Source: Oceanospirillaceae bacterium (lineage in GTDB: Bacteria; Pseudomonadota; Gammaproteobacteria; Pseudomonadales; Balneatricaceae). Taken from it: 64,000 nt of DNA. Below, one piece after another: positions 1-64,000 of this stretch. The position numbers and the translations under genes are program-made. Numbering within the stretch: position 1 is the stretch's first letter; every line of letters starts with the position of its first letter. Under the pieces are notes generated by a model. It saw only the letters and a list, made by a program, of their open reading frames with translations. It was not told the DNA's origin and made no database searches. The stretch spans positions 372,001-436,000 of the forward strand of contig JABSQZ010000001.1 in assembly GCA_013215505.1 (NCBI GenBank). Direction: 5' to 3'.

Positions 1-763
1 CTTTAACCAGTGTTTTGTAATTCACTTCAGAGAACTGATACACAGTTTGATGACCGGTTTTATGGTTGAGCACCTCGATCAAATGCCGGGTCCAGATACC
101 GTCTATCCGGCGAATATCCGAATTAGTAATGCTCTTCAGCAAGTTTCCCCGCAAATCCCAGGCCTGGGTAGCCACCACTATCCAGTTGCTGCTATCCACC
201 CAGGATTGCACTTTGCTATAGCCGAGTTCCACTGCAATCTGCTGATTGTGTGGCACCCCTGCCAGCTGAATTAATGTTTTACCTTGCTGCTGTTTTTGCC
301 CGATCACAGAATAGACAAAATCTGCCGGCTCTAACTTCCCCTCCAGTTTCATATCTTCATAGGTCAAATCGGTACCGAGGAAATAATCACCGCGATCGGC
401 AGCCGAAATCCGCCGTACTTTGCGCATGGCTGGCAGGTATAACCATTGATCGTCATCGCGCGCTTTGTCGGCATAATCATAAGTTAAAAAACCGGTGCCC
501 TTAACATTTTTTGGCTGCAGATAAAAAAGTACCGTGCGCTTTTCATCCGCATAGTATTTTCGATAACTGATGGTATCGCGCTGTCGAGATTTACCTCTCT
601 TATCGGTCATGGTCATCAATAATTTACGACTGACGTACTCACCCTCATCAACAGCGTTCACTTTGGCGACAATAGTTACGGCATCTAATTGCTGCGCCAC
701 GGCTGTGGATGAGAGAATAATACTGGTTGCAATTAAACTTAACGATACGGTTAATTTATGCAT
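1..763 (-). CDS. Outer-membrane lipoprotein-sorting (LolA-like) protein, 3' end cut by window
   Basis: Reading leftward from ATG at 763, the frame stays open to the window edge (254 codons) and begins with a signal peptide (MHKLTVSLSLIATSIILSS, then AVAQQ). The mature part (DEGEYVSRKLLMTMTDKRGK, then YLPAMRKVRRI and GTDLTYEDM) matches the LolA-like family annotated as outer membrane lipoprotein-sorting protein, whose genes commonly lie beside MMPL/RND exporters. That is the case here: it starts 77 bp after the RND stop on the same strand, so the two are probably co-transcribed. It likely acts in the periplasm, carrying a lipid or lipoprotein-like cargo for the exporter. An AGGAGA ribosome-binding site lies just before the start. 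Family confidence is good; the cargo is unknown. Confidence 0.8.
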   Translation of the reverse strand, partial: MHKLTVSLSLIATSIILSSTAVAQQLDAVTIVAKVNAVDEGEYVSRKLLMTMTDKRGKSRQRDTISYRKYYADEKRTVLFYLQPKNVKGTGFLTYDYADKARDDDQWLYLPAMRKVRRISAADRGDYFLGTDLTYEDMKLEGKLEPADFVYSVIGQKQQQGKTLIQLAGVPHNQQIAVELGYSKVQSWVDSSNWIVVATQAWDLRGNLLKSITNSDIRRIDGIWTRHLIEVLNHKTGHQTVYQFSEVNYKTLVK

Positions 764-839
764 TGGCTATCTCCTGGATTATATTTGGCCGCTCTCTACC
801 CGGCTTTGTGCAATGGCCAAGAGCGGATTTCACACTCTG

Positions 840-3218
840 TTACGCTTTTGCACTCTGCAGTGAGACCTCTTCCACAGCATAGATAAACCGGGGTTTAAAC
901 ACTTTAACCAGTGCTGGAAGTAAGGTAAGACTGGTCAGAAAGCTAGTGCTGACCGAGATAACAACGATGATGCCGAAATTAGTTAATGGCACTACCTGGC
1001 TACTCATTAACACCCCAAAGCCACAGCAAACCGCCAGGAAGTTGAACAGTAGTGCCCGTCCAGTGCTTGGATAAAGTGCCAGGATGGCGGCGTCCCCCCG
1101 CTCACCCAACTGCTTAAAATTGGACTGCAGTCGGTCGATAGTATGAATGGCAAAATCTACCCCTAAGCCGATTGCCACAGAGGCAAACATCGATGTGCCA
1201 ATGCCCAATTTTATATCCAGCAACACCATAGCGGTATACACCAGCAACAGTGAGCTGACCACCGGTAGCAGCGCTAATAAGCCCGCCACCAGGGATTGAA
1301 ACAACCAGGCAGAGATCAGTAATACCAGTGTCAGACTGACAGCCAGGCCGACAAAGTGACTATTGCCCAGATCTTTTATCCAGTGATAGTGCACATTCAC
1401 TCTTCCCGACAGCTTCGCCGTCAATTGATTAGTCGAGAAATGCTGATCAATATATTGCTGCAGCGCAATCACTACTGGCGCAATATCCGAGTAAGCACCT
1501 GAGTCCAAATTTAAACGCAGGTTGGCGATGCGGTAGTCGTAGTCTATCTCCTCCTCGAAATCAGAGGGATCAGCTGAGGCGCTGTAGAGTAAGAAATACT
1601 GAGCGATTAACTGTGAATTGTCGGGTAACTGATAGGCATCAGCGCGCCCTTCATTGAGCGATCGATGCATCTGCTTCAGGTAATCAACCACCGAAGTGGA
1701 GCCGTTGACGTGCGCTAAAGTTTCAGCGAAGCGTTGCAATGCCTCTATCTGTCGCAAATTTTCGATCTCAAACAACCCCTCCTCGACGGCGCTTTCAATC
1801 ACAATATCCAAATTATTACTGCCATCCAGATACTGATTGATCACCTGATCAGCCTGGTAAATGGGCTCACTGGGATGAAAAGTGGCGATTCGGTCTTCAT
1901 CCACCTGCAGTGCACTGGCAGAGATTATCCCCAACACTGCCATGACCACTGCCACTGAAATAGTGGTGCGGGCATACTTAATACTCACTCCACCCAATAC
2001 CGCCATGGCGCGGCTAAAAATATCGCCTTTATTAGTGCGCTGCGCACGGATAAATGTCGGATGCACTGTTGGCTTAAACAACACTATCGCAGCAGGTAAT
2101 ACGAATAAGGAGTAAAACCAGGCGATGGCGACCCCCAGTGCTGTGAACAGACCAAAGTATTGAAAAGGTGGCATATAGGCTGAAAAATATAGCCCCAGAA
2201 AACCGGCGATAGTGGTCGCGGTGGTTAAGGTAATAGGCCGCCACATTTCAGCCATCGACTGCACTATCAAACCTTTGACGCTGTGCTCAGGGTGCTGCGC
2301 CTGACGTTGATAATATTCACTAAAAATATGAATAGCATCAGCCACCGAGATACCAATCAAGATCACTGGCATCGCATTGGTAATGATATAAAAAGGCACG
2401 GCAACTGCCGACATGACACTTAAGGTAATCAAGACCGAGGCGGCTATCACTAAGTTACCCAAAAGCGCTGGTAACAACCGTCGAAAGGCAAAGCAGACGA
2501 TTAAGGTAATGATCAACCCGGCTAGGGGGTTGAGGCGCACCGCATCGCGGTCTATGTATTCACCCAAAAATCCGGATACAGCACCCTCACCGGCCAAGTG
2601 CAAACTGTCGTCGGGACTTTTTTCAGCACCTTGAATAATGTCTTCAATCTGCTGGAAAGTTTCAGCGGCTAACTGGTCATCGATTAACTCGGCGACAATC
2701 AGTGTGGCCTGACCAGAGTCTGCGACAATAGAACCCAAATACAGCGGAAAATCATTCACAGAACGGCGCAGCGCCTCAGCTTGCAACTGGCTGCTGGGAA
2801 GCGGGTCAAAAAAAGGCTCTACCTGCATGCCCTCAGCAGTACCGGTAATATTATTTTGCGTCGCTAAACTGACCACTTTATCCGGGTCTACATTCTGCAA
2901 TTGCTGTATTTCATCGGACAACCACTGCACTAACCGCAGAGATTGTGGATTAAAAATTCCAGTGCTGGAGTTATTGACTACCGCAATGACCATAGGGTCA
3001 GAGAGCCCAAACTGCGCTTTAACTTTGTCTTTATACACGAGCGCCGGGTTGTCTGAGGCGAGAAAAGCATCCGCCCGGGTATCCCTCTGTAAATTAGGTA
3101 GCGCCAGAATCGCCCAGCAAAATAGCAACAGCAGACCAGAAATTAACACTGTCTTGGGAAAGCGGACCACCGCATTAAAAAAACGCACCGCCCTGGATGT
3201 TGATGAGTGTTGTTTCAT
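840..3218 (-). CDS. RND superfamily (MMPL-type) exporter
   Basis: A 792-residue inner-membrane protein with the two-fold RND layout: an N-terminal membrane helix, a periplasmic loop (about residues 50-220), five helices including GISVADAIHIFSEYY, a second periplasmic loop (about 430-620) and a second helix bundle with AIGLGVDFAIHTIDRL. It belongs to the MMPL/HpnN-like branch that moves hydrophobic or lipid-like molecules using proton flow. I chose ATG 3218, preceded by GGAG, over an upstream in-frame ATG at 3242 that lies inside a palindrome (3229-3244). It sits between a GST gene and a LolA-like gene in a leftward cluster headed by a MarR regulator, which suggests a stress- or solvent-responsive export unit. 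Substrate not deducible. Confidence 0.85.
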   Translation of the reverse strand: MKQHSSTSRAVRFFNAVVRFPKTVLISGLLLLFCWAILALPNLQRDTRADAFLASDNPALVYKDKVKAQFGLSDPMVIAVVNNSSTGIFNPQSLRLVQWLSDEIQQLQNVDPDKVVSLATQNNITGTAEGMQVEPFFDPLPSSQLQAEALRRSVNDFPLYLGSIVADSGQATLIVAELIDDQLAAETFQQIEDIIQGAEKSPDDSLHLAGEGAVSGFLGEYIDRDAVRLNPLAGLIITLIVCFAFRRLLPALLGNLVIAASVLITLSVMSAVAVPFYIITNAMPVILIGISVADAIHIFSEYYQRQAQHPEHSVKGLIVQSMAEMWRPITLTTATTIAGFLGLYFSAYMPPFQYFGLFTALGVAIAWFYSLFVLPAAIVLFKPTVHPTFIRAQRTNKGDIFSRAMAVLGGVSIKYARTTISVAVVMAVLGIISASALQVDEDRIATFHPSEPIYQADQVINQYLDGSNNLDIVIESAVEEGLFEIENLRQIEALQRFAETLAHVNGSTSVVDYLKQMHRSLNEGRADAYQLPDNSQLIAQYFLLYSASADPSDFEEEIDYDYRIANLRLNLDSGAYSDIAPVVIALQQYIDQHFSTNQLTAKLSGRVNVHYHWIKDLGNSHFVGLAVSLTLVLLISAWLFQSLVAGLLALLPVVSSLLLVYTAMVLLDIKLGIGTSMFASVAIGLGVDFAIHTIDRLQSNFKQLGERGDAAILALYPSTGRALLFNFLAVCCGFGVLMSSQVVPLTNFGIIVVISVSTSFLTSLTLLPALVKVFKPRFIYAVEEVSLQSAKA

Positions 3219-3228
3219 AACTACTCCG

Positions 3229-3244
3229 ACATGTATATACATGT
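3229..3244. promoter_or_regulatory. 16-bp perfect palindrome, putative MarR operator (site 1)
   Basis: ACATGTATATACATGT is a perfect palindrome immediately upstream of the exporter ribosome-binding site. Near-copies lie before the GST gene (3908-3922) and before the marR gene (4499-4512), which points to one regulator binding all three. Confidence 0.65.
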
Positions 3245-3260
3245 AAATTAGTAAGGATGT

Positions 3261-3905
3261 TTAAATTAACGAGTCACTGCGCATGCAATCATCCAGCTGC
3301 GAAGCACTCTGTTGCCACCAGTCACTGGCCTGTAAGTCTGAGAGCCAGTGTAGAATGGCCGGATAATCTTGTACTGGGATCTCTGCTTGTTGCCAGAACA
3401 TCAAACTTGCCGCTAAAGAGAAATCACTGATATCTAAGTCCTCACCGGTTAAATAGCGATGCCCCTGTAAATGCGTATCTAAAATTTTCGCTAACTTAGG
3501 CAGGCTGTCGGCATGCTCGGCAATAGCGCTCTCATTCGCTTTCATTCCCCAATATGGAACGACCACTCGCTGATGGGCGTAAGGCAGTACCACTTTATTC
3601 CAACTGCCCATCTGCCAGCACAACCAGCGCATACTTTGCACCTTTTGCATGGGCTGATCAGGCGTTCTCAGCTCGCCGTACTTTTCTTGCAAATGTAATA
3701 AAATTGCATTGGATTCCCAAATAATCAGCCCTTCATCTTCTAAAACTGGAATACTGCAATTGGGATTCAGCTGCTTAAACTTCGCTTGATATTGCTCTCC
3801 TTTGGGTAACTGAATCAGCACTTCTGTGAATGACAGCTGCAAATAATTAAGCAGCAGCGAGACCTTAATTGCATTGCTGGTCAATGGGTATGTATATAAC
3901 TTCAT
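3261..3905 (-). CDS. Glutathione S-transferase family protein
   Basis: A 214-residue soluble GST. The N-terminal thioredoxin-like domain begins MKLYTYPLTSNAIKVSLLL and carries the NPNCSIPVLEDEGLIIWESNAIL glutathione-site signature (cis-Pro and the E-S pair). The helical C-terminal domain contains YLTGEDLDISDFSLAASL, the usual N-capping motif. It would conjugate or isomerise electrophiles with glutathione in the cytosol. It lies 42 bp upstream of the RND exporter on the same strand, with a MarR-type palindrome just before its start, so it is probably part of the same detoxification/export regulon. The substrate cannot be told from the sequence. Confidence 0.88.
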   Translation of the reverse strand: MKLYTYPLTSNAIKVSLLLNYLQLSFTEVLIQLPKGEQYQAKFKQLNPNCSIPVLEDEGLIIWESNAILLHLQEKYGELRTPDQPMQKVQSMRWLCWQMGSWNKVVLPYAHQRVVVPYWGMKANESAIAEHADSLPKLAKILDTHLQGHRYLTGEDLDISDFSLAASLMFWQQAEIPVQDYPAILHWLSDLQASDWWQQSASQLDDCMRSDSLI

Positions 3906-3907
3906 TT

Positions 3908-3922
3908 CATGTACCTACATGT
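3908..3922. promoter_or_regulatory. Putative MarR operator (site 2)
   Basis: CATGTACCTACATGT differs from the exporter palindrome (3230-3244) at only two central bases and sits directly before the GST start. Confidence 0.55.
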
Positions 3923-4028
3923 ATTGTTAACTAATATTTGAATAAATTTTTGTCCTTTCCGCCATTTTCTTTGTAGAGGGAATTATTAATGATCACAAAG
4001 ATGCAACTATATGTATTTGCCAAATCAG

Positions 4029-4487
4029 TTATTGCAACTTTACTAAAATGTCGTTCAGCATCAGTATTTGTTTACTTTGCCGCTCACCTATCTGACCGTA
4101 TACTTGCTGCTGTGCCTGCAACCATAATTCATGCGCTTGCTGGTAAGTACTTTCACCAAGTTTGCTAAGCCGCATGTTTTTCTGCCGTCTGTCAGCACCT
4201 GGGCTGATTAAGATATAACCGTCACGGATCAGCGGTTTTAGATTTCGGGTCAATGTGGTCTGGTCCAAGATCAAAATACTTTGCAATTTTTTATTGGTCG
4301 ACTCACCGGTTTTATGCAACACCCGCAAAATACTAAACTGACCGGTCTTTAAACCGCAAGGCTCCAAGTACTGATCATAAATTTTGTTTAAGACCCGCGT
4401 CGCTTTGCGCAAACTTAGGTTTAAGCAGGGAAGCTGGTCGAAATTTATCGACGTTGCATTATTGGCAGTAGTTTTGTTTTCAGACAT
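4029..4487 (-). CDS. MarR family transcriptional regulator
   Basis: A 152-residue winged-helix regulator. The MarR core is clear: LRKATRVLNKIYDQYLEPCGLKTGQFSILRVLHKTGE, then QSILILDQTTLTRNLKPLIRDGYI as the recognition helix, and the wing ISPGADRRQKNMRLSKLG. An upstream in-frame ATG at 4502 exists but lies inside the palindrome at 4499-4512, so I prefer ATG 4487. Genes of this family usually repress themselves and adjacent detoxification/export genes, releasing DNA when a phenolic or hydrophobic ligand binds. The three matching palindromes before marR, GST and the exporter fit that model. Ligand unknown. Confidence 0.88.
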   Translation of the reverse strand: MSENKTTANNATSINFDQLPCLNLSLRKATRVLNKIYDQYLEPCGLKTGQFSILRVLHKTGESTNKKLQSILILDQTTLTRNLKPLIRDGYILISPGADRRQKNMRLSKLGESTYQQAHELWLQAQQQVYGQIGERQSKQILMLNDILVKLQ

Positions 4488-4498
4488 AGCACCATAAT

Positions 4499-4512
4499 AC
4501 ATGCATATACAT
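4499..4512. promoter_or_regulatory. Putative MarR operator (site 3, autoregulatory)
   Basis: ACATGCATATACAT matches 13 of 14 bases of site 1 and sits at the start of marR, as expected for autorepression. Confidence 0.55.
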
Positions 4513-4544
4513 TAGAGTCAAACTTATTATTTTAAACCCTACTA

Positions 4545-4576
4545 TTCTTCTGACCTCACTACTCACTACTTGCGAC
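4545..4576. repeat. Degenerate heptamer-type element at a stop codon
   Basis: CTCACTACTCACTACTTGCGACTTA directly follows (on the minus strand) the TAA of the binding-protein gene ending at 4577. It has the ACT-periodic texture and the CTACT/CGACTT words of the heptamer family listed elsewhere, but no clean tandem copies. Confidence 0.4.
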
Positions 4577-5341
4577 TTAATAAAACTCCTCGCTGCCGTC
4601 ATTTAAGTTAACCAGTGGCCCCATAAACTCACGTAATTTTCCAGAGCTTCTTATGCCCTTCATTAGCTGATTAAACTTGACCAAAAATTTGCGATTTTCC
4701 ACAGTATCGTGACAGACCACTTGAGTCAGCCTTTTCTTAATCAGCCAGACGTCGGTTGAGTGCGGCAACGCAATGGATAATTTCTCTGCCGCGAGTAAGA
4801 TATCCGGCATAAAACCTAAAATCACTTCTACCCGTTTCCGACTTAGCATCCGCAGCAGCGTCTCATCATTGGGTGCCTGATCTAATGATTTGTAATCGAC
4901 ACCCACCAGGAATATTTTAGGGTCTAAGCCCACCCACATGGCAATACTCTTGCCCGACAAATCGGCGCGGCTATGAATATTGGAGCTGTCGTCTAATGTC
5001 AGCGCCACTAATCCGGTGAGGTCGATACCTTCACTGCCCTGCAAATTGAACTCTTTGAATTCGGGTATTAACCTTTTCACCGCGGGCACGCTGGAGGGAA
5101 ACATACAGCTTTGTCTGTCTCTGGAAAATAACCGCACCTGGCGACTAAAGGAAACCACTTTTAGGTCAAACTCCAATCCTAATTTGTGCAGTTCTTGCCA
5201 TAATAAATCAAATTGTTCTCCGCCCTCCACGCTCATCCTGTTTTTCAACTCAAAACCATAAACGATCGTTTGGGCGCTAGCCACACTAGAGACAACAGTG
5301 AAAATGATCGAACAGAGTAATAATTTAATTTTCTGTTGCAT
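4577..5341 (-). CDS. Periplasmic solute-binding protein-like (SBP_bac_3 type)
   Basis: A 254-residue protein with a signal peptide (KLLLCSIIFTVVSSVASAQT) and the weakly conserved fold of family-3 extracellular binding proteins: DRQSCMFPSSVPAVKRL, then a second lobe with DLSGKSIAMWVGL, and RMLSRKRVEVILGFMPDILLAAEKL. No transporter genes are adjacent; a histidine kinase is divergently transcribed 67 bp away. In gammaproteobacteria such orphan binding proteins often act as periplasmic sensors or accessory proteins, so it could feed a ligand signal to that kinase; this is inference from position only. The stop codon abuts a degenerate copy of the heptamer element. Confidence 0.65.
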   Translation of the reverse strand: MQQKIKLLLCSIIFTVVSSVASAQTIVYGFELKNRMSVEGGEQFDLLWQELHKLGLEFDLKVVSFSRQVRLFSRDRQSCMFPSSVPAVKRLIPEFKEFNLQGSEGIDLTGLVALTLDDSSNIHSRADLSGKSIAMWVGLDPKIFLVGVDYKSLDQAPNDETLLRMLSRKRVEVILGFMPDILLAAEKLSIALPHSTDVWLIKKRLTQVVCHDTVENRKFLVKFNQLMKGIRSSGKLREFMGPLVNLNDGSEEFY

Positions 5342-5408
5342 ATGTTTTCCAACCGTATTGACTGAGGTTCAGTGGATATGACAAGTATAGAAGCAAATTG
5401 GATAATAA

Positions 5409-6962
5409 ATGAGCGCTCGAAATAAAACGGGTATCAGTTTTTTCCAGCGCATGGCTTTTAAATTAGCCCGACTCAGTGTGATCGTCGCTTTTGCTCTGGG
5501 CCTGATATTGAGCCTGGTGCAAGTGTATATCGATTTCTCCCAACAGAAGCAGTTTACCGGGCAGAAGGTTGATGAGATATTCAAAGTCACTCATAACACG
5601 ACTCAGCGGGCAATTTATCAACTGGACAAAGACCTGGCCAAAGAGGTCTTAGTGGGATTGAGTAACGTTAGTTTTCTGCACTATGTGAAAATTGTCGATG
5701 AAGAAGACGAAATTCTCGCTGAGCTAACCGTTGACAGACAAAGTAGCCGCACCGATAACCTCACCCAATTTTTAACTTCTGAGACTGCTACCTATGAATC
5801 AACATTCCTCAGCCGACGCGGTGAATACCAAGGCCGTATAACTTTAATTGTCAGCTCTGATGCGGCCTTAGCACCTTTTTACGACAGGGCTACCTACATA
5901 TTCCTCAGTGGCTTTTTACGCAATTTTGTATTGTCCATTTTATTATTACTGTTATTTCAATATTTTTTAACCCGGCCATTCATCAATCTGGCGGAGAAAT
6001 TTCAAAACATCAATCCCAGTAATCCCTCCGAGGATTTGCTACTGATTCACGATGAGAATCATAAATTTGACGAGGTTGGCTATATAGTCAATTCGGCCAA
6101 TATATTGATCTCCGAGATCTTAGTGTTAAACAATGCTCTGGAGGATAAAGTTGCCACGCGCACCCAGGACTTGCAAAAGGCTCTGGAAAAGCTTGAGCTA
6201 TCTCAGCAGCAGCTAGTAGAAAAAGAAAAAATGGCCTCTATGGGTCAGCTGATTGCCGGTTTGGCCCACGAGGTAAATACCCCCTTGGGGATTACTATTA
6301 CCGCCACCAGTTTCCTGCAGGATTTAACCCAGGATGTCCGTAAGTTATACAGTGCACTGTCGTTAACCCAACAAGAGTTAGACAGTTTCCTGCACGATCT
6401 CGAAGAGGGGTTGGAATTATCGGTGGATAACCTCAGCCGGGCATCGCAGCTAATCCAGGACTTTAAACAAGTTTCGGTTAAAAAATCCCTGAAAGATATT
6501 AAGCCTTTGAGCTTAAAATCTTTGATAGAAGGCGTATTACTTAAATTCCAGCAGCAACAACACAGCTTTAATCATCAGCTACACTTGAGTTGTAACGATT
6601 TTATCGTCACTTGCGACTCACTGGCAATTACCCAGATTCTCAAACAATTACTGCTCAACTCTATTGTTCACGCGTTCGAAGATAATAGCCCTGGCAACAT
6701 CCACATAGATGTCAGCATCGATGAATCCTCAGTGTTGATACACTATTACGACGACGGTGTCGGATTATCAGCAGCGCATTTGAAGACCTTGTTCGATCCA
6801 TTTTTCACCACTAAAAGAAATGCCGGGGGTACTGGCCTGGGCACTCATGTTGTCTATAATTTGGTGACTCAGGCACTGGGGGGAAGCATTCAGGCCAGCA
6901 GTGAAAGCGGGGGTGGATTAGCCTTTGATATCCGCTTCCCACTGAATAATTACCCTACTTAA
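5409..6962 (+). CDS. Membrane sensor histidine kinase (orphan)
   Basis: A 517-residue kinase. There is a membrane helix at about residues 17-38, a periplasmic sensor region to about 160, a second helix rich in LLLLLF (about 165-188), then a coiled coil (LEDKVATRTQDLQKALEKLELSQQQL). The H-box is GLAHEVNTPLG with the phospho-acceptor near H287. The ATPase domain carries the N-box (LLLNSIVHAF), G1 (YYDDGVGLS), F (DPFFTTKR) and G2 (GGTGLGTHVV). No response regulator is adjacent, so the output partner must lie elsewhere. The closest paralogue in the window is the GAF kinase at 45197, which has the same H-box style. It is divergent from a binding protein that may supply the signal. Confidence 0.88.
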   Translation: MSARNKTGISFFQRMAFKLARLSVIVAFALGLILSLVQVYIDFSQQKQFTGQKVDEIFKVTHNTTQRAIYQLDKDLAKEVLVGLSNVSFLHYVKIVDEEDEILAELTVDRQSSRTDNLTQFLTSETATYESTFLSRRGEYQGRITLIVSSDAALAPFYDRATYIFLSGFLRNFVLSILLLLLFQYFLTRPFINLAEKFQNINPSNPSEDLLLIHDENHKFDEVGYIVNSANILISEILVLNNALEDKVATRTQDLQKALEKLELSQQQLVEKEKMASMGQLIAGLAHEVNTPLGITITATSFLQDLTQDVRKLYSALSLTQQELDSFLHDLEEGLELSVDNLSRASQLIQDFKQVSVKKSLKDIKPLSLKSLIEGVLLKFQQQQHSFNHQLHLSCNDFIVTCDSLAITQILKQLLLNSIVHAFEDNSPGNIHIDVSIDESSVLIHYYDDGVGLSAAHLKTLFDPFFTTKRNAGGTGLGTHVVYNLVTQALGGSIQASSESGGGLAFDIRFPLNNYPT

Positions 6963-7048
6963 ATATTTTAAACACTGCACCGCTAAGCATATTATTGTGG
7001 CAATTTCTGACAATTTTAACAGCAGGTGATTCTTGCAATACCAATCAT

Positions 7049-7645
7049 TTAACAGCATCGCTGATGCACAAATGTGCGCTTTAATAGCAGTTTCATATGG
7101 TGAATATACTGAGCATTTGACCAACCGCACTCAACGGTCAACTGCTGCCAGTTGTTTACAGAAATCATCGTCCAGAAAATGACCACCGCCTCCTCTGCAC
7201 TCCAGCTTGGCACTAACTTTCCCTCATCTTGCAAAGCTGTAATAATCTGTACACACATTTCCTGCAAACCGCTCATACAACTGTTCCAGGCGGTAGCGCT
7301 AGCTTCATCTGTGTCCATAGTATTAATCATCGCCTTGGCTATCCCATAGATTTCCGGAATATAATTACCCCAGACATCGATACAGGCATCCAGTAATTCA
7401 ACCCCACCTCTGGCCTGTTGAAAAAGTTTTAAGCGTTCATTCAGTCCTTTCACCTCATCGACATAGCGGATCGTCGCCACCATCAATGCTGTTCGCGAAT
7501 CAAAGTGCAAGTACAGCGCTTGCCTTGACACTCCAGCTGCTTTGGCGATTTGACTCATGCTGACACCTTGCCCCGCTCGCTGTTCCATCAGCTGCCAGGT
7601 TGCTGTCAGGATTTTATTTCGGGTATCTTTTTTTATGCTTGACAT
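7049..7645 (-). CDS. TetR family regulator
   Basis: A 198-residue regulator with an N-terminal TetR helix-turn-helix: NKILTATWQLMEQ, then VSMSQIAKAAGVSRQALYLHFDSRTALM. The C-terminal ligand domain (about 60-198) has no family I recognise. An upstream in-frame start at 7681 would add 12 residues; I prefer ATG 7645 because the helix-turn-helix begins soon after it and the upstream stretch is full of inverted repeats. The gene is divergent from a small membrane protein (7726) across a short promoter region carrying an 8-bp inverted repeat, so it most likely controls that gene and itself. Confidence 0.85.
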   Translation of the reverse strand: MSSIKKDTRNKILTATWQLMEQRAGQGVSMSQIAKAAGVSRQALYLHFDSRTALMVATIRYVDEVKGLNERLKLFQQARGGVELLDACIDVWGNYIPEIYGIAKAMINTMDTDEASATAWNSCMSGLQEMCVQIITALQDEGKLVPSWSAEEAVVIFWTMISVNNWQQLTVECGWSNAQYIHHMKLLLKRTFVHQRCC

Positions 7646-7646
7646 G

Positions 7647-7673
7647 CTGTAAAGAATATATAAAACTTTACAG
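7647..7673. promoter_or_regulatory. Inverted repeat CTGTAAAG-N11-CTTTACAG, putative TetR operator
   Basis: Perfect 8-bp arms lie 1 bp upstream of the tetR start. A third TGTAAAG word follows at about 7691 and a 12-bp palindrome TGTCAATTGACA at 7677-7688. All lie between the divergent tetR and membrane-protein genes. Confidence 0.6.
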
Positions 7674-7725
7674 ACTGTCAATTGACACAGTGTAAAGTCA
7701 CTAATAACAATATCAGAGGTTGTCT

Positions 7726-8127
7726 ATGAGAAACTCAAAATTTTTGAAAACAGTATTATTTTTATCCGGCCTGATCGCGGCTGGAATTGGCGCAAGCATT
7801 TTACTGGACCCGGTCGCTTTTCATGGCGCATCCGGCATTAAGCTGGCCGATAATATCAATTTATTGAATGAAATGCGGGCGGCAGGAGGTGCACTTATGG
7901 CGATTGGGGTATTAATTATCCTCGGTTGTTTTATCAACAGACTAACTTACACAGCCACCCTGGTGGCCAGTTTGATGTACTTGGCTTACGGCTTTTCCAG
8001 AGTGCTGAGCTTTGCCTTTGATGGATTACCAACCCCAGCGCTAGTGCAAGTTGCAGTGTTAGAGATTGCCATTGGCGCACTGTGCATTTACTGCCTGATA
8101 AAATATCGAGCGCTGCAAAACGTCTAG
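7726..8127 (+). CDS. DUF4345-like small membrane protein
   Basis: A 133-residue protein with four predicted hydrophobic helices (about 9-28, 49-71, 78-95 and 105-125) and the phrase LLNEMRAAGGALMAIGVLIILG, characteristic of DUF4345-type membrane proteins of unknown function. I chose ATG 7726, which has an AGAGG box at suitable distance; a TTG two codons upstream is less likely. It is divergent from a TetR gene and is its probable target. Its 3' end converges on tag across a 10-bp-stem hairpin. Confidence 0.7.
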   Translation: MRNSKFLKTVLFLSGLIAAGIGASILLDPVAFHGASGIKLADNINLLNEMRAAGGALMAIGVLIILGCFINRLTYTATLVASLMYLAYGFSRVLSFAFDGLPTPALVQVAVLEIAIGALCIYCLIKYRALQNV

Positions 8128-8133
8128 AATGCC

Positions 8134-8165
8134 TTTGCAGAGCACCTTTTTTCAAGCTCTGCAAA
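8134..8165. terminator. Bidirectional hairpin terminator
   Basis: TTTGCAGAGC and GCTCTGCAAA form a perfect 10-bp stem around a 12-nt T-rich loop, filling the 39-bp gap between two convergent genes. Confidence 0.6.
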
Positions 8166-8166
8166 C

Positions 8167-8784
8167 TCATTGAGTGGGCTGCGGTGGTTTAAATTTCTCT
8201 CGAGCCCGCGCAACTTCAGCTTGAATCACACATCCTTCAAGGTGGTCATTGATCAGCCCCGCTGCCTGCATAAATGCGTAGATAGTCGTGGGGCCGAGAA
8301 ACTTCCAACCCAATTTTTTCAGATCTTTGCACAACCGTACTGCTAGCTCGGAAGTTGAAGCATTCTGCGCCGCAGATAAGGGTTGCGGTTGTGACTCATA
8401 GCGCCAGATGAAAGCCGCTAATGAGCCGTACTCTGCCACCAGCTGTTGTGCTCTTTGAGCATTGTTGATCACTGCCGCTATCTTACCTTGATGCCGAACT
8501 ATGCCTTTATCCTGCAGCAGTCGATCGATATCACTCTGGGTAAAAGCGGCAATTTTATTAAAATTAAAACCGACAAAAGCAGCCCGGAAGTTTTCCCGTT
8601 TAAGCAAAATGGTGCGCCAACTCAGCCCTGACTGGAAACTCTCCAGTGACAATTTTTCAAACAATCGATAATCATCAGCAACCGGAAACCCCCACTGGCT
8701 ATCGTGATAATCTAAAAACTCGGGTGCGGCAGCGCACCACCCACAGCGGGTCTGACCATCGTCAGCAATGAATATTTTGCTCAT
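8167..8784 (-). CDS. tag: DNA-3-methyladenine glycosylase I
   Basis: A 205-residue enzyme that removes 3-methyladenine from alkylated DNA to start base-excision repair. Family marks are RCGWCAAAPEFLDYHDSQWG near the N-terminus (zinc-ligand Cys and the W-G of the HhH glycosylase), FEKLSLESFQSGLSWRTIL in the base-binding pocket, and WKFLGPTTIYAFMQAAGLINDH with the C-terminal zinc-ligand His region. Length is close to normal (about 190). It is followed on its 5' side by a YciI-family gene 23 bp away on the same strand, so the two may form an operon. Confidence 0.93.
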   Translation of the reverse strand: MSKIFIADDGQTRCGWCAAAPEFLDYHDSQWGFPVADDYRLFEKLSLESFQSGLSWRTILLKRENFRAAFVGFNFNKIAAFTQSDIDRLLQDKGIVRHQGKIAAVINNAQRAQQLVAEYGSLAAFIWRYESQPQPLSAAQNASTSELAVRLCKDLKKLGWKFLGPTTIYAFMQAAGLINDHLEGCVIQAEVARAREKFKPPQPTQ

Positions 8785-8807
8785 CTACTTACCCCTAACG
8801 GCAATGC

Positions 8808-9095
8808 TTAATCCAGTAAGAATTGCAGACGCTGCTCGGTTTTCACCGGACTAATCTCCAGTATCTCAACACTCACTACCTCATTTTTTACAAAAGGATC
8901 TTGCCCAAGTCGCTGTTGCAACTGCGTCAGCGAGCAATTATTTGCGACAATAGCGCCTCCCAGGCCAGGCTGTAACTTGCCCACCACTAAAAACACCCCT
9001 GCATCAAAACCCGCTTTAATCCAGTCATTATGCCGCTGCATAAACTCAGCGGCACGGGATTTGTTGATTGAAAATTTTAACTGCACTACAAACAT
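8808..9095 (-). CDS. YciI family protein
   Basis: A 95-residue protein of the YciI alpha/beta-barrel family (MFVVQLKFSINKSRAAEFMQ, then HNDWIKAGFDAGVFLVVGKL and DPFVKNEVVSVEILEISPVK). The conserved His of the H-x-x-[WY] motif is present (HNDW). Function is not established; the family resembles dehydratase/isomerase-type small enzymes. ATG 9095 is supported by a GGAG box; an upstream ATG at 9152 would add an unconserved tail. It lies directly upstream of tag. Confidence 0.8.
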   Translation of the reverse strand: MFVVQLKFSINKSRAAEFMQRHNDWIKAGFDAGVFLVVGKLQPGLGGAIVANNCSLTQLQQRLGQDPFVKNEVVSVEILEISPVKTEQRLQFLLD

Positions 9096-9463
9096 TAAAA
9101 CGACTCCAGTAAACAATCTATAAATGATTCTGACAACTGCCCTGCAGATCACCCCCGCTAGGAATTAGCCAACAAATAGAGGTAGCGGCCAATACTAGGA
9201 CATGCGTCCTAGTCGACAAAAACAGATTAGGACAAACGGCCTAATAGATCAAGATAAATTTTCATACTGCCAACAATTCAAACACAAATATCCCCCTCTA
9301 GAAAATGCGACCTGCATTGGTAGATGGTGACTAAAGGAATAGATTGTGTTTTTTTATAGCCGTTATAATACAAACACTGAGCAACCTTGCGGGCTAACCC
9401 CCTGTAAAAGACCAAAGAGCTGTCCCAGCCAATGTACATAACACTGATTATTCTATGTTTTTT
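9096..9463. other. Intergenic region with paired inverted repeats
   Basis: No supported gene. Contains two related inverted repeats (see 9194-9245), then a possible promoter TTATAGCCGTTATAATAC around 9355-9372. The stretch lies between the 5' end of the YciI gene and the 3' end of enuR. Confidence 0.5.
9194..9245. promoter_or_regulatory. Tandem pair of operator-like inverted repeats
   Basis: Copy 1 (9194-9213): arms ACTAGGAC and GTCCTAGT around 4 bp, perfect. Copy 2 (9226-9245): arms ATTAGGAC and GGCCTAAT around 4 bp, one mismatch. Centres are 32 bp apart, about three helical turns, as for a dimeric activator or repressor binding twice on one face. The cognate regulator is unknown. Confidence 0.55.
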
Positions 9464-10864
9464 TCAAATCAGAAAATGACTAGCTGGGGGTTTAGAGCTG
9501 AGAATATCGGCGAGCAGGCCCAGGCCATATTTGATCCGATAACGACTACTCTCCATTCCCAGACTGATCCTGACGCGGTCTAATGGCTGCCTCTGATCGA
9601 CCACAAAGGGTTGATAGCCGGTAATGATGAGGTTGGCTTTTTTGGCCGTTGCCACCAGTGCATCTGAACTCCATCCCTGAGGCAGAGATAACCATAAATG
9701 CATACCGTTGGGGTGACTGTCATACTCAAACTCCGACAGAGACTCTTGCGCCAATCGCTGCCTGGCGGCAAATTCTTGCTGCTCAAATGCGATTAATCGT
9801 TGTAAGGTACCGTCTTTCATCCACATAGCCGCCATCTCGAACAATATCGGCGTAGCCATCCAGCTTGAGGCGGCTAATAAACTAGTCGTGTGCTGTATCA
9901 GATGCCTTGGCACCAACATAAATCCGGTACGCATCCCCGGGGCGACCGTTTTTGTAAGCGCGGTAATATAAAACGCCTGCTCTGGGAGGAAGCTGGACAG
10001 AGGGGGAATCCGATCCGGCTCCAGGGCGCCGTAAACATCATCTTCAATAATCGTTACATTATATTTTTGCGCAATAGCTGCAATTTCCTGGCGCCGCTCA
10101 AAACCCATATGGCAACTGGCAGGGTTACTCATACTGGGGGTACAACATAAGACTTTAATCGGATTTAGCTTGCACGCTGCAGCAAAGCTTTCAGGGATAA
10201 TACCCTCCCGGTCAGTCGCTATAGGACAGAGCTTAACATTAAGAATTCTCGACCGGGCAATCAACCCATGATCCACTAACTCTTCACAGGCGACCAAATC
10301 TCCGGGTTGCACTACAGTGCCCATTGCCAGCATTAAACCGTGGGAAGCACCGTTACAGAGTATTACTCTATCCCTATCTGTGGGCAGCTTTTGCCTTTCC
10401 AACCAATCTGCCACTGCCGATATATGTTTTTTCTGCCCCTGCACAGGCCTTGCCGCTCGAATTAATTCCCCGCTGTGGCTCTGTGATATTTTGCTCAGAG
10501 CCTCGTTAAACAGTTGTGTATGCCTTGTTGTACAGACCGGGTGTGCGATAGATAAATCCACAGCTCGCCCCTGAGTCTCTTTATCTTCGAGCAGCATAAA
10601 TTCTGTTTCTTTTTCAATTTGGAACTTACTGACATAAGTCCCGCTACCGACAAGGGCCTCCACCAGCCCTTTTTTTTCTGCATTGGCATAGGCATTACTG
10701 ACCGTTTGCACACTGACACTAAGCTGTTCTGCCAGCTGCCTATGTGTCGGCAGTTGGGCGCCCGCATGCAGCTCCCCTCTGCAAATCGCCTCTTCTAATG
10801 CATCTGATATTGCCAAATACTTTGGCATGCCGCTTTTAATGATGAGCTTTAGTTCAATTGTCAT
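9464..10864 (-). CDS. enuR: MocR/GntR-type regulator of ectoine catabolism
   Basis: A 466-residue MocR protein: an N-terminal GntR winged helix (LPTHRQLAEQLSVSVQTVSNAY, about residues 38-60) joined to a class-I aminotransferase fold. The PLP-binding lysine is visible in ALTKTVAPGMRTGF (K305), with the IIEDDVYGAL and SNPASCH motifs of the PLP pocket. It is divergent from doeA-doeB. EnuR proteins of this architecture repress ectoine-use genes and respond to 2,4-diaminobutyrate-type intermediates bound through PLP. The name rests on architecture plus the neighbouring doeAB; a generic MocR regulator is the alternative. Confidence 0.82.
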   Translation of the reverse strand: MTIELKLIIKSGMPKYLAISDALEEAICRGELHAGAQLPTHRQLAEQLSVSVQTVSNAYANAEKKGLVEALVGSGTYVSKFQIEKETEFMLLEDKETQGRAVDLSIAHPVCTTRHTQLFNEALSKISQSHSGELIRAARPVQGQKKHISAVADWLERQKLPTDRDRVILCNGASHGLMLAMGTVVQPGDLVACEELVDHGLIARSRILNVKLCPIATDREGIIPESFAAACKLNPIKVLCCTPSMSNPASCHMGFERRQEIAAIAQKYNVTIIEDDVYGALEPDRIPPLSSFLPEQAFYITALTKTVAPGMRTGFMLVPRHLIQHTTSLLAASSWMATPILFEMAAMWMKDGTLQRLIAFEQQEFAARQRLAQESLSEFEYDSHPNGMHLWLSLPQGWSSDALVATAKKANLIITGYQPFVVDQRQPLDRVRISLGMESSRYRIKYGLGLLADILSSKPPASHFLI

Positions 10865-11110
10865 AGTACAAAAAAAGTATTGACCTGAGTTATTGTAATG
10901 ATATTTACTAGCAACCGCGCACAGACACTATAACAATATATTCGATTTAGCCATTGATGCAGCCAAAAATTAACATATTTACTCACATCAATATTGTCAC
11001 CCGGCCCGTGATCAACTGCCTGGAGCTCTCTCAAGTTACTCATATTGGATAGAGGCGTTGATTTTTCCAAAGCAGCAATAAATATACTCAACCTCCAGAG
11101 GAAAAAGCTA

Positions 11111-12298
11111 ATGAATGACATCAATCTACACTTCACCCGCCAAGAGTATGCTAGCAGATTAACTAAGGTCAGGAAGGCGATGGAGCAACAGGGAATACAG
11201 ACCTTAATCGTTCACGACCCTTCCAACATGGCTTGGTTGACAGGCTACGATGGCTGGTCGTTCTATACACCCCAGGCGGTAATTGTAGGCTCAAGCGGTG
11301 ATCCGCTTTGGTTCGGCAGGGCAATGGATGCCAATGGCGCCAAACGCACTGTGTATATGTCCCAGTCCAATATAGTCAGCTATCCCGATCACTACATAAT
11401 GAATCCGCCACTGCACGCAATGCAGTATTTAGCAAACCAGGTACTGACCGAGCGAAGCTGGGATACTGGCAGCATTGGCGTGGAAATGGATAACTACTAT
11501 TTCAGTGCCACTGCCTATCTGGCATTAAAAGAGAATCTCCCTGCAGATTGCCTCAAAGATGCGACCGGCCTGGTTAACTGGTGTCGGGCCATCAAATCAG
11601 CCCAGGAAATTACCTATATGCAAGTGGCCGCACGCATCGTTGAAAACATGCACCGTGCCGCCTTTGAAATGATTGAGCCTGGACTGCCTAAGAACTTATT
11701 AGTCGCAGAGATCTATCGAGTTGCCATGCAGGGGCATGAGGGACATGCCGGTGACTATCCAGCCATTGTTCCTATACTTCCCTCCGGTAAGGACGCATCC
11801 GCCCCGCACCTGACCTGGGATGAAAAGCCCTTTAACAACAACGAGGGGACTTTCCTGGAAATAGCGGGTTGCCATAGGCGCTACCACTGCCCTATATCGC
11901 GCAGTATTTATCTTGGAGAGCCCAGTGCAGATTTCCGCCGTGCGGAGGAGGCTTTAAATGCGGGACTACAAGCGGGTTTAGCCGCTGCAAAGCCAGGTAA
12001 CCGCTGCGCTGACATCAGTGACGCATTAAACTCAACCCTGGCAAAATTTGGTTTCGACCGCGGCGGCGCCCGTTGCGGCTACCCCATAGGCCTTAGCTAT
12101 CCCCCGGACTGGGGTGAGCGCACTATGAGTTTACGCGATACCGATAATACTATCCTTGAACCGGGCATGACTTTCCACTTTATGCCGGGTCTGTGGCTGG
12201 ATGATTGGGGTATGGAAACGACTGAGAGCATCCTTATCACCCCCAGTGGCGCTCAGACGTTCTGTGATATACCCAGACAGTTGTTTGTGAAAGGTTAA
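11111..12298 (+). CDS. doeA: Ectoine hydrolase
   Basis: A 396-residue protein of the M24/creatinase (pita-bread) fold. The N-terminal creatinase-like domain has HDPSNMAWLTGYDGWSFYTPQ; the catalytic half has WCRAIKSAQEITYMQVAARI, GDYPAIVPILPSGKDASAPHLTW and EPGMTFHFMPGLWLDDWGMETTESI. This pattern is characteristic of DoeA/EutD, which opens the ectoine ring to N-acetyl-diaminobutyrate. ATG 11111 with AGAGG before it was preferred to an ATG at 11045 that would add 22 unconserved residues. It is followed after 5 bp by doeB and divergent from a MocR regulator, the standard ectoine-catabolic arrangement. Confidence 0.88.
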   Translation: MNDINLHFTRQEYASRLTKVRKAMEQQGIQTLIVHDPSNMAWLTGYDGWSFYTPQAVIVGSSGDPLWFGRAMDANGAKRTVYMSQSNIVSYPDHYIMNPPLHAMQYLANQVLTERSWDTGSIGVEMDNYYFSATAYLALKENLPADCLKDATGLVNWCRAIKSAQEITYMQVAARIVENMHRAAFEMIEPGLPKNLLVAEIYRVAMQGHEGHAGDYPAIVPILPSGKDASAPHLTWDEKPFNNNEGTFLEIAGCHRRYHCPISRSIYLGEPSADFRRAEEALNAGLQAGLAAAKPGNRCADISDALNSTLAKFGFDRGGARCGYPIGLSYPPDWGERTMSLRDTDNTILEPGMTFHFMPGLWLDDWGMETTESILITPSGAQTFCDIPRQLFVKG

Positions 12299-12303
12299 CT
12301 AAC

Positions 12304-13302
12304 ATGCAAAAAACCACTATTACGCCATCGATCGATTTTGCTTTAGCGGGCAAGCAACACGGTTTCTTGAAACTGCCCCACTCCCACGATGACTCAGCCT
12401 GGGGTTGTATCATGATTCCTGTCACTGTGATAAATAACGGCTCTGGCCCCACGGCGCTACTGACCGGGGGTAATCATGGAGATGAATACGAGGGCATCAC
12501 CGGCTTACTGAAACTGGCTAACTCACTTGAGCCTGAACAAGTTAATGGTCGGGTTATCATCATCCCGGCGATGAACTACCCGGCGGTGCTCAATGGCAGC
12601 CGCACCTCGCCAATCGATAGTGGCAATATGAATCGCTCCTTCCCCGGGAACCCCGCTGGTAGTATCACTGAGCGTATTGCGGATTATTTCCAGCGCTATC
12701 TAATACCCATCTGCGATTACGCTCTGGACATCCACTCCGGCGGAAAAACCTTAGATATTCTTCCCTTTGCAGCCGCCCACCCGCTTGCAGATGCTGGTCA
12801 GGAGGCAGCCTGCATAGAAGGCGCCAGGTTATTTGGCGCTCCCTATACGATGACTCTTTTCGAACTGGATGCCTCTGCCCTGTACGATACCGCGGTAGAA
12901 GAACAAGGTAAGATATTCGTCACCACCGAGCTGTGCGGTGGCGGCACCAGCAGCGTAGAAAGTATTGCCATGGCCGAGCGCGGCATCCATAATTTCTTAC
13001 TCTTTGCCGGCATCACTCAAGGAAATTACCAGCGACCGGAAGCGCCCACTATCATGCTGGATATGCCAGATGCCAGCTGCTATTTACAGAGCGAGCACCA
13101 AGGATTACTGGAGATGTGTGTATCCCTTGGCGACAAAATCCATAAAGGAGACATCATCGCCCGGATCTACTCACTAGAGCGAACCGGTCAATTACCCGAG
13201 CAATACTTCGCCCAACGCGATGGCATCCTAGCCGCCCGCCGCCACCCCGCTCTAATCAATATCGGCGACACCTTCGCAGTACTGGCCGTGATAGTCGATT
13301 AA
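12304..13302 (+). CDS. doeB: N-acetyl-diaminobutyrate deacetylase
   Basis: A 332-residue zinc hydrolase of the succinylglutamate desuccinylase/aspartoacylase family. The metal motif GGNHGDEYEG (H and E) is near residue 57, with the third ligand in YALDIHSGGKTLD and the arginine motif NRSFPG. DoeB removes the acetyl group from N-alpha-acetyl-diaminobutyrate, the product of DoeA, giving diaminobutyrate and acetate in the cytosol. It starts 5 bp after doeA, so the two are one operon. The remaining steps (DoeC, DoeD) are not in this window. A hairpin follows at 13311. Confidence 0.88.
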   Translation: MQKTTITPSIDFALAGKQHGFLKLPHSHDDSAWGCIMIPVTVINNGSGPTALLTGGNHGDEYEGITGLLKLANSLEPEQVNGRVIIIPAMNYPAVLNGSRTSPIDSGNMNRSFPGNPAGSITERIADYFQRYLIPICDYALDIHSGGKTLDILPFAAAHPLADAGQEAACIEGARLFGAPYTMTLFELDASALYDTAVEEQGKIFVTTELCGGGTSSVESIAMAERGIHNFLLFAGITQGNYQRPEAPTIMLDMPDASCYLQSEHQGLLEMCVSLGDKIHKGDIIARIYSLERTGQLPEQYFAQRDGILAARRHPALINIGDTFAVLAVIVD

Positions 13303-13310
13303 AATAACCC

Positions 13311-13330
13311 AGGCTGTATCGCTACAGCCT
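13311..13330 (+). terminator. Hairpin terminator after doeAB
   Basis: AGGCTGTA and TACAGCCT form a perfect 8-bp stem with loop TCGC, 8 bp after the doeB stop; the T tract (AATTTCT) is weak. Confidence 0.6.
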
Positions 13331-13351
13331 AATTTCTACCACACCCTCACT

Positions 13352-13386
13352 ACTTCCAACTTCCAACTTCCAACTTCCAACTTCCT
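13352..13386 (+). repeat. Heptamer array ACTTCCA x4 plus one variant
   Basis: Four perfect ACTTCCA units followed by ACTTCCT, between convergent doeB and hutI. The end of the array lies 7 bp from the hutI stop codon. Confidence 0.9.
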
Positions 13387-13393
13387 ACTAGTC

Positions 13394-14617
13394 CTACCTC
13401 CTCCGCCCTAAATAAAACACCTCCCTGGGCTGACACAAATTCACCCCATAACACAACTCACTCGGATGTCCAATATCCCATAACACTAGATCGGCATCGA
13501 AACCCACTGCCAATTGCCCTTTACAATGCCCAAGTCCCAGTGCTTTGGCTGCATCTCGAGTTACCCCCGCCAGACTCTCCTGCGGGGTCAGCCCAAAGAG
13601 CACACAAGCTTGATTCATTGCCAGGCGCAAAGATGCCTGTGGGGATGTTCCCGGGTTTAAATCTGTGGCCACTGCCATAGGCACAGCATGCTCACGCAAT
13701 GCCGCTATCGGTGGCAGCTGCTGCTCTTTGAGGGCGTAAAAAGCACCCGGCAACAGCACCGCAACAGTGCCGGCACTTTTCAATGCTGGCACATCTTGGG
13801 CCTGTAAGTATTCAATATGATCCGCCGAGAGTCCGGCATTTTTGGCCACCAGCAGCGAGCCCTTTAAATCACTCAGCTGCTCTACATGACCTTTAATCGC
13901 TAAGTTGTACGCTTTGGCAACGCTAAATACCCGCTGACACTGCTGCGTGCTAAAACCTATGCCCTCACAGAAAACATCGACTGCATCGGCCAGTTTCAGT
14001 TCGGCGATACTCGGGATAATATGCTCACAGATCTCATCTATGTAGCTATCTTTATCGCTGAACTCCGGTGGCAGTGCATGCGCCGCCAGTAGTGTGGTTT
14101 GCACTGCAACTGCATTTTTGTTACCCAGTTCCCGGGCGATACGCAACAATCTGGTCTCGTGTTGCAGTGATAAACCATAGCCGGATTTTATTTCTACACA
14201 AGTTACCCCCTCCGCCATCAGGCTATTCAAACGCTGCTGCGCCGCAGTTTTTAACTCTTCATCGCTGGCTTCCCGAGTGGCTTTTACGGTACTGGCAATG
14301 CCTCCACCGCGGCGGGATATTTCCTCATAGCTGATCCCTTGCAGGCGCCATTCAAATTCTCTGGCACGATTGCCACCCCAGACTAAATGGGTATGACAAT
14401 CGATCAGACCCGGGGTGATCCAGCCGCCATTGCCATCAATGTGGGTAGTGGCTGTCGGCAGTGTTGCAGCAGGGGGGTAAAAGCTGTGAATTTTTCCACC
14501 TTTAATACCCATACTGGTATTGCTCATAGTGCCGTAATCAGCCATTGGCTGACCATCAGCGGTTTCGATCATACTGGCCAAATTGACATTGCTAATCAGT
14601 AAATCAACTTCTGACAT
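13394..14617 (-). CDS. hutI: Imidazolonepropionase
   Basis: A 407-residue amidohydrolase that opens imidazolonepropionate to formiminoglutamate, the third step of histidine breakdown. Seen: the metal-binding ITPGLIDCHTHLVWGGNRA, CVEIKSGYGLS, QTTLLAAHALPPE, KGHVEQLSD, ADHIEYL and VAVATDLNPGTSP, all in the normal order and at normal length. It is divergent from hutC-hutU-hutH across a 220-bp region that carries the HutC palindromes. Its 3' end abuts the heptamer array shared with the convergent doeB. Confidence 0.95.
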   Translation of the reverse strand: MSEVDLLISNVNLASMIETADGQPMADYGTMSNTSMGIKGGKIHSFYPPAATLPTATTHIDGNGGWITPGLIDCHTHLVWGGNRAREFEWRLQGISYEEISRRGGGIASTVKATREASDEELKTAAQQRLNSLMAEGVTCVEIKSGYGLSLQHETRLLRIARELGNKNAVAVQTTLLAAHALPPEFSDKDSYIDEICEHIIPSIAELKLADAVDVFCEGIGFSTQQCQRVFSVAKAYNLAIKGHVEQLSDLKGSLLVAKNAGLSADHIEYLQAQDVPALKSAGTVAVLLPGAFYALKEQQLPPIAALREHAVPMAVATDLNPGTSPQASLRLAMNQACVLFGLTPQESLAGVTRDAAKALGLGHCKGQLAVGFDADLVLWDIGHPSELCYGVNLCQPREVFYLGRRR

Positions 14618-14767
14618 CTGCTGTTTCTCACTTATATTGCGTTTAACAAAACGTTCAGCTGGTAATTTTTTACCTAAGACAGTTTTAAACTAATGTTTTA
14701 GATAACTTTTCAAACATCTTCAAGGCGCTGTTTAGCCAGCTCCGAGGCGCGAATTAAATTTATTTGT

Positions 14768-14807
14768 AAATTCTAGTTGTATATACAACCATATACAACT
14801 AGAATTT
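14768..14807. promoter_or_regulatory. HutC operator region with nested palindromes
   Basis: GTTGTATATACAAC (14776-14789) is a perfect palindrome with the core TTGTATATACAA known from hut operators. It is nested in a larger perfect inverted repeat with 17-bp arms (14768-14784 and 14791-14807) around 6 bp, giving a second half-site pair. Located between divergent hutI and hutC. Confidence 0.8.
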
Positions 14808-14837
14808 TGCCATTCTTTATTACTGGACATCAGATTC

Positions 14838-15539
14838 ATGAGCACCCCAAGGTTCGTCACCATAAAAAAATTCATCGAAGATAAGATCGACAACGGACAG
14901 TTATCTCCAGGTGATCGGGTCCCTTCAGAGAATGAACTATGCCAGCAGTTCTCGGTTAGCCGGATGACCGCAAGACGCGCACTGCAGGTACTCAACGACG
15001 ACGGGCTACTAATCAGAACGCCGGGCCTTGGCAGTTTTGTCGCCGAACACCGCCCTATAAGCACTATGTTGGAAATTCGCAACATCGCCGACGAAGTACA
15101 CAGCCGTGGCCACAGTTATAAAGCCAAGATTATTAACATGGATGAAGTGGCGGCCAGCGAGCAACAAGCGCAGATGCTGAATGTCGATATAGACTCGCTG
15201 TTATTTCACTCGGTAATAGTGCACCTGGAAGACGATATACCCGTGCAGTGGGAAGACCGGCTGGTCAACCCGGCGATGGCGGCACAGTACTTACAGCAAG
15301 ATTTTAAAACTGTAACCCCCAATGCATACCTGTCAAAGGTCGCTCCTCTGACCGAGGCCAGTCACAAGATTGAAGCCACGTTAGTCAGCGCCGCCATCGC
15401 CGCGGAACTGCAAATTGATAGCCACAGCCCCTGCCTGCAGATCAGTCGTCGCACTTGGTCAGCGGCGGGCGTTGTCAGCATCGCCACATTGATTCACCCG
15501 GGTAACAGATACTGTCTGGGCGGCCACTGGAAATTATAA
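14838..15539 (+). CDS. hutC: Histidine utilisation repressor (GntR family)
   Basis: A 233-residue GntR/HutC-subfamily repressor. The N-terminal winged helix contains SPGDRVPSENELCQQFSVSRMTARRALQVL (about residues 27-57); the C-terminal UTRA ligand domain contains HSVIVHLEDDIPVQWEDRLVNP and ends LIHPGNRYCLGGHWKL, the usual HutC tail. It binds urocanate as inducer in characterised species. It lies 12 bp upstream of hutU and is divergent from hutI. The palindrome in front of it, also present before hutG, implies that one repressor controls both hut blocks and itself. Confidence 0.95.
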   Translation: MSTPRFVTIKKFIEDKIDNGQLSPGDRVPSENELCQQFSVSRMTARRALQVLNDDGLLIRTPGLGSFVAEHRPISTMLEIRNIADEVHSRGHSYKAKIINMDEVAASEQQAQMLNVDIDSLLFHSVIVHLEDDIPVQWEDRLVNPAMAAQYLQQDFKTVTPNAYLSKVAPLTEASHKIEATLVSAAIAAELQIDSHSPCLQISRRTWSAAGVVSIATLIHPGNRYCLGGHWKL

Positions 15540-15551
15540 GGAAAAACTATT

Positions 15552-17219
15552 ATGAATATTAGACTAGATCCCAGCCGCAACATCAAAGCCGCTACCGGCA
15601 GCACTATTACTACCAAAAACTGGCAGAGTGAAGCGGCAATGCGCATGTTAATGAACAACTTAGACCCGGCGGTAGCAGAGCATCCTGCCAACTTAGTGGT
15701 TTACGGCGGTATCGGCCGCGCCGCCCGCGATTGGCCGAGCTACGATAAAATCATCGAAGTATTGCTCGAACTGGAAGATGATCAGACTCTGTTAGTACAA
15801 AGTGGCAAGCCAGTTGGGGTATTTCAAACCCACAGCAATGCCCCCAGGGTCTTAATCGCCAACTCTAATATAGTGCCACACTGGGCCACTTGGGAACACT
15901 TCAACCAGCTGGATAAGCAGGGCTTGATGATGTACGGGCAGATGACTGCCGGCTCCTGGATCTACATCGGCTCACAGGGCATAGTACAAGGGACTTACGA
16001 AACTTTTGGCGCCATGGCCACCCAGCACTTTGACGGCGATGCCAAAGGTAAGTGGATACTCACCGGCGGCCTTGGCGGCATGGGTGGAGCACAGCCTCTG
16101 GCCGCGACGATGGCGGGTTTCTCGATGCTGGCGATTGAGTGTGACGAAACACGCATCGACTTTAGATTGAGCAACCGCTACTTAGACCAAAAAGCCAACT
16201 CTCTGGATGAAGCGCTGGCAATGATAGATGCAGCCCATACTCAGGGCAATGCGATCAGTGTCGGCCTGTTAGGCAACGCCGCGGATCTATTCCCCGAGTT
16301 AGTTGCCCGCAACATCACCCCCGATGTAGTCACTGACCAAACCAGTGCTCACGATCCCCTAAACGGTTATCTGCCACAGGGCTGGAGCATGCAAAAAGCC
16401 GCACAGATGCGCGAGCAAGATGAAGCGGCGGTGGTAATCGCCGCCAAAGAGTCAATGGCGGTTCAGGTCAGGGCGATGTTAACCCTACAGGAGCGTGGTG
16501 CCGCGACTGTTGATTACGGCAACAACATTCGTCAGATGGCGCTGGATATGGGGGTTGAAAACGCTTTTGACTTCCCAGGATTTGTCCCGGCGTATATTCG
16601 CCCGCTATTTTGTGAAGGAATCGGCCCTTTCCGCTGGGTCGCGCTAAGCGGTGACCCTGAAGACATCTACAAAACCGACGCCAAGATCAAAGAGTTAATC
16701 CCCGATAACCCACAGTTGCACAACTGGCTGGACATGGCCCGCGAGCGCATTGATTTTCAGGGCTTGCCGGCACGCATCTGCTGGGTTGGGCTTAAAGACA
16801 GAGCGCGGCTGGCGGTAGCTTTTAATGACATGGTTGCCAGTGGTGAGCTAAAAGCACCTATTGTCATCGGCCGCGATCACTTAGACAGTGGCTCAGTCGC
16901 CTCCCCTAACCGCGAGACCGAGAGCATGAAAGATGGTTCTGACGCAGTCTCTGATTGGCCGCTGCTGAACGCGCTATTGAGCACTGCCGGTGGCGCTACT
17001 TGGGTCAGTTTGCACCACGGCGGCGGCGTCGGCATGGGCTTTAGCCAACACGCCGGTGTGGTAATAGTTGCAGATGGTAGTGATGATGCGCGCGCGCGTT
17101 TAAGCCGTGTACTGTGGAATGACCCCGCCACTGGGGTTATGCGTCACGCCGATGCCGGCTACCAGACAGCCATAGATTGCGCCAGAGAAAATGAACTTAA
17201 TCTACCTATGATCGACTAG
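15552..17219 (+). CDS. hutU: Urocanate hydratase
   Basis: A 555-residue enzyme that converts urocanate to imidazolonepropionate using tightly bound NAD as an electrophile. Full-length family features are present: [43 protein letters not shown], the NAD-binding [22 protein letters not shown], the catalytic-cysteine region [19 protein letters not shown], and [18 protein letters not shown]. It stands between hutC and hutH in a rightward operon. Confidence 0.97.
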
Positions 17220-17277
17220 CAATCAGCGCTAGTCATTGGGTAACCCAGAATCATCAGATATTGAATACGGAAACATC

Positions 17278-18807
17278 ATGAAGACATTAGTTATCACACC
17301 CGGTCAGCTCACTTTAGCGGAACTCAAAGAGCTAGATCTTGGACATATGCACATCGAGCTTGACCCCAGCAGCCATCATGAAATCGACTTAGCGGCGCAG
17401 ACAGTAGCAAAAGTACTGGCAGAAGACCGGGTAGTCTACGGTATTAACACCGGCTTTGGCTTACTGGCCAATACCCGCATTAAAGAAGATGAACTGGAAG
17501 TACTACAGCGCAGTATTGTATTGTCACACGCCGCCGGTATCGGTAGATACATGGATGACGCGACCGTGCGTCTGTTGATGGTGTTAAAAGTTAACTCACT
17601 GGCCCGTGGCTTTTCCGGGATACGTTTAAAAGTCATCCAGGCGCTGATCACTTTATTGAACAAGCAAATTTACCCTTGCATTCCGATTAAAGGATCGGTT
17701 GGCGCCAGCGGCGATTTAGCACCCCTGGCACATATGAGCTGCACTTTACTCGGCGAGGGCCACGCCCGCTACCAGGGTGAAATCATCTCAGCCAAGACGG
17801 CCTTAGCACTGGTAGATTTAGAACCACTGGTGCTGGCACCTAAAGAGGGGCTGGCACTGCTTAACGGAACTCAAGCTTCCACCGCACTGGCATTACAGGG
17901 CCTGTTTAAAGCGGAAAACTTATTGGCCGCCGGTGCTGTTATCGGCGCCCTGTCGGTGGACGCCGCCCAGGGATCTCGCAAGCCCTTTGATCAGCGCATT
18001 CACGCTGTGCGCGGTCACCAGAGTCAGATTGATTTAGCCTTTGCCTACCGCGAGCTGCTAAAACACTCACAAATTGAAGACAGCCACGCCGACTGTGAAA
18101 AAGTACAAGACCCTTATTCACTGCGCTGTCAGCCTCAGGTAATGGGTGCTTGTCTGACGCAGATTCGCAACTCCGCCGATATCATTTTAACCGAGAGCAA
18201 CGCTGTCTCAGACAATCCCTTAGTCTTCCAGGAACAGGACGATATCATCTCCGGTGGTAACTTCCACGCTGAACCTATCGCTATGGCAGCCGATAACTTA
18301 GCCTTGGCACTGGCAGAAATCGGTGCCCTGTCCGAGCGTCGAATGGCTCTGTTAATCGACTCTAAACTCAGTGGTCTGCCACCTTTTCTGGTCGATAACG
18401 GCGGGGTTAACTCCGGCTTTATGATGGCCCAGGTCACCTCGGCGGCACTGGCCAGTGAAAATAAGAGTTTAGCCCATCCGGCATCAGTAGATAGCCTACC
18501 GACATCTGCCAACCAGGAAGATCACGTCTCGATGGCGACTTTTGCCGCCAGACGACTGGGTGATATGGCGGAAAACTGCGCAGGCATTTTAGCGGTTGAA
18601 TACCTGGCTGCCTGCCAGGGATTGGATTTCCGCGCTCCGCTTAAAAGTTCGACAGTGTTAGAACAAGCGAAAACCGAGCTGCGGGCGATAGTGCCTTTCT
18701 ACGACAAAGACCGCTTTTTCTCACCGGATATTGAAGCTGCAGCGCGCCTGGTCGAGAGCGATAAGCTACTGGAGTTTGTGCCGGCTGTGATTCGCATTAG
18801 TGTGTAA
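17278..18807 (+). CDS. hutH: Histidine ammonia-lyase
   Basis: A 509-residue enzyme that removes ammonia from histidine to give urocanate. The self-formed MIO cofactor triad Ala-Ser-Gly is at residues 143-145 ([15 protein letters not shown]), and the catalytic tyrosine region [10 protein letters not shown] and the [17 protein letters not shown] loop are intact. An in-frame start at 17236 exists, but ATG 17278 has GGAAA upstream and gives the family's normal N-terminus and length. It closes the hutC-U-H operon and is followed by two hairpins. Confidence 0.96.
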
Positions 18808-18826
18808 AACATCGAGCTTTAATGAG

Positions 18827-18918
18827 CGAGGGGTTAATTTTAACCTCTGATGCGTCTATAGGCTGAAGGCCGTAGGCTGGCTTAAGATATTTGAGTTAGC
18901 GACGGCCTTTTGTGTTTC
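18827..18918 (+). terminator. Two hairpins after hutH
   Basis: First, GGTTAA-TT-TTAACC with further pairing at its base, about 18831-18848. Second, AAGGCCGT pairing with ACGGCCTT across about 30 nt and ending in TTTTGTGTTT (about 18866-18916). The second is the more convincing terminator. Confidence 0.5.
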
Positions 18919-19351
18919 TACAAAAAATAAAATTTATATGCTTTCTGGAGCAATTATTAACAATCAACAAGTTATAAACAATAAAACAAAACCTTACCTT
19001 GAATGCCGTTTATACAGTGATTCAATACAGCACACCATTAGCAGCTGATGCTAGTACCTACCTCGCTGTCATCCCAGTATTTAGCTTAGTTTTAGCATGA
19101 GTCAGCCACTCATAGCTCACTCTCTGATGGTAAATCTAACACATTGATCAATCGGAAAAAATAGACCAATAAAAGCACTATCAATCTAGTATTAAGAATT
19201 AATCTAGTGCAGAATCAATTTCTTAGTTATTTAAAAAAATTGTAGTTGCCCCAATTTTAAAAGACAGCGGGCATGCTCCCAAGTGCAATTTTTGCAAATA
19301 CTGTTACAGAATAAAATCCTAAACTCAAATAATTACAACAAGGAGAAACTC
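18919..19351. other. Gene-free stretch before a small membrane protein gene
   Basis: AT-rich, with no conserved reading frame or repeat that I could recognise. It probably holds the promoter of the 19352 gene. Confidence 0.4.
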
Positions 19352-19555
19352 ATGAAAATTTTAGGCATCCTCATTATCGCTTTTGGTCTGATTGATTTAA
19401 TTGGCAGCTATATGGAATTCGATTTATGGGGTGGTTTTATTGGCGTTCAATTACCTGACCAGTTATGGCAGTACTCCTCCTATATTGAAATCGCCATAGG
19501 TTATTTAGTCATGAAATTTGCACCTACTAATTCAGAAGAAGTGCTGGACTCATAA
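19352..19555 (+). CDS. Small two-helix membrane protein, unknown function
   Basis: A 67-residue protein (MKILGILIIAFGLIDLIGSY, then WGGFIGVQLPDQLWQYSSYIEIAIGYLVMK) with an N-terminal helix (3-20) and a second at about 45-60. An AAGGAG box 7 bp before ATG 19352 fixes the start; an upstream ATG at 19283 lacks one. The family name is not known to me. It converges on the DUF1801-like gene, with a heptamer element between them. Confidence 0.65.
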   Translation: MKILGILIIAFGLIDLIGSYMEFDLWGGFIGVQLPDQLWQYSSYIEIAIGYLVMKFAPTNSEEVLDS

Positions 19556-19576
19556 GCGCACAGCCTTGAGCGCATA

Positions 19577-19652
19577 AAAGGTCGAGTAGCGAGTAGTATT
19601 TTGATTGTTACTTACGACTTACGACTCGCTACTTACGACTTAAAATTACGAC
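19577..19652. repeat. Heptamer/hairpin element between convergent genes
   Basis: Contains GAGTAGCGAGTAG, then TTTTGATTGTT, then ACTTACG x2 (19610-19623), CTCGCTAC, another ACTTACG (19631-19637) and degenerate units. GTAGCGAGT and ACTCGCTAC pair as stem arms. The TTTTGATTGTTACTTAC core is shared with the elements at 60438 and 62400. The minus-strand gene's TAA at 19653 abuts it. Confidence 0.75.
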
Positions 19653-19976
19653 TTAAAAATTACGATTGACCTTTAACGCTTGCTGAAAATAATAATCCAG
19701 CTCAAGATTCAGCATTGTGCGCAGAGACAGCACTTTCATCCTTTTAGTGTTTCCATGTAACAACCCGTAGTCATCATCCATCAGAAAACCCTTGAGAAAG
19801 CCGATATCCACACCTTCGGACATGGTTCTGATATGGCACAAAGCCGAGCCTTTAAATGCATAAGTAGTTATTTTTTCTTTCTTTAATTCTTCAATATCAG
19901 CTTGTGCCAAAAGCTTTGCTCGCACCACCATAAACAAATCTTTATGCTGCGAGCCCATATCTTTATCAAATTGCAT
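19653..19976 (-). CDS. DUF1801-like protein
   Basis: A 107-residue soluble protein: HKDLFMVVRAKLLA, then YAFKGSALCHIRTMSEGVDIGFLKGFLMDDDYGLL and KRMKVLSLRTM. This is the arrangement of DUF1801 (YdhG-like) proteins, whose function is unsettled. A CGGAGGTAAT box directly before ATG 19976 decides the start over the upstream ATG at 20006. Its stop codon touches the heptamer element. Confidence 0.65.
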   Translation of the reverse strand: MQFDKDMGSQHKDLFMVVRAKLLAQADIEELKKEKITTYAFKGSALCHIRTMSEGVDIGFLKGFLMDDDYGLLHGNTKRMKVLSLRTMLNLELDYYFQQALKVNRNF

Positions 19977-20373
19977 ATTACCTCCGGGCTGTTCATTAAT
20001 ATGCATTAATGTTACCGCGACTCTACTGACAAACTCTGTCAGTAGTCATGAAGAAAAAATAGGCCAATCACTACTTGAAGTTGGAATTTTCAAACGGGGC
20101 CTGAACTCGGCTGAAAAACATTTACACTTTTGCAGTCGGAGATCCAAAGAGCAGCGATTTTGCAAAGTGTTAGATTTTTAATCGCTTTATTTTATTATTT
20201 CAACTAATACACAGGCATACGGGCCTTGTTCTGCGTCTACTTTTTTAGCCTAACACTCGCGGTTAGCGCAGCAAAACTTCTCTCACACAGAGCTGCATCT
20301 TAAGCTGTCACGGGCTAAATTAGTCTGAGATGTTATTTGGCTATTGATCATTGATCAAATTCATCCTAATATG
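19977..20373. other. Gene-free stretch
   Basis: About 400 bp without a supported reading frame. It ends with TTGATCATTGATCAA-like dyads (about 20345-20358) and the 22-bp inverted repeat at 20374. Confidence 0.4.
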
Positions 20374-20395
20374 CTGTTATACACATGTATAACAG
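20374..20395. promoter_or_regulatory. Inverted repeat CTGTTATACA-N2-TGTATAACAG, putative TetR operator
   Basis: Perfect 10-bp arms 15 bp before the dioxygenase start. A copy with 18 of 22 bases identical lies before the ABC transporter operon (22417-22438), bracketing the BetI-like tetR gene. Confidence 0.75.
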
Positions 20396-20410
20396 TTAGG
20401 TATAAATACC

Positions 20411-21541
20411 ATGTTAATAAAAAATGTAACTGCTACTGCTACGGGCTTAATCGTGCTGTGGGCCGACCAGAGTACCATGACTTTTTCCTGGTTTTGGTTG
20501 ATGGATCATAGCAATGACCCACAGAGCGTGAACAGCCAGACGCTGCAGCGCAATGTCGATACTTTTTCTATCCCACTGGATATCGCAGCGGACTCTGCGC
20601 AGCTAGATGCTGCGGCTACACTAGTGCAAATCAACTGGCCAAATCAGCAAATAACCACAATATCTTGCCTGCGCTTGTGCCAGGTAGCCGGAAAAACCTT
20701 AGACGATGAGCAGCTCTCGGAGACTGGCAGCAAAACATTCTGGCTGGCAGATAACATGCCTGAAACGCTGCCAAGCATTTCCTACCACGAAGTGATGCAA
20801 AGCGAGCAAGGAGTCCTCAACTGGTTAGAAAATATTGATACTTACGGTTTTAGTATCGTCACCCAGACAGTCGCTACCGAACAGGCAACGATTGCCTTAG
20901 CTGAGCGGATTGCAGCTGCACAAACAACCATTTTCGGTACTTACTGGCCTCTTTCCAGTGAGGTAAAACACCACGATGACTCTGCTTACACCACCGACTT
21001 TTTAGCACCGCACACAGACGCTTGTTACTATTACAACGCTGCCGGACTGCAGATGTTTAACTGTATGGAGTTCGACGGTAGCGGCGGTGAAAGTGTGCTG
21101 GTAGATGGCTTTGCAATCGCCAGACGGATCCAGGCAGAGCGACCTGATTTATACGAAATTTTATCCAGGGTAGCAGTGCCAGGTCACTACAAAGAAACCG
21201 CTGTACACTTGGCGGCCGAGCGACCTACTTTTCGACTAGATAGGCGCGGCGAACTAGAACAAGTCAGCTTTAATAATTACGACAGATCTCCCTTTATATT
21301 GGAAGCTGGGGAACAGAGCCAATTTTATCAGGCTTACGCTGAGTTTAACCGCCACAGTATGAATCAGGATAATTGGATTAAAATAGCGCTGCGTCCAGGC
21401 ACCGCACTTATTTTTAATAACTGGCGCTGTTTACACGGTCGCATGGGCTATTCGGGCAAGCGTAATTTCTTCGGTTGCTATCACGATCGGGCGGACTATC
21501 AAAGCCGGATGCGAACGCTGCAGCAAACCCTTAGCCTTTGA
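20411..21541 (+). CDS. Gamma-butyrobetaine hydroxylase-like Fe(II)/2-oxoglutarate dioxygenase
   Basis: A 376-residue protein with a DUF971-like N-terminal domain (about 1-95) and a TauD-fold catalytic domain. Iron ligands are visible as H201-T202-D203 (APHTDACYYYNAAGLQMF) and H342 (NNWRCLHGRMGY), with the 2-oxoglutarate-binding arginine just after. This layout is that of gamma-butyrobetaine or trimethyllysine hydroxylase, which act in carnitine synthesis. Unusually, the N-terminal domain has no cysteine before about residue 86, so the zinc site of the animal enzyme is missing. The shared operator with an amino-acid-type ABC importer suggests catabolism of an imported quaternary or basic amino-acid derivative; the exact substrate is unknown. 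Confidence 0.8.
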   Translation: MLIKNVTATATGLIVLWADQSTMTFSWFWLMDHSNDPQSVNSQTLQRNVDTFSIPLDIAADSAQLDAAATLVQINWPNQQITTISCLRLCQVAGKTLDDEQLSETGSKTFWLADNMPETLPSISYHEVMQSEQGVLNWLENIDTYGFSIVTQTVATEQATIALAERIAAAQTTIFGTYWPLSSEVKHHDDSAYTTDFLAPHTDACYYYNAAGLQMFNCMEFDGSGGESVLVDGFAIARRIQAERPDLYEILSRVAVPGHYKETAVHLAAERPTFRLDRRGELEQVSFNNYDRSPFILEAGEQSQFYQAYAEFNRHSMNQDNWIKIALRPGTALIFNNWRCLHGRMGYSGKRNFFGCYHDRADYQSRMRTLQQTLSL

Positions 21542-21702
21542 TAACGTCCAACAACATAAAGCTGAAGTTACCCGGTATTTTTTCTATAACCCAAAAGCTG
21601 CCAGGGTAAATCACTGTCGGCTGATTTTCTCTGTGGCATAAGTCAATTGCGCTTAATATCTGCACTGTTAACGTCGATCAATGCTCACTTGCCTGATCAA
21701 TC

Positions 21703-22332
21703 TTACAATGTTTCAAGATCCAGCAGTGATTGCACGGATTCAACCCCTAATTCTGACAGCGAGCCGCTGTCGAATAAGTCCATCGCCAGGCAGCCCTCTA
21801 ACCAGAGTCCATCGATCAAAGCGTTAACAGCGATTGCATAGCGCTCGATCTGCTTGTCATCAATGTCCCGCTGCTGTTCTGCAAAAACATCCCGTACCAG
21901 GGATTCACATTCATTGCGAAAATCTATATAGGCCTCTCGATGGCTGATGCCTATCTCAGGAATAGCGTTAATTAGGCTGGTAAAGGAAGCCCATAATTGA
22001 TAATTACGCGGATGGACAACGGGCGCTTGCAGTGATGTTTCGATAAACAGCCTTAAACGGGCAAGGGGCCCGCCACGACAATTATCTAACGATTGTATTG
22101 CCTGAGTGGTCATCTTTGACATAGTCGCTTTATGGGCCGCACACAGCAAGGTATTTTTGTCGGGGAAGTAGTGTCGAACTAAGCCCGGGGTCACGTCGGC
22201 AATTTCGGCGACCCGTCGGATAGTCGCGGCACCTATCCCCCCCTGCACAATACACTCCATCGTCGCCTCGATGAGTGAGGTGCGTCTTTCTTCTTCACTG
22301 GCGCGGCGAAACGGGCGGCGGGTAGTAGTCAT
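21703..22332 (-). CDS. BetI-like TetR family regulator
   Basis: A 209-residue regulator. The N-terminal part RRASEEERRTSLIEATMECI, then IRRVAEIADVTPGLVRHYFPDKNTLL, is typical of the BetI-type branch that controls betaine or quaternary-amine genes; the C-terminal half is the matching ligand domain (FWxSF-like LWASFTSLINAIP, ALIDGLWLEGCL). It lies convergent to the dioxygenase and divergent from the ABC transporter operon. Both of these carry the same inverted repeat, so they are its probable targets. Confidence 0.85.
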   Translation of the reverse strand: MTTTRRPFRRASEEERRTSLIEATMECIVQGGIGAATIRRVAEIADVTPGLVRHYFPDKNTLLCAAHKATMSKMTTQAIQSLDNCRGGPLARLRLFIETSLQAPVVHPRNYQLWASFTSLINAIPEIGISHREAYIDFRNECESLVRDVFAEQQRDIDDKQIERYAIAVNALIDGLWLEGCLAMDLFDSGSLSELGVESVQSLLDLETL

Positions 22333-22416
22333 TTAGAGGGCCATTCAAGGTTAATTAGAGCGATGATCTTACAGTGTTTTGAGTTTTTTAGACAAATTAT
22401 AAGTGTTAACCATTGC

Positions 22417-22438
22417 TTGTTATACAAATGAATAATAG
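22417..22438. promoter_or_regulatory. Second copy of the TetR operator, before the ABC operon
   Basis: Matches 18 of 22 bases of the perfect repeat at 20374-20395; the left half TGTTATACA is identical and the right half is degenerate. It lies 28 bp before the ATPase start, between it and the divergent tetR. Confidence 0.6.
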
Positions 22439-22465
22439 TATCGAAGCACAACTTTTGAGGTATTT

Positions 22466-23275
22466 ATGCTGACAAGTGCAAATAATAATAATCTTAACAA
22501 CAGTGACAGCCCTGCAATTGACGCCATTCACATCCGCGGATTGCGCAAATCTTTCGGCAGCACAGAAGTCTTAAAAGGTATTGATTTAACTGCAAAAAAA
22601 GGAGACGTCATCGCGATCATCGGCGGTAGCGGCTCCGGTAAATCGACACTGCTGCGCTGTATAAACTTATTAGAAACTCCCTGCGCCGGAAATGTCAGCA
22701 TCGGCGGTGAAACCATCAAGATGAAGCAGACCTCAGAGGGCCCGGTCCCCGCAGACAAACATCAAGTCAGACGCTTGCGTGCCAGTTTAGCCATGGTGTT
22801 CCAAAACTTTAATCTCTGGCAGCACATGACCATATTGGAAAACCTGATTGCAGCACCGACCTTAGTCCAGGGAATGCCAAAAGCGGCGGCGATTGACCTG
22901 GCCAAGCAGCTGTTGACCCGCGTCGGCCTGAGCGACAAACAAGACACTTATCCGGCTTTCTTATCCGGCGGCCAACAGCAGCGCGTAGCGATCGCCCGAG
23001 CGCTGGCTGTGCAACCCGATGTGATGCTATTTGACGAACCCACCTCTGCCCTGGATCCCGAGCTGGTGGGTGACGTGTTGAAGGTCATCGAAGACTTAGC
23101 CCGCGAGGGGCGTACTATGTTGTTAGTCACCCACGAAATGAAATTTGCCCGCGAGGTCGCCAGCCACGTGGTGTTTCTTCACCAGGGATTGATCGAAGAA
23201 CAGGGACCGCCCGAAGCTATTTTCGGAAATCCACAATCCGAGCGCTTGCAACAGTTTATTAGAACGGTTCAGTAG
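22466..23275 (+). CDS. ABC transporter ATPase, polar amino acid type (HisP-like)
   Basis: A 269-residue ATPase with Walker A GGSGSGKST, Q-loop AMVFQNFNLWQHMTI, signature LSGGQQQRVAIARAL, Walker B VMLFDEPTSALDPELV and the H-loop VTHEMKFA. The insertion IKMKQTSEGPVPADKHQVRRLR is typical of HisP, AotP and related importers of basic amino acids or opines. First gene of a four-gene operon. It provides energy for the importer with the permeases at 24273 and 25007. Confidence 0.92.
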   Translation: MLTSANNNNLNNSDSPAIDAIHIRGLRKSFGSTEVLKGIDLTAKKGDVIAIIGGSGSGKSTLLRCINLLETPCAGNVSIGGETIKMKQTSEGPVPADKHQVRRLRASLAMVFQNFNLWQHMTILENLIAAPTLVQGMPKAAAIDLAKQLLTRVGLSDKQDTYPAFLSGGQQQRVAIARALAVQPDVMLFDEPTSALDPELVGDVLKVIEDLAREGRTMLLVTHEMKFAREVASHVVFLHQGLIEEQGPPEAIFGNPQSERLQQFIRTVQ

Positions 23276-23324
23276 TGCCTGCAGTACTGAGCCTTTAGCT
23301 ATAACATCAGGAGACAATAACAAC

Positions 23325-24107
23325 ATGAAAATCCTTAATAAACATGCCTTGATTGGTTCATTAATGACGCTGATCGCCATGCCTGCTATGGCCGGGGACA
23401 CCATTAAAGTCGGCTTCGCCGCAGAGCCTTACCCGCCTTTTTCCTATACCGATGCCTCTGGCACCTGGAAGGGCTGGGAAATAGAATTAATGGGCGCGAT
23501 TTGCGAAACAGCTGCGCTCGATTGCAAGATTACCCCTATCGCCTGGGACGGTATCATTCCAGCGCTTAACAGCAAGAAAATCGATATCATCATGGCATCG
23601 ATGTCTATCACCCCGGACCGCCTGAAAGTGATAGATTTTTCTGACAAGTACTACAACACCCCCGCGGTGATTGTCGGCGACAAGAATGTTGACATTGGCA
23701 CCACCGCAAAGAGTATGAAAGGTAAAATCCTCGGCGTTCAAAGCGGTACCATTCACCGCAAATACGTCTTGAAACACTTTGCCGACGCCGCTGATACGAT
23801 TAAAGAATACCAAACCCAGGACGAGGCGAATCAGGATTTAGTCGCCGGGCGCATCGATGCGCTACAAGCTGACTCACTGGCGATGATGGATTTCATCAAC
23901 TCGGATCAAGGTATCGCCTGCTGCGAGATTAAGGGAGAAGTTGCCGCTGATCTGGAGATTCTCGGCCCGGGAATAGGCGTAGGTCTACGCCAGGGAGAGA
24001 CTGCTCTTAAACTGGCGATTAATACCGCGATCAAAACCTTGCGTGACAATGGTAAGTATCAGAGTATTTCTAAAAAGTACTTTAGCTTCGACCCTTACGG
24101 CAAGTAA
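23325..24107 (+). CDS. Periplasmic amino-acid-type binding protein (HisJ/ArgT-like)
   Basis: A 260-residue SBP_bac_3 protein with a signal peptide (LIGSLMTLIAMPAMAGD), the ligand-site phrase FAAEPYPPFSYTDASGTWKGWEIELMGAIC, IIMASMSITPDRLKVIDFSDKYYNTPAVIVG and a hinge/second-lobe LGVQSGTIHRKY. An AGGAG box precedes ATG 23325. It delivers the substrate to the adjacent permeases. Family resemblance is to basic amino acid, opine or ectoine binders; the neighbouring dioxygenase suggests a methylated or basic amine. A strong hairpin follows it. Confidence 0.9.
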   Translation: MKILNKHALIGSLMTLIAMPAMAGDTIKVGFAAEPYPPFSYTDASGTWKGWEIELMGAICETAALDCKITPIAWDGIIPALNSKKIDIIMASMSITPDRLKVIDFSDKYYNTPAVIVGDKNVDIGTTAKSMKGKILGVQSGTIHRKYVLKHFADAADTIKEYQTQDEANQDLVAGRIDALQADSLAMMDFINSDQGIACCEIKGEVAADLEILGPGIGVGLRQGETALKLAINTAIKTLRDNGKYQSISKKYFSFDPYGK

Positions 24108-24150
24108 TTCAGCCCCTCAAAACCCTGGATTCTACTGTGCAATTTAGGAC

Positions 24151-24178
24151 AATAAGTGCATGATATAATGCACTTATT
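24151..24178 (+). terminator. Intra-operon hairpin (attenuator) after the binding-protein gene
   Basis: AATAAGTGCA and TGCACTTATT form a perfect 10-bp stem with an 8-nt loop, followed by TCTTATTTT. It lies between binding-protein and permease genes, where partial termination or mRNA stabilisation would give more binding protein than permease. Confidence 0.6.
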
Positions 24179-24272
24179 TCTTATTTTGGCGGCTAGGTGC
24201 TATCGAATTATTGTTACTACTTAGTTGCCGATCGCCTGGGTCGCCAACTGAATCCCCAGAGGAAAGTTAGTT

Positions 24273-25004
24273 TTGGATACTGTATCTTCGATGTTCGAGA
24301 GCCTGCAGCTACTCGCGTTGTCCCCGCCCGGCTGGGGTGGAAATTTACTCCGCGGCTTGTTACATACATTAGAAATTGCCATCGGCGGATACTCTTTAGG
24401 GCTGGCTATCGGCTTGATGGGAGCCTGCGGCAAACTCTACGGCGGTGTTGTGGTTCGCGATTGCCTCGCTTGTTATACGACTTTGGTGCGTGCTGTTCCC
24501 GAGCTGATCCTGATACTGTTGCTCTATTATGCAGGTACCGATCTGATCAATCAGCTGATGTTCTGGATGGGTAGAGATGCCGTTGACATCGATGGATTGA
24601 TTGCCGGCATATTTGTGATTGGCTTTGTGCAAGGCGCTTATAGCACTGAAGTTATTCGCGGCGCCATACAAGCTATCCCTCAGGGACAGTTAGAGGCGGC
24701 TAAGGCTTACGGCATGTCATTCTGGCAGAGCTTGCGCAAAATCACCTTGCCGGCGATGCTCCCCTATGCGATACCCGGGCTCGCCAACCTCTGGTTGATT
24801 GCCACTAAAGATACAGCACTACTCGCAGTGGTCGGCTTTAGCGAACTCACCCTGGAAACACGCCAGGCCGCTGGCTCCACTAAGCATTATATGCTGTTTT
24901 ACTGTGCTGCCGGGGTGCTCTATCTGATGGTCACGTTAGTCTCCAACCGTTTAATTGCGCGAATAGAGAACTGGTCGCGCCGCGGCTTTGCCAAGGAGCA
25001 ATAA
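24273..25004 (+). CDS. ABC transporter permease (HisQ-like)
   Basis: A 243-residue membrane protein. The first third has GLLHTLEIAIGGYSLGLAIG, the usual amino-acid permease N-terminus. The EAA loop, which contacts the ATPase, is QLEAAKAYGMSFWQSLRKITLPAMLP. The start at TTG 24273 is supported by AGAGGAAAG about 10 bp upstream; the next ATG (24291) lacks a suitable box. It pairs with the permease that starts 3 bp after its stop. Confidence 0.88.
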   Translation: MDTVSSMFESLQLLALSPPGWGGNLLRGLLHTLEIAIGGYSLGLAIGLMGACGKLYGGVVVRDCLACYTTLVRAVPELILILLLYYAGTDLINQLMFWMGRDAVDIDGLIAGIFVIGFVQGAYSTEVIRGAIQAIPQGQLEAAKAYGMSFWQSLRKITLPAMLPYAIPGLANLWLIATKDTALLAVVGFSELTLETRQAAGSTKHYMLFYCAAGVLYLMVTLVSNRLIARIENWSRRGFAKEQ

Positions 25005-25006
25005 AG

Positions 25007-25786
25007 ATGACCCAGAGCAGAAATTTTTGGCTGCTGCACCGTATCGTGCTCGCCGCAATCGGCATTTCTATCTTAGTCTGCAGTGCGATTTTTTTACGTT
25101 GGGACTGGCTGCCAGATTATTACAGTATTATTTTAAAGGGCCTGTGGCTCACTCTCTGGCTATTAGTTGCCAGTGTCGCTATAGGTTTCACCTTGGCCCT
25201 GCCTGTGGGCTTAGTTCAAGTTAGTGGACCTAAGCCGTTGGCGATGTTGGCACGCGGTTTTTGTAATATCATCCGCGGTACCCCTCTACTGCTACAGTTG
25301 TGGCTATTGTATTACGGCCTGGGCTCACTATTTTCCACTATGCCGGAAATTCGCAGCTCCTCAATGTGGCCCTATCTGCGCCAGGCGTGGCCCTACGCTC
25401 TGCTCTGTCTCACTCTGTCTTTTGTCGCCTATGAAGCAGAAGTGATGCGCGGTGCGTTTTTAGGCGTGCCCAAAGGCGAGCTCGAAGCAGCACGGGCCTT
25501 TGGTTTCAGTGATTGGCAAGTGTTTCGCAAAGTGTGGTTGCCAAGAGCGATTCAACGCGCCTTGCCCACATTGGGCGGCGAGGTCGTTCTGCAACTAAAA
25601 GCCACACCGCTGGTGGCGACGATCACAGTGATTGATGTCTACGGTGCCTTTTCTAAAGTGCGGCAAGATACATTTTTGACCTACGAACCGCTATTGTTAC
25701 TGGCACTAGTCTACATGTTGTTTGCCGGAGTTCTGGTATTGTTTTTTCGCTATTTAGAGAATCGCATACCGAGCAAACAAGCCTGA
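25007..25786 (+). CDS. ABC transporter permease (HisM-like)
   Basis: A 259-residue membrane protein, second subunit of the importer channel. Visible: GLWLTLWLLVASVAIGFTLALPVGL, CNIIRGTPLLLQLWLLYYGLG and the EAA loop ELEAARAFGFSDWQVFRKVWLPRAIQRALP. It begins 3 bp after the HisQ-like gene, with the box AAGGAG inside that gene's end, so the two are translationally linked. The insert SMWPYLRQAWPYALLCLTLSFVAYEAEVMRGAFLGVPKG matches the HisM/AotM group. Confidence 0.9.
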   Translation: MTQSRNFWLLHRIVLAAIGISILVCSAIFLRWDWLPDYYSIILKGLWLTLWLLVASVAIGFTLALPVGLVQVSGPKPLAMLARGFCNIIRGTPLLLQLWLLYYGLGSLFSTMPEIRSSSMWPYLRQAWPYALLCLTLSFVAYEAEVMRGAFLGVPKGELEAARAFGFSDWQVFRKVWLPRAIQRALPTLGGEVVLQLKATPLVATITVIDVYGAFSKVRQDTFLTYEPLLLLALVYMLFAGVLVLFFRYLENRIPSKQA

Positions 25787-25922
25787 CAACAGTACTGGAA
25801 TAAATTCCGGGTCAGTTTTGAAGAGCTATCTTCTGGTTTCACTGACACTGCTATAGAAAGAGGACGATAAGTCCGCAAAATCAGACACCCCAGCTAATAG
25901 TAAATACTGAATACAACACTAT

Positions 25923-25970
25923 AAAAAAGGGCCCCGTCATTCTCATCGACACTGAGGATGACGACAGCCC
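25923..25970 (-). terminator. Rho-independent terminator of the YHS gene
   Basis: On the minus strand a GC-rich stem (CGTCATTCTCA pairing with TGAGGATGACG, one wobble, extended by GGGC/GCCC) is followed by six Ts, 45 bp after the stop of the leftward YHS gene. Confidence 0.8.
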
Positions 25971-26014
25971 AGATTAGAGTGTGCGCCGGTTAAACGATGA
26001 TTCAGCCAGGTCGC

Positions 26015-26455
26015 TTATAGCTTGGCCCAGTTCTCATCACCGTCTGCGATATAACCGGGAATATCTTTAACCCAGCGCTTGCGTACCGATAAGCTGTAGT
26101 TCAAATACAATTTATCATTGACGATGGTAAATGCCTTGGGGTCCACAGCAACCAATTTATCGTTGGCTATGGCAAAGGCACAATGGCCCCCGTACTGAGG
26201 TGCATATTTTTTCGGATCAGCCAAAAACAACTGTTTATTCTGCGCTGAGGAGAAATGCCAGTTGGCCCCCATGTAACTAGCACTGAATGCTTTCTTTCCC
26301 TTCACCGGTTTGTTTTGGGTGAAATAGGCAACAGTGTCATAACCCCGAATTGCCGCTCCGTTTTTGCTGAATACCGGCTTATCTGCCGCGATTGCCTGCA
26401 GAGAAAACACCGCAAACAGCACCACTAAAAAAGACCTTACTAAAACATTATTCAT
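26015..26455 (-). CDS. Exported YHS-domain family protein
   Basis: A 146-residue protein with a signal peptide (NNVLVRSFLVVLFAVFSLQ, cut after AIAA) and a YHS-type domain: AIRGYDTVAYFTQNKPVKGK, then FSASYMGANWHFSSAQNKQLF and DPKKYAPQYGGHCAFA. YHS domains are small folds often found in metal-related or redox proteins; many stand-alone periplasmic ones are of unknown role. ATG 26455 has AGGGAT upstream; the ATG at 26494 would place residues before the signal peptide. It ends at a strong terminator. Confidence 0.85.
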   Translation of the reverse strand: MNNVLVRSFLVVLFAVFSLQAIAADKPVFSKNGAAIRGYDTVAYFTQNKPVKGKKAFSASYMGANWHFSSAQNKQLFLADPKKYAPQYGGHCAFAIANDKLVAVDPKAFTIVNDKLYLNYSLSVRKRWVKDIPGYIADGDENWAKL

Positions 26456-26572
26456 AAATACATATCCCTGGTGAAGTGCAATTAATACCTGCACAAATTA
26501 AAAATCCAATCTGAAAAACATACTGCCTTTTAAATGTACGTACAAACAAAGCCATTAGATTCACCACTCATG

Positions 26573-26677
26573 ACTTCCAACTTCCAACTTCCAACTTCCA
26601 ACTTCCAACTTCCAACTTCCAACTTCCAACTTCCAACTTCCAACTTACGACTTACGACTTACGACTTCCGACTTTCA
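26573..26677 (+). repeat. Composite heptamer array: ACTTCCA x10, ACTTACG x3, ACTTCCG x1, ACTTTCA
   Basis: Ten perfect ACTTCCA units (26573-26642) run without a gap into three ACTTACG (26643-26663), one ACTTCCG (26664-26670) and ACTTTCA. One array thus holds three of the unit types seen singly elsewhere. The end of the array encodes the last residues and the stop codon of the DUF2937-like gene. Confidence 0.95.
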
Positions 26678-27153
26678 TACGCCCTTCTCTTGAAAGGCCA
26701 GGTTATTAATAGATTTAATATCAAGCCAAATATAAGACCGAACGCTAAGCCGCTTGAAGTAAAAGGGATACCCATTTTAAAATTAGTGATTGAGCCTTTA
26801 AGTGCTGTATATCTCGTTGGATTTAACATAAACAGTACTTTTTCAAATATATTGCCCTTCGCAAAAATATCGACCCCGACTTTAAGATCCGCGAACAGTG
26901 CCAGAGTAGCCATTTTTTGCCTGGCATCCGTTCTCACACTTGCCTCAGTGTTTTGCAAGTGCCGATCAATCATTGACAGTAAATCCACAAACTCGTGTTT
27001 CTTTGCGGTCCTTTCATACCCATCCACCTGGAACTTTGTAGCTTCATACAGACCCGATAAATACTGGTGATAATGATCAACCAACAGTGGACCTTGCAAA
27101 GCGAGAATGAATGTTAAACCAAATATCAATTTATCGAAAATTCTTACAATCAC
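26659..27153 (-). CDS. DUF2937-like membrane protein whose end lies in the heptamer array
   Basis: A 164-residue protein with an N-terminal helix (about 8-25) and a C-terminal helix (about 130-152); between them is a soluble coiled region (QYLSGLYEATKFQVDGYERT, then VDLLSMIDRHLQNTEAS). The QGPLLVDHYHQYLSGL start is like DUF2937 proteins of unknown function. The last residues ESRKS and the TAA stop are read from heptamer units (GTCGGAA, GTCGTAA), so array changes could alter its C-terminus. Confidence 0.6.
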   Translation of the reverse strand: MIVRIFDKLIFGLTFILALQGPLLVDHYHQYLSGLYEATKFQVDGYERTAKKHEFVDLLSMIDRHLQNTEASVRTDARQKMATLALFADLKVGVDIFAKGNIFEKVLFMLNPTRYTALKGSITNFKMGIPFTSSGLAFGLIFGLILNLLITWPFKRRAYESRKS

Positions 27154-27249
27154 ATTCAGTTTTCCTATTGATGTTTTACGCCTAATTAATTGACAAAAAT
27201 TTAGTGGACATCATTTTTTGAAAATTAAGCGCATATTTTTTGTATATTT

Positions 27250-27462
27250 TTAGGGTATTAGACAACATAGTAAGCTGACATTTTCAGCAGAGTAGTTGAT
27301 CTGCTGATTACCTTCGAATTTAGACGTTGAACCACCCATAGCCAAAACCATTTCGCGAGTGTAATCAGCATGAATGCATACTACCTTTAACTCAGCTGAC
27401 TTATCATCTTTTGGGTATTGAAGATGTCCAATATTTGACCCTTTAAACTCAACTCTTGACTT
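27250..27462 (-). pseudogene. Open frame of about 68 codons without a start, unknown protein fragment
   Basis: Reading leftward from an upstream TAA, the frame gives RVEFKGSNIGHLQYPKDDKS, then AELKVVCIHADYTREMVLAM and GGSTSKFEGNQQINYSAENV before a stop at 27250. Composition looks protein-like, but there is no ATG, GTG or TTG near the beginning. It overlaps the last codons of the GNAT gene in another frame. It could be a 5'-truncated gene, a frameshifted tail or a small gene with a rare start. No family recognised. Confidence 0.35.
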
Positions 27463-27940
27463 TTAATGTCCAGTATTCAAGCTCTTCACCGTCCTCATCA
27501 GTGATCATTTCAATAAAGATGAATTGATTTTTTTGTACCACCTTAAGAGAACCGATATTCTGTGACGCAATTAATACACTCACCGTATTGAGTGAATTTG
27601 AACTAAACGCCACTGTGCAGAGTAGCTCGACAGCTAAGGTAGCAAGACCTTGCCCTCTTACGATTGGCGAGACGTTGTAGCCAATCTCAACCGAACTTTT
27701 GACCGGCTGATCTTTAAAACCGCAACAACCGACAACTCGATTGCCCACAAGCATCAAATAGGGAAGCGCCCAAATTGGCTTAACGCCTTGATCCGACAAT
27801 TCAGATGAGCGATCCAACACATGAACTGGCGGGACCGCCTCAGATAGAAAGTCCAAACCTTCGATTACGTGAGCGCCTGTTTTAAGCTGGTTAAGCTCTA
27901 GCAGATTTAAATGTTTAAGAATCATTTTTTCACTTTTCAT
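27449..27940 (-). CDS. GNAT family N-acetyltransferase
   Basis: A 163-residue acetyltransferase. The acetyl-CoA-binding region is VEIGYNVSPIVRGQGLATLAVELLCTVAF (motif A, R-G-Q-G-x-A), followed by VSVLIASQNIGSLKVVQKNQFI (motif B, N-x-x-S). The N-terminal part is the variable substrate region. ATG 27940 was chosen; a TTG four codons upstream and an ATG at 27925 are alternatives. Substrate unknown; no operon partner. Confidence 0.8.
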   Translation of the reverse strand: MKSEKMILKHLNLLELNQLKTGAHVIEGLDFLSEAVPPVHVLDRSSELSDQGVKPIWALPYLMLVGNRVVGCCGFKDQPVKSSVEIGYNVSPIVRGQGLATLAVELLCTVAFSSNSLNTVSVLIASQNIGSLKVVQKNQFIFIEMITDEDGEELEYWTLKVKS

Positions 27941-28130
27941 GCTTAACGCCAAGAGCCAGTATGTGCAGAGACTGGCCGGGGTTGTTTACGGTTTTTGTTT
28001 GACTAAAGCATCTGTCCTGGAAAGCTCTGGTTACGTTGATTTGTTATAAATTTACACTCAAGACAATCCTATCCAGAGCGCATATAGGCGACACCAATGC
28101 GCGCTAAAACACAGAAAAATCCCGTCCAAT

Positions 28131-28157
28131 ATATTTTATATTTTATATTTTATATTT
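28131..28157. repeat. AT-rich heptamer tract ATATTTT x3.9
   Basis: Three perfect ATATTTT units and a fourth cut short. Same 7-bp period as the ACT-type arrays but unrelated in sequence; 148 bp from the next array. Confidence 0.8.
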
Positions 28158-28304
28158 CTTCAGATTAATCAATATTAACATTAAATTTCAAGTAGTAAGG
28201 TCTGTTTTCAATGTAGTTCAGGAGAAATACGCAACCATCCCACTTCACTATCAGCCCTTAATAAACCCTGACAACCCCCTTCAGCGGCAGTCTTTAAACT
28301 AGCG

Positions 28305-28325
28305 ACTGACGACTGACGACTGACG
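28305..28325 (+). repeat. Heptamer array ACTGACG x3
   Basis: Three perfect units, flanked by TAGCG on the left and ACTCACTACTTTTTACTTATAAC on the right, words also found beside other arrays. This array is not at a gene end: the genes on both sides point away from it. Confidence 0.85.
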
Positions 28326-28464
28326 ACTCACTACTTTTTACTTATAACTTATCACTTTCTTTTAAACACTTCGCCCCAGACCGAAGCATTCACTTTTTGC
28401 AGCCAATACACTGCACCTCTGTCGCAACCTCTTCTGCTTTAAACAAATTACACAGGTAATTTCT

Positions 28465-29139
28465 ATGTCCAGTTCTATGATCATTCTAAGTTTTATCCCC
28501 ACTTGGCTAATCTTCACCGCCGCTTGCATCTCTCCAGGTCCCAACACTTTTCTGGTGATGTCTGTGGCATTATCCCAAAGTAGAAAATCTGCCCTTTGGG
28601 TTACATTAGGTATAGCGCTGGGTGGTTTCGTCTGGGCGTTTATCTCCCTGGTCGGGGTCAGCCAGCTACTTAATAGCTACCCAGGCTTACTGCAAGTTAT
28701 TGCCATCCTCGGCGGTAGTTACCTCTGTTACATAGGTTTTAAAACGCTGCGCTCTGTTTTAGCAGCAAAGTCGAGTGCAACCACTGACACACTGAGTGCA
28801 GTAACAGTTCGGGATTTAAAATCACTGCCTGAAATTATGCGCATAAAAAATATCGCTAAAGGCATCATCACTACTTTATCTAACCCTAAAGTCGCCATGC
28901 TGTGGATGTCTCTGTCTTCAGTGGTGCCGGTTAGTACCGCACAAATGGGCTGGCTAGCATTCTATGCACTAGTGATAGGCGCAATCGTCTTCTGTGTCTA
29001 TGGCACTATCGGCCTGATATTTTCAGAGACCAGAGCCCAGCAAAACTACTTAAAACACTCGAACCTAATTAACAGCCTGTTCGCCGCCATATTCATCGCC
29101 CTGGGCCTATTCATCTTCATTAACCACGGCCTAACCTAA
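28465..29139 (+). CDS. LysE/RhtB family amino-acid exporter
   Basis: A 224-residue membrane protein with about six helices. The family start is FIPTWLIFTAACISPGPNTFLVMSVALSQSRK (the S-P-G-P motif), followed by ALWVTLGIALGGFVWAFISLVGVS and ILGGSYLCYIGFKTLR; IAKGIITTLSNPKVAMLWMSL is the second conserved block (NPK). It would export amino acids or homoserine-lactone-like compounds across the inner membrane. Single gene with an AGG box before ATG. A second LysE-type exporter lies at 43303. Confidence 0.88.
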   Translation: MSSSMIILSFIPTWLIFTAACISPGPNTFLVMSVALSQSRKSALWVTLGIALGGFVWAFISLVGVSQLLNSYPGLLQVIAILGGSYLCYIGFKTLRSVLAAKSSATTDTLSAVTVRDLKSLPEIMRIKNIAKGIITTLSNPKVAMLWMSLSSVVPVSTAQMGWLAFYALVIGAIVFCVYGTIGLIFSETRAQQNYLKHSNLINSLFAAIFIALGLFIFINHGLT

Positions 29140-29175
29140 CCAAATAACCCGGCAGTTCACCACAACTGCCGCCCA

Positions 29176-29231
29176 ACTTCCGACTTCCGGCTTCCGACTT
29201 CCGACTTCCGACTTCCGACTTCCGACTTTCA
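29176..29231 (+). repeat. Heptamer array ACTTCCG x6 with one GCTTCCG, ending ACTTTCA
   Basis: Seven units of the same length (one variant, third position in the array) then ACTTTCATA, the same right flank as the composite array at 26573. It lies 37 bp after the LysE stop and 54 bp before the RNase Z-like start. Confidence 0.92.
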
Positions 29232-29284
29232 TATGTTAAAATCAGCTAATCCTTTAAACAGCATAAAGACCCACCAGGGAACAA

Positions 29285-30256
29285 ATGGAACTAATCTTTC
29301 TCGGTACCTCCGCCGGCTCCCCGACTAAACGCCGCAATGTTAGCGCTTGTGCACTGCGCAAGTTCGGCGCTAAGCGCTGGTATTTAATCGATTGTGGCGA
29401 GGGCACCCAACAGCAGATACTGCACACTAAGCTGTCACTGGTGCACTTAGAGGCCATTTTTATTACCCACGTCCACGGCGATCACTGCTACGGGCTGCCG
29501 GGTTTATTGGCCAGTGCCATGATGTCGGGCCGCACTAAGGCATTGAGCATAGTGGCACCGCAGGCTATACAGCGCTATTTACAGGCGATTTTCGAAACAA
29601 CTGAATTGCAGCTGAGTTTTGAGATTAACTTCCAGTGTGTAGAAAGCTTAGACAGGCTTGTTGAATTCAAACATTTTAAGGTGCAGAAAATTGCCCTTTC
29701 ACATCGGGTTGATAGCGTTGCCTACCACTTTTCTGAAACAGATATTCAATTGCGACTGGATGTAGAAAAATTAGCTAAGGATAAGATCACCACCGGCCCG
29801 CACTGGAATCTGCTGCAAAAAGGCCAGGATGTTGAAGTGGCCGGGCAACTGTTAAAAAGTACTGACTACACCTTTGTCGCACATGCACCCCGAAAAGTAA
29901 TTATTAGCGGTGACAACGACAACCCGCAGTTACTAGCGCCATTTTGTGAAGGCTTAGATTTGTTAATACACGAAGCCACCTACAGCCAGCAGATGTCCGA
30001 CAAGATAGGCCCTGCACCACAACACTGCAGTGCAAAAGCCCTGGCGAAATTTGCCCAACAGCAACAGTTAACTAAACTGATCATGACCCACTTTAGCCCG
30101 CGCTACCAGTACCCACCCAGCAAAGCGCTGCTGATCACTGAGTTGGAAGATGAGGCAAGAAGCTACTACAGCGGCCAACTTCACTTAGCCAATGACTTCG
30201 ACCACTTCCGACTCACCACCGGCAACGAGCTACAACTTATGACTACTCGCTACTAG
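29285..30256 (+). CDS. Ribonuclease Z-like metallo-beta-lactamase-fold nuclease
   Basis: A 323-residue protein. All zinc motifs are present: FITHVHGDHCYGLPGLLAS (HxHxDH), ALSHRVDSVAYHF, VIISGDNDNPQLL, DLLIHEATYSQQM and LIMTHFSPRYQ. The short RNase Z form has this length and processes tRNA 3' ends in organisms with encoded or unencoded CCA; in gammaproteobacteria the role is often accessory (RNase BN/ElaC). The last codons TTRY and TAG run into a heptamer element (CTACTCGCTACTAGCTAC). Convergent with the cupin gene. Confidence 0.88.
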   Translation: MELIFLGTSAGSPTKRRNVSACALRKFGAKRWYLIDCGEGTQQQILHTKLSLVHLEAIFITHVHGDHCYGLPGLLASAMMSGRTKALSIVAPQAIQRYLQAIFETTELQLSFEINFQCVESLDRLVEFKHFKVQKIALSHRVDSVAYHFSETDIQLRLDVEKLAKDKITTGPHWNLLQKGQDVEVAGQLLKSTDYTFVAHAPRKVIISGDNDNPQLLAPFCEGLDLLIHEATYSQQMSDKIGPAPQHCSAKALAKFAQQQQLTKLIMTHFSPRYQYPPSKALLITELEDEARSYYSGQLHLANDFDHFRLTTGNELQLMTTRY

Positions 30257-30258
30257 CT

Positions 30259-30279
30259 ACTTCCGACTTCCGACTTCCG
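30259..30279 (+). repeat. Heptamer array ACTTCCG x3 between convergent stop codons
   Basis: Three perfect units directly after the RNase Z-like stop (30254-30256). The cupin gene's TAG (30281-30283) abuts the other end. Confidence 0.9.
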
Positions 30280-30280
30280 A

Positions 30281-30937
30281 CTAGTCAGTTAACGGCAAAT
30301 GCCCTGTCTTCACCAATATAATGGTCTCCTCTTCAACAAAAGGATGATGCTGACTCATGTGCGGGCTACGAATCCAGGTGTGCTTGGGGTATTGGCCGTA
30401 TTCATCACAAAAGGTGCCACTGAGAACAAATATCTCCTCTCCGCCAAAATGCCTGTGTGGCAAAAACTTTTCTCCCGCTGGCCATTTAACTAAAGCAACA
30501 TTTTCACCGCCAAAATGGTGCAGCGGCATCACTTGCAAGCCACCTTGCCCCTGCAGCCACGGCTGGCTTAAGGTATCTATGCGCACTTCCTCAAGATCAT
30601 CTGCGGCAAACTGGTTTAGTTTCACCAGAATTTCACAGCCCTCTTTACTGAAAGGCACGTGTGAACTGCCCGGCGGGTTACGCAAATAAGTACCGGCCGG
30701 ATAATCACCGTTTTCATCACTAAACACGCCACGCAGTACAAATATCTCTTCACCTGCAGGGTGTGTATGACCTTTAAAGCTAGCATTTTTACTGTATTTA
30801 ACCACACTAGTGGTATGTCCCTGCTCTACCTCTTCACGCTCTAAAGGCTTTCTGAAGACAGAGGCAGAAGGGCTGTCCAACCAAGGTTGGCTGTCTGTCT
30901 GTATCACAAGTTTTTCACTAAAATTCATGTTGTACAT
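30281..30937 (-). CDS. Two-domain cupin protein (ChrR-like)
   Basis: A 218-residue protein made of two copies of a ChrR-type cupin. Copy 1: GHTHPAGEEIFVLRGVFSDENGDYPAGTYLRNPPGSSH. Copy 2: PHRHFGGEEIFVLSGTFCDEYGQYPKHTWIRSPHMSQHHP. Each has the HxH-E metal site and the second His. The N-terminal zinc-binding anti-sigma domain of real ChrR is missing and no cognate sigma is adjacent, so a metal-dependent enzyme or oxidative-stress sensor are both possible. AGAGG precedes ATG 30937. Confidence 0.8.
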   Translation of the reverse strand: MYNMNFSEKLVIQTDSQPWLDSPSASVFRKPLEREEVEQGHTTSVVKYSKNASFKGHTHPAGEEIFVLRGVFSDENGDYPAGTYLRNPPGSSHVPFSKEGCEILVKLNQFAADDLEEVRIDTLSQPWLQGQGGLQVMPLHHFGGENVALVKWPAGEKFLPHRHFGGEEIFVLSGTFCDEYGQYPKHTWIRSPHMSQHHPFVEEETIILVKTGHLPLTD

Positions 30938-31166
30938 AGTGCTACGCCTCTACTGCGACTTTATGGCTAATGTTTAATTTTTAGTATAGAGACTTACAAA
31001 CCTTTGCCTAGTAGGTACCCAATTGTAACTGTGCCATAAATCAGCCGAAATCAAATAAATAATCAGACTGCTCAGCTACTTATGGATCAAAATTTTTTTT
31101 ATCGGGTATAATTAAGCGCTGCGTCTTTGCATAATTGTAAGTCTGAAATTAGCTGTGGTAACCGCA

Positions 31167-31730
31167 ATGTCCATTACTATTATCGAAACCGACCGTATTA
31201 ACTTAGCGCTGCTGGCACCTGAAGATCAGCCCTTGCTAGCTAAGTACTATGCACTCAACAAAGAACATTTAGCCCCCTGGGAGCCTTTACGAGGGCCCGA
31301 GTATTTCTCTGAAGCAGAAACTATGCTGCGGATAAAATCTGCACTACTGGCCTTTAAGCAGCAAAGCGCTTTTCATTTTACCTTACTTAATAAAAGCAAT
31401 AACGAAGTGCTGGGGGTCTGCAACTTTTCTAATGTAGCACGTGGTCCCTTACAAGCTTGCCATTTAGGTTACGCTATCTCGGTAAAGCATCAGGGAAAAG
31501 GGCTGATGCAGGAAGCACTACTGGCAGCCACTCACTACACTTTTAATACTCTAAAGCTGCACCGGATTATGGCTAACTATATTCCTGAAAATGTCCGCAG
31601 CGCCAAAGTGTTGGAAAAAGTTGGTTTTAAAAAAGAAGGTTATTCACCCAGCTATCTAAAAATAGCCGGGAAGTGGCAAGATCACGTGTTGACGGCGCTG
31701 ATAAACCCCGCTGATATCGAGGGTGATTAA
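31167..31730 (+). CDS. RimJ/RimL-type GNAT acetyltransferase
   Basis: A 187-residue acetyltransferase. TDRINLALLAPEDQPLLAKYY is the RimJ-type N-terminus; GVCNFSNVARGPLQACHLGYAISVKHQGKGLMQEALLAA holds motif A (Q-G-K-G), and NYIPENVRSAKVLEKVGFKKEG motif B. These enzymes acetylate N-termini of ribosomal proteins or other amines. A GTG at 31155 is an alternative start; neither has a clear ribosome-binding site. It is convergent with hutF. Confidence 0.85.
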   Translation: MSITIIETDRINLALLAPEDQPLLAKYYALNKEHLAPWEPLRGPEYFSEAETMLRIKSALLAFKQQSAFHFTLLNKSNNEVLGVCNFSNVARGPLQACHLGYAISVKHQGKGLMQEALLAATHYTFNTLKLHRIMANYIPENVRSAKVLEKVGFKKEGYSPSYLKIAGKWQDHVLTALINPADIEGD

Positions 31731-31779
31731 TCAGTTCATAGGAAAATCGCGAGCACAACGCAGTTGTATTACTCGACGG

Positions 31780-33150
31780 TTACAATGCCGCCGAGAGCTT
31801 TTTCAGAACCGCTCTGTAATCATTAGCGCTACTCTCCGCTAAGGTATGTTGCCCATCCCGGATCACCCAGTTTCCCGCCACCATCACATCCGCCACCGGG
31901 TTTTTATGACTGGCGAAGATCAGACTATCCAGCAAGTGCTGATTGCTGTGGGCGAACAGTGACAGCTGCGATTGATCCAATACCAACAAATCCGCTTTTT
32001 TACCTATTGCCAGCTCACCGCAATCCCTGCCAATGCTTTGGGCACCGCCACTGGCCGCGCGCTGCCATAAATTCCCGCCAACGGAGGGCTGCTCAGGAGT
32101 AGCAAGTATTGCCCGCTGCTGTTTAACCAGTCGTTGCACATATTCCAGCCAGCGCAGTTCTTCGATAGGGTTCACCGATATATGGCTGTCTGAGCCAATC
32201 GCTATCGCCCCGCCCTCCTGCAGATATTGCGTGGTTGGAAATATTCCATCCCCTAGATTCGCTTCAGTCGTCGGGCAAATACCCGCCACGGCTCCCGAGT
32301 GGGCCAGTGTCTTGCGCTCAGTCTCGCTCAGGTGCGTCGCGTGGATCAAACACCAGTGCTTATCCACACTTTGGTTTTCAAATAGCCACTGCACCGGGCG
32401 TTTATTTTGCCAGGCCAGGCAGTCATCAACTTCCTTTTGCTGCTCGGCGATATGGATGTGAATAGGCGCCTGCGGGTCAAGCTTCCTAAGGTGCTCTATA
32501 GTCTCATTCAGTAGAGGCAGACTGGTTGCGCGCAGCGAGTGCGGCGCCATGCCCACCCGGCACTGCGAGTATTTTTTGCTCAGCTCCATACAGTCACTGA
32601 CCAGGCGATTAAATTGCTCTGCATCGTTAAGAAAACGCCGCTGCCCCTGATTAGCGGCTAATGATCCAAAACCGCTGTAGCGATACAGTACTGGCAGATG
32701 TGTCAGCGCGATACCCGAGGCATTGGCCGCCATAAAAATGCGCTCAGACATCTCTGCCCGATTAGCGTAAGTGGTGCCGTCACTTTGGTGGTGCAAATAG
32801 TGAAACTCTGCCACTGAGGTATAGCCAGCTTTGAGCATTTCAATGTATAGCTGCGTCGCTATCACTTGTGTTTGCTCGGGGGTAACCTGCTGCAAAAACC
32901 CGTACATCACTTTGCGCCAGGTCCAAAAACTGTCTTTTCCCTCACTTCCCTGCTCGCTCATTCCGGCGAAAGCGCGCTGAAATGCGTGTGAGTGGCAATT
33001 GACCATGCCCGGAATAATCGGTCCACCAGCCACTTGTGCCTCGCTATCGCGACCTGGATTGATAGCGACTATCAGCCCATCTTCTATCACTAAAGTTTTA
33101 TCTTCCAACCAGCCACTGGGGCTGTAGAAGCGCTTGGCATATAACTTCAT
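31780..33150 (-). CDS. hutF: Formimidoylglutamate deiminase
   Basis: A 456-residue amidohydrolase converting formiminoglutamate to N-formylglutamate and ammonia, step four of the five-step histidine route. Seen: GPIIPGMVNCHSHAFQRAFAGMSE (metal HxH), YLHHQSDGTTYANRAEMSERI, PIHIHIAEQQKEVDDCLAW, WCLIHATHLSETE and IAIGSDSHISVNPIEELRWLEY. Its first codon overlaps the end of hutG by 4 bp (ATGA), so the two are translationally coupled. Confidence 0.95.
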   Translation of the reverse strand: MKLYAKRFYSPSGWLEDKTLVIEDGLIVAINPGRDSEAQVAGGPIIPGMVNCHSHAFQRAFAGMSEQGSEGKDSFWTWRKVMYGFLQQVTPEQTQVIATQLYIEMLKAGYTSVAEFHYLHHQSDGTTYANRAEMSERIFMAANASGIALTHLPVLYRYSGFGSLAANQGQRRFLNDAEQFNRLVSDCMELSKKYSQCRVGMAPHSLRATSLPLLNETIEHLRKLDPQAPIHIHIAEQQKEVDDCLAWQNKRPVQWLFENQSVDKHWCLIHATHLSETERKTLAHSGAVAGICPTTEANLGDGIFPTTQYLQEGGAIAIGSDSHISVNPIEELRWLEYVQRLVKQQRAILATPEQPSVGGNLWQRAASGGAQSIGRDCGELAIGKKADLLVLDQSQLSLFAHSNQHLLDSLIFASHKNPVADVMVAGNWVIRDGQHTLAESSANDYRAVLKKLSAAL

Positions 33151-33953
33151 GTGCGCTCCACGGTTTGTTTAGCTGCAAAATCCAGTAAGTGCTGCACTAA
33201 GCGGCGCAGTACAAGTTTAACTTGCTGAGCATTGCCTGGATGATACTGCTGCTGTTCTGCGTCCATGTAGGTGCGCTGCGAAAGCTCAAGTTGCACAGCG
33301 TGAATATTCTGCTGCGGTTGTCCGTAGGCGCGGGTAATATATCCGCCCTTAAAACGGCCATTAGTAATTTGACTGTAGGGCGCGGCGTTAAAGTTTTGCA
33401 AATGTGCCTGCAACTGCTCAGAGCAACTGGCGCCATCGGCGGTGCCTAAATTAAAGTCGGGCAGGCTGCCAGCAAAAAACCGTGACACTTCAGAGCGAAT
33501 TGAATGCGCATCTAATAAAATGGCGATGCCAAAACGCTGCTGCATCTGTGCCAAAGTAGCCGATAACTGCTGATGATAGGGCTGCCAGTAGTGGCTAATG
33601 CGCCGCTGTATTTCACTTTCATCCGGCTGCTGCCCCTCTAAATAAATAGCAGAGTAATCAAAGCAAGTGGTGGGACACAGCTCAGTGCTTTGTGCACCAG
33701 GGTATAAATTTACCCCTTGCGGATCACGATTAAGATCGATAACAAATCTGCTGTAGCGAGGTTTGATAGTGTAAGCACCCATCTCGGCGGCGAAATCATA
33801 TAGCAGATCAATGCACCAATCTGTGTCTGGGACCCTCAGTCCGATCTCGGTCATCGATGCTTGGATTTCTTCCCCGATGGCCTCGCCGTTATGCGGCATA
33901 CTAATCAATAGAGGCAACCGCCCCTCAATCACCTGACAAACTTGTGTCGACAT
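33147..33953 (-). CDS. hutG: N-formylglutamate deformylase
   Basis: A 268-residue enzyme of the N-formylglutamate amidohydrolase family, giving glutamate and formate. Seen: LISMPHNGEAIGEEI, DTDWCIDLLYDFA, YSRFVIDLNRDPQGVNLYPG, AILLDAHSIRSEV and AVQLELSQRTYMD. With HutH, HutU, HutI and HutF this completes the pathway within the window. A perfect HutC-type palindrome sits 17 bp before the start. Confidence 0.95.
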   Translation of the reverse strand: MSTQVCQVIEGRLPLLISMPHNGEAIGEEIQASMTEIGLRVPDTDWCIDLLYDFAAEMGAYTIKPRYSRFVIDLNRDPQGVNLYPGAQSTELCPTTCFDYSAIYLEGQQPDESEIQRRISHYWQPYHQQLSATLAQMQQRFGIAILLDAHSIRSEVSRFFAGSLPDFNLGTADGASCSEQLQAHLQNFNAAPYSQITNGRFKGGYITRAYGQPQQNIHAVQLELSQRTYMDAEQQQYHPGNAQQVKLVLRRLVQHLLDFAAKQTVERT

Positions 33954-33969
33954 TCATCCACCTGCTTGG

Positions 33970-33981
33970 TTGTATATACAA
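33970..33981. promoter_or_regulatory. HutC operator before hutGF
   Basis: TTGTATATACAA, a 12-bp perfect palindrome identical to the core of the hutI/hutC operator (14777-14788), 17 bp upstream of hutG. Confidence 0.75.
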
Positions 33982-34041
33982 TCAAAATGAAATGCAATTC
34001 TACAACAATATGCACTGTGTTTGTGCATTATTTTAATAAGT

Positions 34042-34668
34042 TTAGTTGAGCTTGTTAAGCTGGATGACAATCGCCAGTGCTGTTTGCGCTACTCTTTTAT
34101 CGTCGGCCTCCAGGGCTACAACTCCCCTATCGGGATGCGCTATTTTTAATAGCTGACCGGGTCGAATTTTTTGAGCACTCCCTGATACTTGTACTGTTAA
34201 AGGCACTTGCAGAGCGTAGATAAACAGGATCTCTGCAGATGAGATTTCAGCAGATAATGGCCCATCGTTACTGACCAATGTCACTTGATGCTGCAGGTAC
34301 GCTTCGGCTGTCATCAGATTGAACATAGTCGCAGTACTCCCATTAGCCAGTGAGCAGCTAACCGCTTCATCACCACTAAAAGAAGCTAAACTCAGCTTGT
34401 GCAGTCGTCGTTGTTTTCCCGATGCAAAATCTAATTGCACCTCGCCACCCTGCAACATTACTTGAGTACGTTGGTACCCGAAAAAGCTGGAATAGCTGCC
34501 GTTTTCGCTCAAAGTGGCAATGCTTAAACGCCAGCTATGCATATCTGCAGGCGCGTAATCAGCGCCTTTGGCTAGCTCTAAGGTGCTACCGCGTCCGTTC
34601 TTCCAACGCTGTTCAACAAAGTCGGCTGCTGTATATAATCGCATCTTTTTCTTGATATCGTTTTCCAT
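34042..34668 (-). CDS. hutD: HutD family protein
   Basis: A 208-residue bicupin-like protein. Its N-terminal YTAADFVEQRWKNGRGSTLELAKG is the HutD family signature; further conserved words are WRLSIATLSENGSYSSFFGYQRTQVMLQGG and FSGDEAVSCSLANG. HutD proteins are found with hut genes and are thought to limit or tune pathway output, possibly by binding an intermediate; no enzymatic role is proven. It lies 88 bp upstream of hutG on the same strand. M9 (34644) is an alternative start. Confidence 0.88.
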   Translation of the reverse strand: MENDIKKKMRLYTAADFVEQRWKNGRGSTLELAKGADYAPADMHSWRLSIATLSENGSYSSFFGYQRTQVMLQGGEVQLDFASGKQRRLHKLSLASFSGDEAVSCSLANGSTATMFNLMTAEAYLQHQVTLVSNDGPLSAEISSAEILFIYALQVPLTVQVSGSAQKIRPGQLLKIAHPDRGVVALEADDKRVAQTALAIVIQLNKLN

Positions 34669-34791
34669 TACAGTCTATGTAATCCCTGATAATTTTATTA
34701 AAATAGTGATTGTTGATTTGACAAAGCTGCATCCTTTTATCCGCCCAATCGTCTATTTAGAAGTCGATATTTTAATCCAATAGGAAGTTTT

Positions 34792-35325
34792 ATGAAACAC
34801 CAACCATCTGAGCTGTTCGAGCAGTATCAGCGCAAACTGCTGAGCTTTATTCGCCAAAAAGTCGCCACACCACAAGATGCAGAAGATATCTTAAGTCAGG
34901 TATTTGTCAAACTGTTAGAGCAAAAAGACAGCCCGGACAACCCGGTAGCCTGGCTCTATCAAGTCGCCAAAAACGCCATTATTGATCACTATAGACGCCG
35001 TCGACCAACTGCAGAACTACCCGCTGAACTTATTAACAAAGAACAAGATCGTGATCAATTCCAACAATTCAGTGCCTGTTTGAAACCTATGCTGCAAGCG
35101 CTGGATCCCCCCTATAGTGAAGCATTGTTACTGGCTGATATTCAGGGGCTCAAACAGGCGCAAGTGGCCCAGCACTTAGGCATCAGTTTGAGCGCCATGA
35201 AATCCCGACTGTTACGCGGTCGCCTACAACTGCAGCAATTATTACAACAGTGCTGCCCGGCACAGCGAGATGCGCTCAATCGGCTGCAGTTTTCTGATAC
35301 GAACCTCTCTTGCAAAAGCTGTTGA
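34792..35325 (+). CDS. ECF sigma factor, SigZ-like, with Cys-rich C-terminus
   Basis: A 177-residue sigma factor. Sigma-2: LSFIRQKVATPQDAEDILSQVFVKLLEQ, then VAWLYQVAKNAIIDHYRRRR. Sigma-4: LDPPYSEALLLADIQGLKQAQVAQHLGISLSAMKSRLLRGRLQL. After the sigma-4 domain the chain carries QQCCP and ends CKSC, four cysteines in 30 residues, resembling Cys-rich tails that sense metal or redox in some ECF factors. No anti-sigma factor gene is adjacent. It starts 7 bp after an AGGAAG box and is followed after 72 bp by the DUF6428-like gene, its likely operon partner. Confidence 0.85.
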   Translation: MKHQPSELFEQYQRKLLSFIRQKVATPQDAEDILSQVFVKLLEQKDSPDNPVAWLYQVAKNAIIDHYRRRRPTAELPAELINKEQDRDQFQQFSACLKPMLQALDPPYSEALLLADIQGLKQAQVAQHLGISLSAMKSRLLRGRLQLQQLLQQCCPAQRDALNRLQFSDTNLSCKSC

Positions 35326-35397
35326 ACCTCCTAATTGCGCATCCTTTGCCACCCAGCTGCGTCTCTTGGACACAACATTAAATTCCTGGAGATAAAC

Positions 35398-35934
35398 ATG
35401 TTACTAAAAGAGCTAATTGAAATATTAAAAAGCAGCCCCGATACTGCGCTTAATTTTGTCATCGAGATGCAAGCAGCGGAACAAAAAATCCCCACGCACA
35501 TGCATGTAACAGAGATAAAACAATATGCTATCCAGTCAGTAGACTGCGGTGGTAAGGCGCATAACTGGAGTGAAACAGTCATGCAAATCTGGGCCAAAAA
35601 CCCGACCGATGATGGACATCGAGTCACTACCGGTAAAGCATTGGAAATTATTAACGCTGTAGATAAAGTGATCACACTGGAAAAATCCAATCCGCTTTTT
35701 ATCGAATATAAAAACGACGCCGGCCTGGTGAGTCAGTACCAAATTGCAGACCAACCTGTAAAAGCTAAGCAAGCTGCTGTGACATTAAAGTTGCTGGCGA
35801 GCAACACCCAATGCAAAGCACCTGGTCAGGGGCTAATGACTGCTGACTTAGTCGCTGCTAACAAAGCAGCCGATGCGACGAGTTCGGTCCATACCAAGCG
35901 CTGCCATAGCCATGCAACGTCCCCTTGCTGTTAG
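35398..35934 (+). CDS. DUF6428-like protein with Cys/His tail
   Basis: A 178-residue protein. MLLKELIEILKSSPDTALNF, then TEIKQYAIQSVDCGGKAHNWSETVMQIWAKNPTDDGHRVTTGKALEIINAVDKV is the DUF6428 pattern (HMHVTE, DCGG, QIWA and HR-T-GK). The C-terminal extension TKRCHSHATSPCC adds three cysteines and two histidines, a possible metal site. GGAG before ATG 35398 fixes the start. It is likely co-expressed with the ECF factor upstream. No function is known to me. Confidence 0.6.
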   Translation: MLLKELIEILKSSPDTALNFVIEMQAAEQKIPTHMHVTEIKQYAIQSVDCGGKAHNWSETVMQIWAKNPTDDGHRVTTGKALEIINAVDKVITLEKSNPLFIEYKNDAGLVSQYQIADQPVKAKQAAVTLKLLASNTQCKAPGQGLMTADLVAANKAADATSSVHTKRCHSHATSPCC

Positions 35935-36062
35935 TTGATATTTTATTAAAAAGCCCCTAGCTAGGAAACATCTGAATCAGTCTAAAAATTCCTCTATAAG
36001 CTATGCTTATATCGGAATAGCAGCTGCTGCTATGCATGTTCCTTAATTAAGGGGTGACTTGG

Positions 36063-36926
36063 ATGTTGCTAACTAATATCAGCAAAATAACGCACTTGCT
36101 AATAGATGCAGTGACTGGATTACAATTTTTTCCATTCAAGCAGCTTAAATTAGCGCATCTCCTGTGCTTATTATTCAGTACATTGAGTTTATTGTTTTAT
36201 AGCGGTACTAGTGCGGGCTTCGAACTGTTAACAGCAGCGCAGCAGAGCACCCCAAAATACATTTCCATGCTACAAAATGGCAACCCAGCCATCGCCGGGC
36301 TATGTATAGACATTATGCTCGCCATTGAAAAAACCGAGCCGCGGGTAAAGTTCCGCGGCGACCAGCAATACTTACCCTTCAGTAGGATTCATTCCATGTT
36401 AGATAAGGGCTCACTGGATGTTTTTTTCGGTTTAGCGAAAAACAGTCAGCGCTTAAAAATGTTTACTTATATTGATATGCCACTCTACTCTGTTCATCAC
36501 GTCGTTGCGGTACGCGCCGATGATGATGTGGATGTCACAACTTTTGCACAGATCAAGGCACTGGGACAACAGGGAATGTTATTAACCGTCAACAATACTG
36601 CTACCCACAGGTATTTGAATATGCAAGGGGGGTTAATTGTGGATGCCAGCAGTCAAAACGTACCGGAGAATTTAAGGAAGTTGCTGGCAAAAAGGGGACG
36701 GTTCGTTTACAACCACCACTTGGGGCTGATCGACTCTATCAATAGAGAAAACTACTCAAAGAAGATAAAAATCTTGCCGACTAATTTTCGCAGCTATCAA
36801 CATTATGTGGCTTTTTCCAAATCAGTGAGTGCCGATAAAATAGCAATAATCCGCCGGGCACTGCAAAAACTGCAGCAAACCGGGGAACTGGCAGAGATTT
36901 TAAAAAAATATACGGTTATCCATTAG
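36063..36926 (+). CDS. Periplasmic binding protein-like (SBP_bac_3 type), orphan
   Basis: A 287-residue protein with an N-terminal signal or anchor helix at about 30-50 (LAHLLCLLFSTLSLLFYSG), unusually late because of a basic leader. The remainder has the family-3 binding fold: GNPAIAGLCIDIMLAIEKTEPRVKF, DVFFGLAKNSQRLKMFTYIDMPLYSVHHVVAVRADD, and KIAIIRRALQKLQQTGELAEILKKY. No transporter genes flank it. AAGGGG supports ATG 36063; a GTG at 36054 is possible. It resembles the orphan binding protein at 4577 in type. Confidence 0.7.
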   Translation: MLLTNISKITHLLIDAVTGLQFFPFKQLKLAHLLCLLFSTLSLLFYSGTSAGFELLTAAQQSTPKYISMLQNGNPAIAGLCIDIMLAIEKTEPRVKFRGDQQYLPFSRIHSMLDKGSLDVFFGLAKNSQRLKMFTYIDMPLYSVHHVVAVRADDDVDVTTFAQIKALGQQGMLLTVNNTATHRYLNMQGGLIVDASSQNVPENLRKLLAKRGRFVYNHHLGLIDSINRENYSKKIKILPTNFRSYQHYVAFSKSVSADKIAIIRRALQKLQQTGELAEILKKYTVIH

Positions 36927-36980
36927 TCCTGTTCAGCGAGCGATTGCCAAACTCGCTCAACCTGGCATTACCCTTAGCTG

Positions 36981-39296
36981 CTAAGGCTCATCGGGAATAG
37001 GCCCCGGTGGTAATTGCTGCTCTACAGCATTATGCGCCGCCCCAACCACCGCCTGTTTGGTAGATTTGTCGAGTGTATCTATGTTCAGTACCTGAACTTT
37101 TACATTTCTCTCTGCCATGCTAATACCGTTGGCTTCAAAAGTATCGCGAATTCTATGGTAGGCCTCGCGCCTGATCACCCACTGTTCGCCCGGTCGGGTC
37201 ATAAACTTCACCCCCAGTACCATGTTAAATTCTTCCATACGCCGCACCCCTTGCGACTTCAGCGGCTGGATAAAGCTGTGGCCAAAATCTTCATTGGTCA
37301 GCAGCTCTTTACCTATCTTTTTAATCAGCTTTTTAACCAGCTTCATATTGGTATCAAAAGGAATGCGAAACTCAAGTTTCATAATCACCCAATCGCGGGA
37401 GTGGTTAGTGATAGCGGACAACTCACCAAAGGGAATCGTATGCACGGCGCCACGGTGATGGCGTACCCGCAACGAACGCACCGACATAGATTCTACGGTG
37501 CCACGCAGATCTCCCACTTCTATGTATTCGCCAATTCTAAAAGCATCATCGATCAGATAAAAGATACCGGACACGATATCTTTAACCAACGTTTGTGCGC
37601 CAAAACCTATAGCCAAACCTATCACACCAGCACCGGCTAACAGCGGCCCTATGTTGAATCCCAGTGACGCCAGCACACTAAAAACAACCATGGAAATCAG
37701 TGTCACTATTAACATACTGCGCAACAGCGGTAGCAGGGTCGCCATCCGCGCCTCAGGCCCCGGAGCGTGCCCTTCCTCTGGTGGCTCGTAATCTGCGAGA
37801 CGTTTGTCGATATAAGTTTTTGCCCAGATCCAGATAAGATCGGCTATTAACACCGCCGCAATGATATCTATCGCCACAGAAAAGAATTTTGCGGTCATAG
37901 ATCCAGAAGATGATAAAGCAAATAGATTGTGCCCCCAGACAATCGCCAGGGAAAATATGGCGATGACCACCAGCACAAAACGCATCAGCCGTCGGGCGAT
38001 AGGACGATAGTTTTGGTAGGGGTGCATGCCATGCTCATCATCAGCCTGTTCAGCTGCAGATTCCCCATCAGCTGGATCTTCGTCGGTTGATGGCCCTTCG
38101 TCAGCTGAAGACTCCTGCAGCGCGTTGAGATTTTGTCTGACTTGCTGGTATTTTCGCTCCGCCTGGTCAAACAGATAATTGATCCAGTTTCTAAACAAGT
38201 TGGTCAGAGGAATTAACATACCGATTATAATCAGCGATTTCATTAATACAGGCGTATCTATAGTCCAGAGCACATAGACTATCGTGAACATGAATGAGAA
38301 ATACACTGCCCAGAATTTACAGATCGCTCTGTTGCCACTCCCTTCAGTAATGGCACTAAACAACAGATAGATACGCCACAAAGCAAATTGTGCCACTAGC
38401 ATCAAGACTAAATTGTTAACCAAGTTAATCGACAGCGCCGAATGGCTCAACACCCCACCGGGGACATCTTTGATTAACGCATCAAAGACCGTGGCCACCG
38501 CCATATTTAACGCTGTTAAAAAGATCATCACCCCGGCCCAAAAATGCACTCTTTTTGCCTGAGTGCCAGACAGCGGCACTAGACGGAGCTCTTTAAGCTT
38601 TGGTGCCAGAAAAAAGCGCGTCACAGTAGTACCTAGACGCACAGTTAATATCACAATCAATATTTCCAGTACTAAATGCTCTACCAAAGAGGGCCAGTTA
38701 AATGACAAAAATACGCCAATACTGCCCAGGGCAAAAAAGAACAGGCCGGCAAACGTCAGCAGTGCCCGATAGAAAGCAGTGTGTACCCGACTCTCTAGCG
38801 ACTCAGGTTTTCTCAGTTCCAACTGCAACAATTTGTGACCGCTATACTGAGCGTACAGCCACTCCAAGCCCGCGCCGACAAACAAGAAGATTAAAATGTA
38901 GATGATCGCTCTTAATGTTTCAGTGGTGGACATCTGCGACTGCCACTTTTTTGCGATCATGGCCGGCGCTTGGGCAGCTTGATCCCAGGCCAATATTAGG
39001 GCTAATTTCCGATCCCGGATCTGTTGCAATATTAAACTTACACTTTCCCTGAACCCCTGCTGCTGATCAAAGTTTTGTTCGGCACCCGTCGCTGGCATAG
39101 ATTGCTGCAGCCATTGCTGTACTTCGGGATCAGCCAACAGCCGTTTAAACTCTTCAATTTCATTGCCGGGCAGCGGCATCACTTGCAAATCAACGCTACT
39201 GTGTTGTGCTGCATAACTGCTATTTATTGATAACAGAGCGACGAAAACTAAACTCATCACGGCTAACCAGCGCCGGTAAAAGACACTATTAATCAT
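36981..39296 (-). CDS. Large MscS-family mechanosensitive channel
   Basis: A 771-residue channel with a signal peptide (LVFVALLSINSSYAAQ), a periplasmic region to about 125, roughly ten membrane helices in two groups, and an acidic Pro/Asp/Glu linker (DEGPSTDEDPADGESAAEQA) near residue 395. The MscS core is at about 540-740: LLAGAGVIGLAIGFGAQTLVKDIVSGIFYLIDDAFRIGEYIEVG, with the beta-domain and C-terminal cage following. It releases solutes on membrane tension. Its ATG overlaps the stop of the upstream membrane ferredoxin gene by 4 bp, so the two are translationally coupled. Confidence 0.9.
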   Translation of the reverse strand: MINSVFYRRWLAVMSLVFVALLSINSSYAAQHSSVDLQVMPLPGNEIEEFKRLLADPEVQQWLQQSMPATGAEQNFDQQQGFRESVSLILQQIRDRKLALILAWDQAAQAPAMIAKKWQSQMSTTETLRAIIYILIFLFVGAGLEWLYAQYSGHKLLQLELRKPESLESRVHTAFYRALLTFAGLFFFALGSIGVFLSFNWPSLVEHLVLEILIVILTVRLGTTVTRFFLAPKLKELRLVPLSGTQAKRVHFWAGVMIFLTALNMAVATVFDALIKDVPGGVLSHSALSINLVNNLVLMLVAQFALWRIYLLFSAITEGSGNRAICKFWAVYFSFMFTIVYVLWTIDTPVLMKSLIIIGMLIPLTNLFRNWINYLFDQAERKYQQVRQNLNALQESSADEGPSTDEDPADGESAAEQADDEHGMHPYQNYRPIARRLMRFVLVVIAIFSLAIVWGHNLFALSSSGSMTAKFFSVAIDIIAAVLIADLIWIWAKTYIDKRLADYEPPEEGHAPGPEARMATLLPLLRSMLIVTLISMVVFSVLASLGFNIGPLLAGAGVIGLAIGFGAQTLVKDIVSGIFYLIDDAFRIGEYIEVGDLRGTVESMSVRSLRVRHHRGAVHTIPFGELSAITNHSRDWVIMKLEFRIPFDTNMKLVKKLIKKIGKELLTNEDFGHSFIQPLKSQGVRRMEEFNMVLGVKFMTRPGEQWVIRREAYHRIRDTFEANGISMAERNVKVQVLNIDTLDKSTKQAVVGAAHNAVEQQLPPGPIPDEP

Positions 39297-40525
39297 GCGC
39301 TAGTCTCCTTGTTATCCTTGGCACTGGCTGTTTGCGCTAATTTTTCATCAATTGGCGGCTGTTTCGGCCCCTCCTGCTCGGCACAGGGGTGCAGGCAGTC
39401 TGGTTGTACGTCGGCACTGAGCAACCGACGCAGATGCACTACTCCCGGCCCAGGCCCTGCCTGGCAAGCGAGTCTGGTATCTGGCGGGCTACCCAGACGG
39501 TCGAGCATCGCCTGCTCCAATTTAGACGGCGGAGTAAGGGTGCTACTGGATTTAATGATCTGCACTCTGCAAGTACCACAGCGACCTTTACCGTGACAGA
39601 GGTTGGCGTGTGGCACATCGTTAAGTATGGATATTTCTAACAGCGTCGGCCCCACCTCTGAGCTGATGACTAAGCCATTGGCATAGTGGATTTCGACCTT
39701 TTCCCGATATTTGCGCAAGCGAATAAAGCGGGCAAAAAACACTGTGCCGACCAGTACAAAATAGCCGAGTATGACCATCCATTTTACTTCATCTATGGCT
39801 TTAGCACTTTGCTCAAACTGTTCTGGACTCAGTTTAATCGCAGGGTCTTTAGCAATGCCCAGTTCAGTTTTGCGTTGGTAGAGATTCTCATATTTATTTT
39901 CTATTTGCGCACTGGCCCCATATTGATATTGTGCACTGCTTTGAACTTGTTCATAGCGAGTCACTGCATCGCGGCCGGCTTCGACAAAGCCTAACAGTGC
40001 CAAGGTTGGTATAGCCACCGCCAGTGGATAGACATAAGGGGCGAGCGCAGACCACCAAGATTTAAGCCGCAGCCAGGTAAATAGACCAATACAGCCGTGG
40101 ATCCAGACCACTATCAACAGCACTACCTGCCGTAGCCCCTCCAGTGGTAAGTCGATCCACATAATGGCCAGAAAGCCGGTAAACGTAGGCGAGATACCTA
40201 AAATTTGCTCCCCCGCCTTAATGGCAAACAAGTGCGGTATTAACAGCGGGATAATCAACAGCGAGGAGATCAGTTGTAGTTTATCTTGCCCGGACATACG
40301 CAAGGTATTTCTAAAGTACAGAGAGCGCAGACCCAGCAGCGGATGGATTAACAGCGCCAGCACTAAAAACAGCTCCACCGGAAAGCTGACCCAAAGTGCA
40401 AAGAAATAAGGCCGAGTGCTCTCCAGCAACTCGATCGAAACAATTCCCAAAGTCAGGTTTAATAAGTGGGTGGTGATGAAGGCAAATAAGATTAACCCCG
40501 AAACAATGCTCAGACTTCTTATCAT
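39293..40525 (-). CDS. Multi-helix membrane protein with C-terminal [2Fe-2S] ferredoxin domain, possible di-heme sensor
   Basis: A 410-residue protein. Residues 1-185 form about six helices with four histidines at 20, 61, 98 and 143, one in each of four separate hydrophobic segments, the arrangement expected for two b-hemes in SDH/fumarate-reductase-like anchors. A soluble region (about 190-245) and a seventh helix (about 248-265) lead to a plant-type ferredoxin domain (about 275-365) with ligands in ANLCHGKGRCGTCRV and RLACQ. Related fusions (CyaC-type) continue into an adenylate cyclase; here the protein stops instead, with a Cys-containing tail (DCLHPCAEQ). It is coupled to MscS by an ATGA overlap. 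Confidence 0.72.
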   Translation of the reverse strand: MIRSLSIVSGLILFAFITTHLLNLTLGIVSIELLESTRPYFFALWVSFPVELFLVLALLIHPLLGLRSLYFRNTLRMSGQDKLQLISSLLIIPLLIPHLFAIKAGEQILGISPTFTGFLAIMWIDLPLEGLRQVVLLIVVWIHGCIGLFTWLRLKSWWSALAPYVYPLAVAIPTLALLGFVEAGRDAVTRYEQVQSSAQYQYGASAQIENKYENLYQRKTELGIAKDPAIKLSPEQFEQSAKAIDEVKWMVILGYFVLVGTVFFARFIRLRKYREKVEIHYANGLVISSEVGPTLLEISILNDVPHANLCHGKGRCGTCRVQIIKSSSTLTPPSKLEQAMLDRLGSPPDTRLACQAGPGPGVVHLRRLLSADVQPDCLHPCAEQEGPKQPPIDEKLAQTASAKDNKETSA

Positions 40526-40889
40526 AGTAACTCCTGTGGCTAGGGAAGATATGCAGGGATCCCGGGCTATGGCAGTTGATTATTAAAAGGATACTGCCGC
40601 TGAATAGCCAGATTATATGACATTACTAAATCAGATAGGATTTTAAATCGATTTAATCTCAATTTATTGTAAATAGGAAGACTACAAAACTACAAGTTGG
40701 AAGTTGGAAGTTGGAAGTTGGAAGTTGGAAGTTTTGGGGTACAGTTTGGCTGACAGTAGTTCCACTGAGGAATTATTGAGTTGCAAAATATACAGACAAT
40801 ATACATCTAGAGTCGATGGCAATATCCAGAACTGAACTACACTGTAACCATTAATATTCAGTTTAGAAATGTAAATTAACGGGGTGGTT
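40526..40889. other. Divergent promoter region with a heptamer array
   Basis: No gene. AT-rich 40600-40690, then the GTTGGAA array, then the leader of the Amt fusion gene. Confidence 0.5.
40696..40730 (-). repeat. Heptamer array GTTGGAA x5
   Basis: Five perfect units (the complement of the TTCCAAC/ACTTCCA type). Located in a divergent intergenic region, away from any stop codon. Confidence 0.92.
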
Positions 40890-42968
40890 ATGCTATTTCA
40901 AAATATTGATATTCTCTGGATCACTTTCTGTGCTGGCGTAGTATTCATGATGCAGGCGGGTTTTTTGTGCCTCGAGTCCGGATTGACTCGAAATATGAAC
41001 TCTATCAATGTGGCAATGAAAAATGTTGCGGATATTTCCCTGGCGTTTGTAGTTTTTTGGCTATTTGGCTTTGGACTGATGTTTGGTGAAAGCTATCAGG
41101 GGCTCTTTGGCCACTCGCTCTTCATGATGGAGCAGCAGCAAACGTCCTCGAGCATCCTGACCATGTTTTTGTTCCAGGCGATGTTCTGCGGCACCGCGGT
41201 TACTATCATTTCTGGCTCTATAGCAGAGCGCGTCAAATTCTCATCCTATCTGGTGATTGCCGTAGTCATTGCCAGCATTATATATCCTGTAATAGGACAT
41301 TGGGTCTGGGGTGGCATACTGGGAGGCACAACCGGGTGGCTGGCAGAGAAGGGGTTTGTTGATTTTGCCGGCTCTACAGTAGTGCACAGCTTGGGAGGCT
41401 GGTCGGCACTGGCTTTACTAATAATAATTGGCCCGCGAAAAAATCGCTTTTTAAAAGATGGTACGCCGAGAAAGACCGAACCCAGCAATTTACCGATGGC
41501 GATGTTGGGGGTGTTGATACTCTGGTTCGGTTGGATTGGCTTTAATGGCGGCAGTGTACTGGCCTTCAATGACTCAGTCGCTACTGTTATTGTAAATACT
41601 ATGATAGCAGGGTCTGCCGGACTAATAACAGGCCTATTTGTCGAGCGCTGGATCTATAAATATTATTCCCCTAAATCTTGTATCAACGGAACCTTAGCCG
41701 GGCTAGTCGCAGTAACGGCTTCTGCAAACGTCGTTTCAACCGCTGATGCGTTCATCATCGGGGCAATTGGTGCCATGGTTGCATTCGCCATCGATGTTCT
41801 TCTACTGCGTTGTAAAATAGATGATGCAGTATCAGCAGTGCCCGTTCACTTAGGGGCGGGTATATGGGGTACTTTTGCGGTGGCACTTTTTGGCTCCCAA
41901 CAACAGCTCAATACTGGCTTAAATACTTTAGAGCAACTTTCAATACAAGGCCTCGGTGTGTTGGTCTGTGGACTCTGGGCTTTTGGCATCACTTATCTGA
42001 TTTGCGGCACTATCAATTACTTCTACCCGCTGAGAATAAGCAGTGAAGCGGAAGAAGACGGATTAGACCTTAGCGAACACCGAGCGGGCAGCGGTATATT
42101 TGATTTGATTAAAGTAATGTATTCAAACTCCAGCAGTAACGACTTAAATCGGCCAGCAGAGGTCGACCCTTTTACAACATCCGGCCAGGCGGCGTATTCA
42201 TACAATCAGACTTTGGAAACTTTCGAACTTGAAAAAAGTGAATTACAAACCAATAAAACCCGCTACGAGACCATCGCTAACTTTTCGCCGGTGGGCATAT
42301 TCAACTTAGACTCAGAAGGCAAGTGCTTGTTTGTAAACGATACTTGGAAAGAGATATTTAAAGTAGACTCTGCTGACTGCGTCGGGCAGAACTGGGTGAA
42401 TTACACTGGGGACAATCAACTGATGACCCAGTGGCAACAGTGGGCTTTTGATATCATCCGCCAAAAAGAAGTCGGCAGAGAAGAAGTTGTCTTTCGCAGT
42501 GGCGGCGAACAATTTGAAATTTATGTACAAGTTTTGCCGGAAATTAGCGAGACAGGTATATTAAAGGGCTACGTAGGTACCGTCAGTGATATTACTGAAA
42601 GAGTGAAGGAACAGTTAGATTTTGAGCGCTCCAATAACCTGGAATCAGCTGATTTTATGGCAGCAGGACTTTCCCATGAATTAAACTCTCCGCTACATAC
42701 AGCCCGATCTAGCGGCAAACTCCCCCAAGATAAGGTGAAAGAGTTTTTATCACTGCAAAAATTATACACCCAATTAATCAATCGAATATTGGCCGGAAGA
42801 AGCCCGGACGCACTCATCCTTGAAATTGAAAAGCGCTCCAGTGAAAATGACATCAAATTATTTATGGAAGAAATCCCAACTGCGATTGAAGAGATTCTGG
42901 AGGGGGTCAAAAACACCTCAGACATCGGGGCAACAGTAAGGCCATTCCCACCACCTGCACCCGGCTGA
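40890..42968 (+). CDS. Ammonium transporter-PAS-histidine kinase fusion lacking the ATPase domain
   Basis: A 692-residue protein. Residues 1-385 are a full Amt/Rh domain with eleven helices; both pore histidines are present (H166 in VVHSLGGW and H320 in PVHLGAGIWGTF). A linker is followed by a PAS domain (about 450-565: YETIANFSPVGIFNLDSEGKCLFVN) and a HisKA dimerisation domain with GLSHELNSPLHTA (H596). The chain then ends at VKNTSDIGATVRPFPPPAPG, with none of the N, G or F boxes of an ATPase domain. Complete Amt-kinase fusions (Ks-Amt5 type) sense ammonium. Loss of the end is probably linked to the IS5 remnant 150 bp downstream. Confidence 0.85.
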   Translation: MLFQNIDILWITFCAGVVFMMQAGFLCLESGLTRNMNSINVAMKNVADISLAFVVFWLFGFGLMFGESYQGLFGHSLFMMEQQQTSSSILTMFLFQAMFCGTAVTIISGSIAERVKFSSYLVIAVVIASIIYPVIGHWVWGGILGGTTGWLAEKGFVDFAGSTVVHSLGGWSALALLIIIGPRKNRFLKDGTPRKTEPSNLPMAMLGVLILWFGWIGFNGGSVLAFNDSVATVIVNTMIAGSAGLITGLFVERWIYKYYSPKSCINGTLAGLVAVTASANVVSTADAFIIGAIGAMVAFAIDVLLLRCKIDDAVSAVPVHLGAGIWGTFAVALFGSQQQLNTGLNTLEQLSIQGLGVLVCGLWAFGITYLICGTINYFYPLRISSEAEEDGLDLSEHRAGSGIFDLIKVMYSNSSSNDLNRPAEVDPFTTSGQAAYSYNQTLETFELEKSELQTNKTRYETIANFSPVGIFNLDSEGKCLFVNDTWKEIFKVDSADCVGQNWVNYTGDNQLMTQWQQWAFDIIRQKEVGREEVVFRSGGEQFEIYVQVLPEISETGILKGYVGTVSDITERVKEQLDFERSNNLESADFMAAGLSHELNSPLHTARSSGKLPQDKVKEFLSLQKLYTQLINRILAGRSPDALILEIEKRSSENDIKLFMEEIPTAIEEILEGVKNTSDIGATVRPFPPPAPG

Positions 42969-43116
42969 TTGATCGATCTGTCGGGGGAACGGCGACTAAG
43001 TTATCGATATGTATCTGTATAGCATTCCAGAAAATCCAGCTGTAATACGCTAATTTCGATCGGGTACTGGCCAGGTTAACCCCAGATAGCGGAGTTTTAA
43101 ATCCTATTACCGTCTT
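42969..43116. other. Junction between truncated kinase and IS5 remnant
   Basis: No readable kinase ATPase frame or complete inverted repeat. Probably scar sequence from an insertion or deletion. Confidence 0.4.
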
Positions 43117-43296
43117 TTAGACAAAATGATGCCAGCACTTTAACAACTGATTCAACCTGAAAATGTTCGCCAAAGCGAACTGATCAGTATCGTTGTTATC
43201 ATTCTTTGCCAGCCCGCTATAACGGGCCGTTCTAATTCCAAATTGGCAATCAATGATTCTAAATGGATGCTCGACCAATGCAAATCGGACAGCCAT
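43117..43296 (-). pseudogene. IS5-family transposase C-terminal remnant
   Basis: Sixty codons in one minus-strand frame give ALVEHPFRIIDCQFGIRTAR, then YSGLAKNDNNDTDQFALANI and a stop at 43117. VEHPFR-x2-x-CQFG-x-x-x-x-RY-x-GLAKN-x-FALANL is the C-terminal signature of IS5-group transposases. The N-terminal two thirds and the DDE catalytic core are absent, so it is an inactive relic. Confidence 0.85.
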
Positions 43297-43302
43297 ATTT
43301 TC

Positions 43303-43935
43303 TTATGAGCTAAGCGCTAGTTTGGCGCCTAATCCTATTAGGCAGATACCAACCACTCTCTCGATCCAACTTTTACTGCGATCAAACTTCGCTTTGAAAC
43401 GCGGATGTGTGAGTAACACTGCGACAATTGAAAACCACAGCAGATGCACTGCCGCTATAAAGATGCCTAAGCCAATTTGCACTATTGCTGGGGTCGCCGG
43501 GTCGACAACTTGGGTGAAAAGAGCAATGAAAAACAGTGCTGTTTTCGGGTTTAAAGCATTACAGACGAAACCATTTCTGAACGCCCAACCACTAGAAGCA
43601 CTTGCATCAAAGCCCTGTTGCCCTGTTTTAGTTGAGGTGTTTTGCTGCTGTGTACGAAAAGCGGCGACCCCCAGCCATATCAGATAGGCAGCGCCGCAAT
43701 ACTTCATCGCCTCTAGTAGCCACACAGCTTCGGCCATCACATAACCCAGACCTAGTAAGGTATACACAATGTGCACGCTGACCCCCGAGGCGATGCCAGC
43801 GGCTGTTGCCAGGCCGCTGCGGCGACCCTGCATTAGGCTATTTCTGGTAGTGACCGCAAAATCAGGGCCAGGACTGATCACTGCTAAAATTGTGATTACG
43901 CCAATCAATGTTAACTGGGTTTCCCATTGCATCAT
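43303..43935 (-). CDS. LysE/RhtB family exporter
   Basis: A 210-residue membrane protein with about six helices. Family blocks: ITILAVISPGPDFAVTTRNSLMQGRRSGLATAAGIASG at the start, CGAAYLIWLGVAAF, and NGFVCNALNPKTALFFIALFTQVV (NPK). It exports amino acids or similar small metabolites. Its start is divergent from a GcvA-like LysR regulator 104 bp away, the common exporter/regulator pairing. The stop codon lies 7 bp from the IS5 remnant. Confidence 0.88.
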   Translation of the reverse strand: MMQWETQLTLIGVITILAVISPGPDFAVTTRNSLMQGRRSGLATAAGIASGVSVHIVYTLLGLGYVMAEAVWLLEAMKYCGAAYLIWLGVAAFRTQQQNTSTKTGQQGFDASASSGWAFRNGFVCNALNPKTALFFIALFTQVVDPATPAIVQIGLGIFIAAVHLLWFSIVAVLLTHPRFKAKFDRSKSWIERVVGICLIGLGAKLALSS

Positions 43936-44038
43936 TTTTTATACCTTAGTGAGTGATTAATGGTGGTTATTATCCATTGATTTAGTCGCAATAAAAACGC
44001 AATATAATGATCGTTTATTGTGAGGATTATTCACAGAT

Positions 44039-44911
44039 ATGAAAAATAGCAAACTCCCACCAATGGGACCCTTAATCAATTTTTGCAAGGCGGCTGAACA
44101 CCAAAGTTTTACCAAAGCCGCGCAAGAATTAAACTTAACGCATGGCGCGATCAGCCGTTCAGTGCAGCAACTGGAACAGTATTTTGGTTTGGCGTTATTC
44201 CAACGGCGCAACAGACGCATATACCTCACAGATAAAGGACGTTTCTTTGCCCAGAGAGTTGACTCACTACTGGCGGAGCTGGCGCTGACTTGCGAGCAAA
44301 TGGCAGTACAAAACAACGGCTTGCATCTGGCCGTTTCCTGTGAGCCCTCGCTGGCGATGCGCTGGCTGATGCCAAGGCTCGGCCACTTTAATGAAGAATT
44401 TACCGACATAGATGTGCACTTATCAACGGCGGGAGGGCCAGTTGACCTGGCGGCGCAAAATTTGCACTTGGCTATTCGCCGGTCTGATTTTCAATCCCCG
44501 GCGGATTACTGGGTAACTCCCTTAGGGCGAGAGCGAATTGGTTTGGTTTGTCATCCCAGTTACTGGGCAGACAAGCGCCATCAGTCTATGACATTACTGC
44601 ATACCCGGACACGACCTAGTGCCTGGTCAGACTGGCTGAGTCTGTCTGCTCAAAGCATTGAGTCTGCAAAGGAGCAGTATTTCGATCACTTCTATTTTAG
44701 TTTACAGGCAGCCGTTGCAGGCCTTGGTTTAGCAATTGGCCCACAACACTTAGTCGCCGACGATATTAGCAATGGGCATTTGCTGGCCCCCTTTGGCTTT
44801 GTTGAAACCACTACAGAATATATAGCCTTGTCGCTGAAAAACCCGCAGCGCGATACTGCTTTGAACGACTTTGTTAGTTGGTTGAAAATAGAAATGGGCG
44901 AAAAATCATAG
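44039..44911 (+). CDS. LysR family regulator (GcvA-like)
   Basis: A 290-residue LysR protein. DNA-binding domain: FCKAAEHQSFTKAAQELNLTHGAISRSVQQLEQYFGLALFQRRNRR (about 12-60). Effector domain begins LHLAVSCEPSLAMRWLMPRLGHFN; AVAGLGLAIGPQHLVADDI is the usual C-terminal pocket. It probably activates or represses the divergent LysE exporter gene in response to its substrate. The G of its TAG stop is the first base of a ten-unit heptamer array. Confidence 0.88.
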   Translation: MKNSKLPPMGPLINFCKAAEHQSFTKAAQELNLTHGAISRSVQQLEQYFGLALFQRRNRRIYLTDKGRFFAQRVDSLLAELALTCEQMAVQNNGLHLAVSCEPSLAMRWLMPRLGHFNEEFTDIDVHLSTAGGPVDLAAQNLHLAIRRSDFQSPADYWVTPLGRERIGLVCHPSYWADKRHQSMTLLHTRTRPSAWSDWLSLSAQSIESAKEQYFDHFYFSLQAAVAGLGLAIGPQHLVADDISNGHLLAPFGFVETTTEYIALSLKNPQRDTALNDFVSWLKIEMGEKS

Positions 44912-44980
44912 TCGGAAGTCGGAAGTCGGAAGTCGGAAGTCGGAAGTCGGAAGTCGGAAGTCGGAAGTCGGAAGTCGGAA
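44911..44980 (-). repeat. Heptamer array GTCGGAA x10
   Basis: Ten perfect units with no mismatch (complement TTCCGAC/ACTTCCG). The array begins with the last base of the lysR stop codon. Confidence 0.95.
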
Positions 44981-45196
44981 GTACATTAAGCCACATCAGA
45001 GGCATATACTAATAAGTATAATTATCGGATGGGAGTTTTTTTTGTATTATAGTCAGACATTGTACCTGAGTCAGCAATTTAGGAAGTATCAACTAATTAG
45101 ATTGGCTTGATAAAGAGTTCAGCGGTTTTATTGACCGGAGTCATCAAGCTATCACTCCTGTTTTTATTAATCCTGAATGGCTAAAGAAGATTAACC

Positions 45197-46531
45197 ATGA
45201 ATTCATTTGAACAATACCTTCCCCAGATAATCAAGAGTTTAAAAGCAACTTATGGTGCCGATTTTTTCAACAGTTTAACCTTGCAGTTAAACCAGGTTAT
45301 AGGCGCTGATTATACTTTCATCGCCAAATTAGACGCCCAGAGAAACACTTCGCAGACCATTAGTCTGGTTTCTGATGGCGAGATATTAGATAACTTTGAA
45401 TACTCGCTACACGACACTCCTTGCGCAGATGTCAGTGGCAATGCGGTTTGCATTCATCCAGAAAATATTGCTGTTTTGTACCCCAATGATTTACTGCTGA
45501 TCGAGATGGGTATTGAAGGCTACATAGGCACTCCTCTACAAGATTCCGCGGGTTGTGTAACAGGGATAGTCGTGGCTCTGTATAAACATAAAATTAAAAA
45601 TGCGGACTTTATCGCCTCGCTGTTTGAGCTGTTTTCAGGTCGGATATCGGCTGAGATAGAGCGCGAAGAAAAACAACAGCAACTGACTAAATTAAATGCA
45701 ACCTTAGAAGAAAAAGTGAAACTCAGAACAGCTGAGCTATCTGATTCAATAGAGAACCTTTTATTCACCCAAGATCAGTTAATTGAACAGGAAAAAATGG
45801 CTTCTCTGGGCGGCCTTGTCGCTGGGGTTGCCCATGAAATCAACACTCCCCTTGGTGTCGCCGTGTTAAGTAGCTCTATTATCAAAGAGACGTTATTAAA
45901 GCTATCAGCCGATCTGGAAAAAAACACCTTGTCAAAATATGAGCTGCAACATGGCTTACAAAAGATCAAAAAAATTGAGCAGGCAATGTCTCAAAATCTG
46001 TCCAAAGCCGCTACCCTGGTTAAAAATTTCAAACAAGTTGCCGTTGACAGTAACAGCGATGACCTGGCAACTTTAGACTTGATACGTTGGCTACCAGGGT
46101 TAGTGGCAAGTTTAAAACCGACCCTGAACAACCAGAACATCAACATAACAACAAAGCTGCCAAATAAAAAAGTAAGTTTTGTAACTTGTCCTGCTCATTT
46201 ATCTCAAGTCATCAGCAATATAGTATCCAACTGCGCTATGCACGCATTTGATCAGTGCCAGGAAACCCTCATTCGGCAGATACAGATCACCTTAAAGACT
46301 AAAAGTAGCGGTATTTCGCTGTCAATCAGTGATAACGGCATGGGAATAACAAAAGATATTCAACGGCATATGTTTGAGCCTTTTTATACCACCAAGCGAG
46401 GTAAAGGTGGAACAGGTCTGGGATTAAGCATCGTCAATAATATTGTAAAAGGTGCTTTAAATGGCGAGCTAATGGTCCGCTCGTCAGCAGAGCAAGGCAC
46501 TACATTTGAGATATTATTACCTTATAGGTAA
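45197..46531 (+). CDS. GAF-domain histidine kinase (orphan, soluble)
   Basis: A 444-residue kinase without membrane helices. An N-terminal GAF-like sensor domain (about 15-155) is followed by a coiled coil (LTKLNATLEEKVKLRTAELSDSIENL), the H-box GVAHEINTPLG (H213) and an ATPase domain with N-box (ISNIVSNCAMHAF), G1 (SDNGMGIT), F (EPFYTTKRG) and G2 (GGTGLGLSIV). The MASLGGLVAG-H-box region is closely similar to the kinase at 5409, so the two may share a regulator type. No response regulator is adjacent. Confidence 0.87.
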   Translation: MNSFEQYLPQIIKSLKATYGADFFNSLTLQLNQVIGADYTFIAKLDAQRNTSQTISLVSDGEILDNFEYSLHDTPCADVSGNAVCIHPENIAVLYPNDLLLIEMGIEGYIGTPLQDSAGCVTGIVVALYKHKIKNADFIASLFELFSGRISAEIEREEKQQQLTKLNATLEEKVKLRTAELSDSIENLLFTQDQLIEQEKMASLGGLVAGVAHEINTPLGVAVLSSSIIKETLLKLSADLEKNTLSKYELQHGLQKIKKIEQAMSQNLSKAATLVKNFKQVAVDSNSDDLATLDLIRWLPGLVASLKPTLNNQNINITTKLPNKKVSFVTCPAHLSQVISNIVSNCAMHAFDQCQETLIRQIQITLKTKSSGISLSISDNGMGITKDIQRHMFEPFYTTKRGKGGTGLGLSIVNNIVKGALNGELMVRSSAEQGTTFEILLPYR

Positions 46532-46616
46532 CTTCAGTTTATCGCTTTTGCGAACAAACTATTTCCATACCGGACCCAGGTAAAGTCTCTGGCAATCTCA
46601 TCTAAAGAAACAAAAA

Positions 46617-47216
46617 TCATGCAAACACTGCTAATTCTTGCAGGCACTGATCCCTATTCTGAAAGTGAATCACCTTAAAGCCGTATTGCTCGGCGGCCAG
46701 TACATTGGTTTTACTGTCATCGATAAAAACAGCCTCACTGGCATCACAGCCAACCATTTGCAGTGCTGCGGTAAAAATCTCTCGCGCAGGTTTAGCACTG
46801 CCCAGTTTTGATGAGTTGACGATATAATCAAAACTACGGCTCAGTCCAGCGTCCGCCAGATCAGTATTCAGGCGATCGGTGGCATTAGTGATCAGCAGTA
46901 GCGGCACTGATGCCACTAAAGTTCGATAACCTGCTAATAATTCGAAATCTATTGCGGATTCGCTCTCATACCAGGCAGCCACTAAACTTTTAGCGCTACT
47001 TTGCTGCATGAATACACCCAGGGATTGTTCAACAGCTTGCAACCAAGAGCGATGGCTGATTTCTCCGGTGATTGCCAATTGCAGAAGTTGGGTGTCAAAT
47101 GCGTGCTTAAAAGTGATACCACGCTCTTGTCCCAACTGTTGTTCCAGCGCCCAAAGTGGCTGTGTCTGCCAGTGACGCAATACTCCGTCTAAATCCGAAA
47201 ACAGCGCTTTTACCAA
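46617..47216 (-). CDS. HAD family hydrolase
   Basis: A 199-residue HAD phosphatase of the HAD-IA group (epoxide-hydrolase/YihX-like). Motif I: LFSDLDGVLRHW (nucleophile D8); motif II: LLITNAT; motif III region SKLGSAKPAREIF; motif IV: AVFIDDSKTNVLAAEQYG. Substrate unknown; likely a small phosphate ester. Its start codon overlaps the end of the SDR gene by 7 bp, suggesting one transcript. Confidence 0.87.
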   Translation of the reverse strand: MVKALFSDLDGVLRHWQTQPLWALEQQLGQERGITFKHAFDTQLLQLAITGEISHRSWLQAVEQSLGVFMQQSSAKSLVAAWYESESAIDFELLAGYRTLVASVPLLLITNATDRLNTDLADAGLSRSFDYIVNSSKLGSAKPAREIFTAALQMVGCDASEAVFIDDSKTNVLAAEQYGFKVIHFQNRDQCLQELAVFA

Positions 47217-47905
47217 GGTAATTTACCTGTTTCGACACACAGATAGTCTCTGTTGTTAATGGCTTTAGTACTGACCCATTCGGCAATTCTGCCAGCAGAT
47301 TCTGCAGCCGTTAATTGGGCATCCGCCGCTGCCATTGCCGTTAACATACGCCCGGGATGAATAGCAGCGACTACAACCCCCTGTTCCTCCAGGTCATCTG
47401 CAATGCACAAGGTCAGCATATTTTGTGCGGCTTTAGCGATTCGATAAGAGAATGAGCAACCGGCCCCCTTTGCCGCCCCCTGAGCCTGCATCGTCATAGA
47501 GCCCCGCCTTGAACTGATGTTAAGAATCATAGCTTGCGGGGAATTAATAAGACTAACCAGCGCCGCTTTAACCGTTGCCAGAGTCCCTTTACAGTGGGTA
47601 TCGAACTCCCGTTGCAGTTGACTGCACAATGCACTGTCGACACTGCTACCGCTGCTGCCGGAACCCGCATTGTTAATCAACAAATTGAGAGTGACGCCTT
47701 GCAGAAATTGCCGCAATTGCTGTTCATACTGCTGCGCAGTAATATCACAGCACAGCAGCTTGGCGTCGGGAAATTCAATCTGCATTTCGGTGGCTGCGTC
47801 AAATCTGCGCACAACTAAAAACAGCCCGTGGCCCCTGCTACTAAATTCGCGAGCCAACGCTAAACCCAAACCACGATTGGCACCGGTAATTAATACATTT
47901 CTCAT
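47210..47905 (-). CDS. Short-chain dehydrogenase/reductase (SDR)
   Basis: A 231-residue Rossmann oxidoreductase. Cofactor site ITGANRGLGLALAREFSSRG (TGxxxGxG), NNAG motif INNAGSGS, catalytic Ser in LNISSRRGS, and the position of the Tyr-x-x-x-Lys pair as YRIAKAAQ (Y-R-I-A-K). These reduce carbonyl groups with NAD(P)H. The substrate cannot be predicted. It overlaps the HAD gene. Confidence 0.88.
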   Translation of the reverse strand: MRNVLITGANRGLGLALAREFSSRGHGLFLVVRRFDAATEMQIEFPDAKLLCCDITAQQYEQQLRQFLQGVTLNLLINNAGSGSSGSSVDSALCSQLQREFDTHCKGTLATVKAALVSLINSPQAMILNISSRRGSMTMQAQGAAKGAGCSFSYRIAKAAQNMLTLCIADDLEEQGVVVAAIHPGRMLTAMAAADAQLTAAESAGRIAEWVSTKAINNRDYLCVETGKLPW

Positions 47906-48006
47906 CTGCGTCCCAGCTACTCGTTTAATTTGTAGATTTTATATCAATCACTTGGAAGAGATTCAAGGCGTAATCGCGTTTAGATCTAGATTTTTCTGTC
48001 TAAAAA

Positions 48007-48786
48007 CTACCGCTCTTCAGCGCGTAAAGTGAGTACTTCATAACCTCTGGCAGTAACTAAAATGGTATGTTCCCACTGTGCTGATAGTTTTTTATCTTTT
48101 GTGACGACGGTCCAACCATCTTTTTTGGTTTTAATCTTGGCCTTGCCCTGATTTATCATAGGCTCGATTGTGAAGGTCATACCTTCAGTTAGTATCATAC
48201 CGGTGCCCGCCTCGCCATAGTGCAATATATTTGGCTCTTCGTGCATTTCCCGGCCGATGCCGTGGCCACAGTACTCACGCACAATAGTGTAACCCGCCGC
48301 TTGTGCATGGCGTTGGATGGCGTGGCCTATATCGCCAATAGTCGCTCCCGGTTTAACCACTTTAATGCCCTGCCACATCGCTTCATAAGTGGTCCTCACT
48401 AACAATTTAGCCGCACTACTAGCACCCTCTAACTGATACATTTTACTGGAATCAGCAATAAAGCCATTTTTCTCTAAAGTGATATCGACGTTTATAATAT
48501 CGGAGCTTTTCAGAAATTTATTGGCATGAGGCACACCGTGACAAACCACTTCATTGATCGAAGTATTCAGTGAATACTGGTAGTCGTATTGGCCTTTACT
48601 GGCTGGTCGCGCCTGTAACTCGTTGACAATAAAGTCTTCTACCTTATCGTTAATTTGCATAGTTGAAACACCCACCTGGATATAATCATCCAACATGGAA
48701 AATACTTGCGACAGTAATTGTCCGGACTGGCGCATCAACTCAATTTCACTGTTAGACTTGATAGTGACAGTGCGATAGCTACTCAA
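48007..48786 (-). CDS. map: Type I methionine aminopeptidase
   Basis: A 259-residue M24A metalloprotease that trims N-terminal methionine. All five metal ligands are readable: both Asp residues in NVDITLEKNGFIADSSKMYQL, His in EYCGHGIGREMHEEP, Glu in MTFTIEPMI and Glu in QWEHTILVT. It is therefore likely active. Its N-terminal 8 bp overlap a ParD-like gene, an arrangement that puts a MAP in the toxin position of a ParDE-type operon. Many genomes carry this second map copy beside ParD-like genes; the housekeeping map is expected elsewhere. Confidence 0.9.
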   Translation of the reverse strand: MSSYRTVTIKSNSEIELMRQSGQLLSQVFSMLDDYIQVGVSTMQINDKVEDFIVNELQARPASKGQYDYQYSLNTSINEVVCHGVPHANKFLKSSDIINVDITLEKNGFIADSSKMYQLEGASSAAKLLVRTTYEAMWQGIKVVKPGATIGDIGHAIQRHAQAAGYTIVREYCGHGIGREMHEEPNILHYGEAGTGMILTEGMTFTIEPMINQGKAKIKTKKDGWTVVTKDKKLSAQWEHTILVTARGYEVLTLRAEER

Positions 48787-48985
48787 GGATCACATCCTCC
48801 AGTGCCACTTTTTCTTTACGCAGTTGCTGCAACATAATTTCAGTGAACGTTAAATGCGGATTTATCTCCGCTAACATGCCCGTTTTTATCCAAAATTCCG
48901 CCTGAGAATTAATAGACCTGGACATCACACTGCTGGATTTTCTGATTTCGTCGTGCAGTGAATCAGAAATTTTGACTATCCCCAT
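48779..48985 (-). CDS. ParD-like antitoxin-family protein
   Basis: A 68-residue ribbon-helix-helix-like protein: MGIVKISDSLHDEIRKSSSV, then MSRSINSQAEFWIKTGMLAE and TFTEIMLQQLRKEK. This matches the ParD-like family named for type II antitoxins. AGGTAG before ATG 48985 decides the start over upstream ATGs. It overlaps map by 8 bp and is preceded by an inverted repeat (48999-49043), as expected for autoregulation. Whether the pair behaves as a toxin-antitoxin system is unknown. Confidence 0.75.
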   Translation of the reverse strand: MGIVKISDSLHDEIRKSSSVMSRSINSQAEFWIKTGMLAEINPHLTFTEIMLQQLRKEKVALEDVILE

Positions 48986-48998
48986 TGATACTACCTTT

Positions 48999-49043
48999 AT
49001 ACGTTTCATATATGATATGTAACGAACTATATATAAACCGTAT
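48999..49043. promoter_or_regulatory. Inverted-repeat operator before the ParD-like/map operon
   Basis: ATACGTTTCATATATG (48999-49014) and, inverted, ATACGGTTTATATATA (49028-49043) share 14 bases of a consensus ATACGNTTYATATA. Located just before the ParD-like start. Confidence 0.6.
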
Positions 49044-49742
49044 ATAGATGGCAATCGATAATTTGGCTTAGCTTGCTTAGCTGTTGTAATTCCAAATTGG
49101 GACTGAGACTAGGTCTCATGTGCATTTTAAATACGCCACGCCATACTCTACCTGGGCTATAGCGTATTTTCTTAACTTTCAGAAATGGCTAATTTAATTT
49201 TTCGTGAGATTCTGCTATAAAAAATACAGCTTGGCTAAAATTTTTTGTGTAGATAAAGCTAAGTAGCTATATCCAACAACTCTTATGTGACAACCCTTAG
49301 AATTACTATCAATAAAGCTTGCCTGGATGACTATTGGTATTAAATTTTATCCACCACAGCTTTAATCTGTTTTAGGAACAATCTTCGATAAGGCCGGAAT
49401 TCACAACACATAACTGCCGTTTCAAACTTCCTAATGGCAGGTTTTTTGATAACCAAATATACATCTAGAAAACGAGGGAATACCCCATCATGACACTAGC
49501 AACAACTACAGATAAGATATAATTCAATAAGAAAAGAGAAGCCAGCAGAAAACAGCTCGCAATAACATAGATTGAAGAATTGCCAGTGGTGTCCGATAAA
49601 ACTCCCTTAACGGATCCAAGCTTATGTAGACAGTTGCCTACTCTTACTTGATTGTTCGATTTAGACTGAGTATCTATGACAGATGGTCATATAAACATCA
49701 GGGGTTATCTCATCTTCATACTCAACCAGGCTTCCGTATATA
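49044..49742. other. Gene-free stretch with a degraded IS110 trace
   Basis: No intact gene in about 700 bp. A segment at 49408-49478 resembles the 5' part of the IS110 remnant at 52835-52908. The words GTGTCCGATAAAACT near 49586 look like transposon scar sequence but cannot be assigned. Confidence 0.45.
49408..49478 (+). repeat. Degenerate direct-repeat partner of the IS110 remnant
   Basis: ACATAACTGCCGTTT, AACCAAATAT and TCTAGAAAACGAGGG occur in the same order and spacing as ACATAGCTGCCGTTT, AACCAAATAT and TTTAGAAAACTAGGG at 52835-52908. Confidence 0.5.
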
Positions 49743-50168
49743 TTAAAAAACCTTTTCCAACGAAATAATAGTTTCAGTTTTGGTAACTCCGTCTAATTTG
49801 TATAGACGCCTTGATATTTTTGCCAGATTGTCAGCGCCGGAACGGCGAATAAACAAAGCATAAGAAGAGCTTCCTGATATACCGTGGCAAGAAATCACAT
49901 CTGATATTTGACGAATAGTATTAATCAAATTACCGGATCGACTTATAACATCTACTGTCACTAGAATAATGGCTCCAAATTCAGGGGCTTCAGCTCTATC
50001 TGACTCAGCGATGGTATAGTGTTTTATCTTGCCAGATGCTTCTAGTTGATTAATTCTCGCTTGTACGGCTGTACGAGAACGGCCCACTATCTTAGCAATA
50101 GTTGTTACTGGTACTTTTGAATTACCTCTTAGCTCGCATAATATTCTTTCATCAATCGAATCTAACAT
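49743..50168 (-). CDS. Lrp/AsnC family regulator
   Basis: A 141-residue regulator: N-terminal helix-turn-helix LDSIDERILCELRGNSKVPVTTIAKIVGRSRTAVQARINQLEASGKI, then a RAM/Lrp ligand domain (about 65-141) with SGSSSYALFIRRSGADNLAKISRRL. GAGGAG seven bases before ATG 50168 makes this a better start than ATG 50195. It is divergent from an aminotransferase gene and probably controls it by sensing an amino acid. Confidence 0.88.
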   Translation of the reverse strand: MLDSIDERILCELRGNSKVPVTTIAKIVGRSRTAVQARINQLEASGKIKHYTIAESDRAEAPEFGAIILVTVDVISRSGNLINTIRQISDVISCHGISGSSSYALFIRRSGADNLAKISRRLYKLDGVTKTETIISLEKVF

Positions 50169-50323
50169 TCCACGCTCCTCATCAAATATAGACATTTTGT
50201 ACAGGATTATCTCTGAATAGGCAATTTGCCTATCAGTTTAGAGATATTGGAAGGTGACGACCGTTCAGAAAAACAGATACTATTTTATTAGTTATACCTA
50301 CTAGTTAAATAGATGATAACAAT

Positions 50324-51502
50324 ATGAAAAATATGAATATATTAGAAAACATATCTGCGCGTTCAAAAATGATGGATGCAAGTAAAATCCGCGAGATAGC
50401 GGAGCTTGGAATGCTCAAAAATGATGTACTTGCTCTTTGGTTCGGCGAAGGTGCCTGGCCGACAAATCCTCTGATCGTTGAGGCCGCTGTTGCTTCGATA
50501 GAGTCCGGCAATCATAAGTATCAACCAAATAATGGTGCGATGAATTTGCGCCACGAAATTTGTCGCTACTCGAATGACCTGTTTGATTGCGAACTTACTC
50601 CTGAACGTATTACCGTCTCTTCATCTGGCATGCAAGGCCTTAAGCTGACTGCGGAGTTACTTATCACACCTGGAGATAAGGTTATTACCATCGAGCCAGG
50701 TTGGCCAAGTACATCTGGTGCATTCAAACTGGCTGGCGCGAATATCAAAACTATCGCACTCACACCAAAAAATGGTACTTGGAATATTGATATAGACCAG
50801 CTGGTAGCAATGCTGACTCCAGAAGTCAAAGCAGTGATCATCAACTCACCTAATAATCCTACTGGCTGGACAATGACAGCAGAAGACCAGCAGGTCATTC
50901 TTGATCACTGCCGAAAACACAGCATATGGATAGTTGCGGATGATGTTTATGCACGAATCTACCGCCACGGGAAAACAGCCCCGTCTTTTTTATCAATAGC
51001 CGATCCTGATGACTTATTAATATCAGTCAATTCTTTTTCCAAAAGCTGGTCAATGACTGGCTGGCGTTTGGGCTGGATTGTCGCACCTGCACTCCTTGAA
51101 GCGAAATTTGCACAGTTAACAGAGTTCAATATGTCTTGTACGGCAGGCTTCATTCAGGAGGCCGGGCTAGCTGCGTTAAAGTATGGCGAGGATGAAGTAA
51201 CAACATTGTTAAACCGTATCGAGGCAGGTTACAAGTTTTCTGCGACGCAACTCAGCAGTTTCGAAAGGGTTGAATTTATTCAACCAGACGGTGCATTCTA
51301 TTGCTTTTTCCGCGTTGTAGGGTTAACAGACAGTCTAGCGGTAGCTAAAGATATTCTACATGAAACAGGTGTTGGCTTAGCACCGGGGATTGCATTTGGA
51401 GCAACTGGAGAAAGCTACTTGCGGTTATGTTATGCCCAACCCCTAGACCTCTTGGAAAAGGCATTTGAGCGCCTTACACCCTTTTTAAATCGTAAAAACT
51501 GA
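50324..51502 (+). CDS. Pyridoxal-phosphate aminotransferase (class I/II)
   Basis: A 392-residue fold-type I aminotransferase. HKYQPNNGAMNLRHEICRY, then SSSGMQGLKLTAELLI is the cofactor loop; INSPNNPTGWTM, VADDVYARIYRHG and the PLP lysine in VNSFSKSWSMTGWRLGWIVAP follow in standard order. It converts an amino acid and 2-oxo acid pair. The specificity is not deducible; with an AsnC regulator and a FAH-fold hydrolase it likely begins catabolism of an uncommon amino acid. It is followed by a hairpin at 51512. Confidence 0.88.
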   Translation: MKNMNILENISARSKMMDASKIREIAELGMLKNDVLALWFGEGAWPTNPLIVEAAVASIESGNHKYQPNNGAMNLRHEICRYSNDLFDCELTPERITVSSSGMQGLKLTAELLITPGDKVITIEPGWPSTSGAFKLAGANIKTIALTPKNGTWNIDIDQLVAMLTPEVKAVIINSPNNPTGWTMTAEDQQVILDHCRKHSIWIVADDVYARIYRHGKTAPSFLSIADPDDLLISVNSFSKSWSMTGWRLGWIVAPALLEAKFAQLTEFNMSCTAGFIQEAGLAALKYGEDEVTTLLNRIEAGYKFSATQLSSFERVEFIQPDGAFYCFFRVVGLTDSLAVAKDILHETGVGLAPGIAFGATGESYLRLCYAQPLDLLEKAFERLTPFLNRKN

Positions 51503-51511
51503 CAATAAATT

Positions 51512-51532
51512 AACAAGCTTTGTGAGCTTGTT
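51512..51532 (+). terminator. Hairpin after the aminotransferase gene
   Basis: AACAAGCT and AGCTTGTT pair perfectly over a 5-nt loop; T tract weak. It may be an attenuator ahead of the FAH gene. Confidence 0.5.
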
Positions 51533-51606
51533 AGTCCTTACTACTTGTGAATATTGGAAAGTCACTCCAATTTTATTCAATTTTTCGTAACTAACAGGAA
51601 CGAACA

Positions 51607-52449
51607 ATGAAACTACTTAGATTTGGCCCAAAAGGGCACGAAAAACCAGGAGTTATTGACTCTAATGGGGATGTCCGTGACCTATCGACACATATCAACG
51701 ATATAACAGGTGCTACAATATGTGATGCCGAATTAGCAAAAATCGCACGCATTAATCTTGAAAAACTGCCTAAGGTTGACGTGAAGCGCTATGGTCCATG
51801 CGTTGCTAACGTCGGTAAATTCATCTGTATAGGTTTGAACTATTCTGACCATGCTGAAGAAGCAGATATGATAGTTCCAACAGAGCCTCTTATATTCGCC
51901 AAGGCTACTTCTGCAATCTGCGGACCTAATGATGATATAGAGATCCCTCGTGGTGCCAATACTACAGATTGGGAGGTAGAGTTAGGGGTTGTGATCGGAA
52001 AGACTGCCAAATACATCGACCCCGATGAGGCTTTGGAGTATGTAGCAGGATACTGCGTAATCAACGACGTATCTGAGCGCGACTTCCAATTAAAGCGGGA
52101 AGGTCAATGGACCAAAGGAAAATCAGCTGATACGTTCGGACCTATCGGCCCGTGGCTTGTAACAAGAGATGAAATTCCTGATCCGCAAAACTTGAAAATG
52201 TACCTCGACGTAAATGGCATGCGTATGCAAACGGGATCAACCACCACGATGGTTTATAATGTTGCCCACATCCTATCATACTTATCGAAATTCATGAGCC
52301 TCCAGCCGGGTGACATTGTAGCCACGGGAACTCCCCCTGGCGTTGGTATAGCGAAAAAACCAATCCCTATCTATCTTAAGCCAGGAGACAGTATGCAGTT
52401 GGGTATCACAGGGCTAGGACAACAAAATCAAAAAGTTGTTCAGGGGTAA
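51607..52449 (+). CDS. Fumarylacetoacetate hydrolase family enzyme
   Basis: A 280-residue FAH-fold enzyme: CIGLNYSDHAEEADMIVPTEPLIFAKATSAICGP, the metal-ligand motif WEVELGVVIG (E-x-E), VINDVSERDFQ (D ligand), KSADTFGPIGPWLVT and DIVATGTPPGVG. It resembles ureidoglycolate lyase and 2-keto-4-pentenoate hydratase-like enzymes that cut C-C bonds of 2-keto acids. AGGAAC precedes the ATG. It follows the aminotransferase on the same strand, so its substrate may be a 2-keto acid made by that enzyme. Confidence 0.87.
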   Translation: MKLLRFGPKGHEKPGVIDSNGDVRDLSTHINDITGATICDAELAKIARINLEKLPKVDVKRYGPCVANVGKFICIGLNYSDHAEEADMIVPTEPLIFAKATSAICGPNDDIEIPRGANTTDWEVELGVVIGKTAKYIDPDEALEYVAGYCVINDVSERDFQLKREGQWTKGKSADTFGPIGPWLVTRDEIPDPQNLKMYLDVNGMRMQTGSTTTMVYNVAHILSYLSKFMSLQPGDIVATGTPPGVGIAKKPIPIYLKPGDSMQLGITGLGQQNQKVVQG

Positions 52450-52497
52450 GTAACAGGAATCTCTGCAAGCTTTTATAGAGTTAATTTGTAATAAACA

Positions 52498-52521
52498 GCC
52501 TCTTTGAGCTTAATGAGAGGC
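52498..52521 (+). terminator. Weak hairpin after the FAH gene
   Basis: GCCTCT and AGAGGC arms around 12 nt; no strong T tract. Confidence 0.4.
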
Positions 52522-52881
52522 CATATTAATCCGGGTGAACTTCACTATCTACCAGACATTTTAATCTCCTTTATTTGGATCACTCCTTTTCAGACCAGGA
52601 ATTTCACGGGTCCGTAATTTTACATTCAACTGGAAACAAGACTGTTTGTTAGTTTTGGTTTTATGTAAAATTTTGCCTATGGAGTGTCATTGCCTTTTGA
52701 GCAAAGGCAAGTGTCATTAAGCGCTAAAGACAATCGAATGGAAACATACGATCATCAGGCCTGATAGGATCTTCGAGGAATATCCGCAATTGTTTAGGTT
52801 TATAGGATATCTGCCAGCACAATAGTTAGTTCTGACACATAGCTGCCGTTTTTTAATAAACGAAATAAGTGCACTTTTAGA

Positions 52882-53153
52882 ACCAAATATGCGTTTAGAA
52901 AACTAGGGGCTTACCAAAAACTCTCTCGCCCAAAGCTTCTAGAACACCTTGCTCGAGTAGTCCCTTGTATCTTGGCATTCGAAACCTGTGGTGGCGCTCA
53001 TTGGCTAGGTCGTATTGGTCAAAGTCATGGACATGATGTTCGCTTAATCCCCCTCAATACGTGAAGCGCTTTGTTAAAGGAGATAAAAACGATTTCATCG
53101 ATGCACAGGCAATAATAGAAGCTGCTTTACGTCCTGGTATGCATGTCTCTTAA
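52882..53153 (+). pseudogene. IS110-family transposase remnant with frameshift
   Basis: First frame: KLSRPKLLEHLARVVPCILA, then FETCGGAHWLGRIGQSHGHD and VRLIP. At the run of five Cs near 53049-53053 one base is lost; the next frame reads PPQYVKRFVKGDKNDFIDAQ, then AIIEAALRPGMHVS and a stop. This is the N-terminal DEDD catalytic half of IS110-type transposases, including the KNDFIDA motif. The C-terminal half is absent. Confidence 0.85.
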
Positions 53154-53172
53154 GACACGCAAGGTGTTTTCA

Positions 53173-53293
53173 AGTGATGGTGCTGCTCTAAAAGTTGTTT
53201 ATTTAGCAGTAGAATCAGCCTCAAAAAATGGACTATGCCAATTAGAGCTGAAAGCCTGCACTAAATAGGTTTATGCTAGAGTGCGAGGAATAA
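53173..53293 (+). pseudogene. IS256-family transposase C-terminal remnant, two frameshifts
   Basis: Across three frames the sequence reads DGAALKVVYLAVESASK, then KWTMPIRA, then KPALNRFMLECEE and stop. This is the C-terminal end of IS256/mutator-type transposases (SKKWTMPIRNW-x-x-ALNQF). It directly follows the IS110 fragment, so one element probably inserted into or beside the other. Confidence 0.82.
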
Positions 53294-53427
53294 CTTAAAA
53301 TTCATGTATAAACAACTAAAAGAGCATTGACACAGAATAAATTAAACCTTCGAAAAAACAATCTATTTAGGGGATATACAGAGACTCAAAAACCTTCATT
53401 TATACACTGTAATATTGGCGGTTGTCG

Positions 53428-55284
53428 TTAGGCCTGACCTACAGCTCCCATCGATTCGCTGGCCCAATTGATACTTTCCCTATAGGCGCTGTCGTAGACT
53501 TCACTATCAATACCAGTGGATAGTTTTTTCCAATTTCCACAGGTAAAATTAATAGTATTATACAAAATTTTGCCCATATCACCCTGCCCCTCGTTGATCG
53601 CGGTCTTTATTTCTGAGCTCAGAGGGACTTGTTCCAGTAAATCGCTCATTTCTATATCTAACATAGCGTTTAACCCCGATATCATACCGGCAATCATATA
53701 GCCTGAAACATCTGAAATACCGTTCGAGAGAGCGACTTTTTCACACATTTTGCCGCGAATTAGTAACTGAGTAGCCAGCTCCTCGGGTTTCTCTTCATTG
53801 GAAATCATCACAATGATCAGTGCCCATTTCTTTACCTCCCCAACTCCTAATATGTTGATAGTCTCTTTCACTGAGCTGATTTCGCGCACTAAGCCATTGG
53901 CACTGGAGTTGACAATACGCAGTAATTTAAAAGTAAACACTGGATCTTTTAAAATGAGTTTTTCTAGTTCTTCATTGCTGATATTTGGATTTTGTAAAGC
54001 TTGAATAATGCTCAATAATTTAAGCTTGGATGGCTCAATTTTGGTATTTTCGATTATTTTCGGTTTAGATAGAAAATAACCCTGAAATAATTTAAAGCCC
54101 AACGCCTTACAGTGATTATACATCTCGTGGGTTTCAATTTTTTCAGCCAGTAGTGCGACTTTATAAGTTCTGAGTTTTTCAACTTGTTCGGTAACTTGTT
54201 GAAAGCTCATATCCATTACATCGACCTTAATTATCTGAGCGAGTTTTAGCAGTGGGATGTATTGGTCGTCGTAAAGGAAGTCATCGAGGGCAATAGTGTA
54301 GCCTTTTTTACGCAGTGCCTGGACGCTTTTGATCAGCTCATCAGTGACTTTAACGTCTTCTAATATCTCTAGTACAATTTGATTGTTAGGCAAGTCAGGT
54401 AAAGTATTATCCACTATTAAATCATATGTTAAGTTGATAAAGGCGGGCATACGTTTTAAAAGTTTATCTTGATAAACTGAGGTGTAGCTATTGAGAAGTA
54501 CATCAATAGTCGCGAGCGATCCGCAGAAGTTAAAAACCGCATTATTGTCATTCGCGTCAGATCGATGTAGTAGCTCGTAGGCAACTGTCTGCATCTTAGT
54601 ATTAAAAATGGGCTGACGCGCCATTAATGTCTTCTTTTTTAATTTTCTTGTGTTGGATATTAAAGCAATTTGCGAGGGGGACACGGATTTAGTGTTTAGC
54701 TGCCTCTGCTGAGGCTTTGCAAAAAAGTACCCTTGAAAATAGCTAAAGCCTAGGTCTAATGCCACATCAAAGCTATCATAAGATTCTATTTTATGGGCAA
54801 GAAATCTGATTTTGGGAAATTTCTTTGCTGTGGAAATTATTTTTTGGATTGCTTCAAATGAATGATTTATGAAATCAATCTTGATTATATCTATATAGGG
54901 GTAAAAGTGCTTCCACACCGCTAGGGCTTCAGGATTTTCTATGACAACGGTATGGCCCGCAGCTTTAAGTTTTTTAACTTCGGCTAACAGCTGTTTACCG
55001 GGCTTGGCGGACTTTAATACCCCTACTGCAACTCTTCCAGAAGATATAAGACTGGGGTATTTTAATTGTAAACATTTCGTTGTGAAGTTAATGAATGCGG
55101 GTTTTCCACCGGTAAGGTCCATGAGGCTGAAATCAAGCTGGTGAGCAATTGTTTCATCTCCTGAACTCTGTTCTTTGCTTAAGCTTTCAAAAGTACTGCC
55201 AATGCTGTCGCGAAATTGCAGTTCGTAGCCGATTAGTTCTTTAGATCTGTCTAGAATTGGCTGGCGAGTAGCGTGAAGTTGCAT
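53428..55284 (-). CDS. EAL-EAL-HDOD signalling protein (duplicated degenerate EAL)
   Basis: A 618-residue protein. Residues 1-205 and 218-410 are two EAL-like domains in tandem, both starting with a RQPI motif (ATRQPILDRSKELIGYELQF and MARQPIFNTKMQTVAYELLH) and both ending GFSYFQGYFFAKPQ-like / GFKLFQGYFLSKPK. Residues 415-600 are an HDOD domain (ISNEELEKLILKDPVFTFKLLRIVNSSANGL). YuxH-type proteins have a single EAL-HDOD pair. The EAL signature is YELQF/YELLH rather than EAL, and metal and catalytic residues are not conserved, so phosphodiesterase activity is doubtful. It may bind c-di-GMP or a partner. Confidence 0.82.
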   Translation of the reverse strand: MQLHATRQPILDRSKELIGYELQFRDSIGSTFESLSKEQSSGDETIAHQLDFSLMDLTGGKPAFINFTTKCLQLKYPSLISSGRVAVGVLKSAKPGKQLLAEVKKLKAAGHTVVIENPEALAVWKHFYPYIDIIKIDFINHSFEAIQKIISTAKKFPKIRFLAHKIESYDSFDVALDLGFSYFQGYFFAKPQQRQLNTKSVSPSQIALISNTRKLKKKTLMARQPIFNTKMQTVAYELLHRSDANDNNAVFNFCGSLATIDVLLNSYTSVYQDKLLKRMPAFINLTYDLIVDNTLPDLPNNQIVLEILEDVKVTDELIKSVQALRKKGYTIALDDFLYDDQYIPLLKLAQIIKVDVMDMSFQQVTEQVEKLRTYKVALLAEKIETHEMYNHCKALGFKLFQGYFLSKPKIIENTKIEPSKLKLLSIIQALQNPNISNEELEKLILKDPVFTFKLLRIVNSSANGLVREISSVKETINILGVGEVKKWALIIVMISNEEKPEELATQLLIRGKMCEKVALSNGISDVSGYMIAGMISGLNAMLDIEMSDLLEQVPLSSEIKTAINEGQGDMGKILYNTINFTCGNWKKLSTGIDSEVYDSAYRESINWASESMGAVGQA

Positions 55285-55708
55285 TTTTAAATGTCCAATA
55301 TTAGTGCGACAGCTTTAAATCTCTTGTAAGTTCATTTAACTTTTAGGAGGCATTGAGTATCGAGGCTAATTATTTTTTGTGATACTAACCCTCACTGAAT
55401 GAATGATATATGAATATTCATATATCACATAAATTTATATTCCCTATCAGGTTGTTTTTATTTATTTATCCTTGTATAAGGTATATGCGGAAGATGGTAT
55501 TTAAAAATTATTTTATTGCTAACAAAGTATATGATAATAAATTATTGATATTAGAAAAATGATTTATTCAGACATGCTGTTGTATGAGATTGGCGTATTT
55601 GAGATAGAAACGGAAGCTAAGCTATTACTTGTTGACGAGACTGGATCCTTTAGTGATTAGTGATTCATGCAATATTAAAAATATACTTTAAGTAAAGGCT
55701 AGTTAATA
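55285..55708. other. AT-rich divergent promoter region
   Basis: No gene. It holds a 24-bp perfect palindrome (55404-55427) and runs of A/T that could serve two promoters. Confidence 0.5.
55404..55427. promoter_or_regulatory. 24-bp perfect palindrome, unassigned
   Basis: Centre GAATATTC; arms TGATATATGAAT and ATTCATATATCA. Located 120 bp before the EAL gene start and 282 bp before the PilZ gene start. It could be an operator or a cruciform-forming site. Confidence 0.55.
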
Positions 55709-56428
55709 ATGAATACAGATAACCAAACTATCAATGAGTTTATATATCATTTAACACCGGGTAAAGTAATAGACCTGCAACTCGGAAACTCACGCCTCGT
55801 TAGAATAAAACCAAAAATCATTGGCATCGATTTGGGGCGTTATATACTGGTAAAATTCCCAAGCAAATTAAATCACTCTGATTATGAAGATGTACTTATC
55901 TCGGGGGGCAGTGTAATTGTTCGTTATATTCTTGAAGGGCTAAATGGTGAATGCGTTGCGTTTTCAACAACGATACAGCAAGTATTAACGACTACTCCAG
56001 ACCGATTGATTTTTTTGAAATATCCAATACGTATTGAAAACCGTCAGCTACGAATTGATCAACGTGAAAAAACTTACCTACCCGCTCAAATCTCACAAAA
56101 TAAAATTGACAATAGATTAACCGGTAATTGTATTGATGGCTATATAGTCGATATTTCTGCCCGTGGTTGCCAATTTTCATTTAGACCAAAAGGCGGTAAA
56201 AGTGGTATCAAAAAGTGCCCTGTTCATATTGCAATAACACTTATGGGTATGGATACAGCCTTTATTATAGATGCACATGTTAAAAATAACCGGCTAGAGA
56301 ATGGTCATATGCTAGTTGGAATTATGTTTGATGAATCATCATTGGAAGAAGTTTCAGTGCTGCTTGATGGAATGGCTATTGAATCGATATCCCCCCGGAA
56401 AATCCAGCTAACAGGGAGTGATTCATGA
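55709..56428 (+). CDS. YcgR-like PilZ domain protein
   Basis: A 239-residue protein: a PilZN-like beta-domain (about 10-110) followed by a PilZ domain (about 118-235). The second c-di-GMP motif, DISARGCQFSF (D-x-S-x-x-G), is intact. The first motif is imperfect: RIDQREKTYLPAQI has only one of the two arginines in the usual position. YcgR-type proteins bind c-di-GMP and slow flagellar rotation or act on exopolysaccharide. The adjacent divergent EAL-EAL-HDOD gene suggests a local c-di-GMP cluster. Confidence 0.8.
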   Translation: MNTDNQTINEFIYHLTPGKVIDLQLGNSRLVRIKPKIIGIDLGRYILVKFPSKLNHSDYEDVLISGGSVIVRYILEGLNGECVAFSTTIQQVLTTTPDRLIFLKYPIRIENRQLRIDQREKTYLPAQISQNKIDNRLTGNCIDGYIVDISARGCQFSFRPKGGKSGIKKCPVHIAITLMGMDTAFIIDAHVKNNRLENGHMLVGIMFDESSLEEVSVLLDGMAIESISPRKIQLTGSDS

Positions 56429-56573
56429 TTTTCAAAACGGCTGCAATGTATCAGTTGCTACGGTTGGCCAAGTTGCTTAGCAAGTGTTTAATCTGTGATT
56501 GACTATCGTCGGTATAGGCCAATGGACTCATTATCTTTATATGCATTAATTGTTCAAGCTTAGTGGAATTCAG

Positions 56574-57086
56574 ATGAGAAAATTTAATATTTCCAGACCC
56601 AATGCAGTATCCATTGCTTGTTGGACAATTGTATTAGTAATGATTGCTGTACTTGCAACCAACCTTGATTTGATTGTTAAGCTTAAAGGAGGGGGTCATG
56701 AATCTTTCATTTCAGCCGAGATTACTGAAAACCCATATCAGATCAATATTTACTATTTTCCCAAACGCAAAAATAGCGCTAAAGCCTTGACTCACTATTT
56801 TGAACAGCAAGGTTATCTTGTAAAAACGCTTAAGGCTTCAGAACTAAAGAATTCACAGGCAACCAAATATTCACCATCACACTTTTTTTTCAATAAAGAA
56901 GATTTCGGCCTGGCAATGGAAATAAAGTCTGAGATGGGACAAGTACTGGGTTATCCTATTAGCGCATATAAATTTAGTGTTTCACAAAGTATTCCTTCAA
57001 TGATAATTATTTTTACAGAGGCAGAGGTCGACCCAGTGGGTGAATATGCTCTTAACGCTCATAAACATGAAGAAAGTACTAACTAA
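56574..57086 (+). CDS. Membrane-anchored protein with LytR_C-like domain, unknown function
   Basis: A 170-residue protein. One helix at about 15-35 (VSIACWTIVLVMIAVLATNL); the extracytoplasmic part (about 50-165) has ENPYQINIYYFPKRKNSAKALTHYFEQQGYLVKTLKASELK, similar in pattern to LytR C-terminal domains (small alpha/beta folds that bind cell-wall partners). ATG 56574 was chosen over a TTG at 56550. It follows the PilZ gene by 145 bp. No firm family. Confidence 0.5.
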   Translation: MRKFNISRPNAVSIACWTIVLVMIAVLATNLDLIVKLKGGGHESFISAEITENPYQINIYYFPKRKNSAKALTHYFEQQGYLVKTLKASELKNSQATKYSPSHFFFNKEDFGLAMEIKSEMGQVLGYPISAYKFSVSQSIPSMIIIFTEAEVDPVGEYALNAHKHEESTN

Positions 57087-57908
57087 ATTGTTGTATTGCT
57101 GTGATATCGCCAAGTAGCTAGCGTCTGCTTTGTGGCGAATTCAATGGATCAGCGGCAGTGCAAATTGCCGGAAGATAATTCCCACTTCCACGCCTCTTAA
57201 GCAAAGACGGTATACTAGGTATAAGTTGAAAAGCATTCCCATTCCCTCAAATGCACTCTAGCTCTAGAGCTAATCATGATTCATTTGTTCATCATGTCTT
57301 CGCTATAATCACTAAAGAAAATCGACTAGCCAGTCGGACAAAATACTGATTAGTGCATTATATGAAAAATTCAATATATGGCTGATTTAATGAGGTTTAA
57401 TCAAGTGAAACTCATGAACTATTTGAAATTGGGTCAACAGTCAAATCAAATATTTTAACTTTTGAAAGCCCTCGCTTAGGCTGTTGTGATGTAACAAAAG
57501 GTCTCAATATATATTTGAGCTGGCACTGTTGATGGAACAGCAATTTTGGTGTTCAGCTGTGGAATTCAGGAATAGCAACGACAAGGCGCAATAATAGATA
57601 TGTCTGGCCAATAAGGAATGGGTTATTCGCGGGTGCAGACTTGTAGCCTTTGTTAGGGCCTCATTAGCCAGAAGCAAGTAACAATGGCAAATTTTAATCA
57701 ATGCCTTCATAACAGCGAGTCCACTGTCTTCAGCAATGCTATAGCCTGGGAGGTATTACAACTGCAGATTCACTCTACGAAATTGCTTTAATGAGACGCT
57801 TTATCAAACTGTGATTAGACAAATCTATCTTGGAGTTTAGGAGGATAAAGACTTTTCGCTACTTATCAGAGATAGCATATCCCCTAAAGACGCGCTTGGC
57901 CCAAAACT
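57087..57908. other. Gene-free stretch, unidentified
   Basis: About 820 bp with no reading frame that I can support. A 68-codon minus-strand frame at 57504-57710 has no recognisable motif, and other short frames look like decayed sequence. Confidence 0.4.
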
Positions 57909-57943
57909 AAAAAAGGGCTTACTCGTTAAAGTATGCCCTTTAA
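57909..57943 (-). terminator. Rho-independent terminator of the cold-shock gene
   Basis: On the minus strand, AAGGGCATACT pairs with AGTAAGCCCTT (one T-T mismatch) around a 6-nt loop, followed by six Ts. Confidence 0.85.
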
Positions 57944-58005
57944 ATCACTACTAGCTTTCACTAATAGTCTTTGTTTACCCGGAATATTGCCCGGGATATA
58001 GCGAT

Positions 58006-58215
58006 TTAGATAGCTACAATGTTTTCAGCTTGCGGGCCTTTCTGACCTTGACCTAAAACAAACTCAACACGCTGACCTTCAGCCAGAGTCTTAAATCCGT
58101 CGCCAGCAATCGCTGAGAAGTGTGCAAAAACGTCTGGACCAGACTCTTGTTCTATGAAACCGAAACCTTTAGATTCGTTGAACCATTTGACTGTACCAGT
58201 AGTTGTATTAGACAT
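58006..58215 (-). CDS. CspA-family cold-shock protein
   Basis: A 69-residue OB-fold protein with RNP1 (KGFGFIE) and RNP2 (DVFAHFSAI) and [16 protein letters not shown] at its start. It acts as an RNA chaperone; expression often depends on a long 5' leader, and here the next upstream gene ends about 350 bp away. AGGAT precedes ATG. It ends at a strong terminator. Confidence 0.95.
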
Positions 58216-58516
58216 AATATTATCCTGTATTGTAAAATAAATAAGTGCGCCTATAAGGCATTTTTAAGATGTAACAGACTGAAATTTGGTAACACTTGGA
58301 AACTACAGGACGAGAAATCACGTAATGGAGGCTTCAAACAAGAGACTTTCTTTCTAGCTGCGGGCACTATATAGAAGACCTTAACTGCGGTCAAACAATT
58401 TGTCTGTTTTTTGATCAGTTAAGTTTAGAAATATTTGAAATACGTTGACCAGCCAAAAGCTGGTGAATAAGACAAAGCTTAATAGATTTTACTATTAGCC
58501 CCAACTATTGAGCAGC
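58216..58516. other. Probable long leader of the cold-shock gene
   Basis: No gene. Csp mRNAs often have a long structured 5' leader; this would be the candidate region, but I could not identify a specific cold-box. Confidence 0.4.
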
Positions 58517-58545
58517 GAATGTGATCAATCCGTGAGATCACATTC
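58517..58545. terminator. Hairpin after the PEP-mutase-like gene
   Basis: GAATGTGATC and GATCACATTC form a perfect 10-bp stem around 9 nt, 21 bp beyond the stop of the leftward gene; no T tract. Confidence 0.5.
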
Positions 58546-58565
58546 TCTATCCTATTTCTAAATAG

Positions 58566-59330
58566 TTAAAATACCGGCGCAAATGAATTCGCTGTTTGTA
58601 TCTGATTAAGCCGTGTTTCAAAGTCAGCTTGCAATTTATCAAATAAGAAATTACCCATGCTGATACGCTTTACCCCCAATGATGCAAGGGAATCAAAATC
58701 GGCTAAATCAGGCATACACATCACATTTAACGCAAGTGTGCTGTTACTGATAACGGCTTGAATATCTTGGATGTTGGTAATGCAAGGTACAAACAAACCA
58801 TCTGCTCCAGCGGTTGTATATAAACTTGCCCGCGTTTTCGTTTCGGCCAAGGCGTCCTCTTGACCCAGTAAAAATGTATCGGTTCTGACATTCATAAATA
58901 CATCGATCTTATCCTTTAGAAGTTGCCCCTTGATGGCCGATAGATACCCGGCAAAGCTGTTTGCATCAATCAATTTACGTGTGTCAGTGACTCTACTGTC
59001 TTCAATGTTGATACCGACGACCCCTACTTCTGCAAGTGTCTTAATATACGCCGCTGTTATAAGCGGGTCTTGACTATAACCCGCTTCAATATCAACCGTG
59101 AGGGGTAACTTGCTGCAGCTCAGGATGCGTTTAACTATAAACAGCAATTCTTCGAATGCTATTTCTTCACCATCTTCGTAACCTAGCATGCTTGCAATGG
59201 CCGCACTTGAAGTACCGATAGCAATAAAGCCTAGTTTTTGCGCGGTTAGCGCGCTTGCAACATCCCATACATTACAAATCATCAGGGGTGTTGCCTGCTG
59301 GTGAAGTAGATTAAATTGTTGCGTTTTCAT
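58566..59330 (-). CDS. Isocitrate lyase/PEP mutase family enzyme
   Basis: A 254-residue TIM-barrel enzyme. MICNVWDVASALTAQKLGFIAIGTSSAAIASMLGYEDG is the family N-terminus; TVDIEAGYSQDP and GVVGINIEDSRVTD carry metal-ligand Asp/Glu, and NVRTDTFLLG (the R of the active site) follows. The family includes methylisocitrate lyase, PEP mutase and oxaloacetate/2-oxo-acid lyases; this short form is often unassigned. It is divergent from a LysR gene, with a palindromic LysR site between them. Confidence 0.87.
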   Translation of the reverse strand: MKTQQFNLLHQQATPLMICNVWDVASALTAQKLGFIAIGTSSAAIASMLGYEDGEEIAFEELLFIVKRILSCSKLPLTVDIEAGYSQDPLITAAYIKTLAEVGVVGINIEDSRVTDTRKLIDANSFAGYLSAIKGQLLKDKIDVFMNVRTDTFLLGQEDALAETKTRASLYTTAGADGLFVPCITNIQDIQAVISNSTLALNVMCMPDLADFDSLASLGVKRISMGNFLFDKLQADFETRLNQIQTANSFAPVF

Positions 59331-59437
59331 ATTGAAGGTCTCATTTTATGTTGTTCAGATATAAGCAGCTGTGCTGCGTAACTGCGAATAATTATGCTGA
59401 CAGTGCAGGGTGAAAACCAACGATAAAACTCGATTTG

Positions 59438-59460
59438 TATTATAAGCTGTGCTTATAATA
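59438..59460. promoter_or_regulatory. LysR-type operator between divergent genes
   Basis: Perfect 10-bp arms TATTATAAGC and GCTTATAATA around TGT, of the T-N11-A LysR type. It lies 35 bp before lysR and 108 bp before the PEP-mutase-like gene. Confidence 0.7.
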
Positions 59461-59494
59461 GTTTCCCCGAAAATGATTAGTAATTTTGTATCTC

Positions 59495-60409
59495 ATGGAA
59501 AAAGCTTTAAGAAATTTAAATCTATTGCGCAGCTTCGAGTGCGCCGCGCGGCATCATAGTTATAGTAAAGCTGCCTCTGAGCTCTACATATCCCAAGCCG
59601 CTGTCAGCCAGCAAATGCGCCAATTGGAAGCGGCACTTGGCAGTCAGCTATTTATCAGAAAAGGCAAACAAATGCTGCTGACGCAAAAAGGTCAGGCCCT
59701 GTTTGAAGCCTCACAGCAAGCATTCGGTATTTTACAAAAGTGTGTTAATGAAATAAAAGAAGAAGGTATCCCCGGCAAGCTAACTATTACTTCAACACAG
59801 GCTTTTACCGCATTATGGTTGATGCCAAAACTGCATAAGTTCTCTGAGAAGTACCCAGAAATAGAAATACGAGTACTGTCATCATCTGCCTTTGACGACC
59901 TTAAACAACAACATATTGATCTTGCTATCCGCTTTGGTACTTCTGTTACAGACAACACCGACCCGGGATTTTCCTGTGAGTATTTTGGTGAAGATCCTGT
60001 ATACCCGGTGTGCTCCGCACAGCTGGCAAAAACACTCAACTTTGATGTGCCCTCCGATCTACTGCAAACCTGGTTAGTGAGCCTGGAAAATCCGGGAGCC
60101 TATGACTGGCCATCCTGGTTTGAACATGCAGGTATAACAGCTTATCGAGAACACCGCCGCTGGACCCAAGTTCACAGCACTGATATGGCGCTAAATGCGG
60201 TCGTAAGCGGCCACGGTTTTACATTAGCCGCCCGCTATTTGTATGCTCAACAAATCAATTCAGGCCAGCTGGTGATGCCGGTAGTTATTGCCCACCCCAA
60301 CGTGGTAAAACGCTATCTGGTATTTGACCCTAACTCTGCAAAAATAGCCCGTCTCAGGGTATTTATGCAGTGGCTGAAAACGGAGATTGATACGAGTAGC
60401 GAGTCGTAA
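59495..60409 (+). CDS. LysR family regulator (GcvA-like)
   Basis: A 304-residue LysR protein. DNA-binding domain: LLRSFECAARHHSYSKAASELYISQAAVSQQMRQLEAALGSQLFIRKG. The effector domain holds LTITSTQAFTALWLMPKLHKFSEKYPEIEI and ALNAVVSGHGFTLAARYL. It probably regulates the divergent PEP-mutase-like gene from the LysR box. The last residues SSES and the TAA are encoded inside the heptamer element (TCG TAA). Confidence 0.88.
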   Translation: MEKALRNLNLLRSFECAARHHSYSKAASELYISQAAVSQQMRQLEAALGSQLFIRKGKQMLLTQKGQALFEASQQAFGILQKCVNEIKEEGIPGKLTITSTQAFTALWLMPKLHKFSEKYPEIEIRVLSSSAFDDLKQQHIDLAIRFGTSVTDNTDPGFSCEYFGEDPVYPVCSAQLAKTLNFDVPSDLLQTWLVSLENPGAYDWPSWFEHAGITAYREHRRWTQVHSTDMALNAVVSGHGFTLAARYLYAQQINSGQLVMPVVIAHPNVVKRYLVFDPNSAKIARLRVFMQWLKTEIDTSSES

Positions 60410-60528
60410 GTCGTAAGTCGTAAGTCGTAAGTCGTAAGTCTTTTGATTGTTACTTACGACTTACGACTGCATTCCTGTTACTTACGACTTACGACTCGAT
60501 ACTTGCTACTTGTTCACCTCGATATTTG
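60394..60528. repeat. Heptamer/hairpin element: GTCGTAA x5, loop, ACTTACG x2, spacer, ACTTACG x2
   Basis: GAGTAGCGA, GTCGTAA x5 (60403-60437), then GTCTTTTGATTGTT, ACTTACG x2 (60452-60465), a spacer, ACTTACG x2 (60480-60493) and CGATACTTGCTACTTG. The segment 60423-60439 pairs perfectly with 60452-60468 (17 bp, 12-nt loop). It lies between convergent lysR and the SDR-like gene. Confidence 0.9.
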
Positions 60529-61260
60529 CTACTTTTTTATTTCGCTATTATAGATCACCGGAAACTGCCCCCGCCACTGCTGCCATTTGGTTTCATCCTT
60601 GAGTAGATGCAAGATTGCGTTGGCGACATTCTGACGACTAGTCTGACCGGGGTTGAAGATAGCGCTGCGGATCGGCGACGGGTGTAATTGGTACTGACTT
60701 ACCGCCGGTGAATCGATCAGAGTATCTGGACGCAGCACTAGCCATTCAATTTGCGCATTTATTTGGCCAACTTCAGCACGCAGAAAATCTGCCGCCCGCT
60801 CGTTATCCAAATGGGGTGGCAACAATAAGCGCAGTAGACCAATCACTGCCATTTGCGCCAGCGAAACGGTCTCTTTCAGATCGCGGTTTCCAACCCCGCT
60901 ACTGCTCATGAGGATAAATTTAACCGGATATTCTGCTGAATTTTGTTCAATCGCAGCGCAGACACGCCGGGTAGCTTCAGTGACTAAGTTTCGCGGTTGA
61001 CCATAGATACCTTTAAAGTTCATGTTATGGCCAAGGCAAGAGACGACCGCACTGCAGCTTTCAACATAGCCACTGAGTTCAATATCACTGAGCTGCAAAA
61101 TACTGCCTTGAATCAATTCTAAGTTGCTGTGTTGACTAAGAGTTTTAGGAAAACTAGATATATTCCGGACGATAGCCACTACTTGCTGCCCGCCCTCCAG
61201 TAATTGTTGCACTAATAATTTACCCGTGGCACCACTGGCGCCCAGCACTAATGTTTTCAT
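60529..61260 (-). CDS. NAD(P)-binding (atypical SDR) family protein
   Basis: A 243-residue protein of the NmrA/atypical SDR group: cofactor motif LVLGASGATGKLLVQQLLEGG (GxxGxxG), VIVRN, AVVSCLGHNMNFKGIYG, LMSSSGVGN and VLRPDTLIDSPAVSQY. These are NAD(P)-dependent reductases or redox-sensing proteins; YwnB-type proteins are similar. ATG 61260 was chosen (preceded by AAGGCG). Divergent from a LysR gene at 61415. Its TAG stop abuts the heptamer element. Confidence 0.82.
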   Translation of the reverse strand: MKTLVLGASGATGKLLVQQLLEGGQQVVAIVRNISSFPKTLSQHSNLELIQGSILQLSDIELSGYVESCSAVVSCLGHNMNFKGIYGQPRNLVTEATRRVCAAIEQNSAEYPVKFILMSSSGVGNRDLKETVSLAQMAVIGLLRLLLPPHLDNERAADFLRAEVGQINAQIEWLVLRPDTLIDSPAVSQYQLHPSPIRSAIFNPGQTSRQNVANAILHLLKDETKWQQWRGQFPVIYNSEIKK

Positions 61261-61414
61261 AGACACGCCTTTTTAATCGCACACTCAAACTATTTGATCT
61301 AAATACGGGTAAAGCGCAGTGCTATTACCGTTAATAATTTCCAGATGGCAATTTTATTCCATTCAATATAGGATGATAATCCCCAATAATTGCATTAAAG
61401 GTATTCATTTTTGT

Positions 61415-62305
61415 ATGGACTGGCGCGCTGTAAAGTTCGACTGGAACCGTGCCCGGGCATTTCTGGTCACTGTCGAAGAAGGATCGCTATCTGCCGCTGC
61501 CCGCGCACTGGGGATGAGCCAACCGACGCTGGGACGACAAGTATCGGCGCTGGAAGCGGAGTTAGGGGTAGTGTTGTTCGAAAGGGTCGGCACTGGCTTA
61601 GAGCTCACCCCTAGCGGTCTGGAGTTACTTGAGCAAGTACGGGCTATGGGAGCAGCCGCGAATAGATTTTCACTGGCCGCCAGTGGCCAGTCGCAGCAAC
61701 TGCAAGGTATTGTCTGTATCAGTGCCAGCGAAGTACACGCCGCTTTTTGGCTGCCGCCTATCATCGCAAAACTGCGAAGGTTACAACCAAAGATAACCAT
61801 TGAGCTGGTTGCGACCAGCAAGATCAGTGACCTACAGCGCCGCGAGGCCGATATCGCGATTCGCAATTTTCGTCCCACCCAGCCTGAATTGATTACAAAA
61901 AAAATCAAAGATTCCACTGCCAGACTCTATGCAACCCCACAATATCTGCAAGCAATCGGGCCTGTTAACACTGCGATGGATTTACAAAGGGCCGAATTTA
62001 TCAGCATCGACAGCACCGGTATGTTACTCAAAGGTTTAAATGATCGAGGACTCAATATAAACAAAGACAACTTTACGATCTTGTGCGAAAGCTACTTAGT
62101 ACACTGGCAGTTAGTCAAACAGGGGTTAGGTATCGGCATAATGCCCGAGGATATTGGCGATGCAGAGCCTGCAGTAGTAAGGGTTTTAGGTAATCAAGTG
62201 CCTCTCACTTTCCCCATATGGCTAACCACCCACCGCGAACTGCATACCAGCCGACGGGTACGGTTAGGGTTCGATTTGTTGGCAGAAGAATTAAAAAATC
62301 AGTAG
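61415..62305 (+). CDS. LysR family regulator
   Basis: A 296-residue LysR protein. DNA-binding domain: FDWNRARAFLVTVEEGSLSAAARALGMSQPTLGRQVSALEAELGVVLFERVGTG. The effector domain contains GIVCISASEVHAAFWLPPIIAKLRRLQPKITIELV and LGIGIMPEDIGDAEPAV. An upstream in-frame ATG (61319) would add unconserved residues. It is divergent from the NAD(P)-binding gene, a typical pair. Its TAG (62303-62305) is in the AGTAGCGAGTCGTAAG left flank of a heptamer element. Confidence 0.88.
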   Translation: MDWRAVKFDWNRARAFLVTVEEGSLSAAARALGMSQPTLGRQVSALEAELGVVLFERVGTGLELTPSGLELLEQVRAMGAAANRFSLAASGQSQQLQGIVCISASEVHAAFWLPPIIAKLRRLQPKITIELVATSKISDLQRREADIAIRNFRPTQPELITKKIKDSTARLYATPQYLQAIGPVNTAMDLQRAEFISIDSTGMLLKGLNDRGLNINKDNFTILCESYLVHWQLVKQGLGIGIMPEDIGDAEPAVVRVLGNQVPLTFPIWLTTHRELHTSRRVRLGFDLLAEELKNQ

Positions 62306-62322
62306 CGAGTCGTAAGTATCGA

Positions 62323-62399
62323 GTAGTCTGTAGTCTGTAGTCTGTAGTCTGTAGTCTGTAGTCTGTAGTCTGTAGTCTGTAGTCTGTAGTCTGTAGTCT
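62323..62399. repeat. Heptamer array GTAGTCT x11
   Basis: Eleven perfect units (complement AGACTAC/ACTACAG), flanked by AGTAGCGAGTCGTAAGTATCGA on the left and TTTTGATTGTTACTTACAACTCGATACTC on the right, the same flank words as at 60394. It lies between convergent lysR and ROK genes. Confidence 0.95.
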
Positions 62400-62437
62400 T
62401 TTGATTGTTACTTACAACTCGATACTCAATACTGGTT

Positions 62438-63622
62438 TTAAAGAAGCATTTTCGACAGTGAGGGTGCCAGAGTTGCATTCGAGGCGGCTGCCGCTGCCCC
62501 AAGTGCCACTGTGATTGGGCCTGAGGCTGCTGTGTAGACATTATCGAAGCTGTCCTCGGCCACCAGCACTGAACCGCTCTGGGCAATACAGCTGTTTAAA
62601 ATTGCTTCAATTAATTCGCTGGAGACTACCCCACCGATAAAAATAGCTTCTACGTCTAATGTCGCTTTGACAATATCTATGGCTCGCTCCAGATAGATGG
62701 CATTGGCCTCAATCCAGGCCAGTACTCTAGGGTCTTTATCCTTGAATAGTTGCTCCGCGCGAGTGATTGAGCTGGCATCATCAGGGGGTAGCGACAGCGA
62801 TTCGCAGAGTGCAAAGATTGACAGATAGCGCTCCAGACAACCGCGTTTACCACAGTGGCACTGCTTGCCATTTGTTTCAATAACGATGTGCCCCAGCTCA
62901 CCGGCGTTACTTTGATTACCTCGATACAGTTCGCCGTCCAGGACTAAACCGGCACCAAACCCCAGCCCAAAATGCAACAGTACATAACTGCTGAGCCCCT
63001 TGCCTTTGCCGTAAAAGTATTCCCCCAGGGCCGCCGCTGCTGCATCATTTTCCAGGATGACTGGATGTCCTAACTCAGTGCTTAACAACGCGATATTTTC
63101 TGCTAAACCAAACTCGGCAAAAGCGGTGGTTTCAAAGCGAGCTACTTCTCTGCCGCCAAAGGGGCCGGGCGCAGCTACCCCTATTCCTAATACTCTTTTG
63201 GAAAACTCTGGGCACTGTGCTCGAAATACTGCGACCAATTCAAAAATCAGTGCGTTAGTGGCATCGACGCTGCGCTTGTTTAACTGCCGGGAGTCGGCCC
63301 AAACCTGGGTACCGGCTAAATCACAGGCCACTGCTGTGACAGTGAACTGATCGACCTGGATGCCGATGCTAAAAGCTTTGCTCGGGCACAGTTGCACTAA
63401 CATCCCCGGGTTGCCACGGCCTTTTTTCTCACCTGCGGACAAACTGACAATGCCGTCTTCAATCAGCTCGGCGACAATGTTCTGCACTGTCTGTCTGGAA
63501 AGCTGTGTCTGGCTGGAAATCGATGTCCGCGAAACCGGTCCCTGCAGGCGAATTATCTCTAGTACCACTGAGTGGTTATGAGACTTAGCGCGCAGTAGAT
63601 TCGTGCCTTTGGTTCGAAACAT
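62438..63622 (-). CDS. ROK family transcriptional regulator (NagC/Mlc/XylR type)
   Basis: A 394-residue regulator. N-terminal winged helix: LQGPVSRTSISSQTQLSRQTVQNIVAELIEDGIVSLS (about 27-62). C-terminal ROK domain with ATP-site-like GIGVAAPGPFGGREVARFE, the zinc motif CHCGKRGCLERY and ILNSCIAQSG. It would sense a sugar and repress uptake and catabolic genes. It is divergent from a sugar-type binding protein gene at 63842, with palindromic DNA between, so that gene is its likely target. Confidence 0.9.
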   Translation of the reverse strand: MFRTKGTNLLRAKSHNHSVVLEIIRLQGPVSRTSISSQTQLSRQTVQNIVAELIEDGIVSLSAGEKKGRGNPGMLVQLCPSKAFSIGIQVDQFTVTAVACDLAGTQVWADSRQLNKRSVDATNALIFELVAVFRAQCPEFSKRVLGIGVAAPGPFGGREVARFETTAFAEFGLAENIALLSTELGHPVILENDAAAAALGEYFYGKGKGLSSYVLLHFGLGFGAGLVLDGELYRGNQSNAGELGHIVIETNGKQCHCGKRGCLERYLSIFALCESLSLPPDDASSITRAEQLFKDKDPRVLAWIEANAIYLERAIDIVKATLDVEAIFIGGVVSSELIEAILNSCIAQSGSVLVAEDSFDNVYTAASGPITVALGAAAAASNATLAPSLSKMLL

Positions 63623-63740
63623 GATACTTAACCTGTTGAATTATTAGGGGCAGTTACAGCTGACTATAACACAAAAGAAGCTGCTGCCAGGGTCTATGTG
63701 CTACCGATACGGCAAATATCAGAACGCCAATCTACTAAAA

Positions 63741-63792
63741 TTTATTTATTAAATCAAATTGACATAATAAATAAAATCAGCATAATAAATGA
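63741..63792. promoter_or_regulatory. Putative ROK regulator operator
   Basis: TTTATTTATTA (63741-63751) and TAATAAATAAA (63765-63775) are perfect inverted 11-bp arms; a third related word, ATAATAAATGAG, follows at about 63783. It lies between the divergent ROK and binding-protein genes. Confidence 0.65.
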
Positions 63793-63841
63793 GCAACCTT
63801 ACTGAAAACGACCGTTTAAACACCGAGGAGAATTGAAAGTC

Positions 63842-64000
63842 ATGAAACTAAAAAAAATCGCATTGACTTCTGCAGCCTTTGCGCTGGCCAGCGTAATGCA
63901 TACCACGGCACTAGCAGAAACCACCCTTAAAGCACTGTTTATGAGCCAGGCGGCCTACAGTGAAACCGATGTTAAATCGATGACTGCGGCATTCGAGAAA
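63842..64000 (+). CDS. Sugar-type extracellular solute-binding protein, 3' end cut by window
   Basis: The first 53 codons: signal peptide KKIALTSAAFALASVMHTTA, then LAETTLKALFMSQAAYSETD and VKSMTAAFEK. The sequence after the signal, TLKALFMSQAAYSETDV-x-x-MTAAFEK, is typical of family-1 (MalE-like) binding proteins of sugar ABC importers. GAGGAG precedes ATG 63842. It is divergent from a ROK repressor, consistent with a sugar uptake operon continuing beyond the window. Confidence 0.75.
   Translation, partial: MKLKKIALTSAAFALASVMHTTALAETTLKALFMSQAAYSETDVKSMTAAFEK

Follow-up and report, generated by a model that had tools for sequence, protein, structure and literature searches.

Why do short tandem arrays with a 7-bp unit, each with its own version of the unit, recur along a gammaproteobacterial genome, and what keeps the triplet ACT (AGT on the other strand) in most of them? 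The question was raised by a 64-kb stretch of an Oceanospirillaceae genome, here called the window, and was followed into the rest of that genome and into its relatives.

A dispersed family of heptad arrays

The arrays in the window belong to a dispersed, genome-wide family that occurs beyond chance. The original prediction named a series of 7-bp arrays, and TRF recovers every one. It also proposed an excess of the 7-bp period with an ACT-type consensus, which holds across the genome. The pattern (ACTNNNN)x4+ACT gave 606+443 (1,049) overlapping matches in the whole genome and 41+22 (63) in the reversed control, and arrays with at least five units are estimated at ~280 genome-wide. A 464-kb set was assembled from the window and 20 stretches of 20 kb from the same genome, 11/20 picked for known array content and 9/20 blind. 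Among all triplets at periods 4-14, ACT/AGT at period 7 ranked first in this set (44 runs), and its period-14 harmonic gave 43 runs. ACT was present in 39/44 period-7 TRF arrays, compared with 23% of random 7-mers. The five arrays without it have the units TATATTT (28130-28157), TGAGGTG, CTTACGC, CTAGCCT and GAAACAG. The period-7 excess, the share of arrays with ACT and the whole-genome control together argue that the arrays are not chance. Their density is patchy, with 11 runs of at least five units in the window versus 2 in the nine blind stretches. Rfam produced no matches in the window.

Table 1. Heptad arrays in the window, with neighbouring genes, TRF calls and the corresponding sites in two congeners (G111, G112).
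Position	Strand	Feature	Gene context	TRF	Congener site
4555..4577	-	Short array, 3 ACT in register	At stop of gene 4577-5341 (-)		G112: ACTTCCTACT
13352..13389	-	AGT-heptad array, TGGAAGT type	4 nt 3' of stop of amidohydrolase gene 13394-14617 (-)	yes	G112: array, identical unit
19610..19665	-	AGT-heptad array (CGTAAGT/AGCGAGT)	3' of gene 19653-20006 (-)	yes	G111, G112: other units
26566..26673	-	16 ACT in register, four unit types	3' of DUF2937 gene 26659-27153 (-), whose TAA stop falls within a CGTAAGT unit	26573-26674: ACTTCCA x10, ACTTACG x3, ACTTCCG	
28298..28356	-	9 ACT in register, tetramers mostly different	No adjoining same-strand stop	28303-28328	
29176..29228	-	ACTTCCG array	Flanked by LysE-type gene 28465-29139 (+) and by rnz, not abutting a same-strand stop	yes	G111: other units
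30243..30282	-	Array	Between convergent rnz 29285-30256 (+) and cupin gene 30281-30937 (-), overlapping both stops	30259-30282	G111, G112: arrays with other units
40694..40733	+	AAGTTGG array	Between divergent genes	yes	G112: degenerate
44910..44982	+	AGTCGGA x10.4	Begins within TAG stop (TAGT) of LysR-type gene 44063-44911 (+)	yes	G112: mixed units
60395..60439	+	AGT array	Overlaps stop of LysR-type gene 59495-60409 (+)	60402-60440/60452/60480 (region 60395-60510)	
60441..60451	.	Spacer TTTTGATTGTT	Separates two arms of inverted pair		
60452..60510	-	Facing AGT array	3' of gene 60529-61260 (-)		
62301..62397	+	AGT arrays, 11.0 copies GTAGTCT	3' of LysR-type gene 61373-62305 (+)	62323-62399 (11.0 copies)	G112: AGTTGGA units
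62410..62433	-	Facing AGT array	3' of ROK-family gene 62438-63622 (-)		

Position and strand relative to genes

More than half of the arrays begin at or just past the stop codon of a gene on the same strand. This sense-strand placement, mainly at gene 3' ends, is the main property of the family and was absent from the original prediction. Gene calls with a coding fraction of 0.79 replaced those of a first caller (0.64). They lack the DUF2937 gene, so that array 26566 was counted as not at a stop in the placement test, the stop and start run counts, the GNRANTN and orientation counts and the terminator test. Counted in this way, 24/42 runs lay no more than 30 nt past a same-strand stop, compared with a mean of 9.7 and a maximum of 19 in 20,000 trials of random placement in the same gaps. 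For G111 and G112 the count was 13/14 (random mean 5.4, maximum 11). Of 381 stops, 25 were followed by AGT runs of at least three units and 7 by ACT runs; of 381 starts, 2 were preceded by AGT runs and none by ACT runs. Five stretches (L165-L169) of G110, G113, G114 and G115 were part of the congener group in the unit tally, gene-position table, stop and start counts, GNRANTN and orientation counts, terminator test, motif search and adjacent-unit changes, and were left out of the placement test (24/42, 13/14) and the pause-triad test. G028, from another genus of the family, showed no 3' bias (9/17).

The arrays are strand-specific. The inverted arrays sit between convergent genes and belong to both, one array per gene; 20/44 runs in this genome lie between convergent genes. 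The letters of the spacer TTTTGATTGTT also precede the arrays at 19610 and 62410, and TTTTGACTGTT is found near L036:10590.

Inverted pairs, along with a dispersed and intergenic distribution, would also fit REP-like elements mobilised by a RAYT (Y1 transposase), and Y1_Tnp gave two matches in this genome. The array-rich G111, G112 and G115 gave none, and many genomes lacking ACT arrays do have such matches. The RAYT association was therefore rejected, and the idea is extremely improbable. The convergent arrangement could instead reflect Rho loading on antisense RNA, in which the C-rich, G-poor ACT strand (36% C, 8% G) ends antisense transcription entering the gene. Rho is not known to require a 7-nt register or a fixed ACT, and cyanobacteria are not known to have Rho yet carry heptad arrays, making this reading very unlikely. 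Arrays as marks of strong intrinsic terminators were rejected: a terminator-like hairpin lay no more than 70 nt downstream of the array in 5/36 array genes and no more than 72 nt downstream of the stop in 58/509 other genes. Between stop and array no hairpin was found, but the tested arrays, which begin within 30 nt of the stop, leave little room for one, so that this negative carries almost no information.

Unit, register and turnover

Read on the coding strand, the units follow N-G-N-R-A-G-T. The N positions turn over while A-G-T is kept in register, and G and R are also kept, more weakly. TGGAAGT, CGGAAGT and CGTAAGT are the commonest sense units in a tally that drew on 35/44 array rows of this genome. 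A motif search with neither phase nor strand fixed scored 373, compared with 207 for the best of 60 shuffles, using 30 starting points for the data and 6 per shuffle. GNRANTN fits 36/44 arrays of this genome versus 10.5% of random 7-mers. It fits 1/4 arrays in four more distant congeners, where purine content decided the strand of arrays off the motif. The arrays of G028 share the letters G-N-R-A-N-T.

Changes between adjacent units fell on ACT in 37/211 cases, compared with 90 expected if phase were irrelevant. This comparison used 36 distinct arrays; 32 contain ACT, and 30 of these 32 show at least one unit change. In congeners 11/92 changes fell on ACT, versus 39 expected. This sparing suggests a constraint or mechanism that preserves ACT and also acts, with less force, on G and R. 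Array 28298 holds its 7-bp ACT register though nearly every unit differs.

Rapid local slippage plus slow drift from a common ancestor had been proposed as the origin of the arrays. The slippage is borne out by the homogeneous 11.0-copy block at 62323 and by TCTTCCG, a mutated unit repeated five times in L031. Common ancestry of sites also stands. At eight anchored orthologous sites (~80% identity) the congeners also have heptads, mostly with other units, so the sites common to two congeners are old and the units mostly new. Even drift does not fit the small share of changes taken by ACT. With its old sites and young units, the family amounts to a natural experiment in which concerted evolution proceeds around a protected core.

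Mutation alone could account for much of this. Slippage of 7-bp seeds in tolerated DNA past gene ends would need no function, and R-loops formed on purine-rich untranslated RNA may assist it. Such slippage would produce homogeneous blocks and amplify off-consensus units (TCTTCCG, CTTACGC), and it agrees with the patchy spread (a five-unit ACT match in 34/116 genomes of the family) and with an array 10 nt past a tRNA-Val gene. An earlier survey, as cited in PMC4679880, ranked heptads first in abundance among long-repeat classes in most of its genomes. Single GNRAGT copies, rejected as a 3' signal, were not enriched after stops of array-less genes (26 sense, 20 antisense, 39 before starts), also in keeping with mutation alone. 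Such a process predicts neither the avoidance of ACT by changes, nor shared G, A and T phases at unrelated loci, nor the one-sided strand and distance. We consider it a serious possibility, if still a doubtful one.

We tentatively prefer a combination in which 7-bp slippage would create and homogenise units while a sense-strand process just past the gene end holds the register. The candidate process is transcription. The elemental pause consensus of RNA polymerase is G-10Y-1G+1, as worded in passages of PMC12288461 and PMC9291695, and the typical unit in this genus would supply G-10, Y-1 and G+1. An array may thus be a ladder of elemental pause sites that recur every 7 bp and act on sense transcription alone, where they would slow the enzyme ahead of termination or of an encounter with a convergent polymerase. 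Per 100 nt of array in this genome, the triad occurred 10.3 times in sense, 0.3 in antisense and 4.4 with permuted unit phases (0/2,000 reached 10.3). The permutation fraction was 0.027 (borderline) for congeners, 0.088 for G028 and 0.86 for other genera (neither significant); arrays share ancestry, so the shuffle fractions are too favourable. The triad is incomplete in the published Xanthomonas and Nostoc units by our reading, the pause ladder is backed in this genus only, and letters A5 and T7 are unexplained by it. Slippage with a register kept by transcription draws support from the 3' position and strand, the register score, the sparing of ACT, the old sites with new units and the pause triad. 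It is weakened by a triad that is borderline in congeners and not significant outside the genus, the unenriched single copies and G028 without 3' bias.

The register might instead be read by an RNA- or single-strand-DNA-binding protein recognising G-N-R-A-N-T every 7 nt. Near-invariant letters in fixed register with freer positions between them, the sense-strand 3' location and the same letters in G028 suit such a protein. Arrays also adjoin tRNA genes, and the neighbour genes scanned in the window had no common class, which leaves phased binding unlikely. Pairing of units with the 3' end of 16S rRNA, judged by eye, was rejected; some G028 units fit, ACTTCCA and ACTTACG do not.

Relation to known heptad systems

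Cyanobacterial STRR sequences are intergenic heptads, as are many arrays here. The original prediction knew of no such family in gammaproteobacteria. Two exist, GGGNATC in Xanthomonas (PMC4692102) and TAACTGA in Beggiatoaceae (PMC4679880). Rehm et al. 2015 ascribed GGGNATC and the Nostoc unit GGGGA(C/T)T to G-quadruplexes (PMC4692102). Those arrays resemble ours in their 7-bp unit, dispersed and mostly intergenic location, sense-strand position within 50 bp of stops and inverted pairs (many in Xanthomonas); Xanthomonas also shows turnover of length and sequence at shared sites. Their units fit N-G-N-R-A-N-T as ours do, the register being our generalisation of the published units. The fixed part is AGT here and a G-tract there, and units here are more variable. 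That study also reported antisense arrays within 50 bp upstream of starts, whereas the eight so oriented here lie at 56-714 nt.

Position, strand and inverted pairs would suit quadruplexes here as well, and a minority of units carry a GGG tract (GGGAAGT, 6/349 in this genome and 6/85 in congeners, with four in one G112 array, L164:10468). The commonest units have at most GG, and many only single Gs (CGTAAGT, AGCGAGT), so that most arrays lack quadruplex potential, unlike those of Xanthomonas and Nostoc, and a three-tetrad form is beyond most arrays by their letters. As the basis of the arrays here quadruplexes are highly improbable. Most units fit N-G-N-R-A-N-T without G-tracts, which makes quadruplexes unlikely as a shared cause of all three families. 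Two-tetrad quadruplexes are conceivable for TGGAAGT and CGGAAGT.

MacGregor 2015 described TAACTGA in Beggiatoaceae, cyanobacteria and Bacteroidetes (PMC4679880). It too forms 7-bp intergenic arrays, in gammaproteobacteria among others, and contains ACT in the rotated unit. It differs in having one fixed unit whose near variants are seldom repeated, and fits GNRANTN on neither strand (hand check). In the genome studied it lies mostly just upstream of start codons. Our arrays are not so placed, with AGT runs at 2/381 and ACT runs at 0/381 starts, and their units differ.

Heptad arrays have so far been described separately, as quadruplex elements, translational elements or slippage products. The present arrays form a large, 3'-biased sense family in the Xanthomonas/Nostoc register, mostly without quadruplex ability. 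They separate position, strand and register from G-richness, which makes the question testable. It is possible, though rather doubtful, that this genus, another genus of the family, Xanthomonas and Nostoc share one cross-phylum class of gene-end heptads with sense G-N-R-A-N-T-N, whose 7-nt register is recognised by an unnamed factor or by the transcription machinery, with quadruplexes as a side effect of G-rich members. The pattern (GGGAATC)x4 is absent from this genome and occurs in 1/369 genomes of the class, with 3 overlapping matches in G482.

Abundance and turnover of the heptad arrays

All 7-bp arrays that the original prediction placed in the window were recovered by TRF. The predicted excess of a 7-bp period with a common ACT was present in the genome-wide pattern count and in a 464-kb sample of the source genome, comprising the window and 20 stretches, 11 picked for holding arrays and 9 blind. 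In this sample period-7 ACT/AGT ranked first among all triplets at periods 4–14, followed by its own period-14 harmonic, and ACT was found within 39/44 period-7 TRF arrays compared with 23% of random 7-mers. Five in-register ACT gave 1,049 overlapping matches in the whole genome, against 63 with the reversed control. At 3.72 matches per array in the sample, this corresponds to an estimated ~280 arrays with at least five units. Density was patchy, with 11 runs in the window vs 2 across the 180 kb sampled blind. The heptad repeats are a real, widespread, strand-specific family with a gene-end bias. One heptad array in the window, TATATTT x4 at 28130-28157, lacks ACT.

Eight window sites were anchored by both flanks, with similar spacing, in the congeners G111 and/or G112 (flank pieces 72–89% identical). 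At least two in-register ACT were present in the congener at 7/8 sites; at 40694 the array is degenerate in G112. Units of window and congener were mostly unlike, being identical at 13352 and partly identical at 44910. Reverse mapping from the congeners identified zero empty sites among those comparable, several sites not being comparable.

Slippage plus drift with ACT kept had been proposed as the origin of the family. ACT is indeed kept: only 37/211 changes between neighbouring units fell on it, compared with 90.4 (s.d. 12) under a phase-rotation null (0/20,000 as low), and 11/92 vs 39.4 (s.d. 7.5) in the congeners. The off-consensus units TCTTCCG and CTTACGC were amplified in some arrays; therefore slippage is real and the constraint on the unit is not absolute.

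At least six congener contigs start within ACTTCCA-type arrays (G112:C261; G111:C97, C200, C267, C284 and C305), so these arrays probably break assemblies. The best relatives retained for the window RNase Z (rnz, 29285-30256, + strand) were 48–54% identical, from Zobellella and others, very near genomes possibly being left out.

Features of the heptad arrays (window coordinates unless a sampled stretch is named)
Feature	Position	Detail
Anchored orthologous sites	4555, 13352, 19610, 29176, 30243, 40694, 44910, 62301	G111 and/or G112
rnz 3' end, window		ACTcgct-agct-tccg-tccg-tccg
rnz 3' end, G112		ACTtcca-tcct-tcct-tccg
rnz 3' end, G111		ACTagct-tcct-tacg-tacg
Orthologous pair	62301	window GTAGTCT x11.0; G112 AGTTGGA
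DUF2937 gene	26659-27153	stop codon inside array unit
LysR-type gene	59495-60409	stop codon inside array unit
Arrays breaking gene-end rule	28298, 29176, 40694
Inverted arrays between convergent genes	about 19590-19640, 60395-60510, 62301-62433
Tandem duplicate tRNA-Val(tac)/tRNA-Asp(gtc)	L040:7311-7879	near-identical across ~240 bp

Unit, register and placement

A motif search with phase and strand both left free gave the consensus Y-G-K-R-A-G-T for the 44 source-genome arrays (G2 0.88, A5 0.97, G6 0.92, T7 0.88), scoring 373 vs 207 as the highest among shuffles. Independently, 27 arrays from G028, another genus of the same family, yielded S-G-T-R-A-K-T (207 vs a shuffled maximum of 130). G-N-R-A-N-T-N was matched by 36/44 source-genome arrays (random 7-mers 10.5%), 17/27 G028 arrays (7.7%) and 14/32 arrays over three further genera (g2 5/17, g4 1/1, g6 8/14), a sample biased because it was mostly taken through ACT matches. 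In sampled stretches of the more distant congeners G110, G113, G114 and G115 it was matched by 1/4 arrays; these genomes have 27 to 171 five-unit ACT matches each. The fit counts of the further genera and distant congeners speak against a universal motif. Secondary heptads, TGAGGTG, AGGTGTG and GCGTGAG, lie beside ACT arrays (L031:9758, L161:13972, L176:6448) and, with the register set by hand, read N-G-N-R-A-G-G, the source-genome motif with T->G.

Placement was examined for ACT runs of at least 4 units with called genes on both sides. The AGT strand began ≤30 nt from a same-strand stop in 24/42 source-genome runs, whereas random placement in the same gaps gave 9.7 expected and a maximum of 19 in 20,000 trials. 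For G111/G112 this was 13/14 runs vs 5.4. Of 381 stops, 25 were followed by AGT runs of at least 3 and 7 by ACT runs; of 381 starts, 2 were preceded by such AGT runs and none by ACT runs. In the window AGT arrays occur at ten gene ends. Where arrays are inverted, each convergent gene has its own AGT array, with a TTTTGATTGTT spacer in the middle. In the stretch L040 an array lies 10 nt past tRNA-Val in the same sense, therefore a stop codon is not required.

The gene-3' bias was not found in G028 (9/17 arrays). By hand count, with the upstream neighbour called, 12/27 intergenic arrays of g2 and g6 lay ≤30 nt past a same-strand stop and 1/27 lay ≤30 nt from an opposite-strand start. From 120 kb of G028, 25/27 arrays sit in the 40 kb of L182 and L183 (G028:C1:180001-220000), in long gaps between called genes; L182, L183 and L187 had been selected for ACT matches. 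Against the intergenic rule, ACTCGTC arrays of genome G029 (L188:7588-7663 and 9107-9189) are within called genes; another gene calling puts only 9107-9189 within one.

Known heptad families and candidate mechanisms

Rehm et al. 2015 (PMC4692102) describe heptads of Xanthomonas (GGGNATC) and Nostoc (GGGGA(C/T)T). These lie ≤50 bp from stops on the sense strand and, on the opposite strand, also ahead of start codons; inverted pairs occur, shared sites show turnover, and the authors proposed quadruplexes. In register, as drawn from the consensus published there, N-G-G-G-A-N-T and G-G-G-G-A-Y-T share the G, R, A and T positions of our unit. Unlike them, most of our units lack a G-tract (GGGAAGT, 6/349), making quadruplexes unlikely as a feature common to all three; weaker two-tetrad quadruplexes might still form in our units. 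The comparison weakens the favoured quadruplex explanation for such arrays. The TAACTGA arrays of MacGregor 2015 (PMC4679880), which in the genome examined there lie mostly directly ahead of start codons, differ from ours in unit and place. No report of the AGT-heptad family was found among the matches listed in the open-licence literature.

The RNA-polymerase elemental pause consensus, given as G-10 Y-1 G+1 in portions of PMC12288461 and PMC9291695, occurred 10.3 times per 100 nt in the sense strand of the source-genome arrays and 0.3 times in the antisense strand. Permuting unit phases gave 4.4, and 0/2,000 permutations reached 10.3. Congeners gave 8.8 vs 5.2 permuted (fraction 0.027), G028 6.4 vs 4.2 (0.088) and other genera 5.2 vs 6.7 (0.86). 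Judged from these counts by group, it is possible that arrays of the source genus would act as a ladder of pause sites; the ladder does not explain the whole array class, or A5 and T7. Pure slippage with no function and a putative phased binding protein are both close rivals to the pause ladder. RAYT transposases are not needed for the arrays.

The L040 tRNA duplicate is flanked by arrays with different tetramers and a common ACT register. These arrays may coincide with the border of the duplicated segment and could have mediated its duplication; alternatively, the tRNA block may have undergone gene conversion.
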